In this document: positions 1-64,000 of the stretch, piece after piece
Position numbering within the stretch: position 1 is the first letter of the stretch
Layout of the letters: each line of letters opens with the position of its first letter
Source of the DNA: Desulfuromonadaceae bacterium
GTDB lineage: Bacteria; Desulfobacterota; Desulfuromonadia; Geobacterales; Pseudopelobacteraceae
Length of the DNA: 64,000 bases
Assembly: GCA_028683855.1 (NCBI GenBank)
Contig: JAQUHA010000004.1
Location: forward strand, 62,001 to 126,000
Direction: 5' to 3'
Notes under the pieces: generated by a model
Seen by the model: only the letters and a program-made list of their open reading frames with translations
The model's database searches: none
What the model was told of the DNA's origin: nothing
Translations under genes and position numbers: made by a program

Positions 1-939
1 TTTTTTACCCAACTCGACGATTTCGGTCAGATTTTCCTGAATATTGTGACTTATGTCGTTTATCTTGAAGTTCAGATTTTCAACCTCAGCGGCACCTATT
101 TTAGTATCCTCAAGGGTTTTATCAGCTCTATCCACAACACTGTGGCTATGCTGAGCTATCTGGCTGGCTGTAGAGGTAAACTCCTCCATAGTTGATGAAA
201 TTTCCACCACAGAACTCGAAAGCTGGGTGGAAAACCCGGACTGCTGATCCATCGTCAGCGCAATTGCGCCTGCGCTGGAGTGGATTTTATCAGTTATTAC
301 GGATACATTACCGATAATCGGATAGAGCGTTTTCCTTATCAGAAACATCGTAATGCCGGAAAACAGTAGGGCTATAACTGCCGCAATTATTGCAATTTTT
401 GTTTGAAGTGCGTTATACGCCGAAAAATAGTCGCTCTGCTTGATACCAACATAAAGAGCGCCAATCACCTCACCTTTTGAGTTTTTGATAGGATCGTATG
501 CCGTAAAATATGGTATATCGAGAATTGTTGCATCACCACGGTACGACCGTCCCTCTTTTATAACTGCATCATAGGCAGCGCCCACCAGCTTGGTATCAAC
601 TGCACGACTGCCGTCGGATTTAAGAACATTCGTAGAAACACGGGTATCGCCCATGAAAATTGTTGCAGTACCACCAAAAGCGTCCTTTATTTTATCCGGG
701 AGTTCATAATTGCCATTTATCACATAACTGCCCGCCATCAGTTTACCGTTGGCAACGTGAAAATCGCTCCCTTTCACCTTAAGCAATTCCCAGAAGATTT
801 TTATTACCCCCTCCTGAGAAACGCTTGCCTGACGCCTTATCTCCTTATTTATGTTGCCGAAAGTAAAACAGGTGGTGATTAGAATAGCGGCTAAGACGAT
901 GATTACATTTATCAGAATAAACTTGGTGGTCAATTTCAT
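1..939 (-). CDS. Methyl-accepting chemotaxis protein, N-terminal part (cut by window edge)
   Basis: The frame is open from the ATG at 939 to base 1, so the C-terminal signalling tip lies outside the window. The start is preceded by a strong GAGGAG ribosome site. Translated by eye, the protein has an N-terminal transmembrane segment (about residues 5-25) and a periplasmic region of about 150 residues resembling a single Cache sensor, including FTAYDPIKNSKGEVIGALYVG. A second transmembrane helix (about 177-200) and a HAMP-like linker follow, then the start of the helical signalling domain with repeated SSS and alcohol-residue heptads. Such receptors sense ligands in the periplasm and control a CheA-CheW complex. 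It is the last gene of the signalling operon here, directly after two CheW-like genes, so these probably couple to it. The ligand cannot be told. Confidence 0.85.
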   Translation of the reverse strand, partial: MKLTTKFILINVIIVLAAILITTCFTFGNINKEIRRQASVSQEGVIKIFWELLKVKGSDFHVANGKLMAGSYVINGNYELPDKIKDAFGGTATIFMGDTRVSTNVLKSDGSRAVDTKLVGAAYDAVIKEGRSYRGDATILDIPYFTAYDPIKNSKGEVIGALYVGIKQSDYFSAYNALQTKIAIIAAVIALLFSGITMFLIRKTLYPIIGNVSVITDKIHSSAGAIALTMDQQSGFSTQLSSSVVEISSTMEEFTSTASQIAQHSHSVVDRADKTLEDTKIGAAEVENLNFKINDISHNIQENLTEIVELGKK

Positions 940-968
940 TAATAGATCTCCTCTTTTCAGATATAAGT

Positions 969-1379
969 TTAAACCGTCCGGATCCGGCGCGCGCTGAATA
1001 ATCGCTCAAAATCCAGCAGCAGCACCATTACTCCATCCAGCAAAAGAATGCCCCACAACCCCTTCTTCAGCGCAAAGGTTTCAACCAGAGGGGGGAACAG
1101 AGAGATATCATCCTCCGTCACCCGCATGATATCTTCCATTTTATCAATAATAACTCTCTGCGTGGTTTCAGCACCGCTCCTGATTGTTAAAACAGTCGGT
1201 GAGCTGTAACAGATATCCCCGCATCCAAACTCCATCTCCTCGTGAAACCAGACCTCGGAACCATCACGACCCCCTCTGAATTTTTCCACCCCTGCAATCT
1301 GAGCGGCATCAGCAGCGTAGTAAACACCCGCAACGGAGAACATCAGGAGATCAAGCTGTATCCGGTTTTTATCATTCAT
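969..1379 (-). CDS. CheW-like chemotaxis coupling protein (short, divergent)
   Basis: A protein of 136 residues with the beta-rich CheW pattern: LLMFSVAGVYYAADAAQIAGV at the N terminus and a C-terminal strand pair, GLWGILLLDGVMVLLLDFERL. This matches the usual KGLWGILLLDG end of CheW-type domains. It begins in a 4-base ATGA overlap with the previous CheW gene, so the two are translationally coupled. CheW proteins link receptors to the CheA kinase. With two different CheW-like proteins and an MCP in a row but no CheA, this looks like part of a wider chemosensory array. The sequence is divergent, so a role as a CheW-like regulator is also possible. Confidence 0.8.
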   Translation of the reverse strand: MNDKNRIQLDLLMFSVAGVYYAADAAQIAGVEKFRGGRDGSEVWFHEEMEFGCGDICYSSPTVLTIRSGAETTQRVIIDKMEDIMRVTEDDISLFPPLVETFALKKGLWGILLLDGVMVLLLDFERLFSARRIRTV

Positions 1380-1894
1380 ACCGTTATTAGAGCTTCCAGC
1401 TTCCCTACATCAAGCAGAGAAATGGTTTCACCGCCATACTCAATTTCACCTGTCACAAGATCGCGAACGGCGCCGCTCAGCGTGGCAAGCGGAGGCTGAA
1501 TATTGCTTAACGCGATATCGAGGACATCTACAATTGAGTCAATCATAATTCCGGAATGAAATTCACCCCTTACAGCCATGGCGATCTGAAGTTTGCCGGA
1601 CTCAACTTTCTCCTCACCAAGAAAATAATGAAGATCAATCACCGACTCGATATCTCCCCGTACATTTATAAGTCCCGGAATATAATCCGGAAGTGATGGT
1701 ACCCACGATATTTCAGAAGCAGGGAGAATTTCACGGATATCAGTGCCATAAAAAGCGTACCGGTTGAGACCGCATACAAAAATGACAACTTTTACCCGCC
1801 CCTCCTCAACATCGACAACTTCTTTTGTCATCTGCCGCCGCTTCAGCTCCTCCAGAATCAATTCACTTTTAAGTTGATCATTCGATACCGCCAT
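1376..1894 (-). CDS. CheW chemotaxis coupling protein
   Basis: A protein of 172 residues with a typical CheW core: VKVVIFVCGLNRYAFYGTDI, then SWVPSLPDYIPGLINVRG (the hallmark P-x-Y-I-x-G-x-x-N-x-R-G motif), then a VIDLHYFLG strand. The first 30 residues are charged and helical, an extension before the CheW fold. The next gene starts inside its stop codon (ATGA), so both CheW products should be made together. It lies between the two hybrid kinases upstream and the MCP downstream, and so should couple that receptor to a CheA kinase outside the window. Confidence 0.88.
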   Translation of the reverse strand: MAVSNDQLKSELILEELKRRQMTKEVVDVEEGRVKVVIFVCGLNRYAFYGTDIREILPASEISWVPSLPDYIPGLINVRGDIESVIDLHYFLGEEKVESGKLQIAMAVRGEFHSGIMIDSIVDVLDIALSNIQPPLATLSGAVRDLVTGEIEYGGETISLLDVGKLEALITV

Positions 1895-1949
1895 AACCGT
1901 CTCTCCCTCAATTTCGCATCAAAAGCCCATACAACGCTTGACCCCACTG

Positions 1950-3506
1950 CTAAACAGGCAGAACGAAAGAGAAGGTGCTCCCTTTCCCCAGATCACTCTC
2001 AACCCATATTTTCCCACCATGATGCTCGACAATCTGCTGACAGATAGGGAGTCCAAGTCCACTCCCCTTGGGTCTGTCGGTAAGTGTATCTCCAACCTGT
2101 TTAAACTTCTCAAAAACTCTGTTCCGGTCTTTTTCAGAAATACCGATACCGCTGTCAATAATCGAGACTTTTATAAAATCCTGACCGGATATTGCAGTCG
2201 AATTGTCCTCATAGTTTTTATCTGCTATAACCTTGACTGACCCATTATCAGTAAACTTCAATGCGTTGGAGAGAAGATTTATAACCACCTGAACAATCCT
2301 GTCTCTGTCGCAGGATATGGTTGGCAGAATTTCAGGAATTTCCCTGATAATTTCTATCCCTTTATTCTCAAAAAGTGAGGCTGTAGCGGCAATAGACTGC
2401 TCGAGAATTTCAGGGAGTTGAGCAGGCTCATGTTTCCACTCGATTTTACCCGCCTCCATCTTTGACAGATCAAGCACATCATTAATCAAATTCGTCAGAC
2501 GCTCACCTTCAGATATTATTATCCCTATATTATCATCGATCTGTTGTACAGTCCGTAGACTCCTTGCATCACTATCTGGGAGCTGTGGGAAAATTACCTC
2601 CTCAAGTTTTTTCCTTATAACTTTTGTAAAGCCAAGCACGGATGTAAGTGGCGTTCTCAACTCATGCGAAACCGTCGAAAGAAAGTCATCTTTCATCCTC
2701 TCAATCTCTTTTTCAGAAGTTACATCGCGGATAATCACAAGGTTACCGATGAACTCATCCGACTTAAAAAATGTAGTCTGCTGTTTGCGTATTGCTGCCG
2801 CAACAGCTGAACCGACCCCACCGCCAACAAGTTCAACCTGCGCTGAAACCGGATGCTCTGATTGAGAGCATACCATCTCAAAAAGCGGCGCCAGATTTCC
2901 GCTGAACGCATCTTCACAGTTTTTACCTGGAAGCTCCGTCTCATTTAACCCAAACATTCTGCCGAGAGCAGGGTTAGCGAGAGTTATACGGGATTGAGCA
3001 TTAGTTACAAGCAGACCGTCCGGCATATTATTTATTATAGCTGTAAGGTAGGAGAGCGTATCTTCCTGTTCAGAAGTCTTTGCTGCAAGGTCTGCTACAA
3101 GCTGAAGATTCTGAAGTTTCAACTGATGCTTTGCGAGAGCTCTTTTAACCGTAATATTTATAGTTTCCTCAATACCCTCGTCTTTAAGCACATAATCAAT
3201 AGCCCCGCTACTGAGCGCATCAACTGCAACAGAGATGTCGCTAACACCGGTTACCATTATTATAGGCACTTCAAGACCGTGAGTTCTGATCTCCTTGATC
3301 AGTTGGAGACCATCCATCTCCGGCATATTAACATCGGAAACAATCAGATCTATGCTTTCGTCATAGAGACACTTTTCAAGAGCTTCACGACCGTTCTCCG
3401 CCATAATTATGCTGTATCCGCCAGCTTCAAGTATTGAAGAGAGCATTTCCCGCACAAAGACATCATCGTCAACAATCAGTATTTTAATGGCTGATATATT
3501 CATCAT
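1950..3506 (-). CDS. Hybrid sensor kinase: receiver - PAS - HisKA - HATPase
   Basis: A protein of 518 residues without a signal peptide, so cytoplasmic. An N-terminal receiver has an acidic pocket (IVDDD at 11-15), phospho-acceptor Asp58 ([13 protein letters not shown]) and a K at about 109 in the VLKDEG motif. A PAS-like segment (about 150-265) follows. HisKA has the phospho-accepting His281 in [15 protein letters not shown]. The ATPase domain shows the N box ([15 protein letters not shown]), G1 (IDSGIGIS) and G2 (GSGLGLPI). A receiver placed before the kinase suggests that the kinase is itself controlled by phosphorylation. It starts in a 4-base ATGA overlap with the preceding kinase gene, and the two probably act in one phosphorelay with the HPt protein upstream. 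Confidence 0.92.
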
Positions 3507-4672
3507 ATATTGTTCCCCTCCACAACAGGCAGCATAACTGTAAAGACACTCCCTTTGCCCGGTTCACTCTCAACCGTTATGCTTCCACCGTGATACTCTA
3601 CAATCAGTCTGCTTATCGGAAGCCCAAGCCCAACCCCTTTAGGTTTCTCAGTCAGAGCGTCTCCAATCTGGCTGAATTTTTCAAAAATTACCAGATGTCG
3701 AGAGGGATCAATGCCGATACCGGTATCTGAAACGGTCAGAAACAGATCGTTATTGACCCTTTTAGTGCTGCAGACAACTCTCCCCTGATCAGTAAAATTT
3801 ACAGCATTGGAGAGAATCTGTTTTACCACTTTAGAAAAACGATATCTGTCCCCCATTATGGAAGGGAGATCATTCTCAAACACCACAACGAACTCAATTC
3901 CCTTCTCCTTCATAATTGGCGAAAATATAGCAGCTGCATCCTCTATCACCTCTTTAATCGGAATAGCGTCCCATTTCCACTCCGCAGTGCCCGCCTCCAT
4001 CGCAGTCAGATCCAGAATACTCTCGATCATCCCTGCAAGTTTCTCCGACTCCAGAATAATAGTTTCCAGGTTCTCTCCCAACTGACCGATCTTATCTGAA
4101 TTATTAATATCTTCCGCCATCCATTTTTTGAGCTTTTTTCTGCTCACTTCCGCATACCCGATAATGGATGTGAGAGGAGTGCGCAACTCATGCGACACTG
4201 AAGTTAAAAAAGTTGTCTTGACCTGATCCAACTCTCTAAGCTTCTGATATGCCTGCTTCAGCGCAATAGACTCCTCAACGCTTTTACCAAGATCCCTCAC
4301 CTCACGCTCAAGAGCTGCCTTTTCAATTGCCCTTCTGAGGGTAACCATTATTCTGCTTAACTGAGGGGGTTTCTCTACAAAATCGTATGCTCCAAGCTTT
4401 ATAGCTTCAACCGCAGTAGCGATGTCTCCAAAACCTGTAACCATAATTACCGGTATGCCGGGATCGTGCTTACTAAGTTCTTTAAGAGTTTCAATACCGT
4501 CCATACCCGGCATTTTAAGGTCAAGGAGTACTGCATCAAAAACAGTGTCGTGAAAGAGTTCTACAGCCAGCAGACCATTATGAGCCGTAGTTACTGAGAA
4601 ACCCGCCTCGCCAAGTTTTTCCGACAGTACATAGCGAACCATTTCATCATCATCAACCACCAGAACATTCAT
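3503..4672 (-). CDS. Hybrid sensor kinase: receiver - HisKA - HATPase
   Basis: A cytoplasmic protein of 389 residues. The receiver (1-120) has Asp51 in [13 protein letters not shown] and Lys101 in DFVEKPP. A short helical linker leads to HisKA with His161 in [12 protein letters not shown]. The ATPase domain has the N box [13 protein letters not shown]1 SDTGIGID and G2 GVGLGLPIS. It resembles the following kinase but lacks a PAS domain. It overlaps the HPt gene before it by 4 bases (ATGA). The order HPt, REC-HK, REC-PAS-HK suggests a multistep relay in which the receivers are the targets of the HPt protein. Confidence 0.92.
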
Positions 4673-5019
4673 GAAGCACCTCCATCGCCGGTCAACTCGT
4701 CCACAACTTTCTGAAATTCCCCAATAAATTCGACGTAATGGTTCCTGGCAGAGTTAAGATCACCCTCCATCGAGCTCCGCTCAATATCCCTGGCTTTCTC
4801 ACTCATAGCAGTAGCACCGAGCATTGCCGATGAGCCCATTATCGTATGCGCCCCCCTCTCAGCAGCACTAAGATCGGCGGAATCGAGAAACTCTTTAAGC
4901 TCTACAACCTGAGCCGGAACATTTTTCAGAAAAATTGCCTTTATCCTGGCAAACATCTTTTCGTCACCCTCAAGCCACTGCAACGCCTTTATTATGTCTA
5001 TCTGCCTGCTCTCTTTCAT
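4669..5019 (-). CDS. HPt (histidine phosphotransfer) domain protein
   Basis: A protein of 116 residues, all predicted helical. The HPt motif is seen as AERGAHTIMGSSAMLGA with the phosphorylatable His58. The Lys that usually follows two residues later is Met here, which departs from the common HTLKG form. HPt proteins carry phosphate between receivers of hybrid kinases and response regulators. The ATG directly follows the stop of the receiver gene before it (TAAATG), and its end overlaps the kinase gene after it, so it is made in step with its likely partners. Confidence 0.85.
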   Translation of the reverse strand: MKESRQIDIIKALQWLEGDEKMFARIKAIFLKNVPAQVVELKEFLDSADLSAAERGAHTIMGSSAMLGATAMSEKARDIERSSMEGDLNSARNHYVEFIGEFQKVVDELTGDGGAS

Positions 5020-5394
5020 TTAGAGTCCAAGAATATTTCTGGCTACCCTAAGAATTTCGTCAGGGTTGAAAGGTTTAGTCATATAGATATCCGCCCCGGC
5101 ATCTTTCCCTTTCTGCTTATCCAGTTTCTGCCCCTTTACAGTAAGGAGTATTATAAAAACATCTCTTATTTCGAGCTTGTTTTTGACAGTATTGCAAACA
5201 TCAAAACCATTCATCCTCGGCATCATTACATCAAGAAAAACAACGTCAGGGTTTTCATCTCGGATAATATCGAGAGCGACTTCTCCGTTATCAGCTGAAA
5301 TAAAGATTACCCCCTGATCCTCCAGCTCTTCGAGCGACTGTTTGAGGAGGAGGCGGATATTCGGATCATCATCAACAATCAATATCTTTGGCAT
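5020..5394 (-). CDS. Single-domain response regulator (CheY-like)
   Basis: A protein of 124 residues that is just one receiver domain. Acidic residues are Asp8-Asp10 (IVDDDP), the phospho-acceptor is Asp55 (VVFLDVMMPRMNGFD), a Thr is at LLTVKG and Lys at YMTKPFNPDE. There is no output domain, so it acts by protein contact or as a phosphate shuttle. It is a close paralogue of the next gene upstream (5408-5782), with the same length and the same LDVMMP.MNGFDVCNTVKN core, which points to a tandem duplication. HPt and kinase genes follow at once. Confidence 0.9.
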   Translation of the reverse strand: MPKILIVDDDPNIRLLLKQSLEELEDQGVIFISADNGEVALDIIRDENPDVVFLDVMMPRMNGFDVCNTVKNKLEIRDVFIILLTVKGQKLDKQKGKDAGADIYMTKPFNPDEILRVARNILGL

Positions 5395-5407
5395 TTTTCA
5401 ACTCCGT

Positions 5408-5782
5408 TCATAATCCAAGAACAGTTCTAGCCTTCTCAAGCAACTCATCAGGGTTGAAAGGTTTAGTCATATAAACATCCACTCCGACATCAATCCCCTT
5501 CTGTTTGTCAAACTCCTGCCCCTTTGCCGTGAGGAGTATAATGTATACCCCCGTCATACCAAGTTCGTTTTTAACGGTATTACAGACATCAAATCCGTTC
5601 ATTTTAGGCATCATAACATCGAGAAAAACCAGCTCAGGGGACTCGCCTCTGATTATCTCCAGTGCTGTTTCTCCATTATCGGTTGTGATCAGCTCAACGC
5701 CCTCATCCTCAAGATCTTCAAGTGTCTGTTCAAGAAGAAGTCTGATAAACGGCTCATCATCAACAATAAGTATTTTTGGCAT
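5408..5782 (-). CDS. Single-domain response regulator (CheY-like), paralogue
   Basis: A protein of 124 residues consisting of one receiver: IVDDEP acidic pocket, Asp55 in LVFLDVMMPKMNGFD, LLTAKG and YMTKPFNPDELL. It shares most positions with the product of 5020-5394 and probably arose by tandem duplication. Two nearly equal receivers next to one HPt protein may let one act as a phosphate sink while the other signals; this is inference. The gene follows the HD-GYP protein gene by 22 bases and is probably in the same transcript. Confidence 0.9.
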   Translation of the reverse strand: MPKILIVDDEPFIRLLLEQTLEDLEDEGVELITTDNGETALEIIRGESPELVFLDVMMPKMNGFDVCNTVKNELGMTGVYIILLTAKGQEFDKQKGIDVGVDVYMTKPFNPDELLEKARTVLGL

Positions 5783-5804
5783 AGTTTTCCCCTATAGCGG
5801 TATA

Positions 5805-7172
5805 TCAGATAATAATTTTTTGCCTTGAGCTGGCAGTATAAAAAGCCTCCATTACGTCAGACGCAAAAAAAGCGTCAACCATAGCCGGATCAAACTGCGT
5901 ACCGGAGTATTTTTTCAACTCCTCAAAAGCAACCTCAAGAGTAAGCCCATTTCTGTACGGTCTTGTGCTGGTCATGGCATCAAAGGAGTCGGCAACCGAA
6001 ATAATCCGTGCGGTAATATCTATCTCATCACCTTTCAAACCGTCTGGATACCCTCTGCCGTTATATTTTTCATGGTGATGCTTGACTCCAGGAATTGCGG
6101 ATTTAAGTTGAGAAATTCTTCCAAGAATCTCCTCTCCATAGACAGGATGCATTTTTATCTGTTCAAACTCATCGTCAGTAAGGCTCGACTCTTTGAGCAG
6201 CACACTATCCCTTACACCTATTTTACCGATATCATGCAACACAGCTCCGAGCTTAAGGCGCGCCATATCCTCTTCCGACAGACCAAGGGTCTTTCCTATC
6301 GCCAGGCTATACTCCATAACCCTTTTTGTATGATTTCCGGTATAAGGGTCACGCTTCTCAATTGTCTCCGCAAGAGTATATACAGTCGTATAGAACGCCT
6401 CCTGCAGCTGTTCGTAAAGCCCCGCATTCTCAATAGCTACTGAAGCCAGCGAAGCCAGTGTTGAAAAAAGCTTCAGATCCTCAGCTGAATAACTTACAGC
6501 CTCGTCGCTCCCGAGCTTTATCACTCCGACCACAGCATCCTTCGCTTTCAGCGGCGCACACATCAGCGAACTGATTCCTACAGCGCCGCTGACAAAACGG
6601 GAATCTGAATGTACATCATTAACAATCTCTGCACGTCCGCTAGCCCATACACTGGCTGCAATCCCTACCCCCCTTCTGACAACAGTAGTTGTTTCAGGCT
6701 TATGTCCATACTCTGCAATCAACTCCAGAGAATCTGTCTGTTTGTTAAGCAGCAGTACGGATACACTGGTGAGACTCAGTATCTTTTTAGCCTCTTCAAT
6801 AACAAGCCGGGCGACCTCTTTAGTATCAAGAGAGGTAGAGACCTTCTCAACCATATCGTACAACAGTGTTATCTCTTTGTATTTGTCCAGCGTCTCCGTA
6901 ACAAGCGCCCGCTTTTCCAACTCGGAATCAGCCGTCTGTGATAGCAGCGAGGCAATAGCCGCAACCTTTTCGTTTCCGTTAACCCATCCGATCAGATCGC
7001 CTGATGCCGTAACAGGATAAGCGACTCCCCTCTCTGCCCCCTCGGTAGAGAGCAGAAGCTTCCCTGCATCGTCTTCTATAATTACAGATGTCTCCATCGC
7101 GGAGACCAGGGTGGCAAGCACAGACGAAAGCCCCCTTTTCTTCATTACCTTTTCAAGAATGCTCAGTGCCAT
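5805..7172 (-). CDS. GAF - HD-GYP domain protein (probable c-di-GMP phosphodiesterase)
   Basis: About 455 residues. An N-terminal region of about 100 residues is of unclear type, a GAF sensor domain follows (about 110-255), then an HD-GYP domain. The metal and catalytic motifs are present: HDIGKIG, the downstream HHHEKYNGRGYPDGLKG and ARIISVADSFDAMTS. HD-GYP proteins hydrolyse cyclic di-GMP, so this may link a small-molecule or redox signal to motility or surface attachment. I chose the ATG at 7172, which has GGGGGA seven bases before it, over a GTG six codons upstream. It is the first gene of the minus-strand signalling operon. Confidence 0.9.
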   Translation of the reverse strand: MALSILEKVMKKRGLSSVLATLVSAMETSVIIEDDAGKLLLSTEGAERGVAYPVTASGDLIGWVNGNEKVAAIASLLSQTADSELEKRALVTETLDKYKEITLLYDMVEKVSTSLDTKEVARLVIEEAKKILSLTSVSVLLLNKQTDSLELIAEYGHKPETTTVVRRGVGIAASVWASGRAEIVNDVHSDSRFVSGAVGISSLMCAPLKAKDAVVGVIKLGSDEAVSYSAEDLKLFSTLASLASVAIENAGLYEQLQEAFYTTVYTLAETIEKRDPYTGNHTKRVMEYSLAIGKTLGLSEEDMARLKLGAVLHDIGKIGVRDSVLLKESSLTDDEFEQIKMHPVYGEEILGRISQLKSAIPGVKHHHEKYNGRGYPDGLKGDEIDITARIISVADSFDAMTSTRPYRNGLTLEVAFEELKKYSGTQFDPAMVDAFFASDVMEAFYTASSRQKIII

Positions 7173-7190
7173 TTTGTATTCCCCCAACAC

Positions 7191-7438
7191 CCCTGCAGTT
7201 TAAACATTAAATATCTGAAAACAGGTTTTTCTGACAAACAGCAAATTAAGCCGCCATTTAAAGCATAATTTAATTTGCTGATTGTATACAAACAAATGCA
7301 GTTGAAATCCAGAAGAATTTGAAGTTAGAGGAAATATTGTTTTACTTAACAGAGCTGCTTCAATTAGTATTACAAATATCCTTACTCTTCAAATAGTTAG
7401 GCTGAATAAAATTCCAGGATCAGATAGCAGGAAATACC
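7191..7438. other. Divergent intergenic region, AT-rich
   Basis: This separates the minus-strand signalling operon from the plus-strand cupin gene and must hold both promoters. It is rich in A and T. I do not see a convincing -35/-10 pair that I would defend, nor any small ORF. Confidence 0.4.
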
Positions 7439-7774
7439 ATGAAGCTACAGACAAAAAACCTGTTCGACGAAATCCCGACTGAGCTTAAAGAAGAGCTCTT
7501 TCAGACAGTGGCTAAATCTTCTTCCGTCACTATAGAACGGATAGTATCCGGGGGGCATATAACGCCGCAAGGTCAGTGGTACGATCAGGAGTGGGACGAA
7601 TGGGTTCTTCTGATTTCCGGGAGTGCCACACTAAGATTCGAGAAAGAAGAGAATCTACACCACCTCAAACCGGGCGATCACATTATGATTCCGGCAGGGT
7701 GCCGGCATCGTGTTGAACAGACTGATAACAGCCGGAAAACCATCTGGCTCGCGGTAAATTTTATCGGAAGTTAA
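7439..7774 (+). CDS. Small cupin-domain protein
   Basis: A protein of 111 residues with one cupin barrel. The first cupin motif is seen around QEWDEWVLLISGSATLRF and the second in KPGDHIMIPAGCRHRVEQT. A Glu, a Gln and two His that could bind a metal are in the expected places. No signal peptide. Single-domain cupins of this size include isomerases, dioxygenase-like proteins and binding proteins, so the reaction cannot be given. It stands alone on the plus strand between the signalling operon and the oxidoreductase operon. Confidence 0.8.
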   Translation: MKLQTKNLFDEIPTELKEELFQTVAKSSSVTIERIVSGGHITPQGQWYDQEWDEWVLLISGSATLRFEKEENLHHLKPGDHIMIPAGCRHRVEQTDNSRKTIWLAVNFIGS

Positions 7775-7859
7775 ATTCTGCAGAAAAGTTGCGGAAGAGC
7801 GTTCTAAACAGCACTAAACATCACTCATTTGAGTATTGCGTTACGGAAGTTACAGATGG

Positions 7860-7892
7860 AAACTTGACGTACAAGTTTTCAATCTGCTAAAA
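7860..7892 (+). promoter_or_regulatory. Putative promoter with overlapping 7-bp palindrome
   Basis: AAACTTG (7860-7866) and CAAGTTT (7872-7878) form a perfect inverted repeat with a 5-base spacer. It overlaps a TTGACG hexamer (7864-7869) that lies 17 bases before a weak CTAAAA (7887-7892). The ferredoxin gene of the oxidoreductase operon starts at 7926. A repressor site over a -35 box is a natural reading, but the -10 is poor and the call rests on spacing only. Confidence 0.35.
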
Positions 7893-7925
7893 GGGTTGAT
7901 TGAATTTATCAAAGGATGAGTAGCT

Positions 7926-8132
7926 ATGGCATATATTACAATTGATGATAACCGCTGCAAGGGTTGCGGGCTCTGTACAATAGCCTGTCCGAAAAAGCTG
8001 GTGAGTATGAGCGAAACACCTAACAGCCTGGGATATACCGTAGCTACATTCTCCAGCCCGGAAAAATGTACCGGCTGCGCTCTCTGCGCTGAGATGTGTC
8101 CGGATGTTGCCATCTCGGTTTTCAAGGAGTAA
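7926..8132 (+). CDS. 2-oxoacid:ferredoxin oxidoreductase, ferredoxin-like (delta) subunit
   Basis: A protein of 68 residues with two 4Fe-4S cluster motifs: CKGCGLCTIACP and CTGCALCAEMCP. Each has the C-x2-C-x2-C-x3-C-P spacing of bacterial ferredoxins. In four-subunit 2-oxoacid:ferredoxin oxidoreductases this subunit passes electrons from the thiamine enzyme to free ferredoxin. It is the first gene of an operon with the alpha, beta and gamma subunits and ends only a few bases before the alpha start; its last codons carry the alpha ribosome site AAGGAG. Confidence 0.9.
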   Translation: MAYITIDDNRCKGCGLCTIACPKKLVSMSETPNSLGYTVATFSSPEKCTGCALCAEMCPDVAISVFKE

Positions 8133-8137
8133 TGCGA

Positions 8138-9220
8138 ATGACTGTAACTTCCACAGAAAAATTATTTGTCAAAGGGAACGAGGCTGTTGCGATGGCAGCT
8201 ATAGAGGCGGGGTGCCGCTGTTATTTCGGTTATCCGATTACCCCGCAGAGCGATATCCCTGAATATCTCTCCCGCGAACTCCCCAAAAGCGGTGGTGAAT
8301 TTCTTCAGGCCGAAAGCGAGATCGGGGCGATTAATATGCTACTTGGAGCATCAGCCACCGGCGTGAGGGCGATGACATCATCCTCCGGTCCCGGCATCTC
8401 CCTCAAACAGGAGGGGATTTCTTATATGGCTGGCTCGGAACTGCCCGGAGTAATAATTGACATAATGCGCTCCGGCCCCGGTCTTGGAGGAATTGACGCC
8501 TCTCAGGCGGACTATTGGCAGGCAACTCGCGGCGGTGGTCATGGAGGCTACCGGATCATCGTACTTGCCCCTGCTTCAGTACAGGAGATGTACGATCTTA
8601 CAATGCTGGCGTTTGACCTTTCGGATATATACCGTATGCCTGCCATGGTTCTCTCCGATTCAGTCGTCGGCCAGATGAAAGAGTCCATTGTCGCCAATCC
8701 CCGCGCCAAACTTGCCCTCCCTGAGAAGAACTGGGTTGTGCGGGGAAGAGCGGAGGGAGAAGAGCAGAAAATAGTGAAATCACTCCACCTCGGAGACGGA
8801 GAGATGGAAGCATTTCACTGGCAGATGGATGCACGTTATCACGAGCTTGCCGATAAGGAGTGTCGCTGGGAAGAGGTTGAAACCGCTGACGCCGAACTGA
8901 TCGTAACAGCTTTTGGATCCACATCACGAATTGCAAAAACCGCAATTGTCATGGCGCGTGAGGCAGGCATGAAAGTCGGCCTTATACGTCCGATATCCCT
9001 GTTTCCATTCCCCAAAAAAGCTTACGCGCAGCTTTCTGAACGCTGCAAACTCTTTCTGGACATTGAGCTATCCACCGGTCAGATGATTGACGACGTTCGC
9101 CTCTCTGTTGCACGTGATGCCGAAGTCGCCTTCTACGGACGTCCGCCGGGAGCAGGCTCTCTCCCGACACCGGAAGAGCTGTTTGAACAGATCAGAAAAA
9201 ACTATCGGGCAACAGCCTGA
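8138..9220 (+). CDS. vorB: 2-oxoacid:ferredoxin oxidoreductase alpha subunit (VorB/KorA-type)
   Basis: About 360 residues. The N terminus KGNEAVAMAAIEAGCRCYFGYPITPQSDIPEYL is the typical start of the pyruvate/2-oxoacid ferredoxin oxidoreductase alpha chain, with the YPITP motif that contacts substrate. SSGPGISLKQEGISYM and a transketolase C-terminal-like domain follow. The enzyme oxidatively decarboxylates a 2-oxoacid to its acyl-CoA and reduces ferredoxin; with low-potential ferredoxin it can also run in the carboxylating direction. I placed the start at the ATG at 8138, eight bases after AAGGAG; another ATG at 8132 is too close. The 2-oxoisovalerate (Vor) and 2-oxoglutarate (Kor) types are hard to separate by eye, so the symbol is tentative. 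Confidence 0.85.
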   Translation: MTVTSTEKLFVKGNEAVAMAAIEAGCRCYFGYPITPQSDIPEYLSRELPKSGGEFLQAESEIGAINMLLGASATGVRAMTSSSGPGISLKQEGISYMAGSELPGVIIDIMRSGPGLGGIDASQADYWQATRGGGHGGYRIIVLAPASVQEMYDLTMLAFDLSDIYRMPAMVLSDSVVGQMKESIVANPRAKLALPEKNWVVRGRAEGEEQKIVKSLHLGDGEMEAFHWQMDARYHELADKECRWEEVETADAELIVTAFGSTSRIAKTAIVMAREAGMKVGLIRPISLFPFPKKAYAQLSERCKLFLDIELSTGQMIDDVRLSVARDAEVAFYGRPPGAGSLPTPEELFEQIRKNYRATA

Positions 9221-9239
9221 ATTGTTGAGGAAATAAAAA

Positions 9240-9983
9240 ATGAAACAGGTATTCAGCAGGCCGGAGAGCCTTAAAGATGTCTCAACCCACTTCTGCCCCG
9301 GTTGCAACCATGGTTCAGTACACCGCCTGGTAGCCGAGGCTCTGGATGAATTCGGAATCCGCAGTCGGACAATCGGAGTCGCATCTGTCGGCTGCTCGGT
9401 TTTTCTCTACGGATATTTTGACATTGACGTTATCGAATCGCCTCATGGTCGCGCACCTGCCGTTGCTACCGGTGCCAAACGTGCCCGTCCCGACCGCATT
9501 GTCTTCACCTATCAGGGGGACGGCGATCTTGCTGCAATCGGAACTTCAGAAATTATCCACGCTGCAAATCGTGGCGAAAACATCACCGTAATTTTTGTCA
9601 ACAACACAACATACGGCATGACAGGGGGGCAGATGGCACCTACAACCCTCCCCGGCCAGAAGACATCCACTTCACCTTACGGGCGCGATACAAATAAAGA
9701 CGGTGCCCCATTCAAAATGGCTGAACTGCTTTCAAATCTTGATGGGGTTGCCTTTTCTGCACGGGTAGCACTAAACAATCCGAAAAACGTTCTTAATGCA
9801 AAAAAGCTGATAAAAACCGCCTTCCGGTACCAGGTTGAAAACAGAGGTTTCTCTTTTATCGAAGCGCTCTCCTCCTGCCCTACCAACTGGGGGATGCAGT
9901 CGCTTGAAGCAAACCAGCGCGTAACCGACGAAATGATCCCTTATTTTCCGCTCGGTATTTATAAAAATACAGCAGATCTCTGA
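9240..9983 (+). CDS. 2-oxoacid:ferredoxin oxidoreductase beta subunit (thiamine pyrophosphate-binding)
   Basis: A protein of 247 residues. It opens with a [13 protein letters not shown] segment as in other beta chains and has the conserved cysteine in [10 protein letters not shown]. The TPP-Mg site is seen in [11 protein letters not shown] followed by [16 protein letters not shown], the usual GDGD..NN..YGMTGGQ pattern. It makes the catalytic centre with the alpha subunit. It follows the alpha gene by 19 bases. The [18 protein letters not shown] segment resembles chains annotated both as 2-oxoisovalerate and as 2-oxoglutarate enzymes, so the substrate is left open. Confidence 0.88.
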
Positions 9984-10008
9984 TTCATATCACAACTTGG
10001 AGTTAATA

Positions 10009-10551
10009 ATGCGTTACGATGTTTTTATAGCCGGATACGGTGGTCAGGGAGTTCTATTGGCAGGCAACCTGCTCTCTTATGCAGCCATACACGAAGGGAA
10101 AAATGTCTCGTTCTTTCCGGCGTACGGAGTTGAAAAACGTGGCGGAGCCGCAATGTGCACCGTGGTTTTCGCAGATGGGGAGACCGGTTCACCGGTAGTC
10201 GGAAATCCATCGGTCTCCGTTCTTCTAAACCAGCTCTCTTTTGACAAATATGCCTCAAAAGTTAAACGGGGGGGGGTCTGCATAGTGAACTCAACGCTGA
10301 TTGATATAGGCGGGCTGACAATACCGGAAGTTGAAATAGTACAGGTTCCAATGAATCAGATTGCCCTTGATATGGGTGACGTGCGTATGGTCAACATGGT
10401 TGCCTGTGGTGCTTACATAGAGAAAACCGGTGCCATGCAGCTTTCATCGCTGGAAGCGGCACTGAAAAAAGCACTCCCCGAAAGAAATCATAAACTGATT
10501 CCGGCTAACGTAAATGCCATGAACGCCGGTGCAAAGGCTGCAAAAGGATAA
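10009..10551 (+). CDS. 2-oxoacid:ferredoxin oxidoreductase gamma subunit
   Basis: About 180 residues matching the gamma domain of 2-oxoacid:acceptor oxidoreductases: FIAGYGGQGVLLAGNLLSYAA at the N terminus (a G-x-G-G-Q-G loop) and SFFPAYGVEKRGGAAMCTVVF. The ATG at 10009 was chosen because TTGGAG lies six bases before it; an in-frame TTG at 9997 is part of that ribosome site. It is the last gene of the delta-alpha-beta-gamma operon. Together the four chains connect amino-acid or tricarboxylic-acid metabolism to the ferredoxin pool, as expected in an anaerobe. Confidence 0.88.
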   Translation: MRYDVFIAGYGGQGVLLAGNLLSYAAIHEGKNVSFFPAYGVEKRGGAAMCTVVFADGETGSPVVGNPSVSVLLNQLSFDKYASKVKRGGVCIVNSTLIDIGGLTIPEVEIVQVPMNQIALDMGDVRMVNMVACGAYIEKTGAMQLSSLEAALKKALPERNHKLIPANVNAMNAGAKAAKG

Positions 10552-10610
10552 TCAGATTCTAAAAAAGCTTGACGTAAGTTCAATGATTTGCTACAAAAGC
10601 GCTCCTGAAT

Positions 10611-10685
10611 AGGGGTATCGCCAAACGGTAAGGCAACGGCCTCTGACGCCGTCATCTCTTGGTTCGAATCCAGGTACCCCTGCCA
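10611..10685 (+). tRNA. tRNA-Gln (anticodon CTG)
   Basis: The cloverleaf can be folded by hand. The acceptor stem AGGGGTA pairs with TACCCCT, the D-arm contains GCCAAACGGTAAGGC, and the anticodon stem ACGGC/GCCGT closes the loop CTCTGAC with anticodon CTG. The T-arm has GGTTCGAATCC, and CCA is encoded at the 3' end after discriminator G. It follows the oxidoreductase operon and is followed at once by a terminator. Confidence 0.93.
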
Positions 10686-10694
10686 ATTATTACG

Positions 10695-10724
10695 AGCACT
10701 TACGAGAAATCGTAGGTGCTTTTT
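10695..10724 (+). terminator. Rho-independent terminator after tRNA-Gln
   Basis: An 11-base stem (AGCACTTACGA with TCGTAGGTGCT, one G-T pair) with a GAAA loop is followed by TTTTA. It lies ten bases past the tRNA CCA end and ends plus-strand transcription just before the converging minus-strand gene. Confidence 0.85.
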
Positions 10725-10786
10725 ATCTTTTATGCAACCCCTTGTACGACCTATCAGTCGATACTCAACCTGACCATAAAACACCT

Positions 10787-13747
10787 CTACTTTGTAACCA
10801 CCATATCGCTGGGGTTAATATTGCCGTCCCGATAGCGATCTGCCAGGCGTACCTTTGAAAAGCCCTCCTGTACTTCTTCAATATAGCCTTCGCCAAGCTT
10901 TATGCTATCCCAGCCAAGTGATTTACCGGTAGCAGGATGGACCACCTCTTTTCCTCTGCGATAAAAGATTGCACCGTGGCGTTGTCTTATATGACTGCTG
11001 CTTCCAAGGTCAGTCATAACCTCGTCATCATCGCGACTGATTACTATTCCTTCAGCAACGGGGAAAACCCTGGCAATTTTAGCTGCCAACCCCGACATCA
11101 GCTCCTTTACAGCCGGAGCACTTTTGTCCTCGGTGTAGGCATCCAATACGTCCATAACCTCAGATGTTTCGGTATTAACAACGCGTGATGTAACCTCAAG
11201 CGACTGATTGGTTTCTCTTACATTTGTTGCGATAATTGCCTCAGCAGCCATTATTCTGCCAAGTTTTGCCGTGCGATCGGTGTCATCAAGTACAGCCTGG
11301 GTAAATTTCTGCTCTTCAAGAACGCTTTTTAATTTATTGCGTTCAGCGATACGAAATCGCTTCTGCTCTGTCATGGCGGCAGTCAGGTAATCGCTTGCCA
11401 ACGGGGTCACGCTGCCAGAACTGTTATCAAAGTCGAATGGCAACACAACCATACTCATGCGCGAAGCATTCTGCATTACAGAAGGGAGTTTTCGGGTAAC
11501 ATGAAGTTTTACCTCTTCAATGTTCCCTGAAGCGTCAAACGCCTCGATTTTTATATTATTTTCACCGTTTTCTATACGGATTACTTTGCTGAAGTAGATT
11601 TTTTTACCCTTGTTGATAGCAACCGGACGACCGTTTATTTTAAGTTTATCAACAAGACAGTTATCTGAAATCTCACCATCAAGCGGATATAAATCTACAA
11701 AAACCTGCGGAATCTCATCAACTGCTTTAAGAGTTATAATCGGCTTTTCCTTATCCTTTGCAGAAGAGCCACACCGTTTATCAGGTTTTGCCGCCGCAAT
11801 CGAAATCGGCGCAGCCGGTACTATTTGTGAGGGTTTATACGTTTTTGTGCCTGCACCGGAAGTAATCATCCCCAGTTCCAACTGTTTATCAGAATCCGTA
11901 CCAAGAGCCTTATTAAGCTTCTGTTCATCAAGTATTTCCTTCAGCTTCTGGCGCTCAACCAAAACAGCAGCTTCCTGTTCTTTCTGGATTTTCTCAAGTT
12001 CCGCTTTCTCACGGGCTATTTTTTCCTGTTCGGCACGCTCTTGAGCCAGACGCTCTATTTCAGCCTTCTCACGGAGAATTTTCTCTTCTTCACCCCTCTT
12101 CTTAGCAAGCAACTCCTCCTCTGCTTTCTCTTTTGCCGCTTTCTCGGCAGCTATCTTTTCCGCTGCCAGGCGCTCCTGTTCAGCCTTCTCCGCCGCCGCT
12201 CTTATTCGCTCAGCCTCTTCTCGAACAAGCCGTGCCTTCTCCGCCTCCTGCCGAGCCATCTCTTCCCGCAAAGCCCGCTCCTGTGCAAGCTTTTCAAGCG
12301 CAGCGCGCTCCCTTTCAAGTCGCTCCTTCTCAGCCAGCTCAATAGCTCTCCGCGCTTTTTCCGCATTTTCACGAGCAAGCCGCTCCTCCTCGGCACGCAT
12401 TTTAGCAAGCCGTTCCAGTTCAAGCTTTTCATTAGCAACACGAAGCTTTTCAGATTCCTCTCTTAATCGTCTCTGCTCCTGCGCCTGAATTTCTGCCAAT
12501 CGCTCATTTTCTGCTTTTTCCCTGGCCAGTCGCTCCGCGTTGGCACGCTCTGTAGCTAAACGCCTACGCTCGGCAATCTCTTTGGCAAGCCGCGCCTTTT
12601 CCGCAACCTCTCGTGCCAGACGCTCTGCCAGACTTTTTTCCAAGGCAGCCTTTTCAGCAGCAGCTTTTAAAAGCGCCAGTTGCTGCGCCTCCTGTTGGAG
12701 TTTTGCAAGACGTTCCAACTCCAACTGCTGCTCAACCTGTTTTTTTAAAGCTGAATCAGCAGCATCCTTATCCTTATCTTTCTCTGCCTGAATTAACTGG
12801 CTGAGGTCTATGGAAGCAACCGTTTCGTTATCAAGTACATCAAAAGCACGCAGAGGATATGAAGTCGTATCTCCGAGTCTCTCAACTGAAATGTCCAGAT
12901 GATAGGTTTTAGCACCCTTTGGATTTACATCCTGCGATCCGACGATAATGTGACTTATGCCTGAGCTGTCAGTAATATCTCCCCTCACCTTTACGAAACG
13001 CTTCCCATTTCTCTCTTCCGGAATTACTTCTGACAAAGTTATTCCAGGTCCCTCACGTTTAGCAACAACAGTCAATGCAGACTCCGAACTGTTACCTGTC
13101 AAATCTGTCGCAACTACACTGATAATATTACTGCCATCCTCCAGCTGTATCTCCTGGGAAAAAGAAATTTCCTTTTCACCCTTATCAACCGGATAACTGT
13201 TTCCGTTAATAGTAATTGATGAGACAAAACCTTCACCCACTGCTTTGCCGACAACACGTATAGAGCGTTCTTTGACCAGAACCCCGTTAGCGGGCTTAGT
13301 CAGAATTATTTTTGGAGGTAAGATTTTTCTGTCAGACGATAGGGCAATGAGCGCCTTTCTAACGCGATCCAGATATTTATTAGCCTTGTCCGTTTCAACA
13401 GAGCGGATGGATGTCTCCAGCTCTTCCAGTGCTTTTACATAATTTCCACTCTGAAAATATGCGATACCAAGCTCGCGATGAGGAAAGTAATCTGTGAAGT
13501 GCATACCATAAGTTCGCGCCCGGCGCTGGTCTTTGTCGCGCATATCAATAGCAGCGGAGAAGTCTTTAAGTGCATTCTGCCAATCACCTTTATCAGCATA
13601 CCCTAGACCCCGGTCGTAGTAATTCCACCATTTACCACGCCAGGTGCCGGTGGCTTCGGCAGCCAGAGATGAGATTGATAAGGGTGGAGCCAGCAATGTC
13701 ATGATCATAAACACGGCAATCATTCTGTGTAAGATTAATTGTTTCAT
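10787..13747 (-). CDS. Secreted TPR / coiled-coil protein with CsgG-like domain
   Basis: About 986 residues. The start at 13747 begins a clear signal peptide (MKQLILHRMIAVFMIMTLLA, cleaved near SSLAAEA) with GAGGAG nine bases before. TPR-like helices (about 30-125) come first, then a bacterial Ig-like region (about 145-240), and about 300 residues of Ala/Glu/Arg/Lys-rich heptads (AEKARL, ERLARE) that must form a very long coiled coil. A second Ig-like domain follows, then a region like the CsgG/FlgO fold (MVVLPFDFDNSSG and EAIIATNVRETNQSLEVTSRVV, about 745-880) and a small beta C terminus. CsgG-type folds line outer-membrane or periplasmic assemblies. It is followed on the minus strand by no near gene, and shares its surroundings with a FadL-type and a FlgT-like gene. 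Confidence 0.75.
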   Translation of the reverse strand: MKQLILHRMIAVFMIMTLLAPPLSISSLAAEATGTWRGKWWNYYDRGLGYADKGDWQNALKDFSAAIDMRDKDQRRARTYGMHFTDYFPHRELGIAYFQSGNYVKALEELETSIRSVETDKANKYLDRVRKALIALSSDRKILPPKIILTKPANGVLVKERSIRVVGKAVGEGFVSSITINGNSYPVDKGEKEISFSQEIQLEDGSNIISVVATDLTGNSSESALTVVAKREGPGITLSEVIPEERNGKRFVKVRGDITDSSGISHIIVGSQDVNPKGAKTYHLDISVERLGDTTSYPLRAFDVLDNETVASIDLSQLIQAEKDKDKDAADSALKKQVEQQLELERLAKLQQEAQQLALLKAAAEKAALEKSLAERLAREVAEKARLAKEIAERRRLATERANAERLAREKAENERLAEIQAQEQRRLREESEKLRVANEKLELERLAKMRAEEERLARENAEKARRAIELAEKERLERERAALEKLAQERALREEMARQEAEKARLVREEAERIRAAAEKAEQERLAAEKIAAEKAAKEKAEEELLAKKRGEEEKILREKAEIERLAQERAEQEKIAREKAELEKIQKEQEAAVLVERQKLKEILDEQKLNKALGTDSDKQLELGMITSGAGTKTYKPSQIVPAAPISIAAAKPDKRCGSSAKDKEKPIITLKAVDEIPQVFVDLYPLDGEISDNCLVDKLKINGRPVAINKGKKIYFSKVIRIENGENNIKIEAFDASGNIEEVKLHVTRKLPSVMQNASRMSMVVLPFDFDNSSGSVTPLASDYLTAAMTEQKRFRIAERNKLKSVLEEQKFTQAVLDDTDRTAKLGRIMAAEAIIATNVRETNQSLEVTSRVVNTETSEVMDVLDAYTEDKSAPAVKELMSGLAAKIARVFPVAEGIVISRDDDEVMTDLGSSSHIRQRHGAIFYRRGKEVVHPATGKSLGWDSIKLGEGYIEEVQEGFSKVRLADRYRDGNINPSDMVVTK

Positions 13748-13838
13748 TGCCGGCATCTCCTCTGCTTTGTCTGTGCAAAAAAGGCACAGAAGCAATATTT
13801 AGTCGCTGCTGTGCCTTTTGGTCTGATTTTCCTGTCAG

Positions 13839-15136
13839 TTAAAAATGGTATATCAGCGAAGTCATTATGGTGTGCTGGTTTATATCAGCGGTCACACCAT
13901 CTACAGGAACGTCGCCGCTTACACCATTGCCCCATCTGTATTGATAAGAGACGTCAAACGCATATTTGTCATAAGCCACACCGCTCCCCAGAGAAAAACC
14001 GTAATAGCTGTCAACTTTTGTGAAGCCCGGTTCCGGATCATAAAAGACACCGGCTCTTACAGGCACTGTCATTTTGTCACCGATAAACAGATACTCACCG
14101 CCGACACGAACCTGAGTAGTATCTTTTGGTTTACCTTGAACAATAGGTAGCGTTGTCAGAGGGTTAAACTCATTCCCGGCAGTATCGGTAATATAAAAAT
14201 CAGACCATTGCGTATGATACAGATCGGCAGCCACAGTCAGGCTGTCGGAATAGCGGTAGGAAATACCAACGCCATAAGATGCCGGCATACCCATTTTCAT
14301 TTTTTCTTTTGTTGGACCAACGGTCTGAGGAACAGAGTTTATATCGGAGGTAGTCTCCTCCAGATCAACATCTGCCTCAAAAGGTGTCTTGCCTACAACA
14401 CCGATCGTAAATTTGTTTACGTTATACATAAGACCGAAATTGTAGTTGATAGCGCTGAAATCAAACTTCTGTGTCCAGTTGCGGCTCTGCGGAATCAACA
14501 CGCCGCCACCAAGGTCAGCTGTTCCACTGTACGAACCATGTCCCGTCCAGCTGTTTGTACCGGCAAAATTATCCCAGATATTGACCGTTGCTCCAACATA
14601 GAGATTTGGTAAAACCTGAATAGCGATAGCCGGAGAGATTGTCCCTAAATGTCCGCTCTGCTTATAGTTATAAACTCCGTTAGTAAAGAGGCCTCCATAA
14701 TTGTAATTGGCGTAGCTGATTTTTTTGTTCATATCATACAGACGCTGATAGTTAAGAGTAACAATCATATTGCGGTTTAAAAGCTGGAATGGGTATGCCG
14801 CACTGACATAGTTCAGATCAGAAGTATCAACAGAATGTGTCTTTCCGGTAAGTTCCGGATAGGCAGTTGAATTGTAGGATTGTCCCCTGCTTGAATAGGA
14901 AAAGACAGCCGAAACCTCCGGAGTTTCAAGATTAATCAAACCTGCAGGATTCCACGAAGCCGCTGTTGCATCGTCAGCCACAGCGATAAAAGCACCACCC
15001 ATGCCGGTTGCTCTTGCACCCGATCCGACCGGATTGAGTGAAGATGAAATTTCCGCCTGAAAAGCAAAAGCGGTCCCCCTCCAAACATCATTGTTGCCGC
15101 CATACAAGCCAGCATAATTTTTCTGTTCCGTTTCAT
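13839..15136 (-). CDS. OmpP1/FadL-family outer-membrane protein, signal peptide out of frame
   Basis: The body (13839 to about 15075) encodes a beta-barrel typical of the FadL family: GSGARATGMGGAFIAVADDATAASWNPAGL near the N terminus, many alternating strands, and a C-terminal Phe (SLIYHF) as used for barrel insertion. FadL proteins let hydrophobic compounds cross the outer membrane. The best start is the ATG at 15136 with AGGAGG before it, opening a signal peptide (MKRNRKIMLACMAATMMFGG). That frame leaves the barrel frame at a run of five C on the plus strand (15076-15080). One more base there would give MMFGGGTAFAFQAEISSS and a normal precursor. The cause is either a real inactivating or phase-variable indel or a sequencing slip. 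A start at 15107 would lack a signal peptide. Confidence 0.75.
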
Positions 15137-15166
15137 TGCAACCCTCCTGTAATTAAATAAGCGTTA

Positions 15167-16306
15167 TTATTTGATATAATCCGCTGTAATACTGCTGCCG
15201 TCAAAACTGTTGATTTTAAAGCCGCCCGCATTAGCCATACTGTTGGCGAGATATACCGGTCTCTCATTATAAACCACAATAAAAGTATCCATAGCAGCCT
15301 CCTCTACAGATATCACCCACGGATAGCTCTGAATAACAGACTTAATTGCAAGAGTCTGATCCGGAGATATGCCGCTGATTTTTACTTTCAGGCGCGATTC
15401 GGATTTTTTTGCTGTGTCGGAAACTATAGTAACTATCTTATTCGAGATACGACGTGAAAGCTTCTCCAAACCGGTAATAAAAGCGTCCTTCTCAGAGGGG
15501 GATGTCTCTTTTGCCGTTTCACTTCCGCTTCTTCCCACCTGCAGTTTACCGGTGAGGTTATTATTGCTGAACACCCTGTAATTTAACCATAACTTAACCG
15601 TATTGAACGGCGATGTAAGACCATAACCGATATCATCACCCTGTTTAACAACAGTATCACCCGTCACGGTGATTAGAACGATAACATTTGCAAGATACTC
15701 CCTCATATACCTGCGAACCAGCTCTTCGCTATAACCTTTCTCATCTGACTTTGCGGATCGTTCAGAGCTTGTCACCTCTTCAAAAACATTAAACTCCTTA
15801 TCCAGCAGCTTGTTTCCAATTGTGGTTTTAATCATCTCCATAACAATATCGTTAGCCGGAGCGAGTCTGTTTTTGTTATCAAACTCCACAATAACAACAA
15901 CCGAACTGTTGCGCGAGACCTCCGTGATAAAATCGGTCAGCAGACTGTCTTCGACACATATTTTTGCTTTAATAATGTAGCTATCACCGTTCTGCTTCTC
16001 ATCAATAAGCGTAAAACCTGTGACAACGCCCTTAGCTTTTTTAACAATTATATCATCCAGCAGCTCTGAGTTCAGAACCTTCGTCTTTGATGAAATATCA
16101 ACACCGGCAACCTGATCAACAGCAGCCATCCTGGCACGCAGGGTTGCCTCCATTTTTGAAGAACCAGGATCCTTAAGGGCGTTAGAAGCCTCCCCCGATA
16201 CTTCCACGCAGCTCTCTTTAGCCAGCGCAGCAGAAGTCGAAACCGCTATCGCAGATATTACGAGAAATATAATCAGTAAATTTATAAAGAAACGCATCTT
16301 CAGCAT
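15167..16306 (-). CDS. FlgT-like secreted protein
   Basis: About 379 residues. The ATG at 16306 has AGGGA upstream and opens a signal peptide (MLKMRFFINLLIIFLVISAI, cleaved near AALA). The mature N terminus (CVEVSGEA..LRARMAAVDQVAGVDISS..KGVVTGF) resembles the N-terminal domain of FlgT-type proteins, in which many genes encode a periplasmic ring factor. The rest has two alpha/beta domains without clear motifs. It precedes the FadL gene by only 30 bases, so they probably form one transcript with the CsgG-like gene. FlgT and CsgG-like folds often occur together, so an envelope assembly is likely; the exact role is unknown. Confidence 0.6.
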   Translation of the reverse strand: MLKMRFFINLLIIFLVISAIAVSTSAALAKESCVEVSGEASNALKDPGSSKMEATLRARMAAVDQVAGVDISSKTKVLNSELLDDIIVKKAKGVVTGFTLIDEKQNGDSYIIKAKICVEDSLLTDFITEVSRNSSVVVIVEFDNKNRLAPANDIVMEMIKTTIGNKLLDKEFNVFEEVTSSERSAKSDEKGYSEELVRRYMREYLANVIVLITVTGDTVVKQGDDIGYGLTSPFNTVKLWLNYRVFSNNNLTGKLQVGRSGSETAKETSPSEKDAFITGLEKLSRRISNKIVTIVSDTAKKSESRLKVKISGISPDQTLAIKSVIQSYPWVISVEEAAMDTFIVVYNERPVYLANSMANAGGFKINSFDGSSITADYIK

Positions 16307-16350
16307 ATTAAGTCCCTGTATTGAACTGACAACTGACAAATCAGATTAAC

Positions 16351-16380
16351 CGTATACTAATATTTTACCTAGTAAGTCAA
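16351..16380 (-). promoter_or_regulatory. Putative sigma-70-type promoter for the FlgT-like gene
   Basis: On the minus strand TTGACT (16375-16380) is followed after 18 bases by TATACG (16351-16356), about 45 bases before the start at 16306. This lies between the end of the first dockerin gene and the FlgT-like gene, where a new promoter would be needed. The -10 fits only in part. Confidence 0.35.
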
Positions 16381-16428
16381 TCAGTTAATTTCCCTGTTTG
16401 TATCACTTTTATCAGAATTATCCGGTAA

Positions 16429-19400
16429 CTAAAGCCCCAGAAACGAATTAATCGTCTTCTGTACTTCGGCGATTGACACCCTATTATCTACGCTCGTATC
16501 CACACAAGCTTCGGCAGTCTTCAGTCCCAGAAACATATTAATAGCACTCTGCACCTCGGCAATGGTGACGGTGTTGTCGTTGTCGCAGTCGCCCGGCTTG
16601 GTAATGATAGTGCCTTCGCTGGTCAGTTTTATCTCCTGTGTTGTTACTCTGCCTGCTATTGCTGTGATGCCTGCTGTTGTCTGCGCTGCATAGCCAGCTG
16701 CTGTTGTGCTGATTGTGTAGGTGCCGGGGGTGGTTAGCATTATGTATGCACCGTTTGCGTAACTGCTTATTGTTCTGTTTGTTGTGCTAATGTTTGCATT
16801 GGCTATGGGGGTGCCGGTGGTTATGTCACGGATGTACCCTTTGATGATTGCAGGCAGGGCGTTCGTGGATACTATGGTGAAGCTTCGGGGGGTGCTTTCT
16901 ATTGCTGCTCCGTAGCTGTCTATGGCTTGTATTTTCCAGTAGCAGTAGCTGTCGCCGTTCTGACAGTAATATATTCCGGTTGCCGGGTCGGTTAATGGGT
17001 CTTTGGTTATGTATGTGCCGTTCTGCGGAATGCCTTCTTCGGTGTAAATGGTGTTTGTGAAACTGGGGTCTGTTGCTACTTTAAGGGTGTAGGTTATTTT
17101 GTTGGGGGAGGTTACAGTTTCCCAGTTTAACTGAAAGATGCCGCTGACTGCTGCTTCGTCTTCCGGTGAGGTAAGGGTGAAGCTGTTTGGGGCTGTGTTG
17201 TTAGCCAGCTGTTTGTAGGCGGTGGAGTTTTTGGCTGGTGCGATGTCGCCGGTCTGGTTGTCCTGGGTGTAATACAGGATTTTGTAGGTGCCAGGGTTGG
17301 GAAAACTGTAGCTGCCGTTCCATTGAATGCCGTCGTAGTACAGGGGGCTGCTGATGAGTCTGGGGATTACCTGCCCGGTTTTACTGGTGTCGGCGGTGGC
17401 TATGGGGGTTCTGATTTCCATCCAGGCACGGGCTATGCGGCTGTTGTCGTTGACTCTCAGCCAGAGTGGGGTTTCTGCTGTTTCGGTGGTTGGTATTATT
17501 GCGGTGCCTGTTACTTCTGTTATGTCGGCGGGGTTGCCGAGGGTGCGTATTCCAACACCTATCTGCATATTTGCGATGTTCTTTCCGTCTGTGTCGAGCA
17601 GGTAGCTTGGTTTGCCGTCACCATTGTCGTCAAGAAGAGGATGTTGGGCGAGGGTGTCGTAGACTCCGGCGTGGGTGGCAAGTGGTACTTTTCTCGGGTC
17701 ACGCAGTTCTACCATGTTGCTTGATTGGCTAAAAGCGTCTTTTAAGGTGTCTCCACGTCCAAGGTAGTTGAAGAGGTTGTCGATGAAGTATTCTCCACCG
17801 TTGTAGGTTGTGCCGCTGGTGCTGTTGTAGATGGTGAAGCCGGCTATGGACTGTTCGTCTGTGTTGGCACTGGTGAGTATTATTCTCCCCGGTTTGGAGA
17901 GTACCGGTGCAAAGATTCCGGAGTAGCAGGTGCCGATCATTATTATTCGGTTGTGGTCGGTGAGTGTGCCGGTTGCTGTTACCTGCGGGTCACTTTCAAG
18001 TGTGTCGAGGTATTCTTTTAGTTCAGTTGGTGTGAGTGGATTGGTGTCATCACCAAGCAGGAAGCCGGTTGTGCTTCCGTGATCTATCATTATCAGGTAG
18101 AGCGGGGCGGAGGAGGTTACGAGTTTGTCCTTTGCCCAGATGGTGATGCTGTCTTGTATCTGTTGTCTGGTTACGGGTGTTGAGTCAGTGCTGGTTAGGC
18201 GAAGTATGTTGTCGGGTAAAAAGCCACGTTTGTTGACGAGTGTTGAGTAGATGGTGTCGGTTGATGCGGTGTGGAGATCGAGCAGGCTGTTGTCGGATGC
18301 TTTACCGGTGATTATGATGGCGTAACCGGATTGAGGGGTGACACCTAATGCCTGGGTTGCGAAGGAGGCGGCAAGTGTGTCATTTCCTTCAAATCTGGCT
18401 TGGATCATGTAGACACCGGGGAGTGCGAAGTTGTTGAGGGCACCGGTGGTGAAGTTGCCCAACCCATCGGTGGTGACGGTTTGCACTATGGGCGCTGGGA
18501 AAGGGACTGCAACCGAGGATGGCGGGGTGATGATGAGAGTTACTGTGCCGCCGGATACGGTGGTTGCGTCTGTTTTTACGAGAGTTCCGGTTATGCTGGT
18601 AGTGTTGCCAGCCCGCAGTGAGGTGGTGTCATTAAGAGTTAGAATGGTTCCGGTTTTAGTGGCTGGGATCTGAATTGTGAAGGTTGATGTTGATGGTGCA
18701 GAATATGTTGTTCCGTCTGAGGCGCGGGCGTTTATGGTGTAGGTTATGCCTTCACGCCAGAGGGTGGCAGCGGTGTTTAGACTCCAGTTTGTTGTTCCGG
18801 TGGCGAGCAGCCATGACGGGGCCATGGTAAAGCTGCCGTCGGTCTGCAGGAAGTATGCGCCGTCGGTTATCTGTACTTCTGCTTTGGATAGGCCGGTGCC
18901 GGTGGCGGTTCCGGTGATTGATGTCAGAGTTGTCAGGCCGGAGCCTTTGGCAGGGGTTGTTATGGCTGCCGATAGTGATGACGCTGGTAGAACATTCAAT
19001 GTCACAGAACGCACGGCATCCGGTGGAATGCCGTTACTGGCGGTTATTGTCAGTTGGTAATCACCGGCGGTGCCGGCGGCAGGGGTGCCGCTGAATACTC
19101 CAGTTGTAGCATCAATTGCCATGCCAGCAGGAGCTTGGTTTATAGTATAGGTGGGCATTGGCCAACTGGTTGACTTGACGGCTACGGAGCAGGCAGAGTC
19201 TACTATACAGGTGGCTGACGGTGAGATGGTAAAGGCAGGGGCAGCGATGGTGGTGAGTTTGTATATTCCGGTGTCGGTCCCTGCATAGACAGTCTGGCGG
19301 CTTACGGGGTCAATCGCGATGGAGAATACTGATTTTGTCAGATCACTGCCAACACTGTTCCAACTTGCTGCGGAGTCAGTGGATTTGAAAACCCCACCAC

Positions 19401-21180
19401 TCGTTCCAGCATAAATAATCTGGCTGTTTGCAGGGTCGATGGCAAGCGAGAAGACAAATAAGTTTGTCATGCCCCTATTGACCGCAGCCCACGATGAACC
19501 GCCATTGGTGGATTTAAAGAGACCGCCACCATTTGTCCCAGCATATACAGTTTGGTTGTTAGCGGGGTTGATGGCAAGTACCTTAACATCTGTAATGGTC
19601 AGGCCAGCGTTAATTGCCGTCCACAGTCCAGCACCATCCATCGACTTAAAGATGCCACTGTCACTTGTTGCGGCATAAATGGTCTGGCTGTTCGTGGGGT
19701 CAATGGTGATTACTTTGAGACCTGCTGTGCCTGTTATTCCACTGCTGGCGTTCATCCAAGACAAGCCACCATCCACTGATTTGATGACACGGTTGTTTCG
19801 CAATCCTCCGCCGATATAAATAATTTGGTTGTTGGCAGGGTCAATGGCAATTGAGTAGACGTCAAAACCTACTAGCCCAGCTAGCTGCAATAAGCTGCTG
19901 GATGGTAGTTGTTCCCAAGTTGTGCATCCATCCTTTGATTTCTCAAAGCGGCTGCTATATGTTCCGGCATAAATGGTCTGGCTATTGGTGGGGTCAATGG
20001 AGAGTGTGTGTACAAGTAAAGAATCCTTGACGGTCGACCAAGATGTGCCCCCATTGGTAGATTTGAATATACCGCTACCGGATGTCCCGGCACAGATAGT
20101 CTGGCTGTTCACGGGGTTAATGGCGAGCGAATTTACTTGGCGAGTAATTGTCAGTCCGCTGCTTATCTTACCCCAGGAAATACCACCGTTGACCGATTTG
20201 AACATACCAGCAGCAGATGTTCCGGCATAAAGAGTCTGAACGTTACCGGGATCGATAGCGAAAGACATTACAGCAAGCGTCTCCAAGCCCTTTGCACTCC
20301 AGGATGTGCCGCCATCCGTCGATTTAGATATTCCGCCACCCCAGGTTCCGACATAAATGGTCTGGCTGTTGGTGGGATCTATGGTCAGTGTGTAAACTCT
20401 TTGACTTGTCAGGCTGTTGTTAATTTGGGTCCATAAAGCGCCGCCGTTGGTAGATTTGAAGACACCACTGCTCTCTGTTCCGGCGTAAATAGTCTGGCGG
20501 CTGGAGGGATCGACTATAAGTTGGGTGATATAAAATTCAGTAAGACCGGTATTAATTATCGTCCACGACCCGCCGCCGTCCGTCGATTTAAAGACGCCGC
20601 CACCCCAGGTTCCTGCATAAATGGTCTGGCTGTTTGTTGGATCGAAGACGAAAGTTTTGACATAGTTAGAGGTGGTCAACCCTACGTTGATCGCTGTCCA
20701 CGACCCGCCGCCGTCTGTCGACTTAAAGACGCCACTGTCATTTGTTGCAGCATAAATAGTCTGGCTGCTCGTGGGGTCAATTACGAGAGCATTTACAGAT
20801 GTACTAGTCGTTATGGTCAGACCGCTGTTGATTGCAGTCCATGAAGCTCCAGCGTTGGTAGATTTGAAAACACCACAGCCGTCTGTTCCGGCATAAAGGG
20901 TCTGATTGTCGATGGGATCAAGGGCAAGTGAGTAAACAGATGAAACCTTCATGCCGTTGTTGATCGTGGTCCATGAAGCACCGCCGTTTGTCGATTTAAA
21001 GACACCTGCATACCAGGTGCCGACATAGATGGTTTGGTTGTTGGTGGGATCAATGACTATCTCAGGGACAGAACCCTGGAACGGTCCGATAGACTGCCAT
21101 GTACTCGCAGCGCAGCATTCTCCAGAAAAAGTAAAAATCTGTACTGCAAACATGATAATGGCAACACCCCAAAGTTTCAT
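16429..21180 (-). CDS. Secreted beta-propeller (BNR/sortilin-like) - caspase-like - dockerin protein
   Basis: About 1583 residues; the ATG at 21180 has GAGGGG before it and starts a signal peptide (cleaved near GECCAAS). Residues about 28-640 hold some 13 repeats of about 45 residues with the pattern QTIYAGT..GGVFKSTDGGGSW, as in sortilin/YCF48-like propellers. A putative Ig domain, an Ig-like domain with TDG and a Big_1-like domain follow. The clan CD-like domain has His in YLIMIDHGSTTGF (about 1034) and Cys in IGTCYSG (about 1085). Then come FN3-like and carboxypeptidase-regulatory-like domains and a C-terminal dockerin (about 1525-1583, GDCDNDNTVTIAEVQSAINM). It is the only one of the six caspase-like dockerin proteins here with a repeat propeller as its head. 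Confidence 0.85.
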   Translation of the reverse strand: MKLWGVAIIMFAVQIFTFSGECCAASTWQSIGPFQGSVPEIVIDPTNNQTIYVGTWYAGVFKSTNGGASWTTINNGMKVSSVYSLALDPIDNQTLYAGTDGCGVFKSTNAGASWTAINSGLTITTSTSVNALVIDPTSSQTIYAATNDSGVFKSTDGGGSWTAINVGLTTSNYVKTFVFDPTNSQTIYAGTWGGGVFKSTDGGGSWTIINTGLTEFYITQLIVDPSSRQTIYAGTESSGVFKSTNGGALWTQINNSLTSQRVYTLTIDPTNSQTIYVGTWGGGISKSTDGGTSWSAKGLETLAVMSFAIDPGNVQTLYAGTSAAGMFKSVNGGISWGKISSGLTITRQVNSLAINPVNSQTICAGTSGSGIFKSTNGGTSWSTVKDSLLVHTLSIDPTNSQTIYAGTYSSRFEKSKDGCTTWEQLPSSSLLQLAGLVGFDVYSIAIDPANNQIIYIGGGLRNNRVIKSVDGGLSWMNASSGITGTAGLKVITIDPTNSQTIYAATSDSGIFKSMDGAGLWTAINAGLTITDVKVLAINPANNQTVYAGTNGGGLFKSTNGGSSWAAVNRGMTNLFVFSLAIDPANSQIIYAGTSGGVFKSTDSAASWNSVGSDLTKSVFSIAIDPVSRQTVYAGTDTGIYKLTTIAAPAFTISPSATCIVDSACSVAVKSTSWPMPTYTINQAPAGMAIDATTGVFSGTPAAGTAGDYQLTITASNGIPPDAVRSVTLNVLPASSLSAAITTPAKGSGLTTLTSITGTATGTGLSKAEVQITDGAYFLQTDGSFTMAPSWLLATGTTNWSLNTAATLWREGITYTINARASDGTTYSAPSTSTFTIQIPATKTGTILTLNDTTSLRAGNTTSITGTLVKTDATTVSGGTVTLIITPPSSVAVPFPAPIVQTVTTDGLGNFTTGALNNFALPGVYMIQARFEGNDTLAASFATQALGVTPQSGYAIIITGKASDNSLLDLHTASTDTIYSTLVNKRGFLPDNILRLTSTDSTPVTRQQIQDSITIWAKDKLVTSSAPLYLIMIDHGSTTGFLLGDDTNPLTPTELKEYLDTLESDPQVTATGTLTDHNRIIMIGTCYSGIFAPVLSKPGRIILTSANTDEQSIAGFTIYNSTSGTTYNGGEYFIDNLFNYLGRGDTLKDAFSQSSNMVELRDPRKVPLATHAGVYDTLAQHPLLDDNGDGKPSYLLDTDGKNIANMQIGVGIRTLGNPADITEVTGTAIIPTTETAETPLWLRVNDNSRIARAWMEIRTPIATADTSKTGQVIPRLISSPLYYDGIQWNGSYSFPNPGTYKILYYTQDNQTGDIAPAKNSTAYKQLANNTAPNSFTLTSPEDEAAVSGIFQLNWETVTSPNKITYTLKVATDPSFTNTIYTEEGIPQNGTYITKDPLTDPATGIYYCQNGDSYCYWKIQAIDSYGAAIESTPRSFTIVSTNALPAIIKGYIRDITTGTPIANANISTTNRTISSYANGAYIMLTTPGTYTISTTAAGYAAQTTAGITAIAGRVTTQEIKLTSEGTIITKPGDCDNDNTVTIAEVQSAINMFLGLKTAEACVDTSVDNRVSIAEVQKTINSFLGL

Positions 21181-21213
21181 AAACAAGACCCCTCTGATTT
21201 CGCGTCACACACG

Positions 21214-24200
21214 TTACAACCCCAGAAACGAATTAATAGCCTTCTGCACCTCAGCAATAGACACAGCATTATCCCCGCTGGTATCCACACAAGCTTCTGC
21301 CGTTTTTAGCCCCAGAAACATATTGATAGCACTTTGAACTTCAGCAATTGTGACTGTTTCGTTGTTGTCGCAGTCACCAGGTTTGCTTGATGCAGTCGCC
21401 ACGGTCAGGTTCATGCTGGCGTCAATCGCTTTGCCGGGTGATACCGTTACGTTTGATGCTCTCATCGGTTGATATCCGGTTGCAGTGGCACTGATGGTAT
21501 AAGTTCCAGGTTGGGTCATGATGAGGAATGCGCCGTTACTGTATGTGGTTGCAGTTGCAGTGCCGGTGTTGATGGTTGCGTTGGTTATCGGCACACCAGT
21601 TGAACTGCGCAGGTAGCCTTTGATGATGCCGGGGAGGCCGTTGGTGTTGTCGGTTGAGAAGGCTTGCTCCTGTGATGATGTTATTGCGCCGTACTGATCG
21701 ATTGCATCAACTTTCCAGCTGTAGTTGCTGACGTCTTTGAGGATGCCTTCCGGGATGTAGGTAGAAGGTACGGTGATTTCTTCTTCTTTGTGGACAACAG
21801 TATTCTGGCTGTCGGTGATGGTTAGAGTGTAGGTTAGAAGATCGTTATCCGGATCACTGCTGTCAGTCCAGGTGAAGGCGGTCATGGTTTTGGTTGTGCT
21901 GTTCGCGGTCGGTGTCAGTAGCTCCGGTGCTGTCGGTGCGGTGTTGGTGGTTGTGTTCTTGTATGCCAATGCACGGGTTATGCTGGAGACGCTGTCGCCT
22001 GCACTGGCGGCGTAGTAGATTTCATAGGTTCCGGCAGGAAGTGCTGCCGGAGGATTGGTCTGATAGAGGTTGGTGAGTGTTGCAGTTCCTGTCCACTGTT
22101 TCGGGTCATTCGGATTGCGGGTCAGCAGTATTCTCGGCAGGTCTATTACTAATTGGCCGCTGCTGCTTCCAGTGGTGATGGTGGTGTCGGGCAGCCTGAT
22201 TTCTGCCCAGGCTGCTTCTGCAGTGCCGAAGGTGGTGAGTGAGAGTTGGATCTGGGTGGCTGTTGGAGAAAGGTGCGCCGTTGGCGCAACGCTTGTGATG
22301 TCTTCCTGGTTGACGGAGTTGGTTATAGTTGCTCCTGCTCCGAGGTAGAGTGTTTTGGTGAGGTTGGAGGCCATTATTGTTCCCGCTTTGTCACCATCGT
22401 CATCAAACATCGGATGCTGGAATGATTTATCGCCATATCGGCTTATATAGTCGTTCCCTTTTCTGGTTTTCATAAGGATGTTGTTTGAGGAGTAGGCAAA
22501 GGCGTCACTTAGCGATTCCCCCCGTGAGAGCTGTTTAAAGAGGTCGTCGAGGAAGAGTTCTCCGCTGCGGATGTTGTCGCTTTCCAGTGATCCACGGATC
22601 GATTCTTCGTCTGCTGCGGCTGAGGTGATGATGATTCTGCCGGGTGCTGAAAGGGTGGGTATGAATGATCCGGAGTAGCAGAAGCCAAGGATTACCATGC
22701 GTGGTTCGGCTTTGGCGGTGCTGTTTAGGTTACCTTCCAATGTTGTCAACCAGCTGTTGATGTCGGCAGGAGTTATGGTTTCACTGCCGAGGTAGAAGGT
22801 GTCTTCGAGGCCGTGGTCTACCATGATGAGGTAGAAGGGGGCTGGTGATCCGTTCATTCTGTTTGCCATGCCGGTGACGGCATTCATGATGGTGGTTTTG
22901 TCAGGTAGTGCGTCCACTCCACTCTGGTTAGTGGTGTAGTTGTAGTAGAGGATGTTGCTGTCATCAAAGCCGCGTGCTTTAAGTGCGCTGTAGATGCGAT
23001 TGGTGGCTTTGTTGTGATCAGTCAGGCCTTCACCGGATGGTATTTTACCCTGTACGATTACTGCATAGCCTGCCTGAGACCCGACCAGCAGGGTTTGTAT
23101 TGTGGAACTTGATTCAGAGAGAGAGGCGCTGCCGGCAAAGTTTGCCTGTATTGTGTAACTCCCTTTCTGATCAAATACAGATATGTCGTTAAAGGTGAAG
23201 TCGCCGAGATCGGTTGTGGTTGTGGTGCTGTAGCTCGGGTTGACCTGTGTGCCGTCCGGTTTGCTGATGGTGAGGGTTATGGCTTTGCTCTTCATGCTGC
23301 TGCCGTTGTCAGGCAGACGGGTGAGCTTGCCGCCGATGGTGAGGTTCCCCTGCTGGAGGATGTTGTTGGCGGAGAGGTTGATGCTGACAGTGGTGTAGGC
23401 CAGAGTGGCTGAAGATGTTGAGTAGGTAAAGGTTGAGGTGGCTTCAGAGGAGATATTGCCGATGGTGTCATAGGCACGGGCATGGACGGTGTAGACGGCG
23501 CCTTCGGTATATAGTGTATTGGGTAATGAGAGTTTCCATGATGTAGTGCCGTTCGCTGTGAACCAGTATGATGATGTCATCCAGCGTTCGTCTGACTGGA
23601 GATAATAAACAGTGCCCCGAACAATCTGAATTTCTACCTTTTCGACGCTACTACCAATATCGGAGGCACTACCGCTGATTTCCAGCAGGGAGGGGATTGT
23701 TATATTGTTGACCGGTAAGGTTATGACTGCCACTGGTGGAGTGGTGTCTACGATTGGCAGGGTGATTTCAGTGGTGCTGGTAATCGAGTTGGATACGTTT
23801 GCAGCTGCGTCTTTGACAAAGGCGTAGAGGGTTTTATTTCCAGCGGTGGTAAAGGTATAGCTGGTTGGCTTTGTGCTGTCCCAAGTGCAGTTGGTGGCAC
23901 TGTCGGTTTCTGTGAGGCAATAAGCAGTAACGGCGGTGTTGTCGGTTGCGGTAAGGGTGGTTATGGATACAGACAGGGCAGTGGCAGTGGCCGGGATGGA
24001 GAAGGCTGCGATGGTTGGGGCATTCGCATCTGGAAGCACAATTGTTGCAATAGCCGACTTACTGGCCGAAATATTCCCCACAGAATCCTTGGCAAAGGCA
24101 AAGAGGGTTTTATTGCCTGCAGCGCTGAAGGTGTAACTTGCTGGAATTGCAGATTTCCATGTGCAACCGGTTGAACTGTTGATTTCGGTCAGACAATAAG

Positions 24201-26637
24201 CTGTGACAGCGGTATTGTCGGTTGCAGTGAAGGTTGTAATGGCTACTGTCAGACTGTCTGATGTAGTCGGCATCGAAAATTCAGTTATGGATGGACTGAT
24301 AAAATCCGGCGAATTTATAATCACATTTGCAGATACACTATTTGAGATGTTTCCAGCAGCATCTTTGACAAAGGCATAGAGTTTTTTGATAGCGGATGAT
24401 GTGAACGTGTAAATTGTCGGCTTACTTGTCTTCCAGACACAATCTGCTGAATTATCTGTTTCAGACAGACAATATCCGGAAACTGCAACATTATCAGTTG
24501 AAGTAAAGGCGGTTATGGCTATTGTCAAAGTCGTTGTCGATGTCGGAATAGTGAATGTTTCAATAGTTGGTGCAATCAAGTCGGCAAATGTCACGGTTAC
24601 ATCATGATTGTTAATAACGTTACTGATTGTATAGATATTGCCGTCCATAAAGCTTTTTACATCAGTTCCGTTATCTGTAATTGAGTTGAGCACATAGCCT
24701 GGCGAAGGGGTAAGGGTACAGATGGAAGATGTATCGATATTTACCGGTGAGGAGCATGAAACTGTACCTCCAGGACCGGTGACTGCAGGGGTTATGGCGA
24801 AGGTCTGGAGCGTGCCATTGCCTGATAAAACCGACGATATTAATGGCATGGCTGCATCATCACTGTACACCTCCATAACAGCACTCTTCGACGTAGGCGT
24901 AGTTGGAGCAAAGAAAACCGTTAACGTACAACTTTCTCCGGCATTCAGCGTTGGCGTTAGATTCGGACAGGGTGACAAACCACCTGGAATGACGTAGAAC
25001 TGCGAAGCGTCGGTGCCGGTAAAGGTGATACCGTTGACGGAAATGCTACTTTCTCCTCCGTTGGTTATACTGAATTCCATTTTAGGAGAACTCAAGCCTA
25101 TGATGGCAGTGCCAAAATTGTAAACATTTGGCTGAATGAAGACTGAATATATCCCTCCACGCACCGGCAACGCATAGCTGGCAGTGGTTTTGCTGAGAGT
25201 ATTGGTAACGCCGCCACCACTCATATTCAGGCTAAAGGCGCTGGATGGTGCTGCAACAGCAGTGGTAGAACTCCAGTAATCAAACTCCTTAATTGCTGTG
25301 AAACCTGCCGTTGTCAGCCAGGTGGATTGTGTAAGCTCTCCGTAATTGATCAGGCTGCGTAGTTCGAGGATACTCGGTAAACGCCAGTCGTTGTGACCAA
25401 GGTAGTCAGTCTGATTCAGGCAGGAAACATAGGCCAAGGCATCCAACCAGCTCTTGGTAACACCGGGACTACAAGAGTCAGCACCAGGAAAATTGCCGTC
25501 GTTACCCCAAACGAGGCCGGTCAGGTTATCACTTATGGTTAGATCAGAGTTGGCAGTGAAGCGCGGATCTGGCCAAGAAACTCCGGATCGCAGTTCGCCA
25601 GCCTGACCTGTACCCGCGCAGGCAATTTCCAGACCGGCAGTGTCATAGCATTTGGCCTGACCGCCGTCAGAGCCAGCGAAAGAGGTGGTTGCTCTGGAGA
25701 TACCGGTGATCGGTATATCAAAGGTGGGGCGAATTGCCGAGTTACTGGCAATATTAAGGATGGCACTTTGGGGACCGCTGACTGTTGGCGAGAAGACCAC
25801 CGTGACGCTGCACGAGCTGTTGGCTGCCAATGTTGGTGTTAGAGTGGCGCATGGTGCCGATCCACCGGTGGCAACGGTAAACTGTGTCGGATTACTGCCG
25901 GTAATGCTGATGCTGCTGACGATAATACTGTTTGCACCACCGTTTATTATCTGAAATTCTTTCGCTTCTGATTGGCTGTTGATGGTAACGCTGCCAAAAC
26001 TGTTGCTGGTTGGCAGAACCGTGAAGGCATCGATCCCTCCACGCACCGGCAACGCATAGCTGGCAGTGGTTTTGCTGAGAGTATTGGTAACGCCGCCACC
26101 ACTCATATTCAGGCTAAAGGCGCTGGATGGTGCTGCAACAGCAGTGGTAGAACTCCAGTAATCAAACTCCTTAATTGCTGTGAAACCTGCCGTTGTCAGC
26201 CAGGTGGATTGTGTAAGCTCTCCGTAATTGATCAGGCTGCGTAGTTCGAGGATACTCGGTAAACGCCAGTCGTTGTGACCAAGGTAGTCAGTCTGATTCA
26301 GGCAGGAAACATAGGCCAAGGCATCCAACCAGCTCTTGGTAACACCGGGACTACAAGAGTCAGCACCAGGAAAATTGCCGTCGTTACCCCAAACGAGGCC
26401 GGTCAGGTTATCACTTATGGTTAGATCAGAGTTGGCAGTGAAGCGCGGATCTGGCCAAGAAACTCCGGATCGCAGTTCGCCAGCCTGACCTGTACCCGCG
26501 CAGGCAATCTCCAGACCGGCAGTGTCATAGCATTTGGCCTGACCGCCGTCTGGTACGATGGCCGCTTGCACAACTGGGACAGATACTATCCATGAATAGA
26601 TGATTGCGAGCCGGAATAATGTGAATAGTCGTTTCAT
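21214..26637 (-). CDS. Secreted double-DUF1566 - Ig-like - caspase-like - dockerin protein
   Basis: A protein of 1807 residues with a signal peptide (cleaved near VVQAA). Two DUF1566 domains (about 30-200 and 325-495) are almost identical, each followed by a different HYDIN-type domain. An InlB-like repeat, three Ig-like units with TDNTAVTAYCLTE, and a Big_1-like domain come next. The caspase/C13-like domain has His1275 (IMVDHGLEDTF) and Cys1320 (LGFCYSGSF). FN3-like and carboxypeptidase-regulatory-like domains and a dockerin (about 1748-1807) end the protein. The DUF1566 copies have YWSSTTAVAAPSSAF in the place of the variable segment seen in the retroelement targets. The repeat of 518 bases within the gene is treated separately. 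Confidence 0.85.
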   Translation of the reverse strand: MKRLFTLFRLAIIYSWIVSVPVVQAAIVPDGGQAKCYDTAGLEIACAGTGQAGELRSGVSWPDPRFTANSDLTISDNLTGLVWGNDGNFPGADSCSPGVTKSWLDALAYVSCLNQTDYLGHNDWRLPSILELRSLINYGELTQSTWLTTAGFTAIKEFDYWSSTTAVAAPSSAFSLNMSGGGVTNTLSKTTASYALPVRGGIDAFTVLPTSNSFGSVTINSQSEAKEFQIINGGANSIIVSSISITGSNPTQFTVATGGSAPCATLTPTLAANSSCSVTVVFSPTVSGPQSAILNIASNSAIRPTFDIPITGISRATTSFAGSDGGQAKCYDTAGLEIACAGTGQAGELRSGVSWPDPRFTANSDLTISDNLTGLVWGNDGNFPGADSCSPGVTKSWLDALAYVSCLNQTDYLGHNDWRLPSILELRSLINYGELTQSTWLTTAGFTAIKEFDYWSSTTAVAAPSSAFSLNMSGGGVTNTLSKTTASYALPVRGGIYSVFIQPNVYNFGTAIIGLSSPKMEFSITNGGESSISVNGITFTGTDASQFYVIPGGLSPCPNLTPTLNAGESCTLTVFFAPTTPTSKSAVMEVYSDDAAMPLISSVLSGNGTLQTFAITPAVTGPGGTVSCSSPVNIDTSSICTLTPSPGYVLNSITDNGTDVKSFMDGNIYTISNVINNHDVTVTFADLIAPTIETFTIPTSTTTLTIAITAFTSTDNVAVSGYCLSETDNSADCVWKTSKPTIYTFTSSAIKKLYAFVKDAAGNISNSVSANVIINSPDFISPSITEFSMPTTSDSLTVAITTFTATDNTAVTAYCLTEINSSTGCTWKSAIPASYTFSAAGNKTLFAFAKDSVGNISASKSAIATIVLPDANAPTIAAFSIPATATALSVSITTLTATDNTAVTAYCLTETDSATNCTWDSTKPTSYTFTTAGNKTLYAFVKDAAANVSNSITSTTEITLPIVDTTPPVAVITLPVNNITIPSLLEISGSASDIGSSVEKVEIQIVRGTVYYLQSDERWMTSSYWFTANGTTSWKLSLPNTLYTEGAVYTVHARAYDTIGNISSEATSTFTYSTSSATLAYTTVSINLSANNILQQGNLTIGGKLTRLPDNGSSMKSKAITLTISKPDGTQVNPSYSTTTTTDLGDFTFNDISVFDQKGSYTIQANFAGSASLSESSSTIQTLLVGSQAGYAVIVQGKIPSGEGLTDHNKATNRIYSALKARGFDDSNILYYNYTTNQSGVDALPDKTTIMNAVTGMANRMNGSPAPFYLIMVDHGLEDTFYLGSETITPADINSWLTTLEGNLNSTAKAEPRMVILGFCYSGSFIPTLSAPGRIIITSAAADEESIRGSLESDNIRSGELFLDDLFKQLSRGESLSDAFAYSSNNILMKTRKGNDYISRYGDKSFQHPMFDDDGDKAGTIMASNLTKTLYLGAGATITNSVNQEDITSVAPTAHLSPTATQIQLSLTTFGTAEAAWAEIRLPDTTITTGSSSGQLVIDLPRILLTRNPNDPKQWTGTATLTNLYQTNPPAALPAGTYEIYYAASAGDSVSSITRALAYKNTTTNTAPTAPELLTPTANSTTKTMTAFTWTDSSDPDNDLLTYTLTITDSQNTVVHKEEEITVPSTYIPEGILKDVSNYSWKVDAIDQYGAITSSQEQAFSTDNTNGLPGIIKGYLRSSTGVPITNATINTGTATATTYSNGAFLIMTQPGTYTISATATGYQPMRASNVTVSPGKAIDASMNLTVATASSKPGDCDNNETVTIAEVQSAINMFLGLKTAEACVDTSGDNAVSIAEVQKAINSFLGL
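25151..25668 (-). repeat. 518-bp direct repeat, copy A (second DUF1566 domain)
   Basis: This stretch encodes the second DUF1566 domain of the 1807-residue protein. It matches 26033-26550 base for base apart from one difference that I see (ggcaatTtcc against ggcaatCtcc). The copies are 882 bases apart (294 codons), so the frame is kept. The regions outside the repeat are clearly different. Confidence 0.92.
26033..26550 (-). repeat. 518-bp direct repeat, copy B (first DUF1566 domain)
   Basis: Encodes the first DUF1566 domain of the same protein and is nearly identical to 25151-25668. Such identity including silent positions means a recent duplication or gene conversion. Confidence 0.92.
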
Positions 26638-26662
26638 TATATTTCCTGATGAACGGTGTATT

Positions 26663-27514
26663 TCAGTTTGCTTTTTTACGACTCTTTACTGCGTTACCCA
26701 ACAACTGCTTCTCTTCCGCCTTTACTCTTCGCTCCAGCTTCTTGATATCCTCTTCCGGAGGTAATTCCTCCGGCTTGATGTCACTTTTTGCAAGCAACAG
26801 CCTGACATCCTTGTTGTTTTTGACATGCTCGGCGGTAATCCGCACTTCACCGTGCAAGTCGTCCCGCTTGACGTTGAAATTGGTGATTTCGGTCGCCAAG
26901 TCCTTCGCCTTAATGGTTATAGTCGGGAGGAAATCCGCCAATGCCCTGTTTTCGGGCATCCCCAGCCGTTTCTTCATCTTCAGAGTCGTATGCCCTCCGA
27001 AAAGAGCATGATCGCCTCTGCTTCTTATTCGACCAAAACCCTGATTATCTACGCCTCGCTCATAAATTATCTGGGAAAGTTCCGTTTCTGTGGCGACCAG
27101 TTTTTCTCGTGCCTGCATACGTTCGACCAACAGTATCCGCTCTTCAAGAAGTTCCTGTTTGCGCGTCTGAATGGCAAAGTAGCTTTGGGCAAACGCGATC
27201 TGCTCCTTGCGTGGATCACCGTTTTGAGCAATCAGGTAGCAGGCGTAGCGGGTCAGCATGATGTCATCGACTTCCCGCTTGGCACCCTTGGCAAGATCGA
27301 TCATTTTGTTGACGTCAACAAAATGATCTGCAACACCCTGACCAGAGTTCTCGCAGGCTATTTTCGCCTTGTCGATGACCCTGGAAAAGTTCCGCCATTC
27401 GTCGTAATCAAGCAAAGCCAGCAACTCTCTGGCAAGCCAGTACTCAACGCCATCTTCCTGATATGAAGATTCCTCAAAACTATTGTTCAGCCTGATAATG
27501 GTTTCTTTCTTCAT
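26663..27514 (-). CDS. dinD: DinD-like DNA-damage-inducible protein
   Basis: About 283 residues. The segment [23 protein letters not shown] followed by [36 protein letters not shown] matches the N-terminal (BRO/DinD-like) domain of the DinD family, and [32 protein letters not shown] matches its C-terminal half. DinD of E. coli is SOS-induced and interacts with RecA. The ATG at 27514 (MKKETIIRL) has AAGGAAG upstream; an earlier ATG at 27571 would start inside a repeat. No LexA box is apparent to me. It stands alone between dockerin and DUF1566 genes and is probably an accessory gene brought in with the island. Confidence 0.8.
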
Positions 27515-27544
27515 ATCGGTTGCTTCCTTTTTATTAAGCAAATT

Positions 27545-27630
27545 GTCTGAACTGGGATTTAAAGGATGCACAGATTCTCAAGATTATAAAATCAGGTAAA
27601 TCCTTAAATCCGGTGAATCCTTGTTCAGAC
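27545..27630. repeat. TCTGAACC-type palindromic repeat, copy 1
   Basis: Begins with GTCTGAAC and ends with GTTCAGAC, with a body of runs such as GGATTTAAAGGAT and AAATCCTTAAATCC. It lies between the DinD-like gene and the stop of the DUF1566 gene at 27633. Related copies are at 34566, 61805 and 62347. Confidence 0.75.
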
Positions 27631-27632
27631 AG

Positions 27633-28406
27633 TTACAGGTTGCCTCGGACAGGCCAAGCTAATGAGAATGAACATTTGGTGAATACTGCAGGATATGAAT
27701 AACCTGAACATCCGCCCACACCACAATCATTCCCGTTTGTACTGCTTCTTTGATTACCATAGCCGTCAACATAACTACATAAAGTTAGGTTGCAATTATT
27801 ACCAAAAAAACTACAATTTTTTGATGAACTTAATATATTGCCATCACTTTTTGACAGGACAAAAGCGCTAGGCGTATTGTCAGCCTGTGTATTTGATGAC
27901 CAATAGTAGTATATACCGTTTGAGCCCGACATTGCTGGTATTGTAAATCCTACTGTCGTCAACCATGCATGTTGATCCGCCACACCATAATTAACCACAC
28001 TCGCCAACTCATCCGCCGTCGGCAACCGCCAGTCATTGAAATTGAGATAACGATACTGGTTAAGGCACTTGACATGATCAAGCGACTCTTGCCAAGAGAC
28101 AAAGGTTCCGGTCTTGCTGCATGATGTCGCGCTTGGCCCAGGTGTCATCATATCCTTCGCCCAGACCAACCCGGTCATATTGTCGGTCATGGTTTCATCG
28201 GTGTTATCGGTAAAACGGACGGCGGGCAGCTTCTGCCCCGGTTTCAGCTCGCCATCCTGCCCGGTTCCGGGACAGGGGATCTCTGTACCATCCGAGAAAT
28301 AACACTTGTCCTGCCCGGTTTGCGGCACCGGTGCTGGAGCGGAAAAGGCGATGGAGGATGAAGAGAGAATAATGATTGCCGCAAGGCTGGTAACGATCTG
28401 TTTCAT
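27633..28406 (-). CDS. Secreted single DUF1566 protein
   Basis: A protein of 257 residues: signal peptide (MKQIVTSLAAIIILSSSSIA, cleaved near AFSAP) and then one DUF1566 domain. Typical marks are TGQDKCYFSDGTEIPCPGTGQDGEL, MTDNMTGLVWAKD, FNDWRLPTADELASVVNYG, YYYWSSNTQ and the end LAWPVRGNL. The C-terminal part is longer than in its neighbours and rich in Cys and Gly (about 180-240), with many cysteines that may form disulfides. It has no dockerin, so it may be released or held in another way. DUF1566 (Lcl C-terminal-like) domains are thought to bind ligands. The ribosome site GGGAG is ten bases before the start. Confidence 0.85.
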   Translation of the reverse strand: MKQIVTSLAAIIILSSSSIAFSAPAPVPQTGQDKCYFSDGTEIPCPGTGQDGELKPGQKLPAVRFTDNTDETMTDNMTGLVWAKDMMTPGPSATSCSKTGTFVSWQESLDHVKCLNQYRYLNFNDWRLPTADELASVVNYGVADQHAWLTTVGFTIPAMSGSNGIYYYWSSNTQADNTPSAFVLSKSDGNILSSSKNCSFFGNNCNLTLCSYVDGYGNQRSSTNGNDCGVGGCSGYSYPAVFTKCSFSLAWPVRGNL

Positions 28407-28735
28407 GAAGAGAACTCCCTTTTTTATCTATGGATTTTATGAATAGTTGGACATCACGCAAGTTGTGAATAAATCTTTAGATTAGAACTCGTTACACTCC
28501 ATTTCAGGTCGGTGCAAGCTAATTATGGCATTCACCCGCAACCGTAACAGTCGATTTGAGTGCTTTAAATAGAAACTTTAACATTATCCTACTGAAAGTT
28601 CATAATCCCTTGAAAATTTTTGTGCCCTACCAAGGCAGCATTCAGCAGTATCATGTAATTATTTTTATTCAAGCCCCACCGACCGTTATGGCCAATGGGG
28701 CTTGAATGTTACTGCTATGATGGGTTTAGTGATTT
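28407..28735. other. Intergenic region of 329 bp with a palindrome
   Basis: This lies between the DUF1566 gene and the end of the next dockerin gene. Apart from the perfect palindrome at 28667-28707 I see no coding frame, repeat or RNA that I can support. A promoter for the DUF1566 gene must lie here but is not clear. Confidence 0.5.
28667..28707. terminator. 12-bp perfect palindrome after the dockerin gene
   Basis: ATTCAAGCCCCA and TGGGGCTTGAAT pair over 12 bases with a 17-base loop, about 30 bases after the stop of the 1.9-kaa dockerin gene. On the minus strand the stem is followed by A-rich and not T-rich sequence, so it is not a classical intrinsic terminator; it may stop RNA decay or end transcription with Rho. 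Confidence 0.5.
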
Positions 28736-31700
28736 TTACAACCCCAGAAACGAATTAATCGCCTTCTGCACCTCAGCGATTGAGACTCCGTTTACTCCAT
28801 CCGTATTAACGCACGCTTCTGCCGTTTTCAGCCCGAGAAACATATTAATAGCACTCTGAACCTCGGCAATCGTTACTGTTCCATTGTTGTCGCAGTCACC
28901 CGGTTTGGATGTTGCCGTCTTTGGCGTCATACTGATAGCCACCGAAGTAACCCTGCCTGCTGTTGCGGTAACACTTTTGCTTGCGGAGTCATATCCTGCA
29001 GCGGAAACTGTAAGCGTTACGCTGCTGTTTTGAGAGGCAAGCAGAAAGGCACCGTTTGCAAGTGATCTGGTTGTATTGATGGTGGCTCCGATTATCGGGG
29101 TGCTTGTTATGCTGTCTATTACATACCCCTTGATGAATGCAGGTAGTGCGTTGGTGGTAACGATACTGAAGCTTCTGCTTGATGTGCTATTGGTAGTAGC
29201 GCCAAAGCTGTCGATTGCTTTAACTCTCCACCAGCAGTCACTATCTCTATTCTGACAGATGTAGGTACTTGAATCAGGCGAGGTCTTAAGAGCCGTATCA
29301 GGGATAATGGCAGCACCCTGCTGTATATCCTGTTCTCTGTAGACTACGGTTGTGAAGTTCGGGTCGGTTGCTATTTCTATGGTGTAGGTCAGGTTATCGC
29401 TATCGGAACTCTCACTCCACGCTGTGCCGAATGCCTGATTAGGAGTACTCTGATCTTCAGGGGTAGTCAGATCAAATGCCGTAGGTGGTGTGTTGTTCGC
29501 TCTGTTTCTGTAGAGCGTACTCTGAACCGGTATTGACTGCTCTCCTGTCTGTACATCTGTTGTGTAGTGGAAGATATCGTACCTTCCGTCAGTAGCGAAA
29601 CCGTTCCAGGTTGTTTCCCATCTCCCGGTAGTCGCATTGTGAGTAAGCGGTACTGTTGTAAGGTTGACCAGTACCTGTCCACCGGTACCTGCTCCGGTTG
29701 CTGTTGTCTCGGGTGTCTTGATCTCAATCCATGCGGTGCCTACTCTGGCATCCAGATTAGCTTCCAGCCAGAGGGTAGTAGTTGTCTCTGTGTTTGCCAG
29801 GGTTATGTTCGGTGTTACCGCTTTGATATCGGCGGGGTTGTCACCGGCGTTGGTCTGGATCCCTTCGCCAAGCTTAATGGTGGCTGCTGTTGTACCGTCG
29901 CTGCTGGTGAGTGAGTAGCTGCCGGTACCGTCTCCGTTGTCGTCAAGGAGTGGATGCTGGGCAAGAGCATCCCAGACACCGGAGTGATAGCCGTTGGTGA
30001 GTCGTCTTACGTCACGGGCAGGTAGTGCGCCTGCTGCATGAGTAAAGGCGTCTTTGAAGTCATCCCCTCTGCCAAGGAAGGTGAAGAGTGAATCGAGGAA
30101 GTACTCACCTCCAGTGAAGAGGGTCTTTGAGTCGATATCGTACAGCTTTACCCCTGCTATAGACTCTTCGTCTGAACCGGCACTGGTTATAACAACTCTC
30201 CCTGCTTTGGAGACAGCAGGTATGAACTGACCGGAGTAGCAGGAACCGACAATGATGAAACGCTTGTAGCTGTTTATGGCAGAAGTAACTGCGGGGTCTG
30301 CTTCAAGGGTGTCAAGCCAGGCGTTAAGGTCAGCCGGTGTCAGTATCTCATCCCCCATAACGAAGCCGTTAGAGCTTCCGTGATCCACCATGATCAGGTA
30401 GAGCGGAGCGGCTGAGCCGGCGAGTTTGCCTTTAGCCCAGGTGGTGATGGCACTCTGCAGGTCTGCTTTGGTGATAGCGGTTGTACTGCTGCTCTTTAGA
30501 AGATTGATATTAGTATCGAGGAAGCTCCGCTTCCTGAGAGTTCTGACGATAGCATCTGCAGAAGTGTTGTGAAGATCAAGAAGGGAGTTATCATTCCTCT
30601 TACCGGTAACAACGATAGCGTAACCGGCACTCTTATCCATCAGGATGGTAGCACTGGCTGAGGTGGTGTTGATCAGTTCTGTTGAACCGGCAAATGAAGC
30701 AGTGGCGAGGTATGCCCCCGGTGCGGTGAAGATTGCGGGGAGTTCAAGAGTCCAGCTGCCCGAATTGTCGGTTGTGGTGGTTGTGTAGTCAACCTTGGTG
30801 CCGTCAGGTTTGGTGAGGGTTACGGTTACGGTCTTACCGTTCAGATAACTGCCGGTTGATGCCGGTATGGTGCCTAGTACTCCGGAGATGGTGACGGCTG
30901 CGTTAATCTTGATACTGGTAACAGGGGGACCAACTGTCAGGCCGGTCGCCATCTGACGGCTGAAGGAGGCGGTGATGGCAAGTCCGTCACTTGCGGTGAT
31001 GCTGCAGTCGTTACCGTTACTTGAGTCACAGCCGTTCCAGCCGGCAAGGAAGTAGCCGGAGGCGGGGGTGGCGGTGAGAGTGACACTGGTCTGGGCTGGA
31101 AAGCCGTATGTGGTTGAGGCGCATAAGGTGTCACAGTAAGCCCCTGCAGGGTTGCTGCTGATGGTGCCGGCTGCCGCTTCGCTCTTGGAGATGGTGACAC
31201 CGCTGGTGGCGGCAACTACCATCTGCTTTTCAACACTTGCAGAGGGGGTTCCCGAGTCGGTTACCCGTATTGTAAAGTTACTCCCCATGGAGTTGCCGGT
31301 AATAGTGCCGCTGATGACCCCGGATACGCTGTTAAGGAAGAGCCCTTCGGGAAGAGTGCCGCTTACTACGCTAAAGGTGTAGGGTGTCTGGCCACCGGTG
31401 ACGTTTATAGTCTGGTGGTACTCTGTTCCGGCAGAAGCGGCTGCAAGTGATGCAGTGTCTATTGTCATTGCTGAAAGTACGGACAGGGTGAAGTCACGGG
31501 TTACTTTCTGCGGTGTGGCGGATGAGTCAGCTACTTCTATGGTGAAGCTGCCGGTGCCGGCGGTTGTCGGTGTGCCGGAGATAGTGGCGTTGCTGGCGGT
31601 CGAGTTGATGGTTATGCCGGTTGGAAGTGCCCCCCCTGATACTTTCCAGCTGTACGGTGCGGTGCCGAACTGGGCACGGATGTTGGTGCTGTACGGGGTG

Positions 31701-34534
31701 GAGGTGCGGGCGTCAGGGAGTGCTGTTTCTATTATCGTTAATGTTGAACTGACGGTTATTGTTAGTTGCTTGTTGGCTGATTGTTGCTGGGTGTCGCTGT
31801 CTCTTGCTTGTATTGTGAAGGTACTACCGCTTCCGGTCGGGATTCCGGAAATCTGGCCGGTTGCTGTGTCTAATGTTATACCGGCTGGTAGTGCTCCGAT
31901 TGCTACTCTCCAGGTGATCGGTTTGAGACCGCCGGTGGATGTGAGGGTGGCACTGTAGGGGGTTCCGAGTGCAGCGGTGGGAAGAGCAGCGGTGGTGACT
32001 GCCAGGGTGTCGGATACATGAAGGCTAAAGACTTTGTCGGGGTTAACAGTGTCGCCGGTCTTATTGCCGACGCTGTCTTCAAGGTGCAGGGTGAAGCTGA
32101 AGTCACCGGCATCTGTGGGGGTGCCGGAGAGGGTTGCGGTGGTCGGGTTGAAGGTCACTCCACCCGGTAGTGCGCCGCCGATGTGGGTCCAGGTATAGGG
32201 GGCGGAGCCGCCGGTGGCGCTAAATGTGACAGGTGTTATGGCTGTACCTTTTTTAGCGTTGGTCAGCAAAGCGGGGGTAGTTGGGGTTAAAAGGCTGGTT
32301 ACCCGGATGCTGAAGTTCTGAGTTACCGTCTGAGGGGTCGGGTAGCTGCTGTCGGTGGCAGTGATGGAGATGGTACTGACTCCGGCCTGGGTTGCTGTTC
32401 CGGTGATTGTGCCGTTAGTAAAGGTCAGACCGGCAGGCATAGTGTCTGGTGTAGTAAAGCTGTAAGGTGCAATACCTCCGGTTACCTGAACCTTATCGCT
32501 GTATGAGGTGTTAAGAGCAGCGTTCGGGAGTTTAGTCCCGGTGAAGCCGAGTGGTACGGTTACTGTGAGCGGATAGCTTTTGAAAACTGTGCGACCGTAT
32601 GAGTCATTTACCAGCAGAGTGATTATGCGACTTGTTACTTCAGTTGGAGTACCGCTGATAATTCCGGTGGTTGAGTCAAGTGTCAGGCCGGAAGGGAGTA
32701 TACCGGCATAGAGACTCCAACTGTAGGTGCCGTAACCGCCGGTGGCGGTTGGTGTAAAACCGTAGGATACTCCCTGACTGGCAACATCAATCTTGGTGGT
32801 CGTGATGGTGAGTGGATTATCAACACTCATGGTCAGGTTTTTTGAGGCGGTGCGACCGGTTGAGTCTGTGACGGTTATGGTCAGCGGGAAGACGCCGGTT
32901 ATTGAAGGTTTGCCGGTAAAGGTTCCGGTGGTGGTAAGCGTCAGTCCGGTCGGAAGAGTGCCGCTTGAAAGTGTAAATGCCAGAGGTGCTTTGCCGCCGG
33001 TGGCGCTGATTGCTGTCGGATAGCTGCTGCCGGTTAATGCCCTTGGAATGCTTGAAGTTGTGATAGCAAGTGTCGCGGTGAGGTCGATAGTAAATTCACG
33101 TTCGCTGTATGCGCCTGTGTTGTCGGTGACACCGATGGCAAATGTGAAGCTGCCGCTGCCGGAGGGGGTACCGGAGATGATACCTGTGTTAGTATCAAGA
33201 GTTAAACCGTCTGGCAGGTTGCCGTAAACTTTACTGAAGGTATAGGGGAATGTTCCGCCGGTGACCATGACACGGCTGCTGTATGCTGTTCCGGCAGTGG
33301 CAGATGGGAGCATGGTGCTGGTTATGTTGAAAGTGCCAACGGTGGGAAGTACGAAGTCGGCTTTGGCGTTTTGGGTAGTAGAGACGATCAGGTTTGATGC
33401 ACTGTTGCTGGCGTTCTGGTAGCCGGTTTTTGTTACGGTGATGCTGTAGGTTGCGGGAACAAGAGGGCCGAAGTCGTAGAAACCGGATGCGTCTGTGGTG
33501 ATGGCTGTTCCGGTGTTGAGCGTGACAGTTGCACCGGATACCGGCAGGTTAGTGGACTGGTCGGTAATGGTGCCAAATATTGTACTGTAGGCAGTCGCGG
33601 TAAAGGGGATGTCTTTAGTTGCGCCAGCGGAGGTAATGCTGAGGCTGGCTGTTTTTGCGCCGCTGCTTGTCGGTTTCGCCGTCACCAACAGCGTGCAGGC
33701 TTCGCCAGCTGCAAGGGTCGGATTCAGACTGGCGCACGCTGCTGTGCCGCCCGGCGTAACAGTATATTCAGACGTGTTTACACCGGAAAGCTGTGCTGAA
33801 AAACTGGCAGCGGCTGCGCCGCTGTTACGGATGCGGATCTGCCCCGAGGCACCTGTCGCCCCAATCAGAAGATTGCCCATATCGGTTGCATCGGCTGAAA
33901 GTATCAAAGAACCAAATACCCAAGACTGTCCCGAACGTACTGGCCAAACATAGTTGAAGTAGGTCTTACCGTCGTAGCCCACGAAACCGTAGATCATGTA
34001 GACGTACCAGGCGCTATTTGTACCGTTGGCGTAGGTACTGCCGGACCAATAGTTACTGGACTGGACATTGGCAAACGGATGCCCGGCAGGAAGCGCGGGG
34101 TTGGAGCGCCCGTAATCGACCAGCGACCAGAGTTCATTGCTGTTGGGGAGGTGCCAGTCACCCGCTTCGGAACCATCGTTAAGGCCGCAGGTGCCGCTGG
34201 CAAGGGTGTTACTTTTGACCAGAGCAGCATCCCACATTTGTGTGCCAAAACAGTTGGCGTCTTTCAGCCAGGTAAGTCCGGTCAGGGTGTCTGTTACGGT
34301 GCCGTTGGCATTATCGACAAAACGTGGCACTGGTGAGGCGATACCCGGTTGCAGCGCACCATCGTCACCGGCGGCATAGCTGACCGTCTGCCCGGTTTTT
34401 GGGGTGGCTGCAGGAGCGGCATGAACAACACCGGAGAATGGGAGATTGAGAATAAAGAGCGTGAAAAAAAGAAGCCGTCTGAACCAGGATTTACTGGATT
34501 TATTGGATGTTCGGGATTTTAAATTATTTTTCAT
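28736..34534 (-). CDS. Secreted DUF1566 (with retroelement variable repeat) - Ig array - caspase-like - dockerin protein
   Basis: About 1932 residues. The ATG at 34534 follows GGAG and starts a signal peptide whose n-region (KSSKSWFR) is encoded by a repeat; cleavage is near VVHAAP. One DUF1566 domain (about 50-205) contains the variable segment (157-202, NYWSGSTYANGTNSAWYVYM). A HYDIN-type domain, a carboxypeptidase-regulatory-like domain, about nine putative Ig (He_PIG) domains with LPTGLTLDTTTGIISGTP patterns, and an InlB-like repeat (about 1120-1195) follow. The caspase/C13-like domain has His (YLIMVDHGSSNGF, about 1385) and Cys (VGSCYSGQF, about 1432). FN3-like and carboxypeptidase-regulatory-like domains and a dockerin (about 1875-1932) end it. 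It unites a diversified ligand-binding head, a long stalk, a protease-like domain and a docking tag. Confidence 0.88.
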   Translation of the reverse strand: MKNNLKSRTSNKSSKSWFRRLLFFTLFILNLPFSGVVHAAPAATPKTGQTVSYAAGDDGALQPGIASPVPRFVDNANGTVTDTLTGLTWLKDANCFGTQMWDAALVKSNTLASGTCGLNDGSEAGDWHLPNSNELWSLVDYGRSNPALPAGHPFANVQSSNYWSGSTYANGTNSAWYVYMIYGFVGYDGKTYFNYVWPVRSGQSWVFGSLILSADATDMGNLLIGATGASGQIRIRNSGAAAASFSAQLSGVNTSEYTVTPGGTAACASLNPTLAAGEACTLLVTAKPTSSGAKTASLSITSAGATKDIPFTATAYSTIFGTITDQSTNLPVSGATVTLNTGTAITTDASGFYDFGPLVPATYSITVTKTGYQNASNSASNLIVSTTQNAKADFVLPTVGTFNITSTMLPSATAGTAYSSRVMVTGGTFPYTFSKVYGNLPDGLTLDTNTGIISGTPSGSGSFTFAIGVTDNTGAYSEREFTIDLTATLAITTSSIPRALTGSSYPTAISATGGKAPLAFTLSSGTLPTGLTLTTTGTFTGKPSITGVFPLTITVTDSTGRTASKNLTMSVDNPLTITTTKIDVASQGVSYGFTPTATGGYGTYSWSLYAGILPSGLTLDSTTGIISGTPTEVTSRIITLLVNDSYGRTVFKSYPLTVTVPLGFTGTKLPNAALNTSYSDKVQVTGGIAPYSFTTPDTMPAGLTFTNGTITGTATQAGVSTISITATDSSYPTPQTVTQNFSIRVTSLLTPTTPALLTNAKKGTAITPVTFSATGGSAPYTWTHIGGALPGGVTFNPTTATLSGTPTDAGDFSFTLHLEDSVGNKTGDTVNPDKVFSLHVSDTLAVTTAALPTAALGTPYSATLTSTGGLKPITWRVAIGALPAGITLDTATGQISGIPTGSGSTFTIQARDSDTQQQSANKQLTITVSSTLTIIETALPDARTSTPYSTNIRAQFGTAPYSWKVSGGALPTGITINSTASNATISGTPTTAGTGSFTIEVADSSATPQKVTRDFTLSVLSAMTIDTASLAAASAGTEYHQTINVTGGQTPYTFSVVSGTLPEGLFLNSVSGVISGTITGNSMGSNFTIRVTDSGTPSASVEKQMVVAATSGVTISKSEAAAGTISSNPAGAYCDTLCASTTYGFPAQTSVTLTATPASGYFLAGWNGCDSSNGNDCSITASDGLAITASFSRQMATGLTVGPPVTSIKINAAVTISGVLGTIPASTGSYLNGKTVTVTLTKPDGTKVDYTTTTTDNSGSWTLELPAIFTAPGAYLATASFAGSTELINTTSASATILMDKSAGYAIVVTGKRNDNSLLDLHNTSADAIVRTLRKRSFLDTNINLLKSSSTTAITKADLQSAITTWAKGKLAGSAAPLYLIMVDHGSSNGFVMGDEILTPADLNAWLDTLEADPAVTSAINSYKRFIIVGSCYSGQFIPAVSKAGRVVITSAGSDEESIAGVKLYDIDSKTLFTGGEYFLDSLFTFLGRGDDFKDAFTHAAGALPARDVRRLTNGYHSGVWDALAQHPLLDDNGDGTGSYSLTSSDGTTAATIKLGEGIQTNAGDNPADIKAVTPNITLANTETTTTLWLEANLDARVGTAWIEIKTPETTATGAGTGGQVLVNLTTVPLTHNATTGRWETTWNGFATDGRYDIFHYTTDVQTGEQSIPVQSTLYRNRANNTPPTAFDLTTPEDQSTPNQAFGTAWSESSDSDNLTYTIEIATDPNFTTVVYREQDIQQGAAIIPDTALKTSPDSSTYICQNRDSDCWWRVKAIDSFGATTNSTSSRSFSIVTTNALPAFIKGYVIDSITSTPIIGATINTTRSLANGAFLLASQNSSVTLTVSAAGYDSASKSVTATAGRVTSVAISMTPKTATSKPGDCDNNGTVTIAEVQSAINMFLGLKTAEACVNTDGVNGVSIAEVQKAINSFLGL
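33930..34066 (-). repeat. DGR variable repeat 1 (VR1), inside the dockerin protein
   Basis: 137 bases, the same length as the template at 36256-36392. By eye I count 22 mismatches; 21 fall where the template has T on the plus strand (A on the coding strand), and one is a G-to-T change in the conserved end. It encodes the last 45 residues of the DUF1566 domain. It is not at the protein end, which is unusual for a DGR target. Confidence 0.9.
34478..34507. repeat. TCTGAACC repeat half inside a signal-peptide coding region
   Basis: TCTGAACCAGGATTTACTGG and the next bases lie inside the dockerin gene and are read on the minus strand as NKSSKSWFR before the hydrophobic core. The same half-repeat is found in the same place in the gene starting at 61741. 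Confidence 0.75.
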
Positions 34535-34565
34535 ACGTAATTCTCCATTCTTCATTGCAATCTTG

Positions 34566-34662
34566 TCTGAACCTGCTGTCTAAACCAGGATTTATTGGAC
34601 TATGAAGATTGACAGGATTTCAATCCAGTTAATCCCATACATCCTGTAAATCCCGGTTCAGA
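34566..34662. repeat. TCTGAACC-type palindromic repeat, copy 2
   Basis: Starts with TCTGAACC and ends with GGTTCAGA, with inner runs such as CCAGGATTTATTGGA and CATCCTGTAAATCCC. It fills most of the space between the MNT gene stop and the start of the 1.9-kaa dockerin gene. Confidence 0.75.
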
Positions 34663-34673
34663 AATTTTCCCAC

Positions 34674-34997
34674 TTAAAACAACCGTTCACCAGTACGAAG
34701 AATCTCATCAGCAACAGGATTACTGTTGTTAAAATCGATCATTCTGTAGGGGTGAGGTTCAATGTCAGGATCAATACTCCGTGCCAGCTTCGTCAACAAG
34801 AAGCGAAAATCGAATGAGTCACCTTCAAAATTATCCGTCACAACGGCAAGATCAATGTCGCTCCATTCATCGGCTGTTCCCCGTGCGTACGACCCAAACA
34901 GATATGCCTGAAGTATGCTGATATTTCTGGTTTTCAGCAACGTGACGTATTGCTCTATTTCCCGGTAAATCAGCTGTTTATCTTTTCCAGAAGCCAT
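34674..34997 (-). CDS. MNT-type nucleotidyltransferase (antitoxin-like partner of HEPN)
   Basis: About 107 residues. The minimal nucleotidyltransferase signature is clear: AYLFGSYARGTADEWSDIDL, that is G-S-x-x-x-G with S-D-x-D. I chose the ATG at 34997 (MASGKDKQ) because the longer frame from 35051 would overlap the HEPN gene by 82 bases; with this start the overlap is 28. In HEPN/MNT pairs the MNT protein is the antitoxin and in known cases AMPylates the HEPN toxin. The pair follows the reverse-transcriptase remnant without a gap. Confidence 0.85.
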   Translation of the reverse strand: MASGKDKQLIYREIEQYVTLLKTRNISILQAYLFGSYARGTADEWSDIDLAVVTDNFEGDSFDFRFLLTKLARSIDPDIEPHPYRMIDFNNSNPVADEILRTGERLF

Positions 34998-35362
34998 GTC
35001 CGCAACCCTTCGATGGTTTTGATATTCTGCTCTGTAAAATGTCTGGTACATTTATGATAAAATTCTCGTTTGTGTTCTTCATATCGTGCTTCAATATTGA
35101 AAAGGGTAACATATTGAAGCGCGTCCATCTGCTCTTCAGTCATTTCAAGGTTGCATCTCACAGCAAGTTTATACAGATCATGTATGCGTGGTGCGATTGA
35201 TTCTACATGCTTTACAAAGTATGCTTTCAACAACTTTTCAACACAGAGATGTCCAACAAACAATGACCACATATATTCACCACTGGCAAACATATTGAGC
35301 ATGGAATCATAATTTTCCTGCGATGACTCTTGCCAGTACACTATCAATTCTTCTTTGGTCAT
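34970..35362 (-). CDS. HEPN-domain protein (toxin-like partner of MNT)
   Basis: A protein of 130 residues, helical, with a typical HEPN N terminus (YWQESSQENYDSMLNMFASG, HLCVEKLLKAYFVKH) and a late IEARYEEHKREFYHKCTRHF segment like the ARYP.YK motif of MNT-linked HEPN proteins. The usual catalytic R-x4-6-H of RNase HEPNs is not clear here, so activity is uncertain. Its ATG overlaps the stop of the reverse-transcriptase remnant by four bases (plus-strand TCAT), so it was once translated together with the RT. It and the MNT gene overlap and should form one module. Confidence 0.85.
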   Translation of the reverse strand: MTKEELIVYWQESSQENYDSMLNMFASGEYMWSLFVGHLCVEKLLKAYFVKHVESIAPRIHDLYKLAVRCNLEMTEEQMDALQYVTLFNIEARYEEHKREFYHKCTRHFTEQNIKTIEGLRTWLLEKINS

Positions 35363-36233
35363 ACGCTCCTCAAGCAGTCAGGTTTAAAACATGCCTTCAA
35401 CCTCGGCATATCGTTTGTATCGATATGAAACATCGCATTCAGCCATTGATAGTGTTTAAACATCGAATTGCGTAAACGTCGTGTATCCGCCCACTTGAAA
35501 TGCCCGTAATATGATGCCACAACACCCCGCAAACGGGTTAAAGCCGGGGAATTTTTCGTAATTGTGTATAAAACAGGTGATCTCTGTGTAACCTGTACGC
35601 ACTCTTTCTCAAAAGCGCGCAGGCGTTTTTGCAGGTTGTTAATCGAACGCCGCCGCACCAGTACATAGTCAGGACGAATGGAATGATATAGCCGATAAAA
35701 TCAATGCCGTTTCGAACATCGGTTATGGCTGCATAGCGGGTGTTCAGCTGCAGATGAAGTTTTTCATACAAAAACTGCCGGATTGTATCCCGCAATTCTG
35801 CAAGTATCCGTTTGTCAATGCTCGTAAAGAAGTTTTTTACATCCAGATGCAGGGCATACAGAGGAATCGTTCCGTTTTTAGTCCCCTTCCGCATGAAATC
35901 ACGCACCCGCTGCAATGCTGCGTGAACACCTTTGCCTGTACGGCAGGCGTAGGAGTCATGGATAAAGATCGGTTCATGGATTTTTTCCAGTCGTTCCACC
36001 AGATAGTGGTGCACCACCCGGTCGCGAAAGTCAGCAGCGACTATCTCACGCAGTTTGGGACGTTCTACAGCAAACCGGATTGAGCGTGTCGGCTTATACG
36101 AGCCATCAGCCAGTTCTTCAGCCAGTTCGTATATATTGGTCTCAACCCGGGCCTCAAGGCGAAGGGCATTCAGGGTGGAACGTTTCATACGCCGGCAGCG
36201 AAAATATGATCTATACAGTTCCGGGAAAAGCAC
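35359..36233 (-). pseudogene. DGR reverse transcriptase, remnant with internal deletion and frameshift
   Basis: The N-terminal half is a clear DGR-type RT: LFPELYRSYFRCRR, RPKLREIVAADFRDRVVHHYLVERLE, FIHDSYACRTGKGVHAALQR and LHLDVKNFFTSID. The frame then passes at once from ELRDTIRQFLYEKL to HLQLNTRYAAITDVRNGIDFIGYI. The middle, which in the family holds GLPIGNLTSQ and the catalytic YxDD box, is missing (about 100 residues by family comparison). After FIGYI the frame shifts: the expected RPDYVLVRRRSINNLQKRL continues in another frame, apparently by a 5-base insertion (duplicated ATTCC/ATTCG near 35670-35685). The C-terminal part runs to the stop at 35359, which overlaps the HEPN start. The start is uncertain (GTG 36233 or ATG 36188). 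It cannot be active as it is. Confidence 0.88.
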
Positions 36234-36251
36234 ACGCGGGGACGCTACCCA

Positions 36252-36392
36252 CTCTCCCGAACGTACGGGCCAAACATTGTTGTTGTTGGTCTTATTGTTG
36301 TTGTTCACGTTACCGTTGTTCATGTTGACGTTCCAGGCGTTATTTGTATTGTTGGCGTTGGTACTGCCGGACCAATAGTTATTGGACTGGAC
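36252..36392 (-). repeat. DGR template repeat (TR)
   Basis: On the minus strand this reads almost wholly as Asn codons placed in a DUF1566 frame: NNYWSGSTNANNTNNAW, then NVNMNNGNV and VWPVRSG. About 22 Asn in some 45 codons is not a normal protein segment but is just what an adenine-mutagenesis template should look like. It lies between the avd remnant and the RT remnant, the normal DGR place. Variable repeats matching it are at 36614-36753 and 33930-34066. The low-complexity TTGTTGTTG on the plus strand is explained by this and is not a microsatellite. Confidence 0.93.
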
Positions 36393-36468
36393 GGACTTGC
36401 CTCTTTTCTTTGCTGTCTTCGCCTGCCGGCCCCTCCGGGTACGGCAGACTGGCATGGTATGCCGGTTA

Positions 36469-36558
36469 TTACCGGCGAAAGAGGCGCACAGTGTTTTCCA
36501 CATGAACCGCCAATCGCATGGCATCCCGATAAATGGGGAGATGATCGTAGCTTGCCAT
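36469..36558 (-). pseudogene. avd: Avd (accessory variability determinant) remnant, 30 codons
   Basis: An ATG at 36558 opens MASYDHLPIYRDAMRLAVHV and some nine more residues ending in RLFRR, then a stop. This matches the N-terminal helix of the bAvd four-helix-bundle proteins that serve DGR reverse transcriptases. The rest of the usual 110-120 residues is missing, and the following 80 bases to the template are not recognisable. AVD is needed for retrohoming in studied DGRs, so its loss points to decay. Confidence 0.7.
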
Positions 36559-36606
36559 TTTTAACCCTCACAAACAAAGGTACAAAGAATCAAAGAACCA
36601 AAGTGC

Positions 36607-37212
36607 CTACTGTCCCGAACGTACGGGCCAGACATAGATGCTGCCGGTCTTACTGCTGTAGCTGTCCACGCTACCGTAGACCATGTAGACGCCCCAGGCG
36701 TAACCTGTACCGCCGGCGCCGGTACTGCCGGACCAATAGTAAAAGGACTGGACGCCAGTAAACGGATGCCCGGCAGGGAGCGCAGGGTTGCTTCGAGAGC
36801 GATCAACCAGTCCGCCCAATTCACGAATACTGGGAAGCCTCCACTGACCGGCGGTTGAGCCATCACTCAAACCGCATGCGCCGTTTGCGAGCGTATTGGA
36901 AGAAGCCAGCGCAGCATCCCATGTTTGTGTGCCAAAACAGTTGGCATTTTTCAGCCAGATCAGTCCGGTCAGGGTGTCGGTCACCGTGCCGTTGCTGTTG
37001 TCGGTAAAGCGAGGGATCGGCCATGCAACACCATCTTTAATATCGCCATCCTGTCCGGTGCCGGCACAGAAAATTTCAGTTCCTTCCGAATTATAGCAGG
37101 CTGTCTGTCCAGTCTGCGGGACCGGTGCGGGAGCGGCGTGTACGTCGGTCGAGAATGGTGAATGAAGAGTAATGGTGATAACAAGACAACATACCCACAA
37201 CATTTTTTTCAT
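36607..37212 (-). CDS. Secreted DUF1566 protein, primary DGR target
   Basis: About 201 residues. The ATG at 37212 starts a signal peptide (MKKMLWVCCLVITITLHS, cleaved near DVHAAP). The rest is one DUF1566 domain: TGQTACYNSEGTEIFCAGTG, TVTDTLTGLIWLKNANC, QWRLPSIRELGGLVDRS, PALPAGHPF, then the variable segment FYYWSGSTGAGGTGYAWGVY and the end VWPVRSGQ just before the stop. The variable repeat at the extreme C terminus, followed by avd, template and RT, is the canonical DGR order. There is no dockerin. It is presumably a secreted ligand-binding protein of which many versions could be made. Genuine attachment to the cell is not shown. Confidence 0.9.
   Translation of the reverse strand: MKKMLWVCCLVITITLHSPFSTDVHAAPAPVPQTGQTACYNSEGTEIFCAGTGQDGDIKDGVAWPIPRFTDNSNGTVTDTLTGLIWLKNANCFGTQTWDAALASSNTLANGACGLSDGSTAGQWRLPSIRELGGLVDRSRSNPALPAGHPFTGVQSFYYWSGSTGAGGTGYAWGVYMVYGSVDSYSSKTGSIYVWPVRSGQ
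36614..36753 (-). repeat. DGR variable repeat 2 (VR2), C terminus of the DUF1566 protein
   Basis: 140 bases aligned to the template with one 3-base insertion. By eye 28 of 29 substitutions are at template adenines (T on the plus strand). The other is an A-to-G change (coding T-to-C) near the conserved end. The extra codon and the single non-A change suggest that the copy was made from a slightly different template or has diverged since. Confidence 0.9.
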
Positions 37213-37220
37213 GTATCCCC

Positions 37221-37300
37221 CGTAGGGGCGCGTCCGTGACCCGCCCGTTTTTGAATTGTTCGGATTTAACACCAGGGCGTGTTTGAAACCCGCCCCTACG
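37221..37300. repeat. GTAGGGGCG inverted-repeat element
   Basis: CGTAGGGGCG (37221-37230) and CGCCCCTACG (37291-37300) are perfect 10-base inverted ends. The inner part holds further CCCGCCC and GGGCG pieces. The stop codon TAG of the cohesin-like lipoprotein gene lies inside the right end. A shorter relative is at 55731-55757. Confidence 0.75.
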
Positions 37301-37820
37301 GTTGAAGATCAAAACCGATGGTGAGATTGTCCAGAACATTCCCTTTTAAATCTATAATCTCTGCTGATTTTATCCGAAAATCTCCAGCGGCAATTCTTTT
37401 ATTATTTTCGATATTCAGCTTAATTTGAAGGATCTCTCCGTCTTTAATACCGACCGGACTTATTAACGCTACTCTCAGGTTTTTATCGCTTAATCTACCT
37501 GTCAATAAAAGTTTCTCGGAAGGGATTTTAGATGTAATGACACCATTTTCCAGAATACCGCCTCCGCCGGTTTTGATTAAAACAGCTTGCGGTATCTCTA
37601 TGTTTACGTCAACTCCACCAACGGATATCCCCTCAACTGCGCCACCCAGTTTGAGTACAAGCGTTTGGTTTTTTGCAATATCGGGAACGGCTGACACTGA
37701 AATGTTATGATCAGTCTTCTGAGATGCACAACCGCATAACATAAAAATAGTGACCATCATCGCACTGCTGCATACAATAGATATAAAGTTTTTTGATTTA
37801 ATCACTTTATCCTGACCCAC
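37296..37820 (-). CDS. Cohesin-like lipoprotein
   Basis: A protein of 174 residues. A lipobox is seen in FMLCGCASQ, so the mature protein should be lipid-anchored. The rest (about 40-174) has the strand pattern of cohesin domains: SVGGVDVNIEIPQAVLI, LRVALISPVGIKDGEILQIKLNI and AAGDFRIKSAEIIDLKGNVLD. These match in order the cohesin at 63534 (VAVDIEY.AAVLTP, ..GDGVVATITFAV, ..ASDANGVAV). It starts with GTG overlapping the stop of the dockerin gene before it (TAGTG), so the two are translationally coupled. A natural role is a surface anchor for dockerin proteins. The fold call is by eye and somewhat uncertain. Confidence 0.6.
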   Translation of the reverse strand: MGQDKVIKSKNFISIVCSSAMMVTIFMLCGCASQKTDHNISVSAVPDIAKNQTLVLKLGGAVEGISVGGVDVNIEIPQAVLIKTGGGGILENGVITSKIPSEKLLLTGRLSDKNLRVALISPVGIKDGEILQIKLNIENNKRIAAGDFRIKSAEIIDLKGNVLDNLTIGFDLQP

Positions 37821-40297
37821 TAAATCCCAAGAAAGCTGTTAATTACTTTCTGAACTTCGGCGATCGAAACATTACCATTTGCATCCTGATCTACACAACC
37901 CTTTGCCGTGCCAAGCCCGAGAAACATATTTATGCTGCTCTGTACTTCGGCAATAGTAACACTGTCGTTGCTGTCGCAATCACCAGGCTTGAATGTTTCC
38001 GCCTGCAGTTCGGCGGAACAGTATGCTGCGCCACCACCGTTAGAGCCGGTACAACTCCAGCTCCATGGGCCGATACCGGTAACCACTGATGCCGCTCCGC
38101 TGCTGCAGAGATTTGCTGATGGAGCGACAGGATAGCTCTGCGCGTCATAAGAGCCACAGATGCCATTTGCCGGAAGCAGACCAAATGCGGCGATCCCCCC
38201 TGAGACAGAGCCTAGACCGGCACTGAAATATAAAGTCCCTTTTGTGTCAATAGTCACAAGATTTTCAATTACCCCTGACCAGCTGTTTAGAGGTGAAAGG
38301 GCGTTAGTCAGGTCCATCCCTGCCGGAACAGTACCGTTTAAAAACTGAAGATTACGCTGATCAAAGGCGCTTGTATCATCAACCGTAACCCATGTATTGG
38401 TCAATGAATCAAATTTCTGTTTTGCGACATTCCAGACCTGTCCGCTGTCATCCTGCGTTACTCCGTAACCGCTGCTGAAACCGTCATTTCCGTTGGTAAA
38501 CCTGAACCATGTCGCAGCACCTCCAGCCTCACCCTTTTTCATAAGCACTACTTCACTGCGACAGATGAACCAGACGTTCCCCCCTTTGTCTACCAGTACA
38601 TCTTCGATATAATAATCAGCTGGAAAACCAGGCAGTTCTGCAGGTGCAAAGCTTGTCCATGCCGTATTGTCTGGATTTAGATAGTAGACTCCGTATGCGC
38701 CGTAGAACCATTTTCCGTTATCTGGATCAACGTAAACACCATAGTAATAAAAGTCAGTGAATGGTTCCGCCGGAAGGGTGAGCCACTGTTCAGCGGTAAC
38801 ATCATACGCTACCGGAACGGATCTCAACGGCGCGAAATATACGATGTTATTGGAATCTGCAGCCGCACCGACAACACCGAAACTCCCGAACCCCACATTA
38901 CCAGCCTGACGAAACTGCTGCCAGCTTCCATCAGCTTTCAAACGGGCTATGCTGGGATCATCGTAGGCTGGAAACCAGACACCGCCGCTTTTGTCTGCGG
39001 CAATCTGGTTAAAACGGAGTGCTGTGAGAGAACTGCTGTCGCCCCGGTAGGTATAATGGGTAACAATCGGCTGGTTTTGAGCTGTGAAAGAGAGGTAATG
39101 CGCTCCGGTTCCGTTTCCGGTAATGCCTGGATTGTAGGCAGTTATGAACCACAACCCCGTACCATCTACAGCAAGTCCATGAACTTCGCCGCTATCCAGC
39201 CCAAGCTCTGCCTGGGTGAAACGGGTCCATACTCCACCACCTGCAGGGTCATATCGAAGAATTGCCCCAGCTCCGCTGTAGACGCTTCCGAACCAGACTG
39301 TTCCGTCACTTCCGGCAGCTATATCATGTGCCCGAAGACCTATATCATTAACCGGACCATCAGAATATTTAATCCAATTCCCAGATTTGTTATAGCAGTA
39401 GATACCGTCAACGCCATACCCAAAGTCGGAGCAGAACCAGATGTTGCCGAGCGAATCCTCCACTATCCGGCTTATCATTGTTTCTGTTCCAGGTGCGGTT
39501 GGATATTCTGCGGAGGGGTAGAGATCTTTAACATAAGTGGTATTTACAAGTGAAGTTCCCTGCTCCAGACCTCGCCCGGAAGTGATCCAGTAACGTCCGC
39601 TGCTGTCAATAAGAGCATCGGTAATAAAGCTGTTGTTATAGATATCATAGGCCTGTCGTGTTTCTACAACACCAAATGCGGCGCTGATACGGACAATCCC
39701 CCTTGCAGCTATGAGCAGCTTTTCCTGAGTTCCGTCCGGTTTGTCGATCAGGCGTATTCTGTGTGCGCTGTCTACACCGCTTGTGCCGACACCAGGCTGT
39801 ATGTCTGATGAATCTGGCATTGCAAAGGTGAGCCAGCTTTTATCAGCCTTTTCGCAAAGAACAGTCCTGTTGTTAAGGGCGTACCAGACATTCCCCTGTT
39901 TGTCCCTGATGACGTATTGAACCGGAGCAGTCAGCTGAGGTTTTACGACTGGCGGGTTAAAATCGGAGTTTAGAGCGTTGTTTCGGGGGTCGTTAGTAAT
40001 GTGTGTGAAAGATGGTGCTTCAGAGACAGCGGAAGGTTTATACCAGACTCCGGAAACCGGCTCTGTACCATCCACCGAAGTGATCCAGATCCCACCATCA
40101 GCATCTTGGGTTATGCTCTGAGGTTGATAAGGAACGCTATTGGTGAGCAGACGATACCACTCTTTTGTCTCCGCTGACTCTGCACGAACAGCAGGAGCAG
40201 CTATTGTAAGGGCAAGCAGTAAAATGGATATGAAGCGAGTGAGAAGGGGGGGGGATTTCAGCGATCTAAATGAGTTTACAGAGTAATAATCAGACAT
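37820..40297 (-). CDS. Secreted Reg_prop-like beta-propeller dockerin protein
   Basis: About 826 residues; the ATG at 40297 has GGAGG six bases before. Signal peptide: LLTRFISILLLALTIAAPAVRA. The body (about 45-740) is made of propeller blades like two-component-regulator propellers: SITQDADGGIWITS, DSSGRYWITSGRGL, EDSLGNIWFCSDFG, AAGSDGTVWFGSVYSG and DKGGNVWFICRSE. A Cys-rich stretch comes before the C-terminal dockerin (about 770-826, GDCDSNDSVTIAEVQSSINM). It has no caspase-like and no DUF1566 domain. It is coupled to the cohesin-like lipoprotein that follows, the most direct hint of a docking pair here. Confidence 0.85.
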   Translation of the reverse strand: MSDYYSVNSFRSLKSPPLLTRFISILLLALTIAAPAVRAESAETKEWYRLLTNSVPYQPQSITQDADGGIWITSVDGTEPVSGVWYKPSAVSEAPSFTHITNDPRNNALNSDFNPPVVKPQLTAPVQYVIRDKQGNVWYALNNRTVLCEKADKSWLTFAMPDSSDIQPGVGTSGVDSAHRIRLIDKPDGTQEKLLIAARGIVRISAAFGVVETRQAYDIYNNSFITDALIDSSGRYWITSGRGLEQGTSLVNTTYVKDLYPSAEYPTAPGTETMISRIVEDSLGNIWFCSDFGYGVDGIYCYNKSGNWIKYSDGPVNDIGLRAHDIAAGSDGTVWFGSVYSGAGAILRYDPAGGGVWTRFTQAELGLDSGEVHGLAVDGTGLWFITAYNPGITGNGTGAHYLSFTAQNQPIVTHYTYRGDSSSLTALRFNQIAADKSGGVWFPAYDDPSIARLKADGSWQQFRQAGNVGFGSFGVVGAAADSNNIVYFAPLRSVPVAYDVTAEQWLTLPAEPFTDFYYYGVYVDPDNGKWFYGAYGVYYLNPDNTAWTSFAPAELPGFPADYYIEDVLVDKGGNVWFICRSEVVLMKKGEAGGAATWFRFTNGNDGFSSGYGVTQDDSGQVWNVAKQKFDSLTNTWVTVDDTSAFDQRNLQFLNGTVPAGMDLTNALSPLNSWSGVIENLVTIDTKGTLYFSAGLGSVSGGIAAFGLLPANGICGSYDAQSYPVAPSANLCSSGAASVVTGIGPWSWSCTGSNGGGAAYCSAELQAETFKPGDCDSNDSVTIAEVQSSINMFLGLGTAKGCVDQDANGNVSIAEVQKVINSFLGI

Positions 40298-40425
40298 TAG
40301 AGCCTCCGTATTCAGACGGTTTAAATTAAAAACCACTTTCTTATATGCTTTATAACATATTTCAAATAATGTACGACCTCTTTTTTACAGAAATCTATCC
40401 AGGCACCAAAAACTCCATACTTGGT

Positions 40426-40455
40426 TTACAACCCAAGAAACGAATTTATTGAGAA
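40426..40455 (-). pseudogene. Dockerin 3'-end scar
   Basis: On the minus strand the bases read QFSINSFLGL and a TAA, the last ten codons of a dockerin. They match the end of the gene at 56585 over about 24 bases (TTTACAACCCAAGAAACGAA on the plus strand and beyond). No gene body is attached. It lies about 55 bases past the HipA stop. Confidence 0.75.
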
Positions 40456-40508
40456 TTGAATGGAAATAAAAATATTTTTCGGAACATACTCAGGATTATA
40501 GATTTGTG

Positions 40509-41747
40509 TCACATCTGAAACAGATGCTCAGCCTCGGAAATTTCGTAAGCTGACAAGCCGAGCCTTCTGGCACGAGCCCTCCACCCGCCGATCACCCTAC
40601 CTACCCGACTGACAATCTCCTGTGCCTTGTCCATTCCGAGACGATAATACTCTGCTGTTTCCAGTACGACAGCCATATCCGGCTGTCGGGCATAAAGATC
40701 CAGGGCAAGGACGTGTTCATCCTTTTTGAATGACGGGTTCATATCAAAAGCGGGGGCAAGACGCCAGCCAGCGGGTGTTCTCATGAAACCATGATTACGG
40801 AGATGGTCGTCACGGTTGGCGGTCGCAACATTGAAGACAACCCGGGTAAAAAGCTCCGCAAGGTCATGGTTAATATGATCCGGCTCGCCCCAGGTAGCAA
40901 TAAACTCTGCTAACTCCAGATAACTGGCATCTTCGGTATCCTGATGCCCGGTCATGGCCATAGCTGATGCAAAAAAACGTCTTGCAGTGCCGTCCCGGTC
41001 AAATCGTTTCACCATGAAAGTGCGATAGCCGCTGCCGACCTGCAGTAAACGGGAAGCAGGAACGTTGATCCCACACTCCCTGGCAAGCTCCTGCAGCAGC
41101 ATTTCCCAAAGTGCCACATCATAATCATCATCAGCTGACGGGAACTTGGCAATCCAGAGAGTCCCATCCTCGTCAAGCAGATTGGCTTTTGGACGGGCGC
41201 CGCCAAGTGACGAACCAGGTGCAACCAGAACCTTCAGCCACTCCCTGATCTTGTCCAGATCATCCTGCTTCTTTCTGCTCAGCTCAAATGCCACAGTTTG
41301 TAGTTCGGCAATTCTGGCAATCGGTGGCGCCGAGCGAGTTTCATCTGCTAGAAAGAGATCTGTGTCCGGGCGACTGAACCGGAGAGCCCCCATACGAGTG
41401 CAGTCCTGAACCCCCAGCAGAAACTCCCATGCACCAACTGTCCTCGTTGTGCGCCCCTGTTCACGAGCCTCGACCGCTTCCCTTCGCTTCATCAGGATCT
41501 GTCCCCATCGATCAGGACAGGAATCCATAAAGACCCCGAAGTTGGTATTGCCAGGGTAGAATTCGCCGGCAGTCAAGTCCAGTTCAGGGTCAAGAGGAAA
41601 GGCATGGGCTTTCTTAAGCCATGTCGGCTCATATGCAAAGCGCACACTCCCACGGTCGCCACGGGACAGTGTGCCGATCCGCTGCAAGGAGCCGAATAAC
41701 GGATCATCAAGCCAGACCCAGATATGTTCGCCTTGTACTTTAGCCAT
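40509..41747 (-). CDS. hipA: HipA-like serine/threonine kinase toxin
   Basis: A protein of 412 residues. HipA marks are the Gly-rich loop APGSSLGGARPKANL, IAKFPSADDDYDVALWE, the catalytic loop FNVATANRDDHLRNHGFM, and the metal site LAPAFDMNPS. HipA kinases phosphorylate translation factors such as glutamyl-tRNA synthetase and cause dormancy. It overlaps the HTH antitoxin gene by 8 bases, as is usual for HipBA. The module is unrelated to the secreted proteins around it and is bracketed by two dockerin fragments. Confidence 0.92.
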   Translation of the reverse strand: MAKVQGEHIWVWLDDPLFGSLQRIGTLSRGDRGSVRFAYEPTWLKKAHAFPLDPELDLTAGEFYPGNTNFGVFMDSCPDRWGQILMKRREAVEAREQGRTTRTVGAWEFLLGVQDCTRMGALRFSRPDTDLFLADETRSAPPIARIAELQTVAFELSRKKQDDLDKIREWLKVLVAPGSSLGGARPKANLLDEDGTLWIAKFPSADDDYDVALWEMLLQELARECGINVPASRLLQVGSGYRTFMVKRFDRDGTARRFFASAMAMTGHQDTEDASYLELAEFIATWGEPDHINHDLAELFTRVVFNVATANRDDHLRNHGFMRTPAGWRLAPAFDMNPSFKKDEHVLALDLYARQPDMAVVLETAEYYRLGMDKAQEIVSRVGRVIGGWRARARRLGLSAYEISEAEHLFQM

Positions 41748-42078
41748 CTAAGGCACCGGTTTGTTGCGTTTTTTTTGGCGCTCGTTTGCGGTGCGGCAGG
41801 GCTTCATCCTGAAGACGTCGGCCCAAGACATCTTCCTTGGCAATCACCCCCAGATCATCTAGCAGTCCCAAGACACGGAGTACTTGAACGTAAATTCCCA
41901 TGGCAACGGACGGGTCTCCATTCTCGACCTTGTAGAGGGTAGGACGCGAGATATCCGCCCTGGCACAGACAGTCTCCATAGAAAAACGACGACGCAAGCG
42001 TGCATCTTTGAGACGTTGTCCCATGGCTTCAAGTTCTTTTGCCGAAGAGGGGTAGATTGTAACGCTTCTTTTACTCAT
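41740..42078 (-). CDS. hipB: HipB-like XRE-family antitoxin
   Basis: A protein of 112 residues with an XRE helix-turn-helix (about 18-75): GQRLKDARLRRRFSMETVCARADISRPTLYKVENGDPSVAMGIYVQVLRVLGL. HipB proteins bind HipA and repress their own operon. Upstream, AATGATAATAATTATTTACATTAATG at 42079 on is AT-rich and holds short inverted parts that may be its operator. Its stop overlaps the hipA start. Confidence 0.88.
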   Translation of the reverse strand: MSKRSVTIYPSSAKELEAMGQRLKDARLRRRFSMETVCARADISRPTLYKVENGDPSVAMGIYVQVLRVLGLLDDLGVIAKEDVLGRRLQDEALPHRKRAPKKTQQTGALDG

Positions 42079-42124
42079 AATGATAATAATTATTTACATT
42101 AATGGCAGTAATTGTCAATTATAA

Positions 42125-42235
42125 TTACAACTGAGATATCGTCTTTAACCCCGGAAAGCTGTTGATAGTTCTCTGCAGTTCGATAATGGAGACGTTATTG
42201 TCTTCGGCAGCTAAGGAGCAACGTGCATTAATATC
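42125..42235 (-). pseudogene. Decayed second half of a dockerin
   Basis: The minus strand reads ARCSLAAEDNNVSIIELQR and TINSFPGLK, then runs on seven codons to a stop. This is the second dockerin repeat (..ACVDTSGDNAVSIAEVQKTINSFLGL) with many changes. There is no upstream half. It is just upstream of HipB and downstream of the terminator at 42251. Confidence 0.75.
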
Positions 42236-42250
42236 AAATCTGTAGAAAAG

Positions 42251-42286
42251 AAAGAGCCTTGATTGTAACTTCAACCAAGGCTCTTT
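42251..42286 (-). terminator. Intrinsic terminator of the dockerin operon
   Basis: AAAGAGCCTTG and CAAGGCTCTTT form an 11-base stem. On the minus strand the stem is followed by CTTTTCT, and the start of the stem lies 24 bases past the stop of the dockerin gene at 42310. Confidence 0.8.
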
Positions 42287-42309
42287 TCTCATACGGCGAT
42301 TTTAATTCT

Positions 42310-45300
42310 CTACAAACCTAGAAAACTATTAATAGTTTTCTGAACCTCGGCTATTGAGACTCCATTTATTCCATCCGTATCAACACACGCTTGAACCGAT
42401 TTAAGACCCAGGAACATATTGATAGCGGATTGCACTTCTGCAATGTCGACTGTTCCTGATCCGTTGCAGTCACCGGGCCTGTCATTAATGAAGGTTGCAG
42501 ATACAGCATGGTTTGCTGTGATGTTGCTTATGGTGAAATTTTTGCCTGTAGGCAGTTCCAAAGCTGCAGCGTTATCAGTAAGCGCAGTCAGCTTGAAACC
42601 TGGAAGCGTGTTCAGAACACAGGTGCTTGAAGCGCCGCTTGTTACTGTTGCGGGGATACAGACAAGAGATCCACCGACTGTTGATGAACCGGTTACTGAA
42701 TACACGGTTGTACCTGACGGAATAACCGGTATAAAGCTGGCGGTTACACTACAGTCTGTTGTGGCGGTGAGGTTATACCGGTTGCCGGATAGTTCTCCGC
42801 CACACCCTTCTATTGCTGAGAACTGGTATCCGGTTCCTGCCTGCATACTGCATGAAACCTCAGCCCCTTTAGTAACAACTGCAGGACAGTCCAGATAGCC
42901 GCTGGCGGCTGCGCTGGATACGACTGATGTGATGTTGACGGTCTCCGGAGCGAGTGGGCTAAGTTCAATATTCTGAGTGGTTACCTTGCCCGGAGATACA
43001 ATAAGTGATACAGGTTTTGCCGTGTAGCCGTCAGCAGATGCCGTTAAAAGAATGCTTCCCGGTGCTGCTGCTATGAGGAAAGCACCGTTAGAGTAACTCT
43101 TGTAAGATGCTTTTGCTGTATCCAGGCTTACAGCAGGGAGCTTTGATCCGGTTGTTTTATTGCGTACAACTCCGGTTATGTAGCTGGGTAGTCCGTTGGT
43201 ATTATCTGTCCTGAAACTCTCAACTCCGCTTTTGGTTACAGCGCCATAACTGTCTACCGCCCATACCTGCCAGTAGTATGTTGTCAGGTCGCGCAGTCCG
43301 TCATCATAAGTGATTACATTTGCAGGTATATTCAGCCCCTCCTTGACAAGAACCGGATTTCCCATATCAGCCTGTTTGCTGACCAGCATGGTATATGTAA
43401 CAGTATCTCCGTCTGGATCAATAGATTCGCTCCATTCAGCCATAAATGCGCTGGCGGTTGTTAAAGCGCCTGTTGGTGCAGCCAGAACAGGTGCCTGCGG
43501 AGTGCTGTTGTTGGCGCGCTCCCGATACAGCGCGATGCGCTTCGGTGATATCTCCCCGGTTGATGGGTCCTGCAGATAGATGGTTATATCGTAGCTGCCG
43601 GCATCTGTGAATTCGGCATAAGTACCTGTAAATGAACCTGCTGCCGCATCGTATAGCATCTGTACGCGGGGGAGTTCTGCAATCAACTGGCTGCTCCCGC
43701 CATCAAGGGCGAGTGGAAGTGACGGCTTACGAATTTCAAACCAGGCGTTCCAACCGCTCTGGCTCTGATCCACTTTAAGTGAGACTTCTTTACTGCTGCT
43801 GTTCTCATCGAGGAAAAGCGTTGTTACTGCAGCCGTACGATCATGCGGAATCATACCCTGCGGATCGTAGGCAAAGTTATCGCCGGAACCGAGATAAGCG
43901 ACATCCGGTGCATCATCAGCAACACCGGTAGGTATTTCTGTCACGCCTGTTGTGTCCCCTCTATAGCTTATCAGCGGGTTCTGCAGCGCTTTGTCGTCAC
44001 TTGAGCTTACAACACCACCACGACGGGACTGAACACGCACCGCAGCTGCACCCTTGTTAAAAGCATCTCTTAACGATTCACCTCTGCGTAAGCCACGATA
44101 TAACTCATCAAGGAAAAACTCACCGCTTCGGATACCGTCAGGCTCAGACGGCCCACGGAACGACTGTTCGGTATTGGACGCACTTGTAATAATGGTTCGC
44201 CCCACTTTTGCAAGCGCCGGTATGAATGTTCCGGAATAGCAGGAGCCTACAACAACCATTCGGGGCTGCAGAGCAGCGGAAGCGACAAGCATATTTTCCA
44301 TGGTATCCAGCCAGCCGGCGAGTTCGGCTGGTGTGATAACTTCCGCTCCGAGATGGAACTCAGCCGGATCACCGTGGTCAATGAGAATAAGATTCAGAGG
44401 TGCAGGAGTGATGTTCGCTCTTGCGGCAACAGCGTAAAGGGCTGCCTGCAGTTCGGCTTTACCGCTGCTGAAATCATTGGAAGTGATAGAGATAATATTT
44501 TCAGAGGTGAGACCACGCGCCAGCAGGGCGTTTTTCACACGGGTGGCGGTTTTTGCGTGCGCTTCCGCACCCTCTCCGCTCGGTATGCGCCCCTGCAGAA
44601 CAATCGCATAACCTGCGACCGGGAGAACACGCAGCTGTTTTATTTCGGATTTGTTAGGTGCTGTAGAGCCGGTGCCGCTACCACCGAATGCCTGTATTTT
44701 GTAGGTTCCAAGCTGACCGAGGTAAGAAGTGAGCGGAATATCGGAGTAGAGTCCATCCTGATCTGTCGTAACTGATTCAAAATGCAGGCTCCCGTCAGGT
44801 TTGGTTATGACCAGAGAAATATTCTGATTTGCTACCGAGTTGTTTGTAACATTTATCACACCGCTCGCATAAACAGGGTTTCCGGTTATAACCCCGTTTG
44901 CTGAAAGATCAAGAGTAAGTGTCGGAATAGAGACATTATCCGGTTTTTTTACTGTGGTAAAAGCGATAGTAAGCGGGGTGGAATTGCCGGCATAATCACT
45001 GACCCACCATGCGCCACCATAGCTTTTTGAATACTCCAAAGGAAACAGCGGTTTTACAGTAAGCTGATTAACCACGGAATTAAAACTCATAGTACATGGG
45101 ATATGGAGTGGGCAGTTAGGTGTCCCATCCATATTGTAGGTATTTATCCCTTCGTTAAAATTCATAGTAAAATCAGTGGTTATCGGAACATCGACACCCC
45201 CAATAACCGGAATCATACTTTGCAAAACCGGCGGTGTGGTGTCAGGGGCATAGGTAACATCGGTAGTTGCTACCGTTGAAACCCTGTCAAACTCATCCTT

Positions 45301-47607
45301 TACATAAGCATAAATCGGATACGTTCCATAATAACCAAACGCAACAAAATCAAAATAGCTATTTGGAATCTCCCCATACGCCCAGCTGCATGACCCGGGA
45401 TCCGGGTGTGAAGTGACACAGTACGCTGCTGTTGCAGCGCTGTCGCTTACCGACAGGTCGGTTATTTTTACAGTAAAACTTCCCGGAGTGGTTGATGCCG
45501 CAAAACTGGTTATTTCGGGTGGATTAGGAGTAGGAGGTGTTATCGTGTAGGTTGCGGAACCGTATGTAGGAGTTGCAGCCCCTTTACCAATGTATCCGTA
45601 TCTTACCGTTGTAGTACCTATCGGCAGATCTATAGGGCCTTCATAGTTCATTGATGTGTCTACAGGGATTGTGCCATCCAGGGTATATTTGATAGTTACC
45701 TGTTCATTCGTGACAAACGAAACAGCCTTATGAGTCGAGTAACTCCCCGGTGTCGGATAAACGGTAACTGATAATGTACGTGGATCTAAATCAAACTGCG
45801 CGGTAACTGCATTGTCTTTAGCACAATTAACTATACAGTCAGTTCCGTCTACTGAATCACACCCGACCCATTTTGTCAGATGTGTGAAATCATCCGGCAT
45901 GGCTTTCAGCCTGATTGTCTGCTGCACTGCAACCGGCTGGGTGCAGGTCCCGGACGAGCAAATTATGGATCTAAAATTCATTGAGTTCGGGTCATAATAA
46001 AAAGACTCTACTGTTCCGGTTCCAGTTCCGGATAAAGTTATTGAGAGCTGTTTTTCAGCAGGGGTTGTGGTAGCGGTCATGACATACATCGGAATAATCG
46101 TCTTTGCCGTCGGAGCATTGCTGGCAAGCTCGATATATGCGGAGCTAAACCCATTGCCGCTCATTGTATTATAGGAGACTTTAACATCACAGGAGGTTCC
46201 TAGAGCAAGGGTCGGAGTAGTTGAACTGCAGCTGACATTAGATATTGTAAAATCGGCTGAGCTATCGCCAAGAACCTTAATAGAGCTTACAACGAGGGGG
46301 GCAAGCCCGCTGTTTTGAATGGTTATATTTGATTCCATTGTGTTGGAACCGGGATTCATAGAGGAGAAGAATATTCTGTCTGGAACAGAAACTTCCGGTT
46401 TTTCATATCCACTGCAGGCGGCACTTTTTATAAAATCTTTCTGAAACAGCAAACTATTCTGCAGATCGCTTAAACCGAGCGGAAAGAGACCGCCTATGGT
46501 CATATCATCCAGAACTCCGCCGGTTGAGGTACAGGTAACAAGCTGCTGACGGATATTTATCGGAGCTGCAGCGTTAAAGAATTTAGAGAGATTAACCACT
46601 GTACTACCGGTAAACGAGTAGTAAGTTGCCCCCGAAAGAGACGCTTTTATCTCATCCATAGATTTAATAATCTGGTTAACCTCGAATGTAGTTGAGCCGA
46701 TCGGTGAGTCATTAAGCGGAATATCGAGTACAAAGGCGTGACCACCCTTATCGGTACGCTTTCCGATTGCTGTTGCAGCAGTTTTAAAAGTATCGATAAA
46801 ACCAACCAGACCGGCTTTTGCAGTTGTAAGACTGGCAGGCTTGACCGGAGTAAGGAGTTTGGGGGAGGCAACTACCAGATCATGCAGCCTCTTCAGCTGC
46901 AGTTCGGGAGCACCACCAAATACATCAGGCGGGCTGAAATCAAGCCCGTAAACATTCAACAGCTCCAGGTTGCACACCATAAGCGAAGCTATCGCTTTAA
47001 GAACCTGAACATCACCGTAGTCAACATTTACGGTCTGAGCGTATGAGTTCATAACAGCGGAAGGGTCAAGCGAAGAGACAAAAGTCGCGTTAGTGACTGC
47101 GCCAAAGTTTCCAATCGCTCCGTTTATCTCCGGCAGAACCCTGGTTGAGACATAATTTATGACATCTCCACTGCGGGGGGTGGTTGACGGAAATCCTGTC
47201 CCTGTGGCGGGAGCGGTCTGGGTGTCATACAGTCCAAAGTTCGTAAAGCTGAGCCCCGAAAGTTCAAGAATCTCCCGAATGCTATCGAGTCCAGCTGTCT
47301 GCACGTACTGGTTATCCTCATAAACAGCAAATATACGGGTTAATCCGTACAGAAACTGCGCTTCCTGATTGGTGGCATCAAGCTCTACAGCCTGCTTGAA
47401 GCTGTTTCGGGCTGCGATTATATTTTTAGATGTCAAGAAAACCTTCCCGGCATCAATTAAAGATTGGGTGGTCGGCGTCGTTGCCTGTACCACCCCATCG
47501 GGTGAACTGGAAAGCAGCCGAACCACTTTTTCCTGAACACCGGCTACAGCTACAAGAGCGCTAATTGCAAACAGCACCAACAGTATAAGGCTGACTCTTT
47601 TTCTCAT
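42310..47607 (-). CDS. Secreted TPR - Ig-like - caspase-like - dockerin protein
   Basis: A protein of 1765 residues; GGAGG six bases before the ATG; signal peptide near LVLFAISALVAVAG. A TPR-like pair (LIDAGKVFLTSKNIIAARNS.., about 50-110) and a helical domain of about 300 residues come first. HYDIN-type (about 410-510), InlB-like, chitobiase C-terminal-like (VTIKYTLDGTIPVDTS) and Big_5-like (GVDVPITTDFTMNFNEGI) domains follow. The caspase/C13-like domain has His1078 (ILIDHGDPAEF) and Cys1123 (VGSCYSGTF). FN3-like, carboxypeptidase-regulatory-like, two InlB-like Cys modules and the dockerin (about 1708-1765, GDCNGSGTVDIAEVQSAINM) end it. No DUF1566; the helical head may act instead. It is the last gene of a three-gene operon. 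Confidence 0.85.
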   Translation of the reverse strand: MRKRVSLILLVLFAISALVAVAGVQEKVVRLLSSSPDGVVQATTPTTQSLIDAGKVFLTSKNIIAARNSFKQAVELDATNQEAQFLYGLTRIFAVYEDNQYVQTAGLDSIREILELSGLSFTNFGLYDTQTAPATGTGFPSTTPRSGDVINYVSTRVLPEINGAIGNFGAVTNATFVSSLDPSAVMNSYAQTVNVDYGDVQVLKAIASLMVCNLELLNVYGLDFSPPDVFGGAPELQLKRLHDLVVASPKLLTPVKPASLTTAKAGLVGFIDTFKTAATAIGKRTDKGGHAFVLDIPLNDSPIGSTTFEVNQIIKSMDEIKASLSGATYYSFTGSTVVNLSKFFNAAAPINIRQQLVTCTSTGGVLDDMTIGGLFPLGLSDLQNSLLFQKDFIKSAACSGYEKPEVSVPDRIFFSSMNPGSNTMESNITIQNSGLAPLVVSSIKVLGDSSADFTISNVSCSSTTPTLALGTSCDVKVSYNTMSGNGFSSAYIELASNAPTAKTIIPMYVMTATTTPAEKQLSITLSGTGTGTVESFYYDPNSMNFRSIICSSGTCTQPVAVQQTIRLKAMPDDFTHLTKWVGCDSVDGTDCIVNCAKDNAVTAQFDLDPRTLSVTVYPTPGSYSTHKAVSFVTNEQVTIKYTLDGTIPVDTSMNYEGPIDLPIGTTTVRYGYIGKGAATPTYGSATYTITPPTPNPPEITSFAASTTPGSFTVKITDLSVSDSAATAAYCVTSHPDPGSCSWAYGEIPNSYFDFVAFGYYGTYPIYAYVKDEFDRVSTVATTDVTYAPDTTPPVLQSMIPVIGGVDVPITTDFTMNFNEGINTYNMDGTPNCPLHIPCTMSFNSVVNQLTVKPLFPLEYSKSYGGAWWVSDYAGNSTPLTIAFTTVKKPDNVSIPTLTLDLSANGVITGNPVYASGVINVTNNSVANQNISLVITKPDGSLHFESVTTDQDGLYSDIPLTSYLGQLGTYKIQAFGGSGTGSTAPNKSEIKQLRVLPVAGYAIVLQGRIPSGEGAEAHAKTATRVKNALLARGLTSENIISITSNDFSSGKAELQAALYAVAARANITPAPLNLILIDHGDPAEFHLGAEVITPAELAGWLDTMENMLVASAALQPRMVVVGSCYSGTFIPALAKVGRTIITSASNTEQSFRGPSEPDGIRSGEFFLDELYRGLRRGESLRDAFNKGAAAVRVQSRRGGVVSSSDDKALQNPLISYRGDTTGVTEIPTGVADDAPDVAYLGSGDNFAYDPQGMIPHDRTAAVTTLFLDENSSSKEVSLKVDQSQSGWNAWFEIRKPSLPLALDGGSSQLIAELPRVQMLYDAAAGSFTGTYAEFTDAGSYDITIYLQDPSTGEISPKRIALYRERANNSTPQAPVLAAPTGALTTASAFMAEWSESIDPDGDTVTYTMLVSKQADMGNPVLVKEGLNIPANVITYDDGLRDLTTYYWQVWAVDSYGAVTKSGVESFRTDNTNGLPSYITGVVRNKTTGSKLPAVSLDTAKASYKSYSNGAFLIAAAPGSILLTASADGYTAKPVSLIVSPGKVTTQNIELSPLAPETVNITSVVSSAAASGYLDCPAVVTKGAEVSCSMQAGTGYQFSAIEGCGGELSGNRYNLTATTDCSVTASFIPVIPSGTTVYSVTGSSTVGGSLVCIPATVTSGASSTCVLNTLPGFKLTALTDNAAALELPTGKNFTISNITANHAVSATFINDRPGDCNGSGTVDIAEVQSAINMFLGLKSVQACVDTDGINGVSIAEVQKTINSFLGL

Positions 47608-47627
47608 TTCAAACCTCCAAACCGGAT

Positions 47628-48143
47628 TTACTTAAATCTATACTCATCCCTTTTTGTACCAAAAGTTACAATTCTACCCTGATTAAAATATATTTTTGCT
47701 CTTTCTACATTATTAAGCTGACGTCTGTCGAGTGAAATTATAACATTGTTCTTCAAATCAAGTGGTAAATCAGGAGAAGTCTCCCATTCACCCTCGCTGG
47801 CTGAAAATGTAACAAGATGAGTTGAAGATGAAAAACGCCCCTGAATCATATCAAGCATAGTCGTTTTAACAACTGTCGAGCGTAATCCAAACATTTTTTT
47901 CCCACGCCTTACAAGCTGTTTACCATAAATGTAGGTATTACCATCCTTACGAATATCTGAAAACTTGAAATCTTTAATAACATTGTCGACATCAGACGGC
48001 AGAGAAACCCTGTTTTTCTGATTCGCCTCATTGTTTTTGTGGAATATGTTTAAAACCGTAAAGAGTGAAAGCAGAGCAATTGCCAATATGAGTAATAAAG
48101 TGCCGGAGAGTTTTGAAGCACTCATACCTCTGCTTTTCACCAT
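47628..48143 (-). CDS. Small single-membrane-span protein of unknown function (LptC-like outline)
   Basis: A protein of 171 residues: one N-terminal transmembrane helix (about 12-33, SGTLLLILAIALLSLFTVLNI) and a beta-rich periplasmic part. Its size and outline (short cytoplasmic start, one helix, GNTYIYGKQLVRRGKKMFGLRS) remind one of LptC, but the match is not strong and no other Lpt gene is near. It starts three bases after the stop of the 2518-residue dockerin protein and ends 20 bases before the next dockerin gene, so it is surely in their operon. It may help export or anchor these giant proteins. Both initiation at 48143 and at M7 (48125) are possible. Confidence 0.55.
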   Translation of the reverse strand: MVKSRGMSASKLSGTLLLILAIALLSLFTVLNIFHKNNEANQKNRVSLPSDVDNVIKDFKFSDIRKDGNTYIYGKQLVRRGKKMFGLRSTVVKTTMLDMIQGRFSSSTHLVTFSASEGEWETSPDLPLDLKNNVIISLDRRQLNNVERAKIYFNQGRIVTFGTKRDEYRFK

Positions 48144-48146
48144 TTT

Positions 48147-51100
48147 TTACAGCCCCAGAAAGCTGTTGATCGTCTTCTGCACCTCAGCGATTGAGACTCC
48201 ATTCAATCCATCTGTATCCACACAAGCTTCCACGGTTTTCAGCCCAAGGAACATATTAATCGCACTCTGCACCTCGGCAATGGTGACACCTCCACGGTTG
48301 TCGCAGTCGCCCGGTTTTGCGGCGACAAGTTCGTTAAAAGTCGCAGTAACTGTACAATCTGCGCTGGCAGCTGCGGTTGAATATGAAGTACCTGCCAATG
48401 TACCGCCGCACCCTTCTACCGATGTAAGCTGATAACCCGGTTTAGTCTGGAGGGTACAGACCCCTGCAATACCTGCCGATACGGTAACCGGACAGTCCAG
48501 ATAACCTTTTGCGACATCATAGGTTGCAGTTATTTTGTAAGAAGCAGCGGCAGTCGGGACAAGAGCAATATTCCTCGTAGCCGCCTTCATCGGAACTGCA
48601 CTCAGCCCCCTCAGTGTCGTTGTGTCATAGCCGGTTGCGGAGAAGGAGACATTAAAACTGCCCGGCTGTATGGCTATCAGATATTTGCCATTAACTAACG
48701 ATTTTACAGAGTAAACACCTACTGTAACATTGGCATCACTTACTGTTGCCGCAGTGCCGGAGTCTGAGACTGTTCCGGTAAGGAAAGCTATCCCCCCATT
48801 GGTATTATCTGTCGAGAATGTGCGGATTGCACTGGCGGAGAGCCCGCCGTAGCTGTCAACCGCTTTAACCTGCCAGTAGTAATTGCCAAGATCAAGCAGA
48901 CCGTCTTCATATTTGATTACAAGGAATGTATCGTTTATCCCTTCACGAACAAGAGATGGGTTAGACATATCAGGATTACGACTTATCAACACGGTATATG
49001 TAACTGCATCTTTGTCAGGATCCAGCGATTTCCCCCACGAAAGTGCGAGAGCAGTACGCTGTGTGCTCATATCTTCAGGGTATTCGAGAACCGGAGCTGC
49101 AGGAACAGTATTGCCGCTCCGTTTTTTGTAGAGAGTAATATTTCTGCTGAATACTTCCGATTTATTGTCAGCAGCATCCTGCAGATGGGCAATAACCGTC
49201 CAGGTACCTGACTCTGTTAATCCGGAATAAGTACCCTTGTATATACCGCTGGATGTTTCGACCATATCGGTAGTCGGCAGATCAACAAGAAGCTGTTTGC
49301 TGTCTGCTTCAGGTACGCCGCTTGATGTTGCAGATGGTTTTCGTATCTCAAACCATGCTTTTTGGCCCGCTACTCCTGCCATTGTAATGTCGGCAGCAGT
49401 AGCGCTGCTTTCGATAAATAGTGACGATATAGCTTCAGAGCGTTCAACGGGAACAAGATTAGCCGGATTAAACGCTTCGTCCAGACCGGTTCCCAGATAA
49501 AGGGTGTTTGGTGCATTATCTTCAACACCGGCAGAAACCTGCACTGCACCTTTTGTATCACCATCAATACTGAAAAGCGGAGTCTGGAGAGAAATATCCG
49601 TTCCGGCACTTACCGTACCCCCTCTGCGCGAATATTCGCTGATACTTTCCACAGCGTTATTGAAGGCATCGCGTACCGACTGCCCCTGTTTCAGGAAACC
49701 GAAATACTGATCGAGGAAATACTCCCCGCTTCTGATACCGTCCGGCTCTGCAGGACCACGGAATGACTGTTCATCAGCAGATGTACTGGTGATGATTATG
49801 CGCCCCGCCTTGGCTAATTCAGGGATAAATGTCCCGGAATAGCAGCTCCCCATTATGATATAGCGTGGCTGTGCCAATGCAGCGGCATCAATCGAATTCT
49901 CCAGATCGGTTATCCAGTCTGCAAGCTCCGTTGGAGTCAGGACTTCGTCATCAAGGAAAAATTTGTCCACATCTCCATGATCCGCCAATATGATATGCAG
50001 CGGTGCTGCCTGAGTCAGCAGCTTTGTTTTTGCCCAGTCGGTAATCGCAAACATAAGCTCCAGCTTGCTGAATATTTTCGGCTGGGTGCTGTCCAGCACC
50101 AATATATTCTCTTCCGCAAAGCCACGGGCAAGGAGAGACTGTTTGGCACGGTAAAGTGTCTTTTCATAAGAGACCGCACCTTCGGAACTTGGAACGCTCC
50201 CCTGCGCGATAATTGCATAACCTGCTACAGGCAGTACCGTAACAGTTATCATAGGCGAAGAGACCGGCGCTAACTCACCGCCGTCACCCAGAAATGCCTG
50301 TATCTGATAACGCCCCGGCTGTACGAGGGTGTTTTTAAGACTGCTCGTGTAAATTCCGTTGGAATCTGTTGTCAGCGATAGAGGCTCAACTCCGCCGTCA
50401 GGACGTGTAACAACCAGCAGGAGATCTCTTGATGCCATACTGGTTGAGCCTGCCGTAACAATTCCGGTGGCAGTCACATCATTGCCGGAAATAACTGATT
50501 TAGCGGAAGTATCCAGAGTTACAACCGGCACAACAGCTGTGGCACTCTGCGAAACGGTGGTAAAACTGCTGCTGAACGGAACAAGCGCATTCCCGGCGAG
50601 GTCCTTGGCAGAGTCCAGCACCACGCTGTAGGTTGTACCGAATACCAGAGGTGAGCTTGGAACAATATTAAGAGTTGTACCGGAGACATCAAGTCCGCCG
50701 GTTGCCGGTATGAACTGGTTGCCGATTCTGAGAATACGGCTTGGTGCCGGAATGGTAGCCCCGTTCATCGCTTTATCAAAATTTATCGTAATTACAGTTT
50801 CAAGAGGAAGCGCTGAAGCCCCGTACCCTGGATAATAATTAACAATATTCGGGGTAACATTATCAAAAATGTAGCTTTCAGAAACAACAGCGGTCTGGTT
50901 TACGCCGTCACAGGCTATATAACTTATTGTTGCAGCTTCCGAAAGCTGAACTGGCAAGGTATAAAGACTTTCTGTTCCGCCGCCTCCGCAAATCGGTGTA
51001 GTTCCGTCAACGGTATAATAGACAGCGGCATTTCGTGTTGCCGTAAGGTTCACAGATATCGCGCCGTTGTATAAGCCGCCTGCCGGATTTGCCGATACAC

Positions 51101-54100
51101 TCAATGCTGTTGTGTCAACCGTGTAGGTCTGGCTCTGTACAGATTCGAGGTTGCCTGCAAGATCGCGGGCGAAATATTTTAGTGTGCCGCTTGTTCCGTT
51201 AAGCGGCATTGTAACCGGCCCGATGTAAACCCTGGTACTTCCATTAGGTGCAGGCGGGTAAACCGGATTAGAGCCGTCCTGGGTAAAATATATTGATCCC
51301 GGTTTGTTTGATGTGAGTCTGACCTGGGTTGCAGCGCTGTATATACCTCCGGCAGGAACCGCAACGGTTGTCGGACGCGCAGCGTCGATTGTATAGACTG
51401 CTGTTCGTTCACCCCCTGCCACACCATTTGCATCAACCGCAAAAAAACGGATGGTGGTATCTTTTGATACGGCAATCGGAGCTGCATAGACTAATGTACT
51501 CCCGCTTGCAGGATAGGTTGGGAGAGTGCCATCAAGCGTATAATAGATGGCTCCAGATTTTGAAGCAGTTAGTGTCACACTCTGGTTTGAGTTATACATC
51601 CCCCCCGCCGGAACTGCTGAAGCAACCGGCAGGTCTGGAATAATATCCGGTGAGAAGGGGTAAACGGCAGGGTCAGTATCATTCGGATCGACATCGGCGG
51701 CATAGCCGTCACCATCTGCATCCACAATAGTTGAATAATCGTAGTCATAACCCTGATATTTGAAGATTGTTGCAGTACCGGTATTATTGACGAGATACCC
51801 GCCATGCGCATCATCCGCATTTATCGAAATCATCAGCGGAGATGGAGAAGATAGCGCCTCGAACGGCAGCATCACACTGGAAACCGGCAGTATTGTAGTT
51901 GTTTCTGCCGTGTTATCGTTATTAAGATCAATTGCGGTTGTTGCGGAATAAACTCTATCCATAACCCCGTCACCGTTCAGATCGTTCCTGGCATAAACAG
52001 TCAGTCGATAGACTATGGGGAGATCGGAAAGTACCGGTGCCCACGATATACGGATTCCGCTGTTTTCGCGGTTTATTTTCACGCTGCGGGAATCTACCGC
52101 CGGAACAGGTTGATCCGCAGGGAGATATTTGTAACGGGTCAGGCGATTGCCGCTGCTGTCGGCAACTGAGAATGTATAAAGACCGGCTGGCGACTTGCTC
52201 GTTTCATAATGAAGATATGTACCGCCGTATAAGCCGGAATACCACCGCTCTTTCAGCAGATCACGAGTAATGGCATCAGGTCCGGTAATTTTTACCTCCG
52301 AAAGTGTTGTGCCTGCTGGGAGTATGGCATTCTGGCTGAAAAGTGTACCGGTAAACCCGACTGAGTCCGTCTTCGACATAACTCTACCGGAACCGATCAT
52401 AAGCCCACCGGAATACGGTTTAACAACCAGCGGTATTACTGAAGAGGCGTGATGATTTCTTCGTGTGTTGAGCGAAATGCTGTCAAAAGCATCCACCCGC
52501 CATTTCAGGTTTGACGGATCACCAATTACGGAAGTGCTGACAGTCATTGAGTTGCCGTTGAATGCTGCCGGTTGATATACAGTGCTGTTGGTAGTCGCGT
52601 TTTTCACCGTTATCCGATAATAGAGCATCTTGGTGCTATTGACCGGAGCCCAGCTGAACTGCACCATCGTTTTTGCGGCATCTGTATATTCTGCCTGCAT
52701 GGTAGCAGTATCGACAGAAGGAAATGGCGCCGGTGTTGTCAGTACTGCTTTAGCGTAATGATCACGCCCGTTGATTACAGCATGGAAAATGTAATTGCCG
52801 GCAGTCAGCGGTGTAGTAAAATCCTTGTAAAAGGAGTTGCTGCTGTTCACATCGGCAGTAAGATCAAAGGTGTATAAGCCTGAGGGACCGTTCAGCTCCA
52901 GAAGAGTTACTGAAGTTCCCATAGTATTGAAATAGATGACCGCCTCTGTTGCAAGCGAACCTGCGGAACCATCTGTGCGGTTAAATACCGCAGCATTGGT
53001 AATTGTGGCTATCTGCGGGTCATAGTCCGAAGCTGAAAAAGTTAGAGGTAAGTAGTCACCATTTGAGCGGTTGAAAGTCAGGTCATAACTCTGTGCTTCA
53101 TGTGCTTCTATACGAAGCTGATAAGATCCGTCAGACATAGCTGGTATAATATCGTAATTATCCATCTTGCGCCTGCCAACATAAACCGGATTACCGGCAC
53201 CGTCATTCAGGCGCAGCCGGTAGTACCAGGTGCGGCTTGAATCGTAGAGCGGAACCCATGATACACGGTAGCTGCCGTCAGCATTACGCTGTGTACGAAT
53301 TGTTGTGATATCAACCTTTGGCACTGTTTTTGGCACACCGTACGTGGCGACCCGATAGCTCTTATTGCCGTTTACGTCAGTAAACGTGAAGGTATATACC
53401 CCAGCCTCCAGTCCGTTTGTCGGATACTGCTTCTGAACCGCCAGATACCCTGGGAGATAGGTATATTTATCAGCATCGGTAAAGGTGTATGTGAAACCGT
53501 TAGGTCCGGTGACGGTAAGGTTCATTCCAACCAGCGAGGTCATAGCGGTCGAAATACCGGCATCCAGATAGTCATACTCCGTCCCTGCCGCAGAGGTGAG
53601 ATGAAAAGTCGTTCCCCAGTTTAAGGTTACAGCCGCAGTCCGCGCCTGTATGTTAATTCCGGTTACGGTAGCAGGGGCAGTAACATTTACAACCGTTGCT
53701 GTTGCAAGTTCCCCCTGACCGTTATAGAAGGTGCTTGCCTCGTCATGCAGACCGATTCTGTACCCCCCTGTTGCCAATCCGGAAAGGGTGTAGTTGCCGC
53801 TTGCGTCTGTAAAGGTGAAATTAATCATCGTATTTGTTGCAGCAGCATAAGCAACTACAGGGGTGTCCGGGAGTGGTGTTGTGCCGTCTGAAGTGACCTG
53901 TCCCGCAATAACACCGCCCAGAGTGAGATCGGCATTTATACCAGCAAGATTTTCAGGGGCATTAACTACAATTTCACGTGCGGATGAAATCTCCTGTCCA
54001 CCTCCATAGTACTGCCGAATGTAACCCTGTGACGAACCGTCGAACCGAATATAATAACTGCCGGAGACGACACCGCCGATCATGTAGGATCCGTCAGTTG

Positions 54101-55703
54101 TCGTCATCGCCGAAGCTAAGAATGAATGGTTAACGGAGCTGTACAATTCTACATTTAGTCCGGAAAGTCCCGTTGTTCCGGCATCTGCGGTTACTCTACC
54201 CGAAATGTATCCGGTAAGGGGCGGGGTTAGCTTGGTTGTAGCGCTTGCCATAGCAGAAACATTACCTGCCGCATCTGTGACATAAGCGTAAAGGTTTTTT
54301 GTTGTTGTGACCCCTTGCGGGAGACCGGGGAAATAGAAATGGGTTGGTGGATCTGGTAACCAACTACAGGTTCCGGAATCAGGCGTTTCAGTAAGGCAAT
54401 AACCTGTAACAGCGGCATTGTCTGTTGCTGAAAGAGTTACAGCGGCGGTATCACCTGAGACAACCCCGGTAACGGTGAAATTGGTTATGGTTGGCGGGGT
54501 TGTATCAGGCGGACCGCCTGCAACCGGCCAGACTAAACCCGACGCGCCCGTTTTAAATTCCTGATCCAGTATATTGTAAAAGTCCGGATATATATTGAAT
54601 GCAGAATTACTTATCGTAGAAGTTGTTGACGACCAGTACGGCATTGAAGCCACGTTGACAAACCCACTGCCGTTTAACCATGCAACTGAATTTTGTCCAA
54701 TATTCAGCAGAGTACTCAACTCATTGATGTTAGGTACTCTCCAGTCACCTCTTCCGAGATAATTCTGGGCATTAAGACATCCGGCGTAATTTAAACTATT
54801 CTGCCATGTCATCAAAACAGGTGTACCGCAAGCTGGTAATACCAATGCAGAAGGATCCTTTATCCAGATCAATTCTGTCAGAGAATCTAAAACACCCCCG
54901 TCACCCATGTCAAAAAAACGTGTGGTCGGCCAGACAGCGCCGGTCTGCAGTTCAGCATCCTGACCGGTTCCTGTGCAGTTTATTACTGTGCCAGAGGTAT
55001 CAGAACAGGTCGTCTGACCGGTTTGAGGCAATGTAACAGCGCCAATCTGCCCTGTTCTGACTGGCCATACATAACCGTTGTCGATTTTGTAGCGGCTTTC
55101 CAGACGTCCACCACCCATGCCTATTCCCCATGATGACATAGGATCGTAGCTAGCAGTACTGCTGGACCAGTGTATAAGATTTGGTGCTTGAATTGTGAAG
55201 CCCTGGGCAGAAAGCCAGCCGTTTGGGAATGTATCCCCATAGTTGTATATGCTTTTTAACTCAACAATATTTGGAAGCCGCCAGTCAGAGTGCCCCAGGT
55301 AATTTTCAGAGTTCAACTTGGCTATATAATCGAGCGCATGCTGCCATGTAACTCCACCGTCATTTACACTCTCGTAAAGATTAGCGGAAGTATAATCCTG
55401 ATCGAACGAAGGATCACGAGTCGGCATCAGGTTTGTTTCCCTGCTCCACACAAGACCGGTCAACTGGTCTGTCATTGTCTGGTCGGCATTGACAACAAAA
55501 CGCGGGGTTGGCCAGGCAACCCCCGTCTTCAGTGCGGCATCCTGCCCGCTGCCGGCACATGGGATATTATTTCCGGTTGAATCATAACAGAATGTCTGTC
55601 CGGTCTGTGGCAACTGCACGACCGGACCACCGGCAAAGGCAGCCGTGAATGATGAAATGATAATTAAAAGTGTAACCAGCAGAATCTTTGTTACATAACG
55701 CAT
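48147..55703 (-). CDS. Giant secreted double-DUF1566 - Ig-like - caspase-like - dockerin protein
   Basis: A protein of 2518 residues, the largest here. Signal peptide (MRYVTKILLVTLLIIISSFT, cleaved near AAFAG). Two unequal DUF1566 domains (about 30-222 and 225-400; ends VWPVRTGQ and VWPVAGG), an Ig-like unit, and SdrD/carboxypeptidase-like modules (GYISGRVTADAG, about 495-680) follow. A long beta region leads to a Ca-binding type-3-like stretch (DADGDGYAADVDPNDTDPAV, about 1335), three chitobiase C-terminal-like repeats (AIYYTLDGTLPTYP, SIYFTQDGSNPVYP, AVYYTVDGTTPICG; about 1370-1600) and a Big_5-like domain. The caspase/C13-like domain has His1909 (ILADHGDVDKF) and Cys1954 (MGSCYSGTF). It ends with FN3-like and regulatory-like domains, one Cys module and a dockerin (about 2458-2518). 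It is the first gene of the operon. Confidence 0.85.
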   Translation of the reverse strand: MRYVTKILLVTLLIIISSFTAAFAGGPVVQLPQTGQTFCYDSTGNNIPCAGSGQDAALKTGVAWPTPRFVVNADQTMTDQLTGLVWSRETNLMPTRDPSFDQDYTSANLYESVNDGGVTWQHALDYIAKLNSENYLGHSDWRLPNIVELKSIYNYGDTFPNGWLSAQGFTIQAPNLIHWSSSTASYDPMSSWGIGMGGGRLESRYKIDNGYVWPVRTGQIGAVTLPQTGQTTCSDTSGTVINCTGTGQDAELQTGAVWPTTRFFDMGDGGVLDSLTELIWIKDPSALVLPACGTPVLMTWQNSLNYAGCLNAQNYLGRGDWRVPNINELSTLLNIGQNSVAWLNGSGFVNVASMPYWSSTTSTISNSAFNIYPDFYNILDQEFKTGASGLVWPVAGGPPDTTPPTITNFTVTGVVSGDTAAVTLSATDNAAVTGYCLTETPDSGTCSWLPDPPTHFYFPGLPQGVTTTKNLYAYVTDAAGNVSAMASATTKLTPPLTGYISGRVTADAGTTGLSGLNVELYSSVNHSFLASAMTTTDGSYMIGGVVSGSYYIRFDGSSQGYIRQYYGGGQEISSAREIVVNAPENLAGINADLTLGGVIAGQVTSDGTTPLPDTPVVAYAAATNTMINFTFTDASGNYTLSGLATGGYRIGLHDEASTFYNGQGELATATVVNVTAPATVTGINIQARTAAVTLNWGTTFHLTSAAGTEYDYLDAGISTAMTSLVGMNLTVTGPNGFTYTFTDADKYTYLPGYLAVQKQYPTNGLEAGVYTFTFTDVNGNKSYRVATYGVPKTVPKVDITTIRTQRNADGSYRVSWVPLYDSSRTWYYRLRLNDGAGNPVYVGRRKMDNYDIIPAMSDGSYQLRIEAHEAQSYDLTFNRSNGDYLPLTFSASDYDPQIATITNAAVFNRTDGSAGSLATEAVIYFNTMGTSVTLLELNGPSGLYTFDLTADVNSSNSFYKDFTTPLTAGNYIFHAVINGRDHYAKAVLTTPAPFPSVDTATMQAEYTDAAKTMVQFSWAPVNSTKMLYYRITVKNATTNSTVYQPAAFNGNSMTVSTSVIGDPSNLKWRVDAFDSISLNTRRNHHASSVIPLVVKPYSGGLMIGSGRVMSKTDSVGFTGTLFSQNAILPAGTTLSEVKITGPDAITRDLLKERWYSGLYGGTYLHYETSKSPAGLYTFSVADSSGNRLTRYKYLPADQPVPAVDSRSVKINRENSGIRISWAPVLSDLPIVYRLTVYARNDLNGDGVMDRVYSATTAIDLNNDNTAETTTILPVSSVMLPFEALSSPSPLMISINADDAHGGYLVNNTGTATIFKYQGYDYDYSTIVDADGDGYAADVDPNDTDPAVYPFSPDIIPDLPVASAVPAGGMYNSNQSVTLTASKSGAIYYTLDGTLPTYPASGSTLVYAAPIAVSKDTTIRFFAVDANGVAGGERTAVYTIDAARPTTVAVPAGGIYSAATQVRLTSNKPGSIYFTQDGSNPVYPPAPNGSTRVYIGPVTMPLNGTSGTLKYFARDLAGNLESVQSQTYTVDTTALSVSANPAGGLYNGAISVNLTATRNAAVYYTVDGTTPICGGGGTESLYTLPVQLSEAATISYIACDGVNQTAVVSESYIFDNVTPNIVNYYPGYGASALPLETVITINFDKAMNGATIPAPSRILRIGNQFIPATGGLDVSGTTLNIVPSSPLVFGTTYSVVLDSAKDLAGNALVPFSSSFTTVSQSATAVVPVVTLDTSAKSVISGNDVTATGIVTAGSTSMASRDLLLVVTRPDGGVEPLSLTTDSNGIYTSSLKNTLVQPGRYQIQAFLGDGGELAPVSSPMITVTVLPVAGYAIIAQGSVPSSEGAVSYEKTLYRAKQSLLARGFAEENILVLDSTQPKIFSKLELMFAITDWAKTKLLTQAAPLHIILADHGDVDKFFLDDEVLTPTELADWITDLENSIDAAALAQPRYIIMGSCYSGTFIPELAKAGRIIITSTSADEQSFRGPAEPDGIRSGEYFLDQYFGFLKQGQSVRDAFNNAVESISEYSRRGGTVSAGTDISLQTPLFSIDGDTKGAVQVSAGVEDNAPNTLYLGTGLDEAFNPANLVPVERSEAISSLFIESSATAADITMAGVAGQKAWFEIRKPSATSSGVPEADSKQLLVDLPTTDMVETSSGIYKGTYSGLTESGTWTVIAHLQDAADNKSEVFSRNITLYKKRSGNTVPAAPVLEYPEDMSTQRTALALSWGKSLDPDKDAVTYTVLISRNPDMSNPSLVREGINDTFLVIKYEDGLLDLGNYYWQVKAVDSYGGLSASAIRTFSTDNTNGGIAFLTGTVSDSGTAATVSDANVTVGVYSVKSLVNGKYLIAIQPGSFNVSFSATGYDTTTLRGLSAVPMKAATRNIALVPTAAASYKITATYDVAKGYLDCPVTVSAGIAGVCTLQTKPGYQLTSVEGCGGTLAGTSYSTAAASADCTVTATFNELVAAKPGDCDNRGGVTIAEVQSAINMFLGLKTVEACVDTDGLNGVSIAEVQKTINSFLGL

Positions 55704-55730
55704 AATTTACCCCCCTCTTCAATAACATAT

Positions 55731-55757
55731 ATAGGGGCGGATAAGGACCGCCCCTAC
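55731..55757. repeat. GTAGGGGCGG palindrome
   Basis: TAGGGGCGG (55732-55740) and CCGCCCCTA (55748-55756) form a 9-base perfect hairpin with a short loop, 28 bases upstream of the giant dockerin gene. The stem is like the ends of the element at 37221-37300. Confidence 0.7.
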
Positions 55758-55787
55758 CAATTTATGTGTAAATTTAAAACATTCAGA

Positions 55788-56516
55788 TCATTTTGTGGAA
55801 TCAGATTGAGCGAACTGCAGATGTGGGGCGAATATCGTCTCGAAATCTTTCATCATATTCTGGATTGCCTTAGGTACAGTCTTGGCGAAACAGTCCAGAA
55901 TTATAATCGCATTTATACCTACATCACCTTTTGAAGAAGTAGAAACACGATAGGCAAACGATTTGTTTACATCACTTACTTTTTTATAAATATCCTGCAG
56001 CCCGTCAAGAGTCCAGTCCGGCTCTTCTCCGTTCTGCTGGCGGAGATACTGGGCAAACAGATACATGGAGACCATTCTATACTCCATCTCTTCCAACGAA
56101 GCAAAAGGGAGGTGAAAACGGACCATCGGACGGAGCGGCTTGAGGAGAGGACACCCCCCTGTGGGCATAATAATCCCCATCAATGATCCAAGTCCATCCT
56201 GCAGCGAAGTCTCTTTAACATAACTTCGCATAAAGTCAACAACTTCAATGGTAACCTCTTCAAAAGAGTCATACTCCTGCAGCTCATTAAGAATCCATCC
56301 AAGATGAAGTGCAGTCGGACAGTATTCGTGAATATCCGGATCAAGCGGACAGTTGTTACATTTGTAAACAGACAGAGCCGCCCATGAAGGTGGGACGCTC
56401 TTATTATCAGGAATAAGATCAAGTGTCGTACTATCAAAACGGAGTAAGAACTCCTTTGTCTCTCCATTTTTGAATCTGAAAATATAGCGGATATTGTCGT
56501 TTGTAGTCATCTTCAC
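55788..56516 (-). CDS. Conserved protein of unknown function with Cys motifs (DUF6901-like)
   Basis: About 242 residues (or 240 from the second Met). No signal peptide. It has YKCNNCPLD, EYCPTAL and GGCPLLKPLRPMVRFHLPFAS, so several cysteines that could bind a metal or cluster, plus a helical C-terminal half (EMEYRMVSMYLFAQYLRQQNGEEPDW). From memory this resembles the uncharacterised family named DUF6901, which is common in Geobacter-like bacteria; I cannot check this. It lies between two dockerin operons and is probably cytoplasmic, so a regulatory part is possible but not shown. Confidence 0.6.
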   Translation of the reverse strand: MKMTTNDNIRYIFRFKNGETKEFLLRFDSTTLDLIPDNKSVPPSWAALSVYKCNNCPLDPDIHEYCPTALHLGWILNELQEYDSFEEVTIEVVDFMRSYVKETSLQDGLGSLMGIIMPTGGCPLLKPLRPMVRFHLPFASLEEMEYRMVSMYLFAQYLRQQNGEEPDWTLDGLQDIYKKVSDVNKSFAYRVSTSSKGDVGINAIIILDCFAKTVPKAIQNMMKDFETIFAPHLQFAQSDSTK

Positions 56517-56584
56517 CCCTCTGCACCGGTTAAAAGGATATACCGCGAAATAATCCAGCGTACATTAAAATTAAATTTGCGGAT

Positions 56585-59500
56585 TTACAACCCAAGAAAC
56601 GAATTTATCGTCTTCTGTACCTCAGCGATTGAAACCGTGCCGCTCCTGTCAAAATCGACGCATATTTCTGCAGATGCGAGTCCGAGGAACATATTGATGC
56701 CGCGCTGTACTTCAGCGATGCTTACATCTTTACTCCCGTCACAGTCACCGGGCATAGTAGAGACTACCTCTGTCAGATTGAACAGAACTTTTGAGACACT
56801 GCCGCTGCTGGTTGTTACGCTTCTGGTTGCTGATGTATAGCCTGCTTTTTCTGCCGTCAGACTGTAGATCCCGGCAGAAACGGGTATAAGTACATAGCCG
56901 TTGGAGAGTGATGTGTACGTTGCTGTTGATGTTTTTACCTTTGCGGATGGAACACCTTTACCACTCTGGTCGATTACTGTGCCGAGGATAAATGCAAGCA
57001 TCCCGCTCTGCGGGAGATAGCTGAATTTTACTGTTTCTGATTGGGCGCTGCCCCCTCTGCTGTCAACCGCAGTTACCTGCCACCAGAATGTGCCGGATGT
57101 GAAGAGTTTTGAACCGTCGGCTTTAAGTTCATTTACTGCATCAAGAAGGGTTGCCGATTGAGGTATCCCTTCAAAGCGTTTCAGCTCATTACCGGCAGCT
57201 CCGTTGTTATCGGCAAGTATGATTAGTGTGTAGCTTATCGGGTCGTTATCCGGGTCGGCTGATTCGCTCCAGCTGAATGCTATCAGTGGTTCTTTCTGCT
57301 CTGCATCTGCGGCAGGTTCAAGGGGTTGCGGTACAGCAGGAGCAGTGTTGGCTGTGTCATTGATATATACCGTAGCGACAGTCGGCGGGAGCTGTTCTCC
57401 ATCAAGATCTTCAGCATACAGAATGACAGAGTAGGTTCCTGTTTCGTTGAAGATAATGTCTGTTATGCCGGGGTTTAGGTCGGCAGGAAACTCCCAGCGT
57501 GAATTGCTCTGGTTGTAGCGTGCTGTCAGCTGCGGGAGATTCAGATTGATCTGACCTGTGTCCCCTTCCGGCATGACGAATGACGGTTTCTTTACTTCTG
57601 CCCAGACAGTCACTGCTTCACCGGTTATATCTCCTGTGGTTGCTGCGTATATTTCCGGTGCGGTGCCGAGCATTGCAGTTGCGGCAGGCATGGTCTGTTT
57701 CCATTCGACCATTGATGCGGCACGGGAGATGCCGAAGGGGAGATTCCAGCTGGGTATACCGTCGTTATCGGCGAGGTACTGATATGGTGTTCCGTCGTCG
57801 CTGCCGTCCTCAAAGAGCGGGGACTGTTTACTCATTCGTTCGATTGTTTCTGAAGCTTTTTTGAATGCCTCTACAAGATGCAGATTGCTGTTACCGGCAA
57901 GGTGATCGACAAAGGCATGAATAAACGAATCCCCCAGAATGGTCTGGTCAGCTGCATAGCGGGATGGTCTTGGCCCCTGGGCGGCTGTTTTGTCTGCTGC
58001 AGCGCTTGTTATTATGGTGCGGCCGGTTTTCTTCAACCCGGGAATAAAGCTGCCGGAGTAGCAGGATCCGTTAATGATGACGATTTTGGAGGTAATGTTG
58101 AAGTTGGTCTTGAGGTTGCTCTCAAGGGTAGTTATCCAACCGTTCATTTCACCGGGGGTTAGATAGCTGCTGTCGTCGCCGATGTAGAATTTACCATCCC
58201 TGCCGCCATGATCGAGCATTATGATGTAGAGCGGCGCATCGCCGTAGGAAGATATCCGGTTGTATGCCCATGTCGTGATGGCGTTCTGTATAGCTGTTCT
58301 GCTCATAACCTCATCCACATTTGCGCGACTGGTCCCGTCTGGCGAGAGATACCAGATGTTATCTGCGGTTATGAAGCGGTCGGTGAGCTGTTTGTGTATT
58401 CGCTGCATACTGGCGGTGTAGCTGTCGCGACTGCTTCCGTTCAAATCCCCCTGAATCAGGATTGCATAGCCGGTGGAAGCGGCGACGGTGAAGTTCTGCG
58501 GAGTGGATGCGGGTGATGCGTTGAGATTGCTGCTGCCGCCAAAAGATGCCCGTACACTCCAGATGCCGGTTATACCGCCAAACTGGTTGAAGCCGATGCT
58601 GAAACGACCGGCGCTGTCGCTGGTAGTCGGGTTAAGTGTATACTCCTTATTGTTGCTGTCGGTTATGGTGACTGTCACCGGAACTCCGATAAGGTTTACT
58701 GTACTGCTGGACGCAGCGTTTAGCTTGCCGCTTATTATGACGCTGCCGCTTGGAGATACGAAGGTTGGAGCGGATGATGCGGTTACAGTCGTGTCAAGCT
58801 TATTTACTGTGAATGTTCTGCTTACTGATGCAGCTTTATAGGTTGAATCCCCTTTGAAGCCCAGAGCGACGCTCCAGCTGCCGGAGAGATCAACTATGGC
58901 TGAATCTACCGGATAGTTGAATGTTCCGTTGCTCATGGTCTGGGCGCAGTTCTCCGCTGTTTTGGTGGCTGACGGAGTGGTAAAGATGAAGCAGACTTCC
59001 TTGTAGGCAAGCGGCGTTACAGTAGCGTCTTCGATAAGTGAGCCGCTTATGCTGAAGGATTGAGCGTAGGCGATTGATTGAGCCAGTGCGTTTATGTTCA
59101 GTGTAACAGTACGGGTCGGATCAAAGGTTATGGTAACGCTCTGGCTGGACGGGGGGGAGATGTTGCCGGCTCCGTCACGTGCAAAGGCGTAGAGTGTTTT
59201 TGTGCCGGAAGTGGTAAAGGTGTGGTTAACCGGTATGCTTGCGCTCCATGAGCATCTGCTGCTGTCGTCTGTTTCGGTGATGCAGTAGTCGGAGACACCG
59301 TTACTGTCGGCGGCGCTCAGGGCTGTGATGGCAACAGTAAGGGTGTTTGATGTAGCAGGGATGGTGAAGTTCGTAACCGTAGGGGCGGTGGTGTCGGATA
59401 CTGTTGTGTCGGTTACGGTTACTGCGTGGCTGTCGCTGCCGTAGGCGGCGCTTGTGCTGCCGCTTTTGCCGGAGGCGGTCAGCGTGAATGTTCCTGCGTT

Positions 59501-61741
59501 GCTGTCGCTGTACATGAATTCATAACTGGCGGTTCCGGCGGTTATAGTTGGATATACGGTGTTAGCCAGACTCCAGCTCATGCCGTCGGCGCTGAATCTG
59601 CCGGTGGCGGATGAGGATGTGAGGGTGATTGCTGTTGCTGATGATGCCGCTGTTTCTGTGCCGTAATCATCTATTATGCGGGCTATTATGCCGGCTAATG
59701 CTCCTGCTTTGGCGAAGCTCCATGATGCCGATTCAAGACGGAGTGTGCGGTAGGCAGGGTCATAGACGCGGATCTCCAGCTCTTTTGTTGCAGTATGCGG
59801 TGTTGCGGCGCCATCGCTGACTCTTATGCTGAACGGTGCGGTGATTGTTCGTGCTGTCGGAGTTCCGGTGATGCTGCAGCCGCTCAGTGTGAGACCGGCA
59901 GGGAGTGAACTGCCATTTGCGAGTGAACAGTTTATTGTGCCGACACCGCCGCTGGTGGTTATCGGTGCGCTGTAGGCAGTCCCTTTAATACCTTCAGTCA
60001 GTTGGGTGGAGCTTATTGTGAGTGGTGTCGAGATAGTCAGCGGGATGTCTACTGTTTTTGTATCCCCTCCGCCGCTGGCGGTTATACGGAGAGTGTAGCT
60101 GCCAGAGGCTGCTGCGGTGGTTGTTACGGTTATGGTGATATCGCTTCCGCTGGCTGCAGGAGTGATACTGGCGGTTGAAAGCTCTGTTGTGACACCAACC
60201 GGCGTTGTGCCGACAAATGATGCGGCAATAGATGTGACGCTGCTGTAACCACCGACTGCGGTGATTGTTAAGCTGCGGTTTTCCCCCTCCCCTTGCACCA
60301 GTTCAATTGCCGCCGGCGTGGTAAGGGCAAAACCGGTCTGCAATAGGGTTGTGCTTGCACTTTTTGATGGCGATCTGTTACCTGCTGCGTCTTTAACAAA
60401 GGCGTAGAGCGTTCTGCTGCCGTATGTGTTGCTGAATGTGTAGCTTGCAGGTTTTGTTGTCTGCCAGCTGCAGTCGGTGCTGTTGTCAGTTTCAGTCAGG
60501 CAGTAGCCGGTTACTCCAATGTTGTCGCTGGATGTAATGCCTATGCCGGTTGCGGTGAGTCCGCCGACGCTGGCAGGAAGGGTGAAGGCGCTTATGGTTG
60601 GTGCAGTTGTGTCCGGCAGGGTGATGGATGTGGTTGCTGTGGCAACCGGTGATATTAGTCCGGCTCCGTCTTTGACAAAGGCGTAGAGGGATTTGCCGGC
60701 TGCTACCCCCTGAGTAAGTCCGCCAAAGCTGTAGCTGGTAGGTTTGGTGCTGTTCCAAACACAACCGGTGCTGTCGTCAGCTTCGGTAAGACAGTAGCCG
60801 GTTATTGCTACGTTGTCGCTAGCGGTCAGAGTCACCGTAGCGGCTGCGGTTGTGGAAGTGGCGGGGAGACCGAAAGTGGAAATTACCGGAACTTGTGTGT
60901 CGGTGAAAGTGGCTGTTACACTCTTTGCTGCAGACATTGTTACGGAGCAGGTTGAAGGCGTGCTGCTGTCGCATCCGCTCCAGCTTACAAAGCTGCTGCC
61001 GCTGTCAGCGGTGGCGGTTAGGGTGACTACGGTGTCCGGAGTATAACTGGCTGTGCCGCTGTTACCGGACCAGGTTATCGTACCGCTATCCGGGCTTACG
61101 ATTCCGCTGCCGCTACCGGCTTTTAAAATGGTCAAATAACCAAATGACCCAGACTGTCCTCCTCGAACAGGCCAGACATAGACGTTACCCGTCTTATAGC
61201 CGTAGCTCACGTAGCCACCGTACATACTGACGTACCAGGCGAGGGTACTACTGTCCGCGTAGCTGGTAGATGACCAATAGTAGTCAGACTGAACGCCGCT
61301 GAAAGGGTGACCGGCAGGGAGAGCGGGAGTGTATTTTTCCGCGTCAATCAGGCTTTCCAGTTCTGTCACGTTGGGGAGCCGCCAGTCGTTATAGCCCATA
61401 TAACTGCTGCTGTTGAGGGTTTTGATATAATCCAGCGCACCTTGCCACGTTTTGGTTGTAGACGCAGGATTGGCGTTTTTACTCCAGATCAGTCCGGTAA
61501 GAGTATCGGTTACGGTTTGGTCACCATTATCCGTAAAGCGCACCGTTGGCGGTACTGCACCGGTTTTCAACGCTCCGTCATCAGCTGACACATAACTGGT
61601 GGTCTGCCCGGTTCGCGGCAGTTGAATGGTAGCAGTAAGGGCGAGTGATGCGTTAAAAAGCAATAGCATACACAACAGAAAGGCAATTCTGAACCAGGAT
61701 TTACTGGATTTATCGGATTTACAGGACGTTAAATTCTTCAT
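56585..61741 (-). CDS. Secreted DUF1566 (variable-type) - Ig-like - caspase-like - dockerin protein
   Basis: About 1718 residues. The ATG at 61741 has GGAG before it; an upstream ATG at 61873 lies in repeats and is rejected. The signal peptide n-region is DKSSKSWFR, encoded by a repeat, then a hydrophobic core ending near LALTA. DUF1566 (about 40-195) ends in a variable-type segment (DYYWSSTSYADSSTLAWYV). InlB-like, Ig-like (DNVAITGYCLTEADDS and similar), He_PIG-like, further Ig-like and Big_1-like domains follow. The caspase/C13-like domain has His1178 (IMLDHGGRDGKF) and Cys1227 (NGSCYSGSF). FN3-like and regulatory-like domains precede the dockerin (about 1660-1718, GDCDGSKDVSIAEVQRGINM), the most divergent of the intact set. 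Confidence 0.87.
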   Translation of the reverse strand: MKNLTSCKSDKSSKSWFRIAFLLCMLLLFNASLALTATIQLPRTGQTTSYVSADDGALKTGAVPPTVRFTDNGDQTVTDTLTGLIWSKNANPASTTKTWQGALDYIKTLNSSSYMGYNDWRLPNVTELESLIDAEKYTPALPAGHPFSGVQSDYYWSSTSYADSSTLAWYVSMYGGYVSYGYKTGNVYVWPVRGGQSGSFGYLTILKAGSGSGIVSPDSGTITWSGNSGTASYTPDTVVTLTATADSGSSFVSWSGCDSSTPSTCSVTMSAAKSVTATFTDTQVPVISTFGLPATSTTAAATVTLTASDNVAITGYCLTEADDSTGCVWNSTKPTSYSFGGLTQGVAAGKSLYAFVKDGAGLISPVATATTSITLPDTTAPTISAFTLPASVGGLTATGIGITSSDNIGVTGYCLTETDNSTDCSWQTTKPASYTFSNTYGSRTLYAFVKDAAGNRSPSKSASTTLLQTGFALTTPAAIELVQGEGENRSLTITAVGGYSSVTSIAASFVGTTPVGVTTELSTASITPAASGSDITITVTTTAAASGSYTLRITASGGGDTKTVDIPLTISTPLTISSTQLTEGIKGTAYSAPITTSGGVGTINCSLANGSSLPAGLTLSGCSITGTPTARTITAPFSIRVSDGAATPHTATKELEIRVYDPAYRTLRLESASWSFAKAGALAGIIARIIDDYGTETAASSATAITLTSSSATGRFSADGMSWSLANTVYPTITAGTASYEFMYSDSNAGTFTLTASGKSGSTSAAYGSDSHAVTVTDTTVSDTTAPTVTNFTIPATSNTLTVAITALSAADSNGVSDYCITETDDSSRCSWSASIPVNHTFTTSGTKTLYAFARDGAGNISPPSSQSVTITFDPTRTVTLNINALAQSIAYAQSFSISGSLIEDATVTPLAYKEVCFIFTTPSATKTAENCAQTMSNGTFNYPVDSAIVDLSGSWSVALGFKGDSTYKAASVSRTFTVNKLDTTVTASSAPTFVSPSGSVIISGKLNAASSSTVNLIGVPVTVTITDSNNKEYTLNPTTSDSAGRFSIGFNQFGGITGIWSVRASFGGSSNLNASPASTPQNFTVAASTGYAILIQGDLNGSSRDSYTASMQRIHKQLTDRFITADNIWYLSPDGTSRANVDEVMSRTAIQNAITTWAYNRISSYGDAPLYIIMLDHGGRDGKFYIGDDSSYLTPGEMNGWITTLESNLKTNFNITSKIVIINGSCYSGSFIPGLKKTGRTIITSAAADKTAAQGPRPSRYAADQTILGDSFIHAFVDHLAGNSNLHLVEAFKKASETIERMSKQSPLFEDGSDDGTPYQYLADNDGIPSWNLPFGISRAASMVEWKQTMPAATAMLGTAPEIYAATTGDITGEAVTVWAEVKKPSFVMPEGDTGQINLNLPQLTARYNQSNSRWEFPADLNPGITDIIFNETGTYSVILYAEDLDGEQLPPTVATVYINDTANTAPAVPQPLEPAADAEQKEPLIAFSWSESADPDNDPISYTLIILADNNGAAGNELKRFEGIPQSATLLDAVNELKADGSKLFTSGTFWWQVTAVDSRGGSAQSETVKFSYLPQSGMLAFILGTVIDQSGKGVPSAKVKTSTATYTSLSNGYVLIPVSAGIYSLTAEKAGYTSATRSVTTSSGSVSKVLFNLTEVVSTMPGDCDGSKDVSIAEVQRGINMFLGLASAEICVDFDRSGTVSIAEVQKTINSFLGL
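61161..61294 (-). repeat. Variable-repeat-like segment 3 (VR3)
   Basis: 134 bases, aligned without gaps to 62498-62631. By eye about 30 differences, nearly all in the codons that are Asn in the template at 36252, while the flanks are nearly the same. Its conserved end (VRGG) differs from that of the known template (VRSG), so it was probably made from another template. Confidence 0.7.
61687..61726. repeat. TCTGAACC repeat half inside a signal-peptide coding region (second case)
   Basis: TCTGAACCAGGATTTACTGG, then GATTTATCGGATTTACAGGA, lies inside the dockerin gene and is read on the minus strand as SDKSSKSWFR. The same piece is found at 34478-34507. Confidence 0.75.
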
Positions 61742-61804
61742 TGTCAATTCTCCGTGTGATATTGCGTTACTTGACAGAACAAGAAACCTTCCGAACCAGG
61801 AAAC

Positions 61805-61941
61805 GTCTGAACCTGGATTTACAGGATTTAAAGATTTACAGGATCTTGAATCCCGATAATTCCAACAATCCAATAAATCCTGGTTCAGATAAAGATTTTA
61901 AAATCCAATAATCCTCGAAATCCGACGAATCACGGTTCAGA
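61805..61941. repeat. TCTGAACC-type repeat, copy 3 (left of GxxExxY gene)
   Basis: Starts GTCTGAACC, has an inner GGTTCAGAT near 61882, and ends GGTTCAGAC at 61933-61941. It matches 62347-62485 over almost its whole length in the same direction (GATTTACAGGAT, GAATCCCGATAAT, AAAATCCAATAA, AATCCGACGAATC). The stop codon of the GxxExxY gene (61937-61939) is inside its end. Confidence 0.85.
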
Positions 61942-62311
61942 CATTTTTCCTCAACCTTTTAAATTCCAGACTGCGCGCCCCGAAGTTGATCAAAAGCCCC
62001 TGTTCAATACGGAATGCCTCCAGATAATTAAGCGCCTGCGCCAAGTGGACATCTTCCAGCTTAATCAAAGCCTTCAGCTCCACCAGCACCCTGTTTTCAA
62101 CCAGAAAATCGACCCGGCGGGTTCCGATATCGATACCATCATAGTAAATCGCTATCTCCTGCTCACGGGAAAAGGATAAACCTTTTTTCTGCATCTCAAT
62201 TGCCAACGCCCTCTGATAGATCACTTCCTGAAAACCGTTGCCAAGAGTAGAGTGAACTTTCATGGCGCATCCGATAATTGCATGAGTCAGAGGATCAACT
62301 ATCACTGCCAT
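61937..62311 (-). CDS. GxxExxY protein (PD-(D/E)XK nuclease-like)
   Basis: A protein of 124 residues. The naming motif is seen in LGNGFQEVIYQRALAIEM (G-x-x-E-x-x-Y). DFLVENRVLVELKAL gives the D-x(n)-E-x-K core of PD-(D/E)XK nucleases, and QALNYLEAF and LLINFG complete the family pattern. The biochemical role is unknown. The gene is flanked on both sides by nearly equal repeats in direct orientation, and its stop codon is part of the left repeat. This suggests a mobile unit or one that moves with these repeats. Confidence 0.9.
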   Translation of the reverse strand: MAVIVDPLTHAIIGCAMKVHSTLGNGFQEVIYQRALAIEMQKKGLSFSREQEIAIYYDGIDIGTRRVDFLVENRVLVELKALIKLEDVHLAQALNYLEAFRIEQGLLINFGARSLEFKRLRKNV

Positions 62312-62346
62312 GGCACCCCCTTTATCAAACTGCCTGAAACGGGAAA

Positions 62347-62485
62347 CATCTTAACCGGTATTTACAGGATTCAAAGATTTACAGGATTTTGAATCCCGAT
62401 AATCCCAACAATCCAGTAAATAGTGGTTCAGAGATAGATTTTAAAATCCAATAACCCACGGAATCCGACGAATCCAGGTTCAGAC
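62347..62485. repeat. TCTGAACC-type repeat, copy 4 (right of GxxExxY gene)
   Basis: About 139 bases from ATCTTAACCGG to AGGTTCAGAC; close to copy 3 in the same direction. Its left end (TTAACC in place of TGAACC) has diverged. It ends three bases before the stop of the DUF1566 gene at 62488. Confidence 0.85.
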
Positions 62486-62487
62486 AG

Positions 62488-63114
62488 CTACTCTCCCCCT
62501 CGAACTGGCCAGACATAGTAGTTATTTGGCTTACTGTGGTTGTACACGTGGCCATTGAACATATAGACGAAACAGGCGTAGGTACTATTGACTGCGTAGC
62601 TGGTAGATGACCAATAGAAGTTAGACCGAACGCCGCTGAAAGGATGACCGGCAGGGAGCGCGGGGTTGGCTTGAGAGCGATCCACAAGGCTTTGCAGTTC
62701 CTTGCGATTGGGCAACCGCCACTGTCCGGCTCTGCTGCTGTCGGTCAAGCCGCATGTACCTGCAGAAAGGGCACTGCTCCAGGTTATGGCGTTGTTCCAC
62801 GTGAGGTATCCGCTGCTCTTTGCTATGCCACCTGCCGTATCGGTGCAGTTTGCATTTTTGAGCCATATTAACCCTGTCAGGTTGTCGGTTACTGTACCGT
62901 TACCGTTATCAGTAAAACGCGGGGTGGGCCAGGCAACTCCGGATTTTATTTCGCCATCCTGACCTGTGCCGGCGCATGGTATGACCGTGCCTGCTGTATC
63001 GGTGCAGGCAGTTTGACCGGTCTGAGGGAGCTGAACGGTTGAAGCGGCAAAGGCAGTTGAGAATGCGGAATGAAAAAGAGAGAGTGCAATAATAATTAAG
63101 AGCATTTTTTTCAT
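62488..63114 (-). CDS. Secreted DUF1566 protein, variable-type
   Basis: A protein of 208 residues: signal peptide (MKKMLLIIIALSLFHSAFS, cleaved near TAFAAS), then one DUF1566 domain with TGQTACTDTAGTVIPCAGTG, TVTDNLTGLIWLKNANC, QWRLPNRKELQSLVDRS and PALPAGHPF. The last 45 residues are a variable-type segment (NFYWSSTSYAVNSTYACFVY, then VWPVRGGE) right at the C terminus, as in the primary DGR target at 36607. There is no dockerin. AGAGG precedes the start. It is closest to the DUF1566 head of the dockerin protein at 56585. Confidence 0.88.
   Translation of the reverse strand: MKKMLLIIIALSLFHSAFSTAFAASTVQLPQTGQTACTDTAGTVIPCAGTGQDGEIKSGVAWPTPRFTDNGNGTVTDNLTGLIWLKNANCTDTAGGIAKSSGYLTWNNAITWSSALSAGTCGLTDSSRAGQWRLPNRKELQSLVDRSQANPALPAGHPFSGVRSNFYWSSTSYAVNSTYACFVYMFNGHVYNHSKPNNYYVWPVRGGE
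62498..62631 (-). repeat. Variable-repeat-like segment 4 (VR4)
   Basis: The counterpart of VR3; the differences between the two cluster in this segment and are rare just outside it. One change (TGG to TGT, Trp to Cys) is not at an adenine, so some ordinary mutation is present too. Confidence 0.7.
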
Positions 63115-63533
63115 GTTTACGACCTCTGCAAATTATATTTTTAATCCATATTTATATTAATTAAAGCACATCATAATGCTTTTGGAGATTACTGCATACT
63201 GGACTATTTTACAACCCACAAAGACATTCCCGACTCGTTTATGCAACTCCGGCAAAATTTGTCTTGAATTAACTATAAACAAAAGCAAGTCATTTGAGTT
63301 GGCAATCTCTACTGTTGACAGGATGCGTCATTAATAATTAGCACCAAGAGCACACTTAATTAAAAAATATATTCAATAAATAAAAATTATACTTTTTACA
63401 AAAATATTAGCTTTGGTGATTAAATATATTTTCTATTTCAGTCTGTTTCTGTTATAAAGACTGTGAATAAATTACCATATTTTTTATTCACGCTGTTTAT
63501 TCAGCAATATCAATGGGATGGAGGTATTTTGCT
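63115..63533. other. Divergent intergenic region of about 420 bp
   Basis: It separates the minus-strand DUF1566 gene from the plus-strand cohesin gene and is very AT-rich from 63340 on. It must hold both promoters. TTGACA at about 63314 and a TATAAA at about 63464 are seen but are too far from each other to be one promoter. No ORF, RNA or repeat that I can support. Confidence 0.4.
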
Positions 63534-64000
63534 ATGATTTTTAAAAGGATGCTATTGGCAAGTATTATGATGCTTTTCAGTGCAATGTCCGTACTGGCGG
63601 CGGTGGGTCCGACTCTGGATCTGGGAACAGTATCTGGAGCACCGGGGCAGACAGTAGCAGTGCCCATAACTCTTACCAATAACGGAGCTGCACTGTCTTC
63701 TGTTGCCGTTGATATTGAGTATGACGCTGCTGTATTAACCCCGACAGCCGTTGCTCCGGCAACAAAACCTGTGGTAATTGGCGCTGCCGGAACAGCAGCG
63801 GGAAAAATGATTACCCAGAATCTGGTTTCAGACGGCTTGTACCGCATAGGACTGACTAGTCTTGCTGACACAAATGCAATTGGCGATGGCGTTGTTGCTA
63901 CTATTACATTTGCTGTAGCAGCCGGTACATCTGGTAATGTACCCCTGGCAAATAGACCGAGCGCTTCAGATGCTAATGGCGTTGCTGTTGCTATTACAGG
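63534..64000 (+). CDS. Secreted cohesin-domain protein, N-terminal part (cut by window edge)
   Basis: The ATG at 63534 has GGAGG nine bases before it. Signal peptide MIFKRMLLASIMMLFSAMSV, cleaved near LAAVG. The next 130 residues are a cohesin domain: LGTVSGAPGQTVAVPITLTN, VAVDIEYDAAVLTPT, YRIGLTSLADTNAIGDGVVA, TITFAVAAGTSG, then SASDANGVAVAIT. These are the usual cohesin features (PGQTV start, D-x-x-V-L, G-D-G-x-x-x-x-I-x-F). The gene runs out of the window, so the number of cohesins and the anchor are unknown. It is the natural partner of the seven dockerin proteins on its left. Confidence 0.85.
   Translation, partial: MIFKRMLLASIMMLFSAMSVLAAVGPTLDLGTVSGAPGQTVAVPITLTNNGAALSSVAVDIEYDAAVLTPTAVAPATKPVVIGAAGTAAGKMITQNLVSDGLYRIGLTSLADTNAIGDGVVATITFAVAAGTSGNVPLANRPSASDANGVAVAIT

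Follow-up and report, generated by a model that had tools for sequence, protein, structure and literature searches.

The window analysed here is a 64,000-nucleotide stretch (G000:C6:62001-126000) of a 3.47 Mb genome in 67 contigs from a Geobacter-like bacterium. It carries seven minus-strand open reading frames of 838-2518 aa, all of which terminate in a 56-aa module that we call DocA (Table 1). In a Pfam analysis of these giant proteins, propeller families (Sortilin/Vps10-type and Reg_prop) were found in two of the seven, DUF1566 (Pfam Lcl_C) in four and a C13 (legumain-like) peptidase module in six, which bears out the propeller, DUF1566 and caspase-like heads described in the initial annotation. 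Their spacers are mostly Ig-like, He_PIG and CarboxypepD_reg domains. The initial annotation had also seen no carbohydrase heads. This held for the seven window giants, in which a Pfam scan found no catalytic carbohydrase domain; an accessory domain, CHB_HEX_C_1 (chitobiase/hexosaminidase C-terminal domain), scored above the cut-off in 42310 and 48147, and the carbohydrase-linked accessory families Alpha-amylase_C (0.069) and Glyco_hydro_5_C (0.083) gave sub-threshold matches among the giants. As a general rule, however, the claim failed: in the relative L199 (MJ-time_bin-1817), a dockerin of the DocA type is attached to an apiosidase-like hydrolase, the only such head among the ten dockerin proteins of relatives that were scanned. 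In another relative (L190), a DocA-type dockerin is borne by a thermolysin-type peptidase.

The paired DUF1566 domains of giant 21214 (window 25156-26550) differ by 11 mismatches in 540 bases and represent a recent tandem duplication. Between the giants, at window positions 34674-35362, 40509-42078 and 26663-27571, lie small genes that are toxin-antitoxin-like or mobile by type, namely a nucleotidyltransferase/HEPN pair, a HipA gene with an HTH partner, and a gene for a BRO-N family protein.

The DocA copies of the seven window proteins are 70-91% identical to the first copy and consist of two loop-helix (F-hand) repeats with one cysteine in each. Genome-wide there are nine full copies, the seven in the window and those on contigs C37 and C29, and two partial ones, on C50 and, in decayed form, in the window. 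The initial annotation had proposed checking these tails against the Pfam profile Dockerin_1 (PF00404), which found no match anywhere in the genome at E≤0.001; EF-hand models matched weakly in the five window modules scanned out of seven. A confident AlphaFold model of DocA was obtained, and its best matches in a fold search were dockerins. Judged by its modelled fold, DocA is thus a dockerin that the Pfam profile misses, and the earlier description of seven proteins sharing nearly the same two-repeat dockerin tail is upheld. In alignments read by eye, D, N or S occupies most of the usual loop positions, and the loops close with E where dockerins usually have D. The cysteine of the first repeat is invariant in 40 aligned sequences and that of the second nearly so; a disulfide bridging both repeats is possible. 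DocA-like modules were also seen on an Omnitrophota contig (L205), where a cohesin gene follows, and on a contig that is classified as a Thermoplasmata archaeon but may be misbinned (L204).

Two cohesins had been proposed in the window. The clear one, 63534, was corroborated by Pfam at 60.2 bits (cut-off 24.1), and at 63.3 bits for the full domain. When read beyond the window, the gene ends at C6:127582 and encodes 689 aa counted from 63513. The other, 37296, had been called a cohesin-like lipoprotein, and here the fold stood while the profile did not: no Pfam family, Cohesin (PF00963) included, matched at E 0.1, and at E 10 there was a single chance-level match to another family (E 0.21). Its AlphaFold model, however, has pLDDT above 90 over most of residues 46-174, and in a comparison with known structures all 50 of the 50 entries in the VIA list were cohesins. 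We therefore regard 37296 as a cohesin by predicted fold that sequence profiles miss. Elsewhere in the genome, a secretin (L002:1414-3270; PF00263, 134.5 bits) bears a C-terminal Pfam cohesin (52.1 bits; G000:C18:78045-78356). Of the 76 genomes of the family, 54 have a Pfam cohesin in a frame of 780-990 aa, and DocA is absent from most of these; among these frames L002 is the one that was read.

We then compared the gene neighbourhood across these 76 genomes, of which 13 contain DocA and 60 contain Pfam cohesins. Ten of the 13 DocA genomes have a Pfam cohesin no more than 2 kb from DocA (expected 0.38 genomes; P = 1.5e-18), as do 8 of 10 when the three most copy-rich genomes are removed (P = 3e-18). 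The DocA genomes lacking a Pfam cohesin within this distance are the present one, G031 and G043. In this genome 37296 follows directly on dockerin gene 37820, and in LJ_bin-4045:342 this place is taken by a 37296 homologue; in NC_groundwater_1640:202 the equivalent gene encodes a Pfam cohesin whose start resembles that of a lipoprotein, and in G040 a cohesin recognised by our own profile only. In six genomes a dockerin gene, a cohesin gene and a gene for a 37296-family lipoprotein follow one another in this order. The present genome has the last two of the three, 63534 and the gene after it (C6:127618-128862), whose product belongs to the 37296 family by our own alignment and has no Pfam match. 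Among 69 non-redundant DocA ORFs, a sample biased in that part of the loci were fetched for their cohesins, 15 are followed immediately downstream by a gene for a cohesin or a 37296-type protein, 9 are cohesin-DocA fusions, 19 contain C13 and 17 contain DUF1566. Fold and gene neighbourhood together lend good support to a cohesin-dockerin system of non-cellulosomal type. The recurrent three-gene order, as well as the second dockerin type and the retroelement described below, were absent from the initial annotation.

The product of 63534 ends in a second dockerin-like module, DocB, which is also C-terminal in adaptor cohesins of LJ_bin-4045, MJ130617A_bin-286, G051, G049, UBA9964 and E14_bin-2280. 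Among solved structures the DocB profile matches a dockerin best (E 0.0014). Four members were scanned against Dockerin_1: one reached 18.5 bits (cut-off 22.9) and three gave no match. All 14 genomes searched have DocB, including seven that lack DocA; DocB therefore gives the impression of an old plug common to the whole family, and DocA that of a patchy, amplified one. The arrangement suggests a predicted two-tier docking system anchored by lipoproteins.

The window also contains the parts of a diversity-generating retroelement. The mismatches between its template repeat (TR) and two variable regions in the window, VR1 and VR2, fall almost entirely at template adenines (Table 1), and the same is true of a third variable region on contig C62 (26 of 27 mismatches; P = 1e-12). 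Across these three regions only 1-2 of 89 non-A sites differ from the template, one difference being common to all three; template copying was therefore recent. A second family of variable regions comprises five DUF1566 ends, of which those of 56585 and 62488 lie in the window. Variation affects 35 of the 53 columns with template A and 9 of the 88 remaining columns (P = 9e-12); the template of this family was searched for and not found. The reverse transcriptase remnant, whose frame state was derived from a three-frame reading, covers positions 8-88 of 205 in PF00078 and is the sole reverse transcriptase match in the genome at E≤0.001. In a relative (G072:C39), Avd, template, a full-length reverse transcriptase and two DUF1566 targets occur together, with 19 of 19 and 23 of 24 mismatches at template A. 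On these sequence patterns, the DUF1566 heads were recently diversified by a retroelement whose copy in this assembly is broken, unless the assembly itself is faulty there. In the reverse transcriptase of the intact relative's retroelement (L154:1208-2773), a C-terminal stretch matches MutS domain I (E 1.4e-6, above the cut-off). Two more retroelements, with N-rich templates of another kind, were seen on contigs 63 and 378 of LJ_bin-4045 (L156 and L214); that of L156 lies, by eye, beside phage-like genes, and its target has no Pfam match.

Two of the six C13 modules exceed the PF01650 cut-off of 22.8 bits. All six retain the histidine of a DHG motif and the cysteine of a CYSG motif, which we take to be the catalytic residues of C13. 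The assembly could plausibly serve proteolysis and recognition, as far as sequence can indicate: this pair is kept throughout, and variable regions made by the retroelement occur in two of the four DUF1566 giants.

Table 1. Features of the locus, in window coordinates except for DocB, which is given in contig coordinates.
Feature	Position	Strand	Details
ORF 16429	16429-21186	-	1585 aa; propeller + C13 + DocA
ORF 21214	21214-26637	-	1807 aa; two DUF1566 + C13 + DocA
ORF 28736	28736-34555	-	1939 aa; one DUF1566 + eight He_PIG + C13 + DocA
ORF 37820	37820-40336	-	838 aa; Reg_prop propeller + DocA, without C13
ORF 42310	42310-47607	-	1765 aa; C13 + DocA
ORF 48147	48147-55703	-	2518 aa; two DUF1566 + C13 + DocA
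ORF 56585	56585-61873	-	1762 aa; one DUF1566 + C13 + DocA
DocA of 16429	16432..16599	-	
DocA of 21214	21217..21384	-	
DocA of 28736	28739..28906	-	copy used for AlphaFold model
DocA of 37820	37823..37990	-	
DocA of 42310	42313..42480	-	
DocA of 48147	48150..48317	-	
DocA of 56585	56588..56752	-	
Decayed partial DocA just after ORF 42310	42146..42265	-	profile positions 17-56, E 6.4e-5
C13 of 16429	17599..18357	-	PF01650 30.1 bits, above cut-off; own profile
C13 of 21214	22357..23109	-	22.3 bits, cut-off 22.8
C13 of 28736	29906..30661	-	22.0 bits, cut-off 22.8
C13 of 42310	43921..44652	-	21.1 bits, cut-off 22.8
C13 of 48147	49524..50258	-	18.2 bits, cut-off 22.8
C13 of 56585	57764..58510	-	PF01650 35.9 bits, above cut-off
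37296 lipoprotein (by eye), predicted cohesin fold	37296..37820	-	directly after dockerin gene 37820
63534 secreted Pfam cohesin	63534..64000	+	start 63513 or 63534; extends beyond window
DocB, second dockerin-like type	C6:127403-127579		end of 63534 product
Template repeat (TR)	36251..36392	-	20 AAC/AAT codons
VR1, free DUF1566 protein 36607-37272	36609..36753	-	27/29 mismatches at template A; P 3e-12
VR2, end of N-terminal DUF1566 domain of 28736	33925..34066	-	21/23 mismatches at template A; P 7e-9
Variable region, second family, N-terminal DUF1566 domain of 56585	61153..61293	-	
Variable region, second family, free DUF1566 protein 62488	62490..62630	-	
Reverse transcriptase remnant	35538..36227	-	lacks the part that would hold the catalytic palm motif; 3' end not in frame
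avd remnant	36469..36558	-	29 codons, then stop; by eye like start of L154 Avd (PF22296)

What computation shows is a dockerin fold for DocA and a cohesin fold for 37296, recurrent gene orders, a catalytic pair that is conserved, and variation directed at adenines. Our reading is that the island probably, though by no means certainly, encodes a cell-surface docking system for giant exported proteins with recognition and proteolysis heads. In this system each giant would bear at its C-terminus one interchangeable calcium-loop plug, DocA, whose binding would presumably depend on calcium. A lipoprotein cohesin of the 37296 type, presumably anchored in the outer membrane, would hold DocA directly in a single step. 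Alternatively, DocA would be held by the secreted cohesin adaptor 63534, and the DocB of this adaptor would in turn be held by the larger 37296-family lipoprotein encoded next door, for which a cohesin fold is likewise presumed. The heads so displayed would be propellers and DUF1566 C-type-lectin-like binding domains with presumptive targets, joined in six of the seven giants to a C13 cysteine peptidase that is presumably active. At least two of the DUF1566 heads were diversified by a retroelement that copied its template in with random changes at adenines.

Three other explanations were weighed against this reading. DocA could mainly serve as a tag by which a secretion machine recognises proteins for export or sorting, with the cohesin genes as unrelated neighbours. 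Near-identical tails on unrelated heads and the 37 DocA matches in the single genome LJ_bin-4045 would suit a tag, as would the cohesin at the end of secretin L002 and the many family genomes with a cohesin in a 780-990-aa frame and mostly without DocA. However, the dockerin fold of DocA, a cohesin adjacency far above chance, the cohesin-DocA fusions and the recurring three-gene order argue against such a tag, which we regard as unlikely. Still less probable in our estimation is a decaying relic, made up of duplicated surface genes and a dead retroelement with no working assembly. The broken reverse transcriptase and avd, the decayed DocA copy at 42146 and the missing second template point in that direction, but all seven giants retain open frames and conserved tails, the histidine-cysteine pair is intact in every C13 module, and the near identity of template and variable regions at non-A sites speaks for recent copying.

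A stronger competitor, though one we still consider doubtful, is an adhesive or matrix scaffold in which C13 processes the giants themselves, by self-cleavage or transamidation as other clan CD enzymes do, and does not attack targets. The GPI8 transamidase also belongs to family C13, the C13 module sits within the chain, and the spacers are mostly of the Ig-like, He_PIG and CarboxypepD_reg kinds; in addition, the excerpted text of PMC10553843 proposes cohesin-dockerin proteins as adhesins in syntrophic consortia. Against this, heads of a binding type, two of them diversified, fit outside targets better than self-processing alone, although this is not decisive.

The clostridial cellulosome follows a two-level plan, in which one plug is shared by many catalytic proteins, adaptors combine cohesins with a different dockerin, and further cohesins provide anchoring. 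The system predicted here resembles it in having one plug on many proteins, adaptors that join a cohesin to a different dockerin, and anchoring cohesins. It differs in that the seven window proteins carry no cellulases, nor any of the dockerin-borne plant-polysaccharide enzymes by which a cellulosome is recognised, in that the likely anchor is a lipoprotein, and in that the adaptors contain one cohesin (two in LJ_bin-4045:471) as against the many of clostridial scaffoldins. Non-cellulosomal cohesin-dockerin proteins, sometimes with both modules in one protein as here, are described in excerpts of two papers on ANME archaea and their sulfate-reducing partners, with a proposed role in surface attachment and partner contact (PMC9012536, PMC10553843). 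Those excerpts mention neither C13, DUF1566 nor a retroelement, and the present system differs further in its Pfam-invisible lipoprotein cohesin and its second dockerin type.

DUF1566 proteins are already known as targets of diversity-generating retroelements with A-rich templates and A-to-N variable regions, according to excerpts of PMC6642488 and PMC4159848, and the retroelement here shares these features. Unlike in those known cases, two of the variable regions here are situated towards the N-terminus of dockerin/C13 proteins 1,700-1,900 aa long, away from the gene end, and the reverse transcriptase and avd are broken. Excerpts of PMC10907252 describe retroelement-diversified conflict systems in which C-type-lectin domains are tied to caspase-type or trypsin-type peptidases, with NTPases and adaptors, most targets being predicted cytoplasmic and one likely secreted. 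The pairing of diversified C-type-lectin domains with peptidases is common to both, whereas the proteins described here look exported and carry dockerins. The components are thus each known separately; our literature search found no paper joining cohesin-dockerin pairs, DUF1566 retroelement targets and extracellular C13 peptidases.

More tentatively, and with perhaps a modest chance of being right, we propose that the island represents extracellular hypervariable recognition and proteolysis, in which a retroelement rewrites the heads of legumain-like giants hung on the surface by interchangeable cohesin-dockerin pairs. If so, heads could be diversified and swapped while the anchor stays unchanged, and the system would correspond, with docking as its basis, to the retroelement-peptidase conflict systems of the cytoplasm. 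The layout is testable, with one plug type, two socket types, a profile-invisible lipoprotein anchor, and peptidase and diversified binding heads, and the three-gene order supplies named candidate plug-socket pairs. Should these pairs bind, they would explain how giant proteins are displayed in some Gram-negative bacteria and would tie retroelement-made diversity to extracellular proteolysis.
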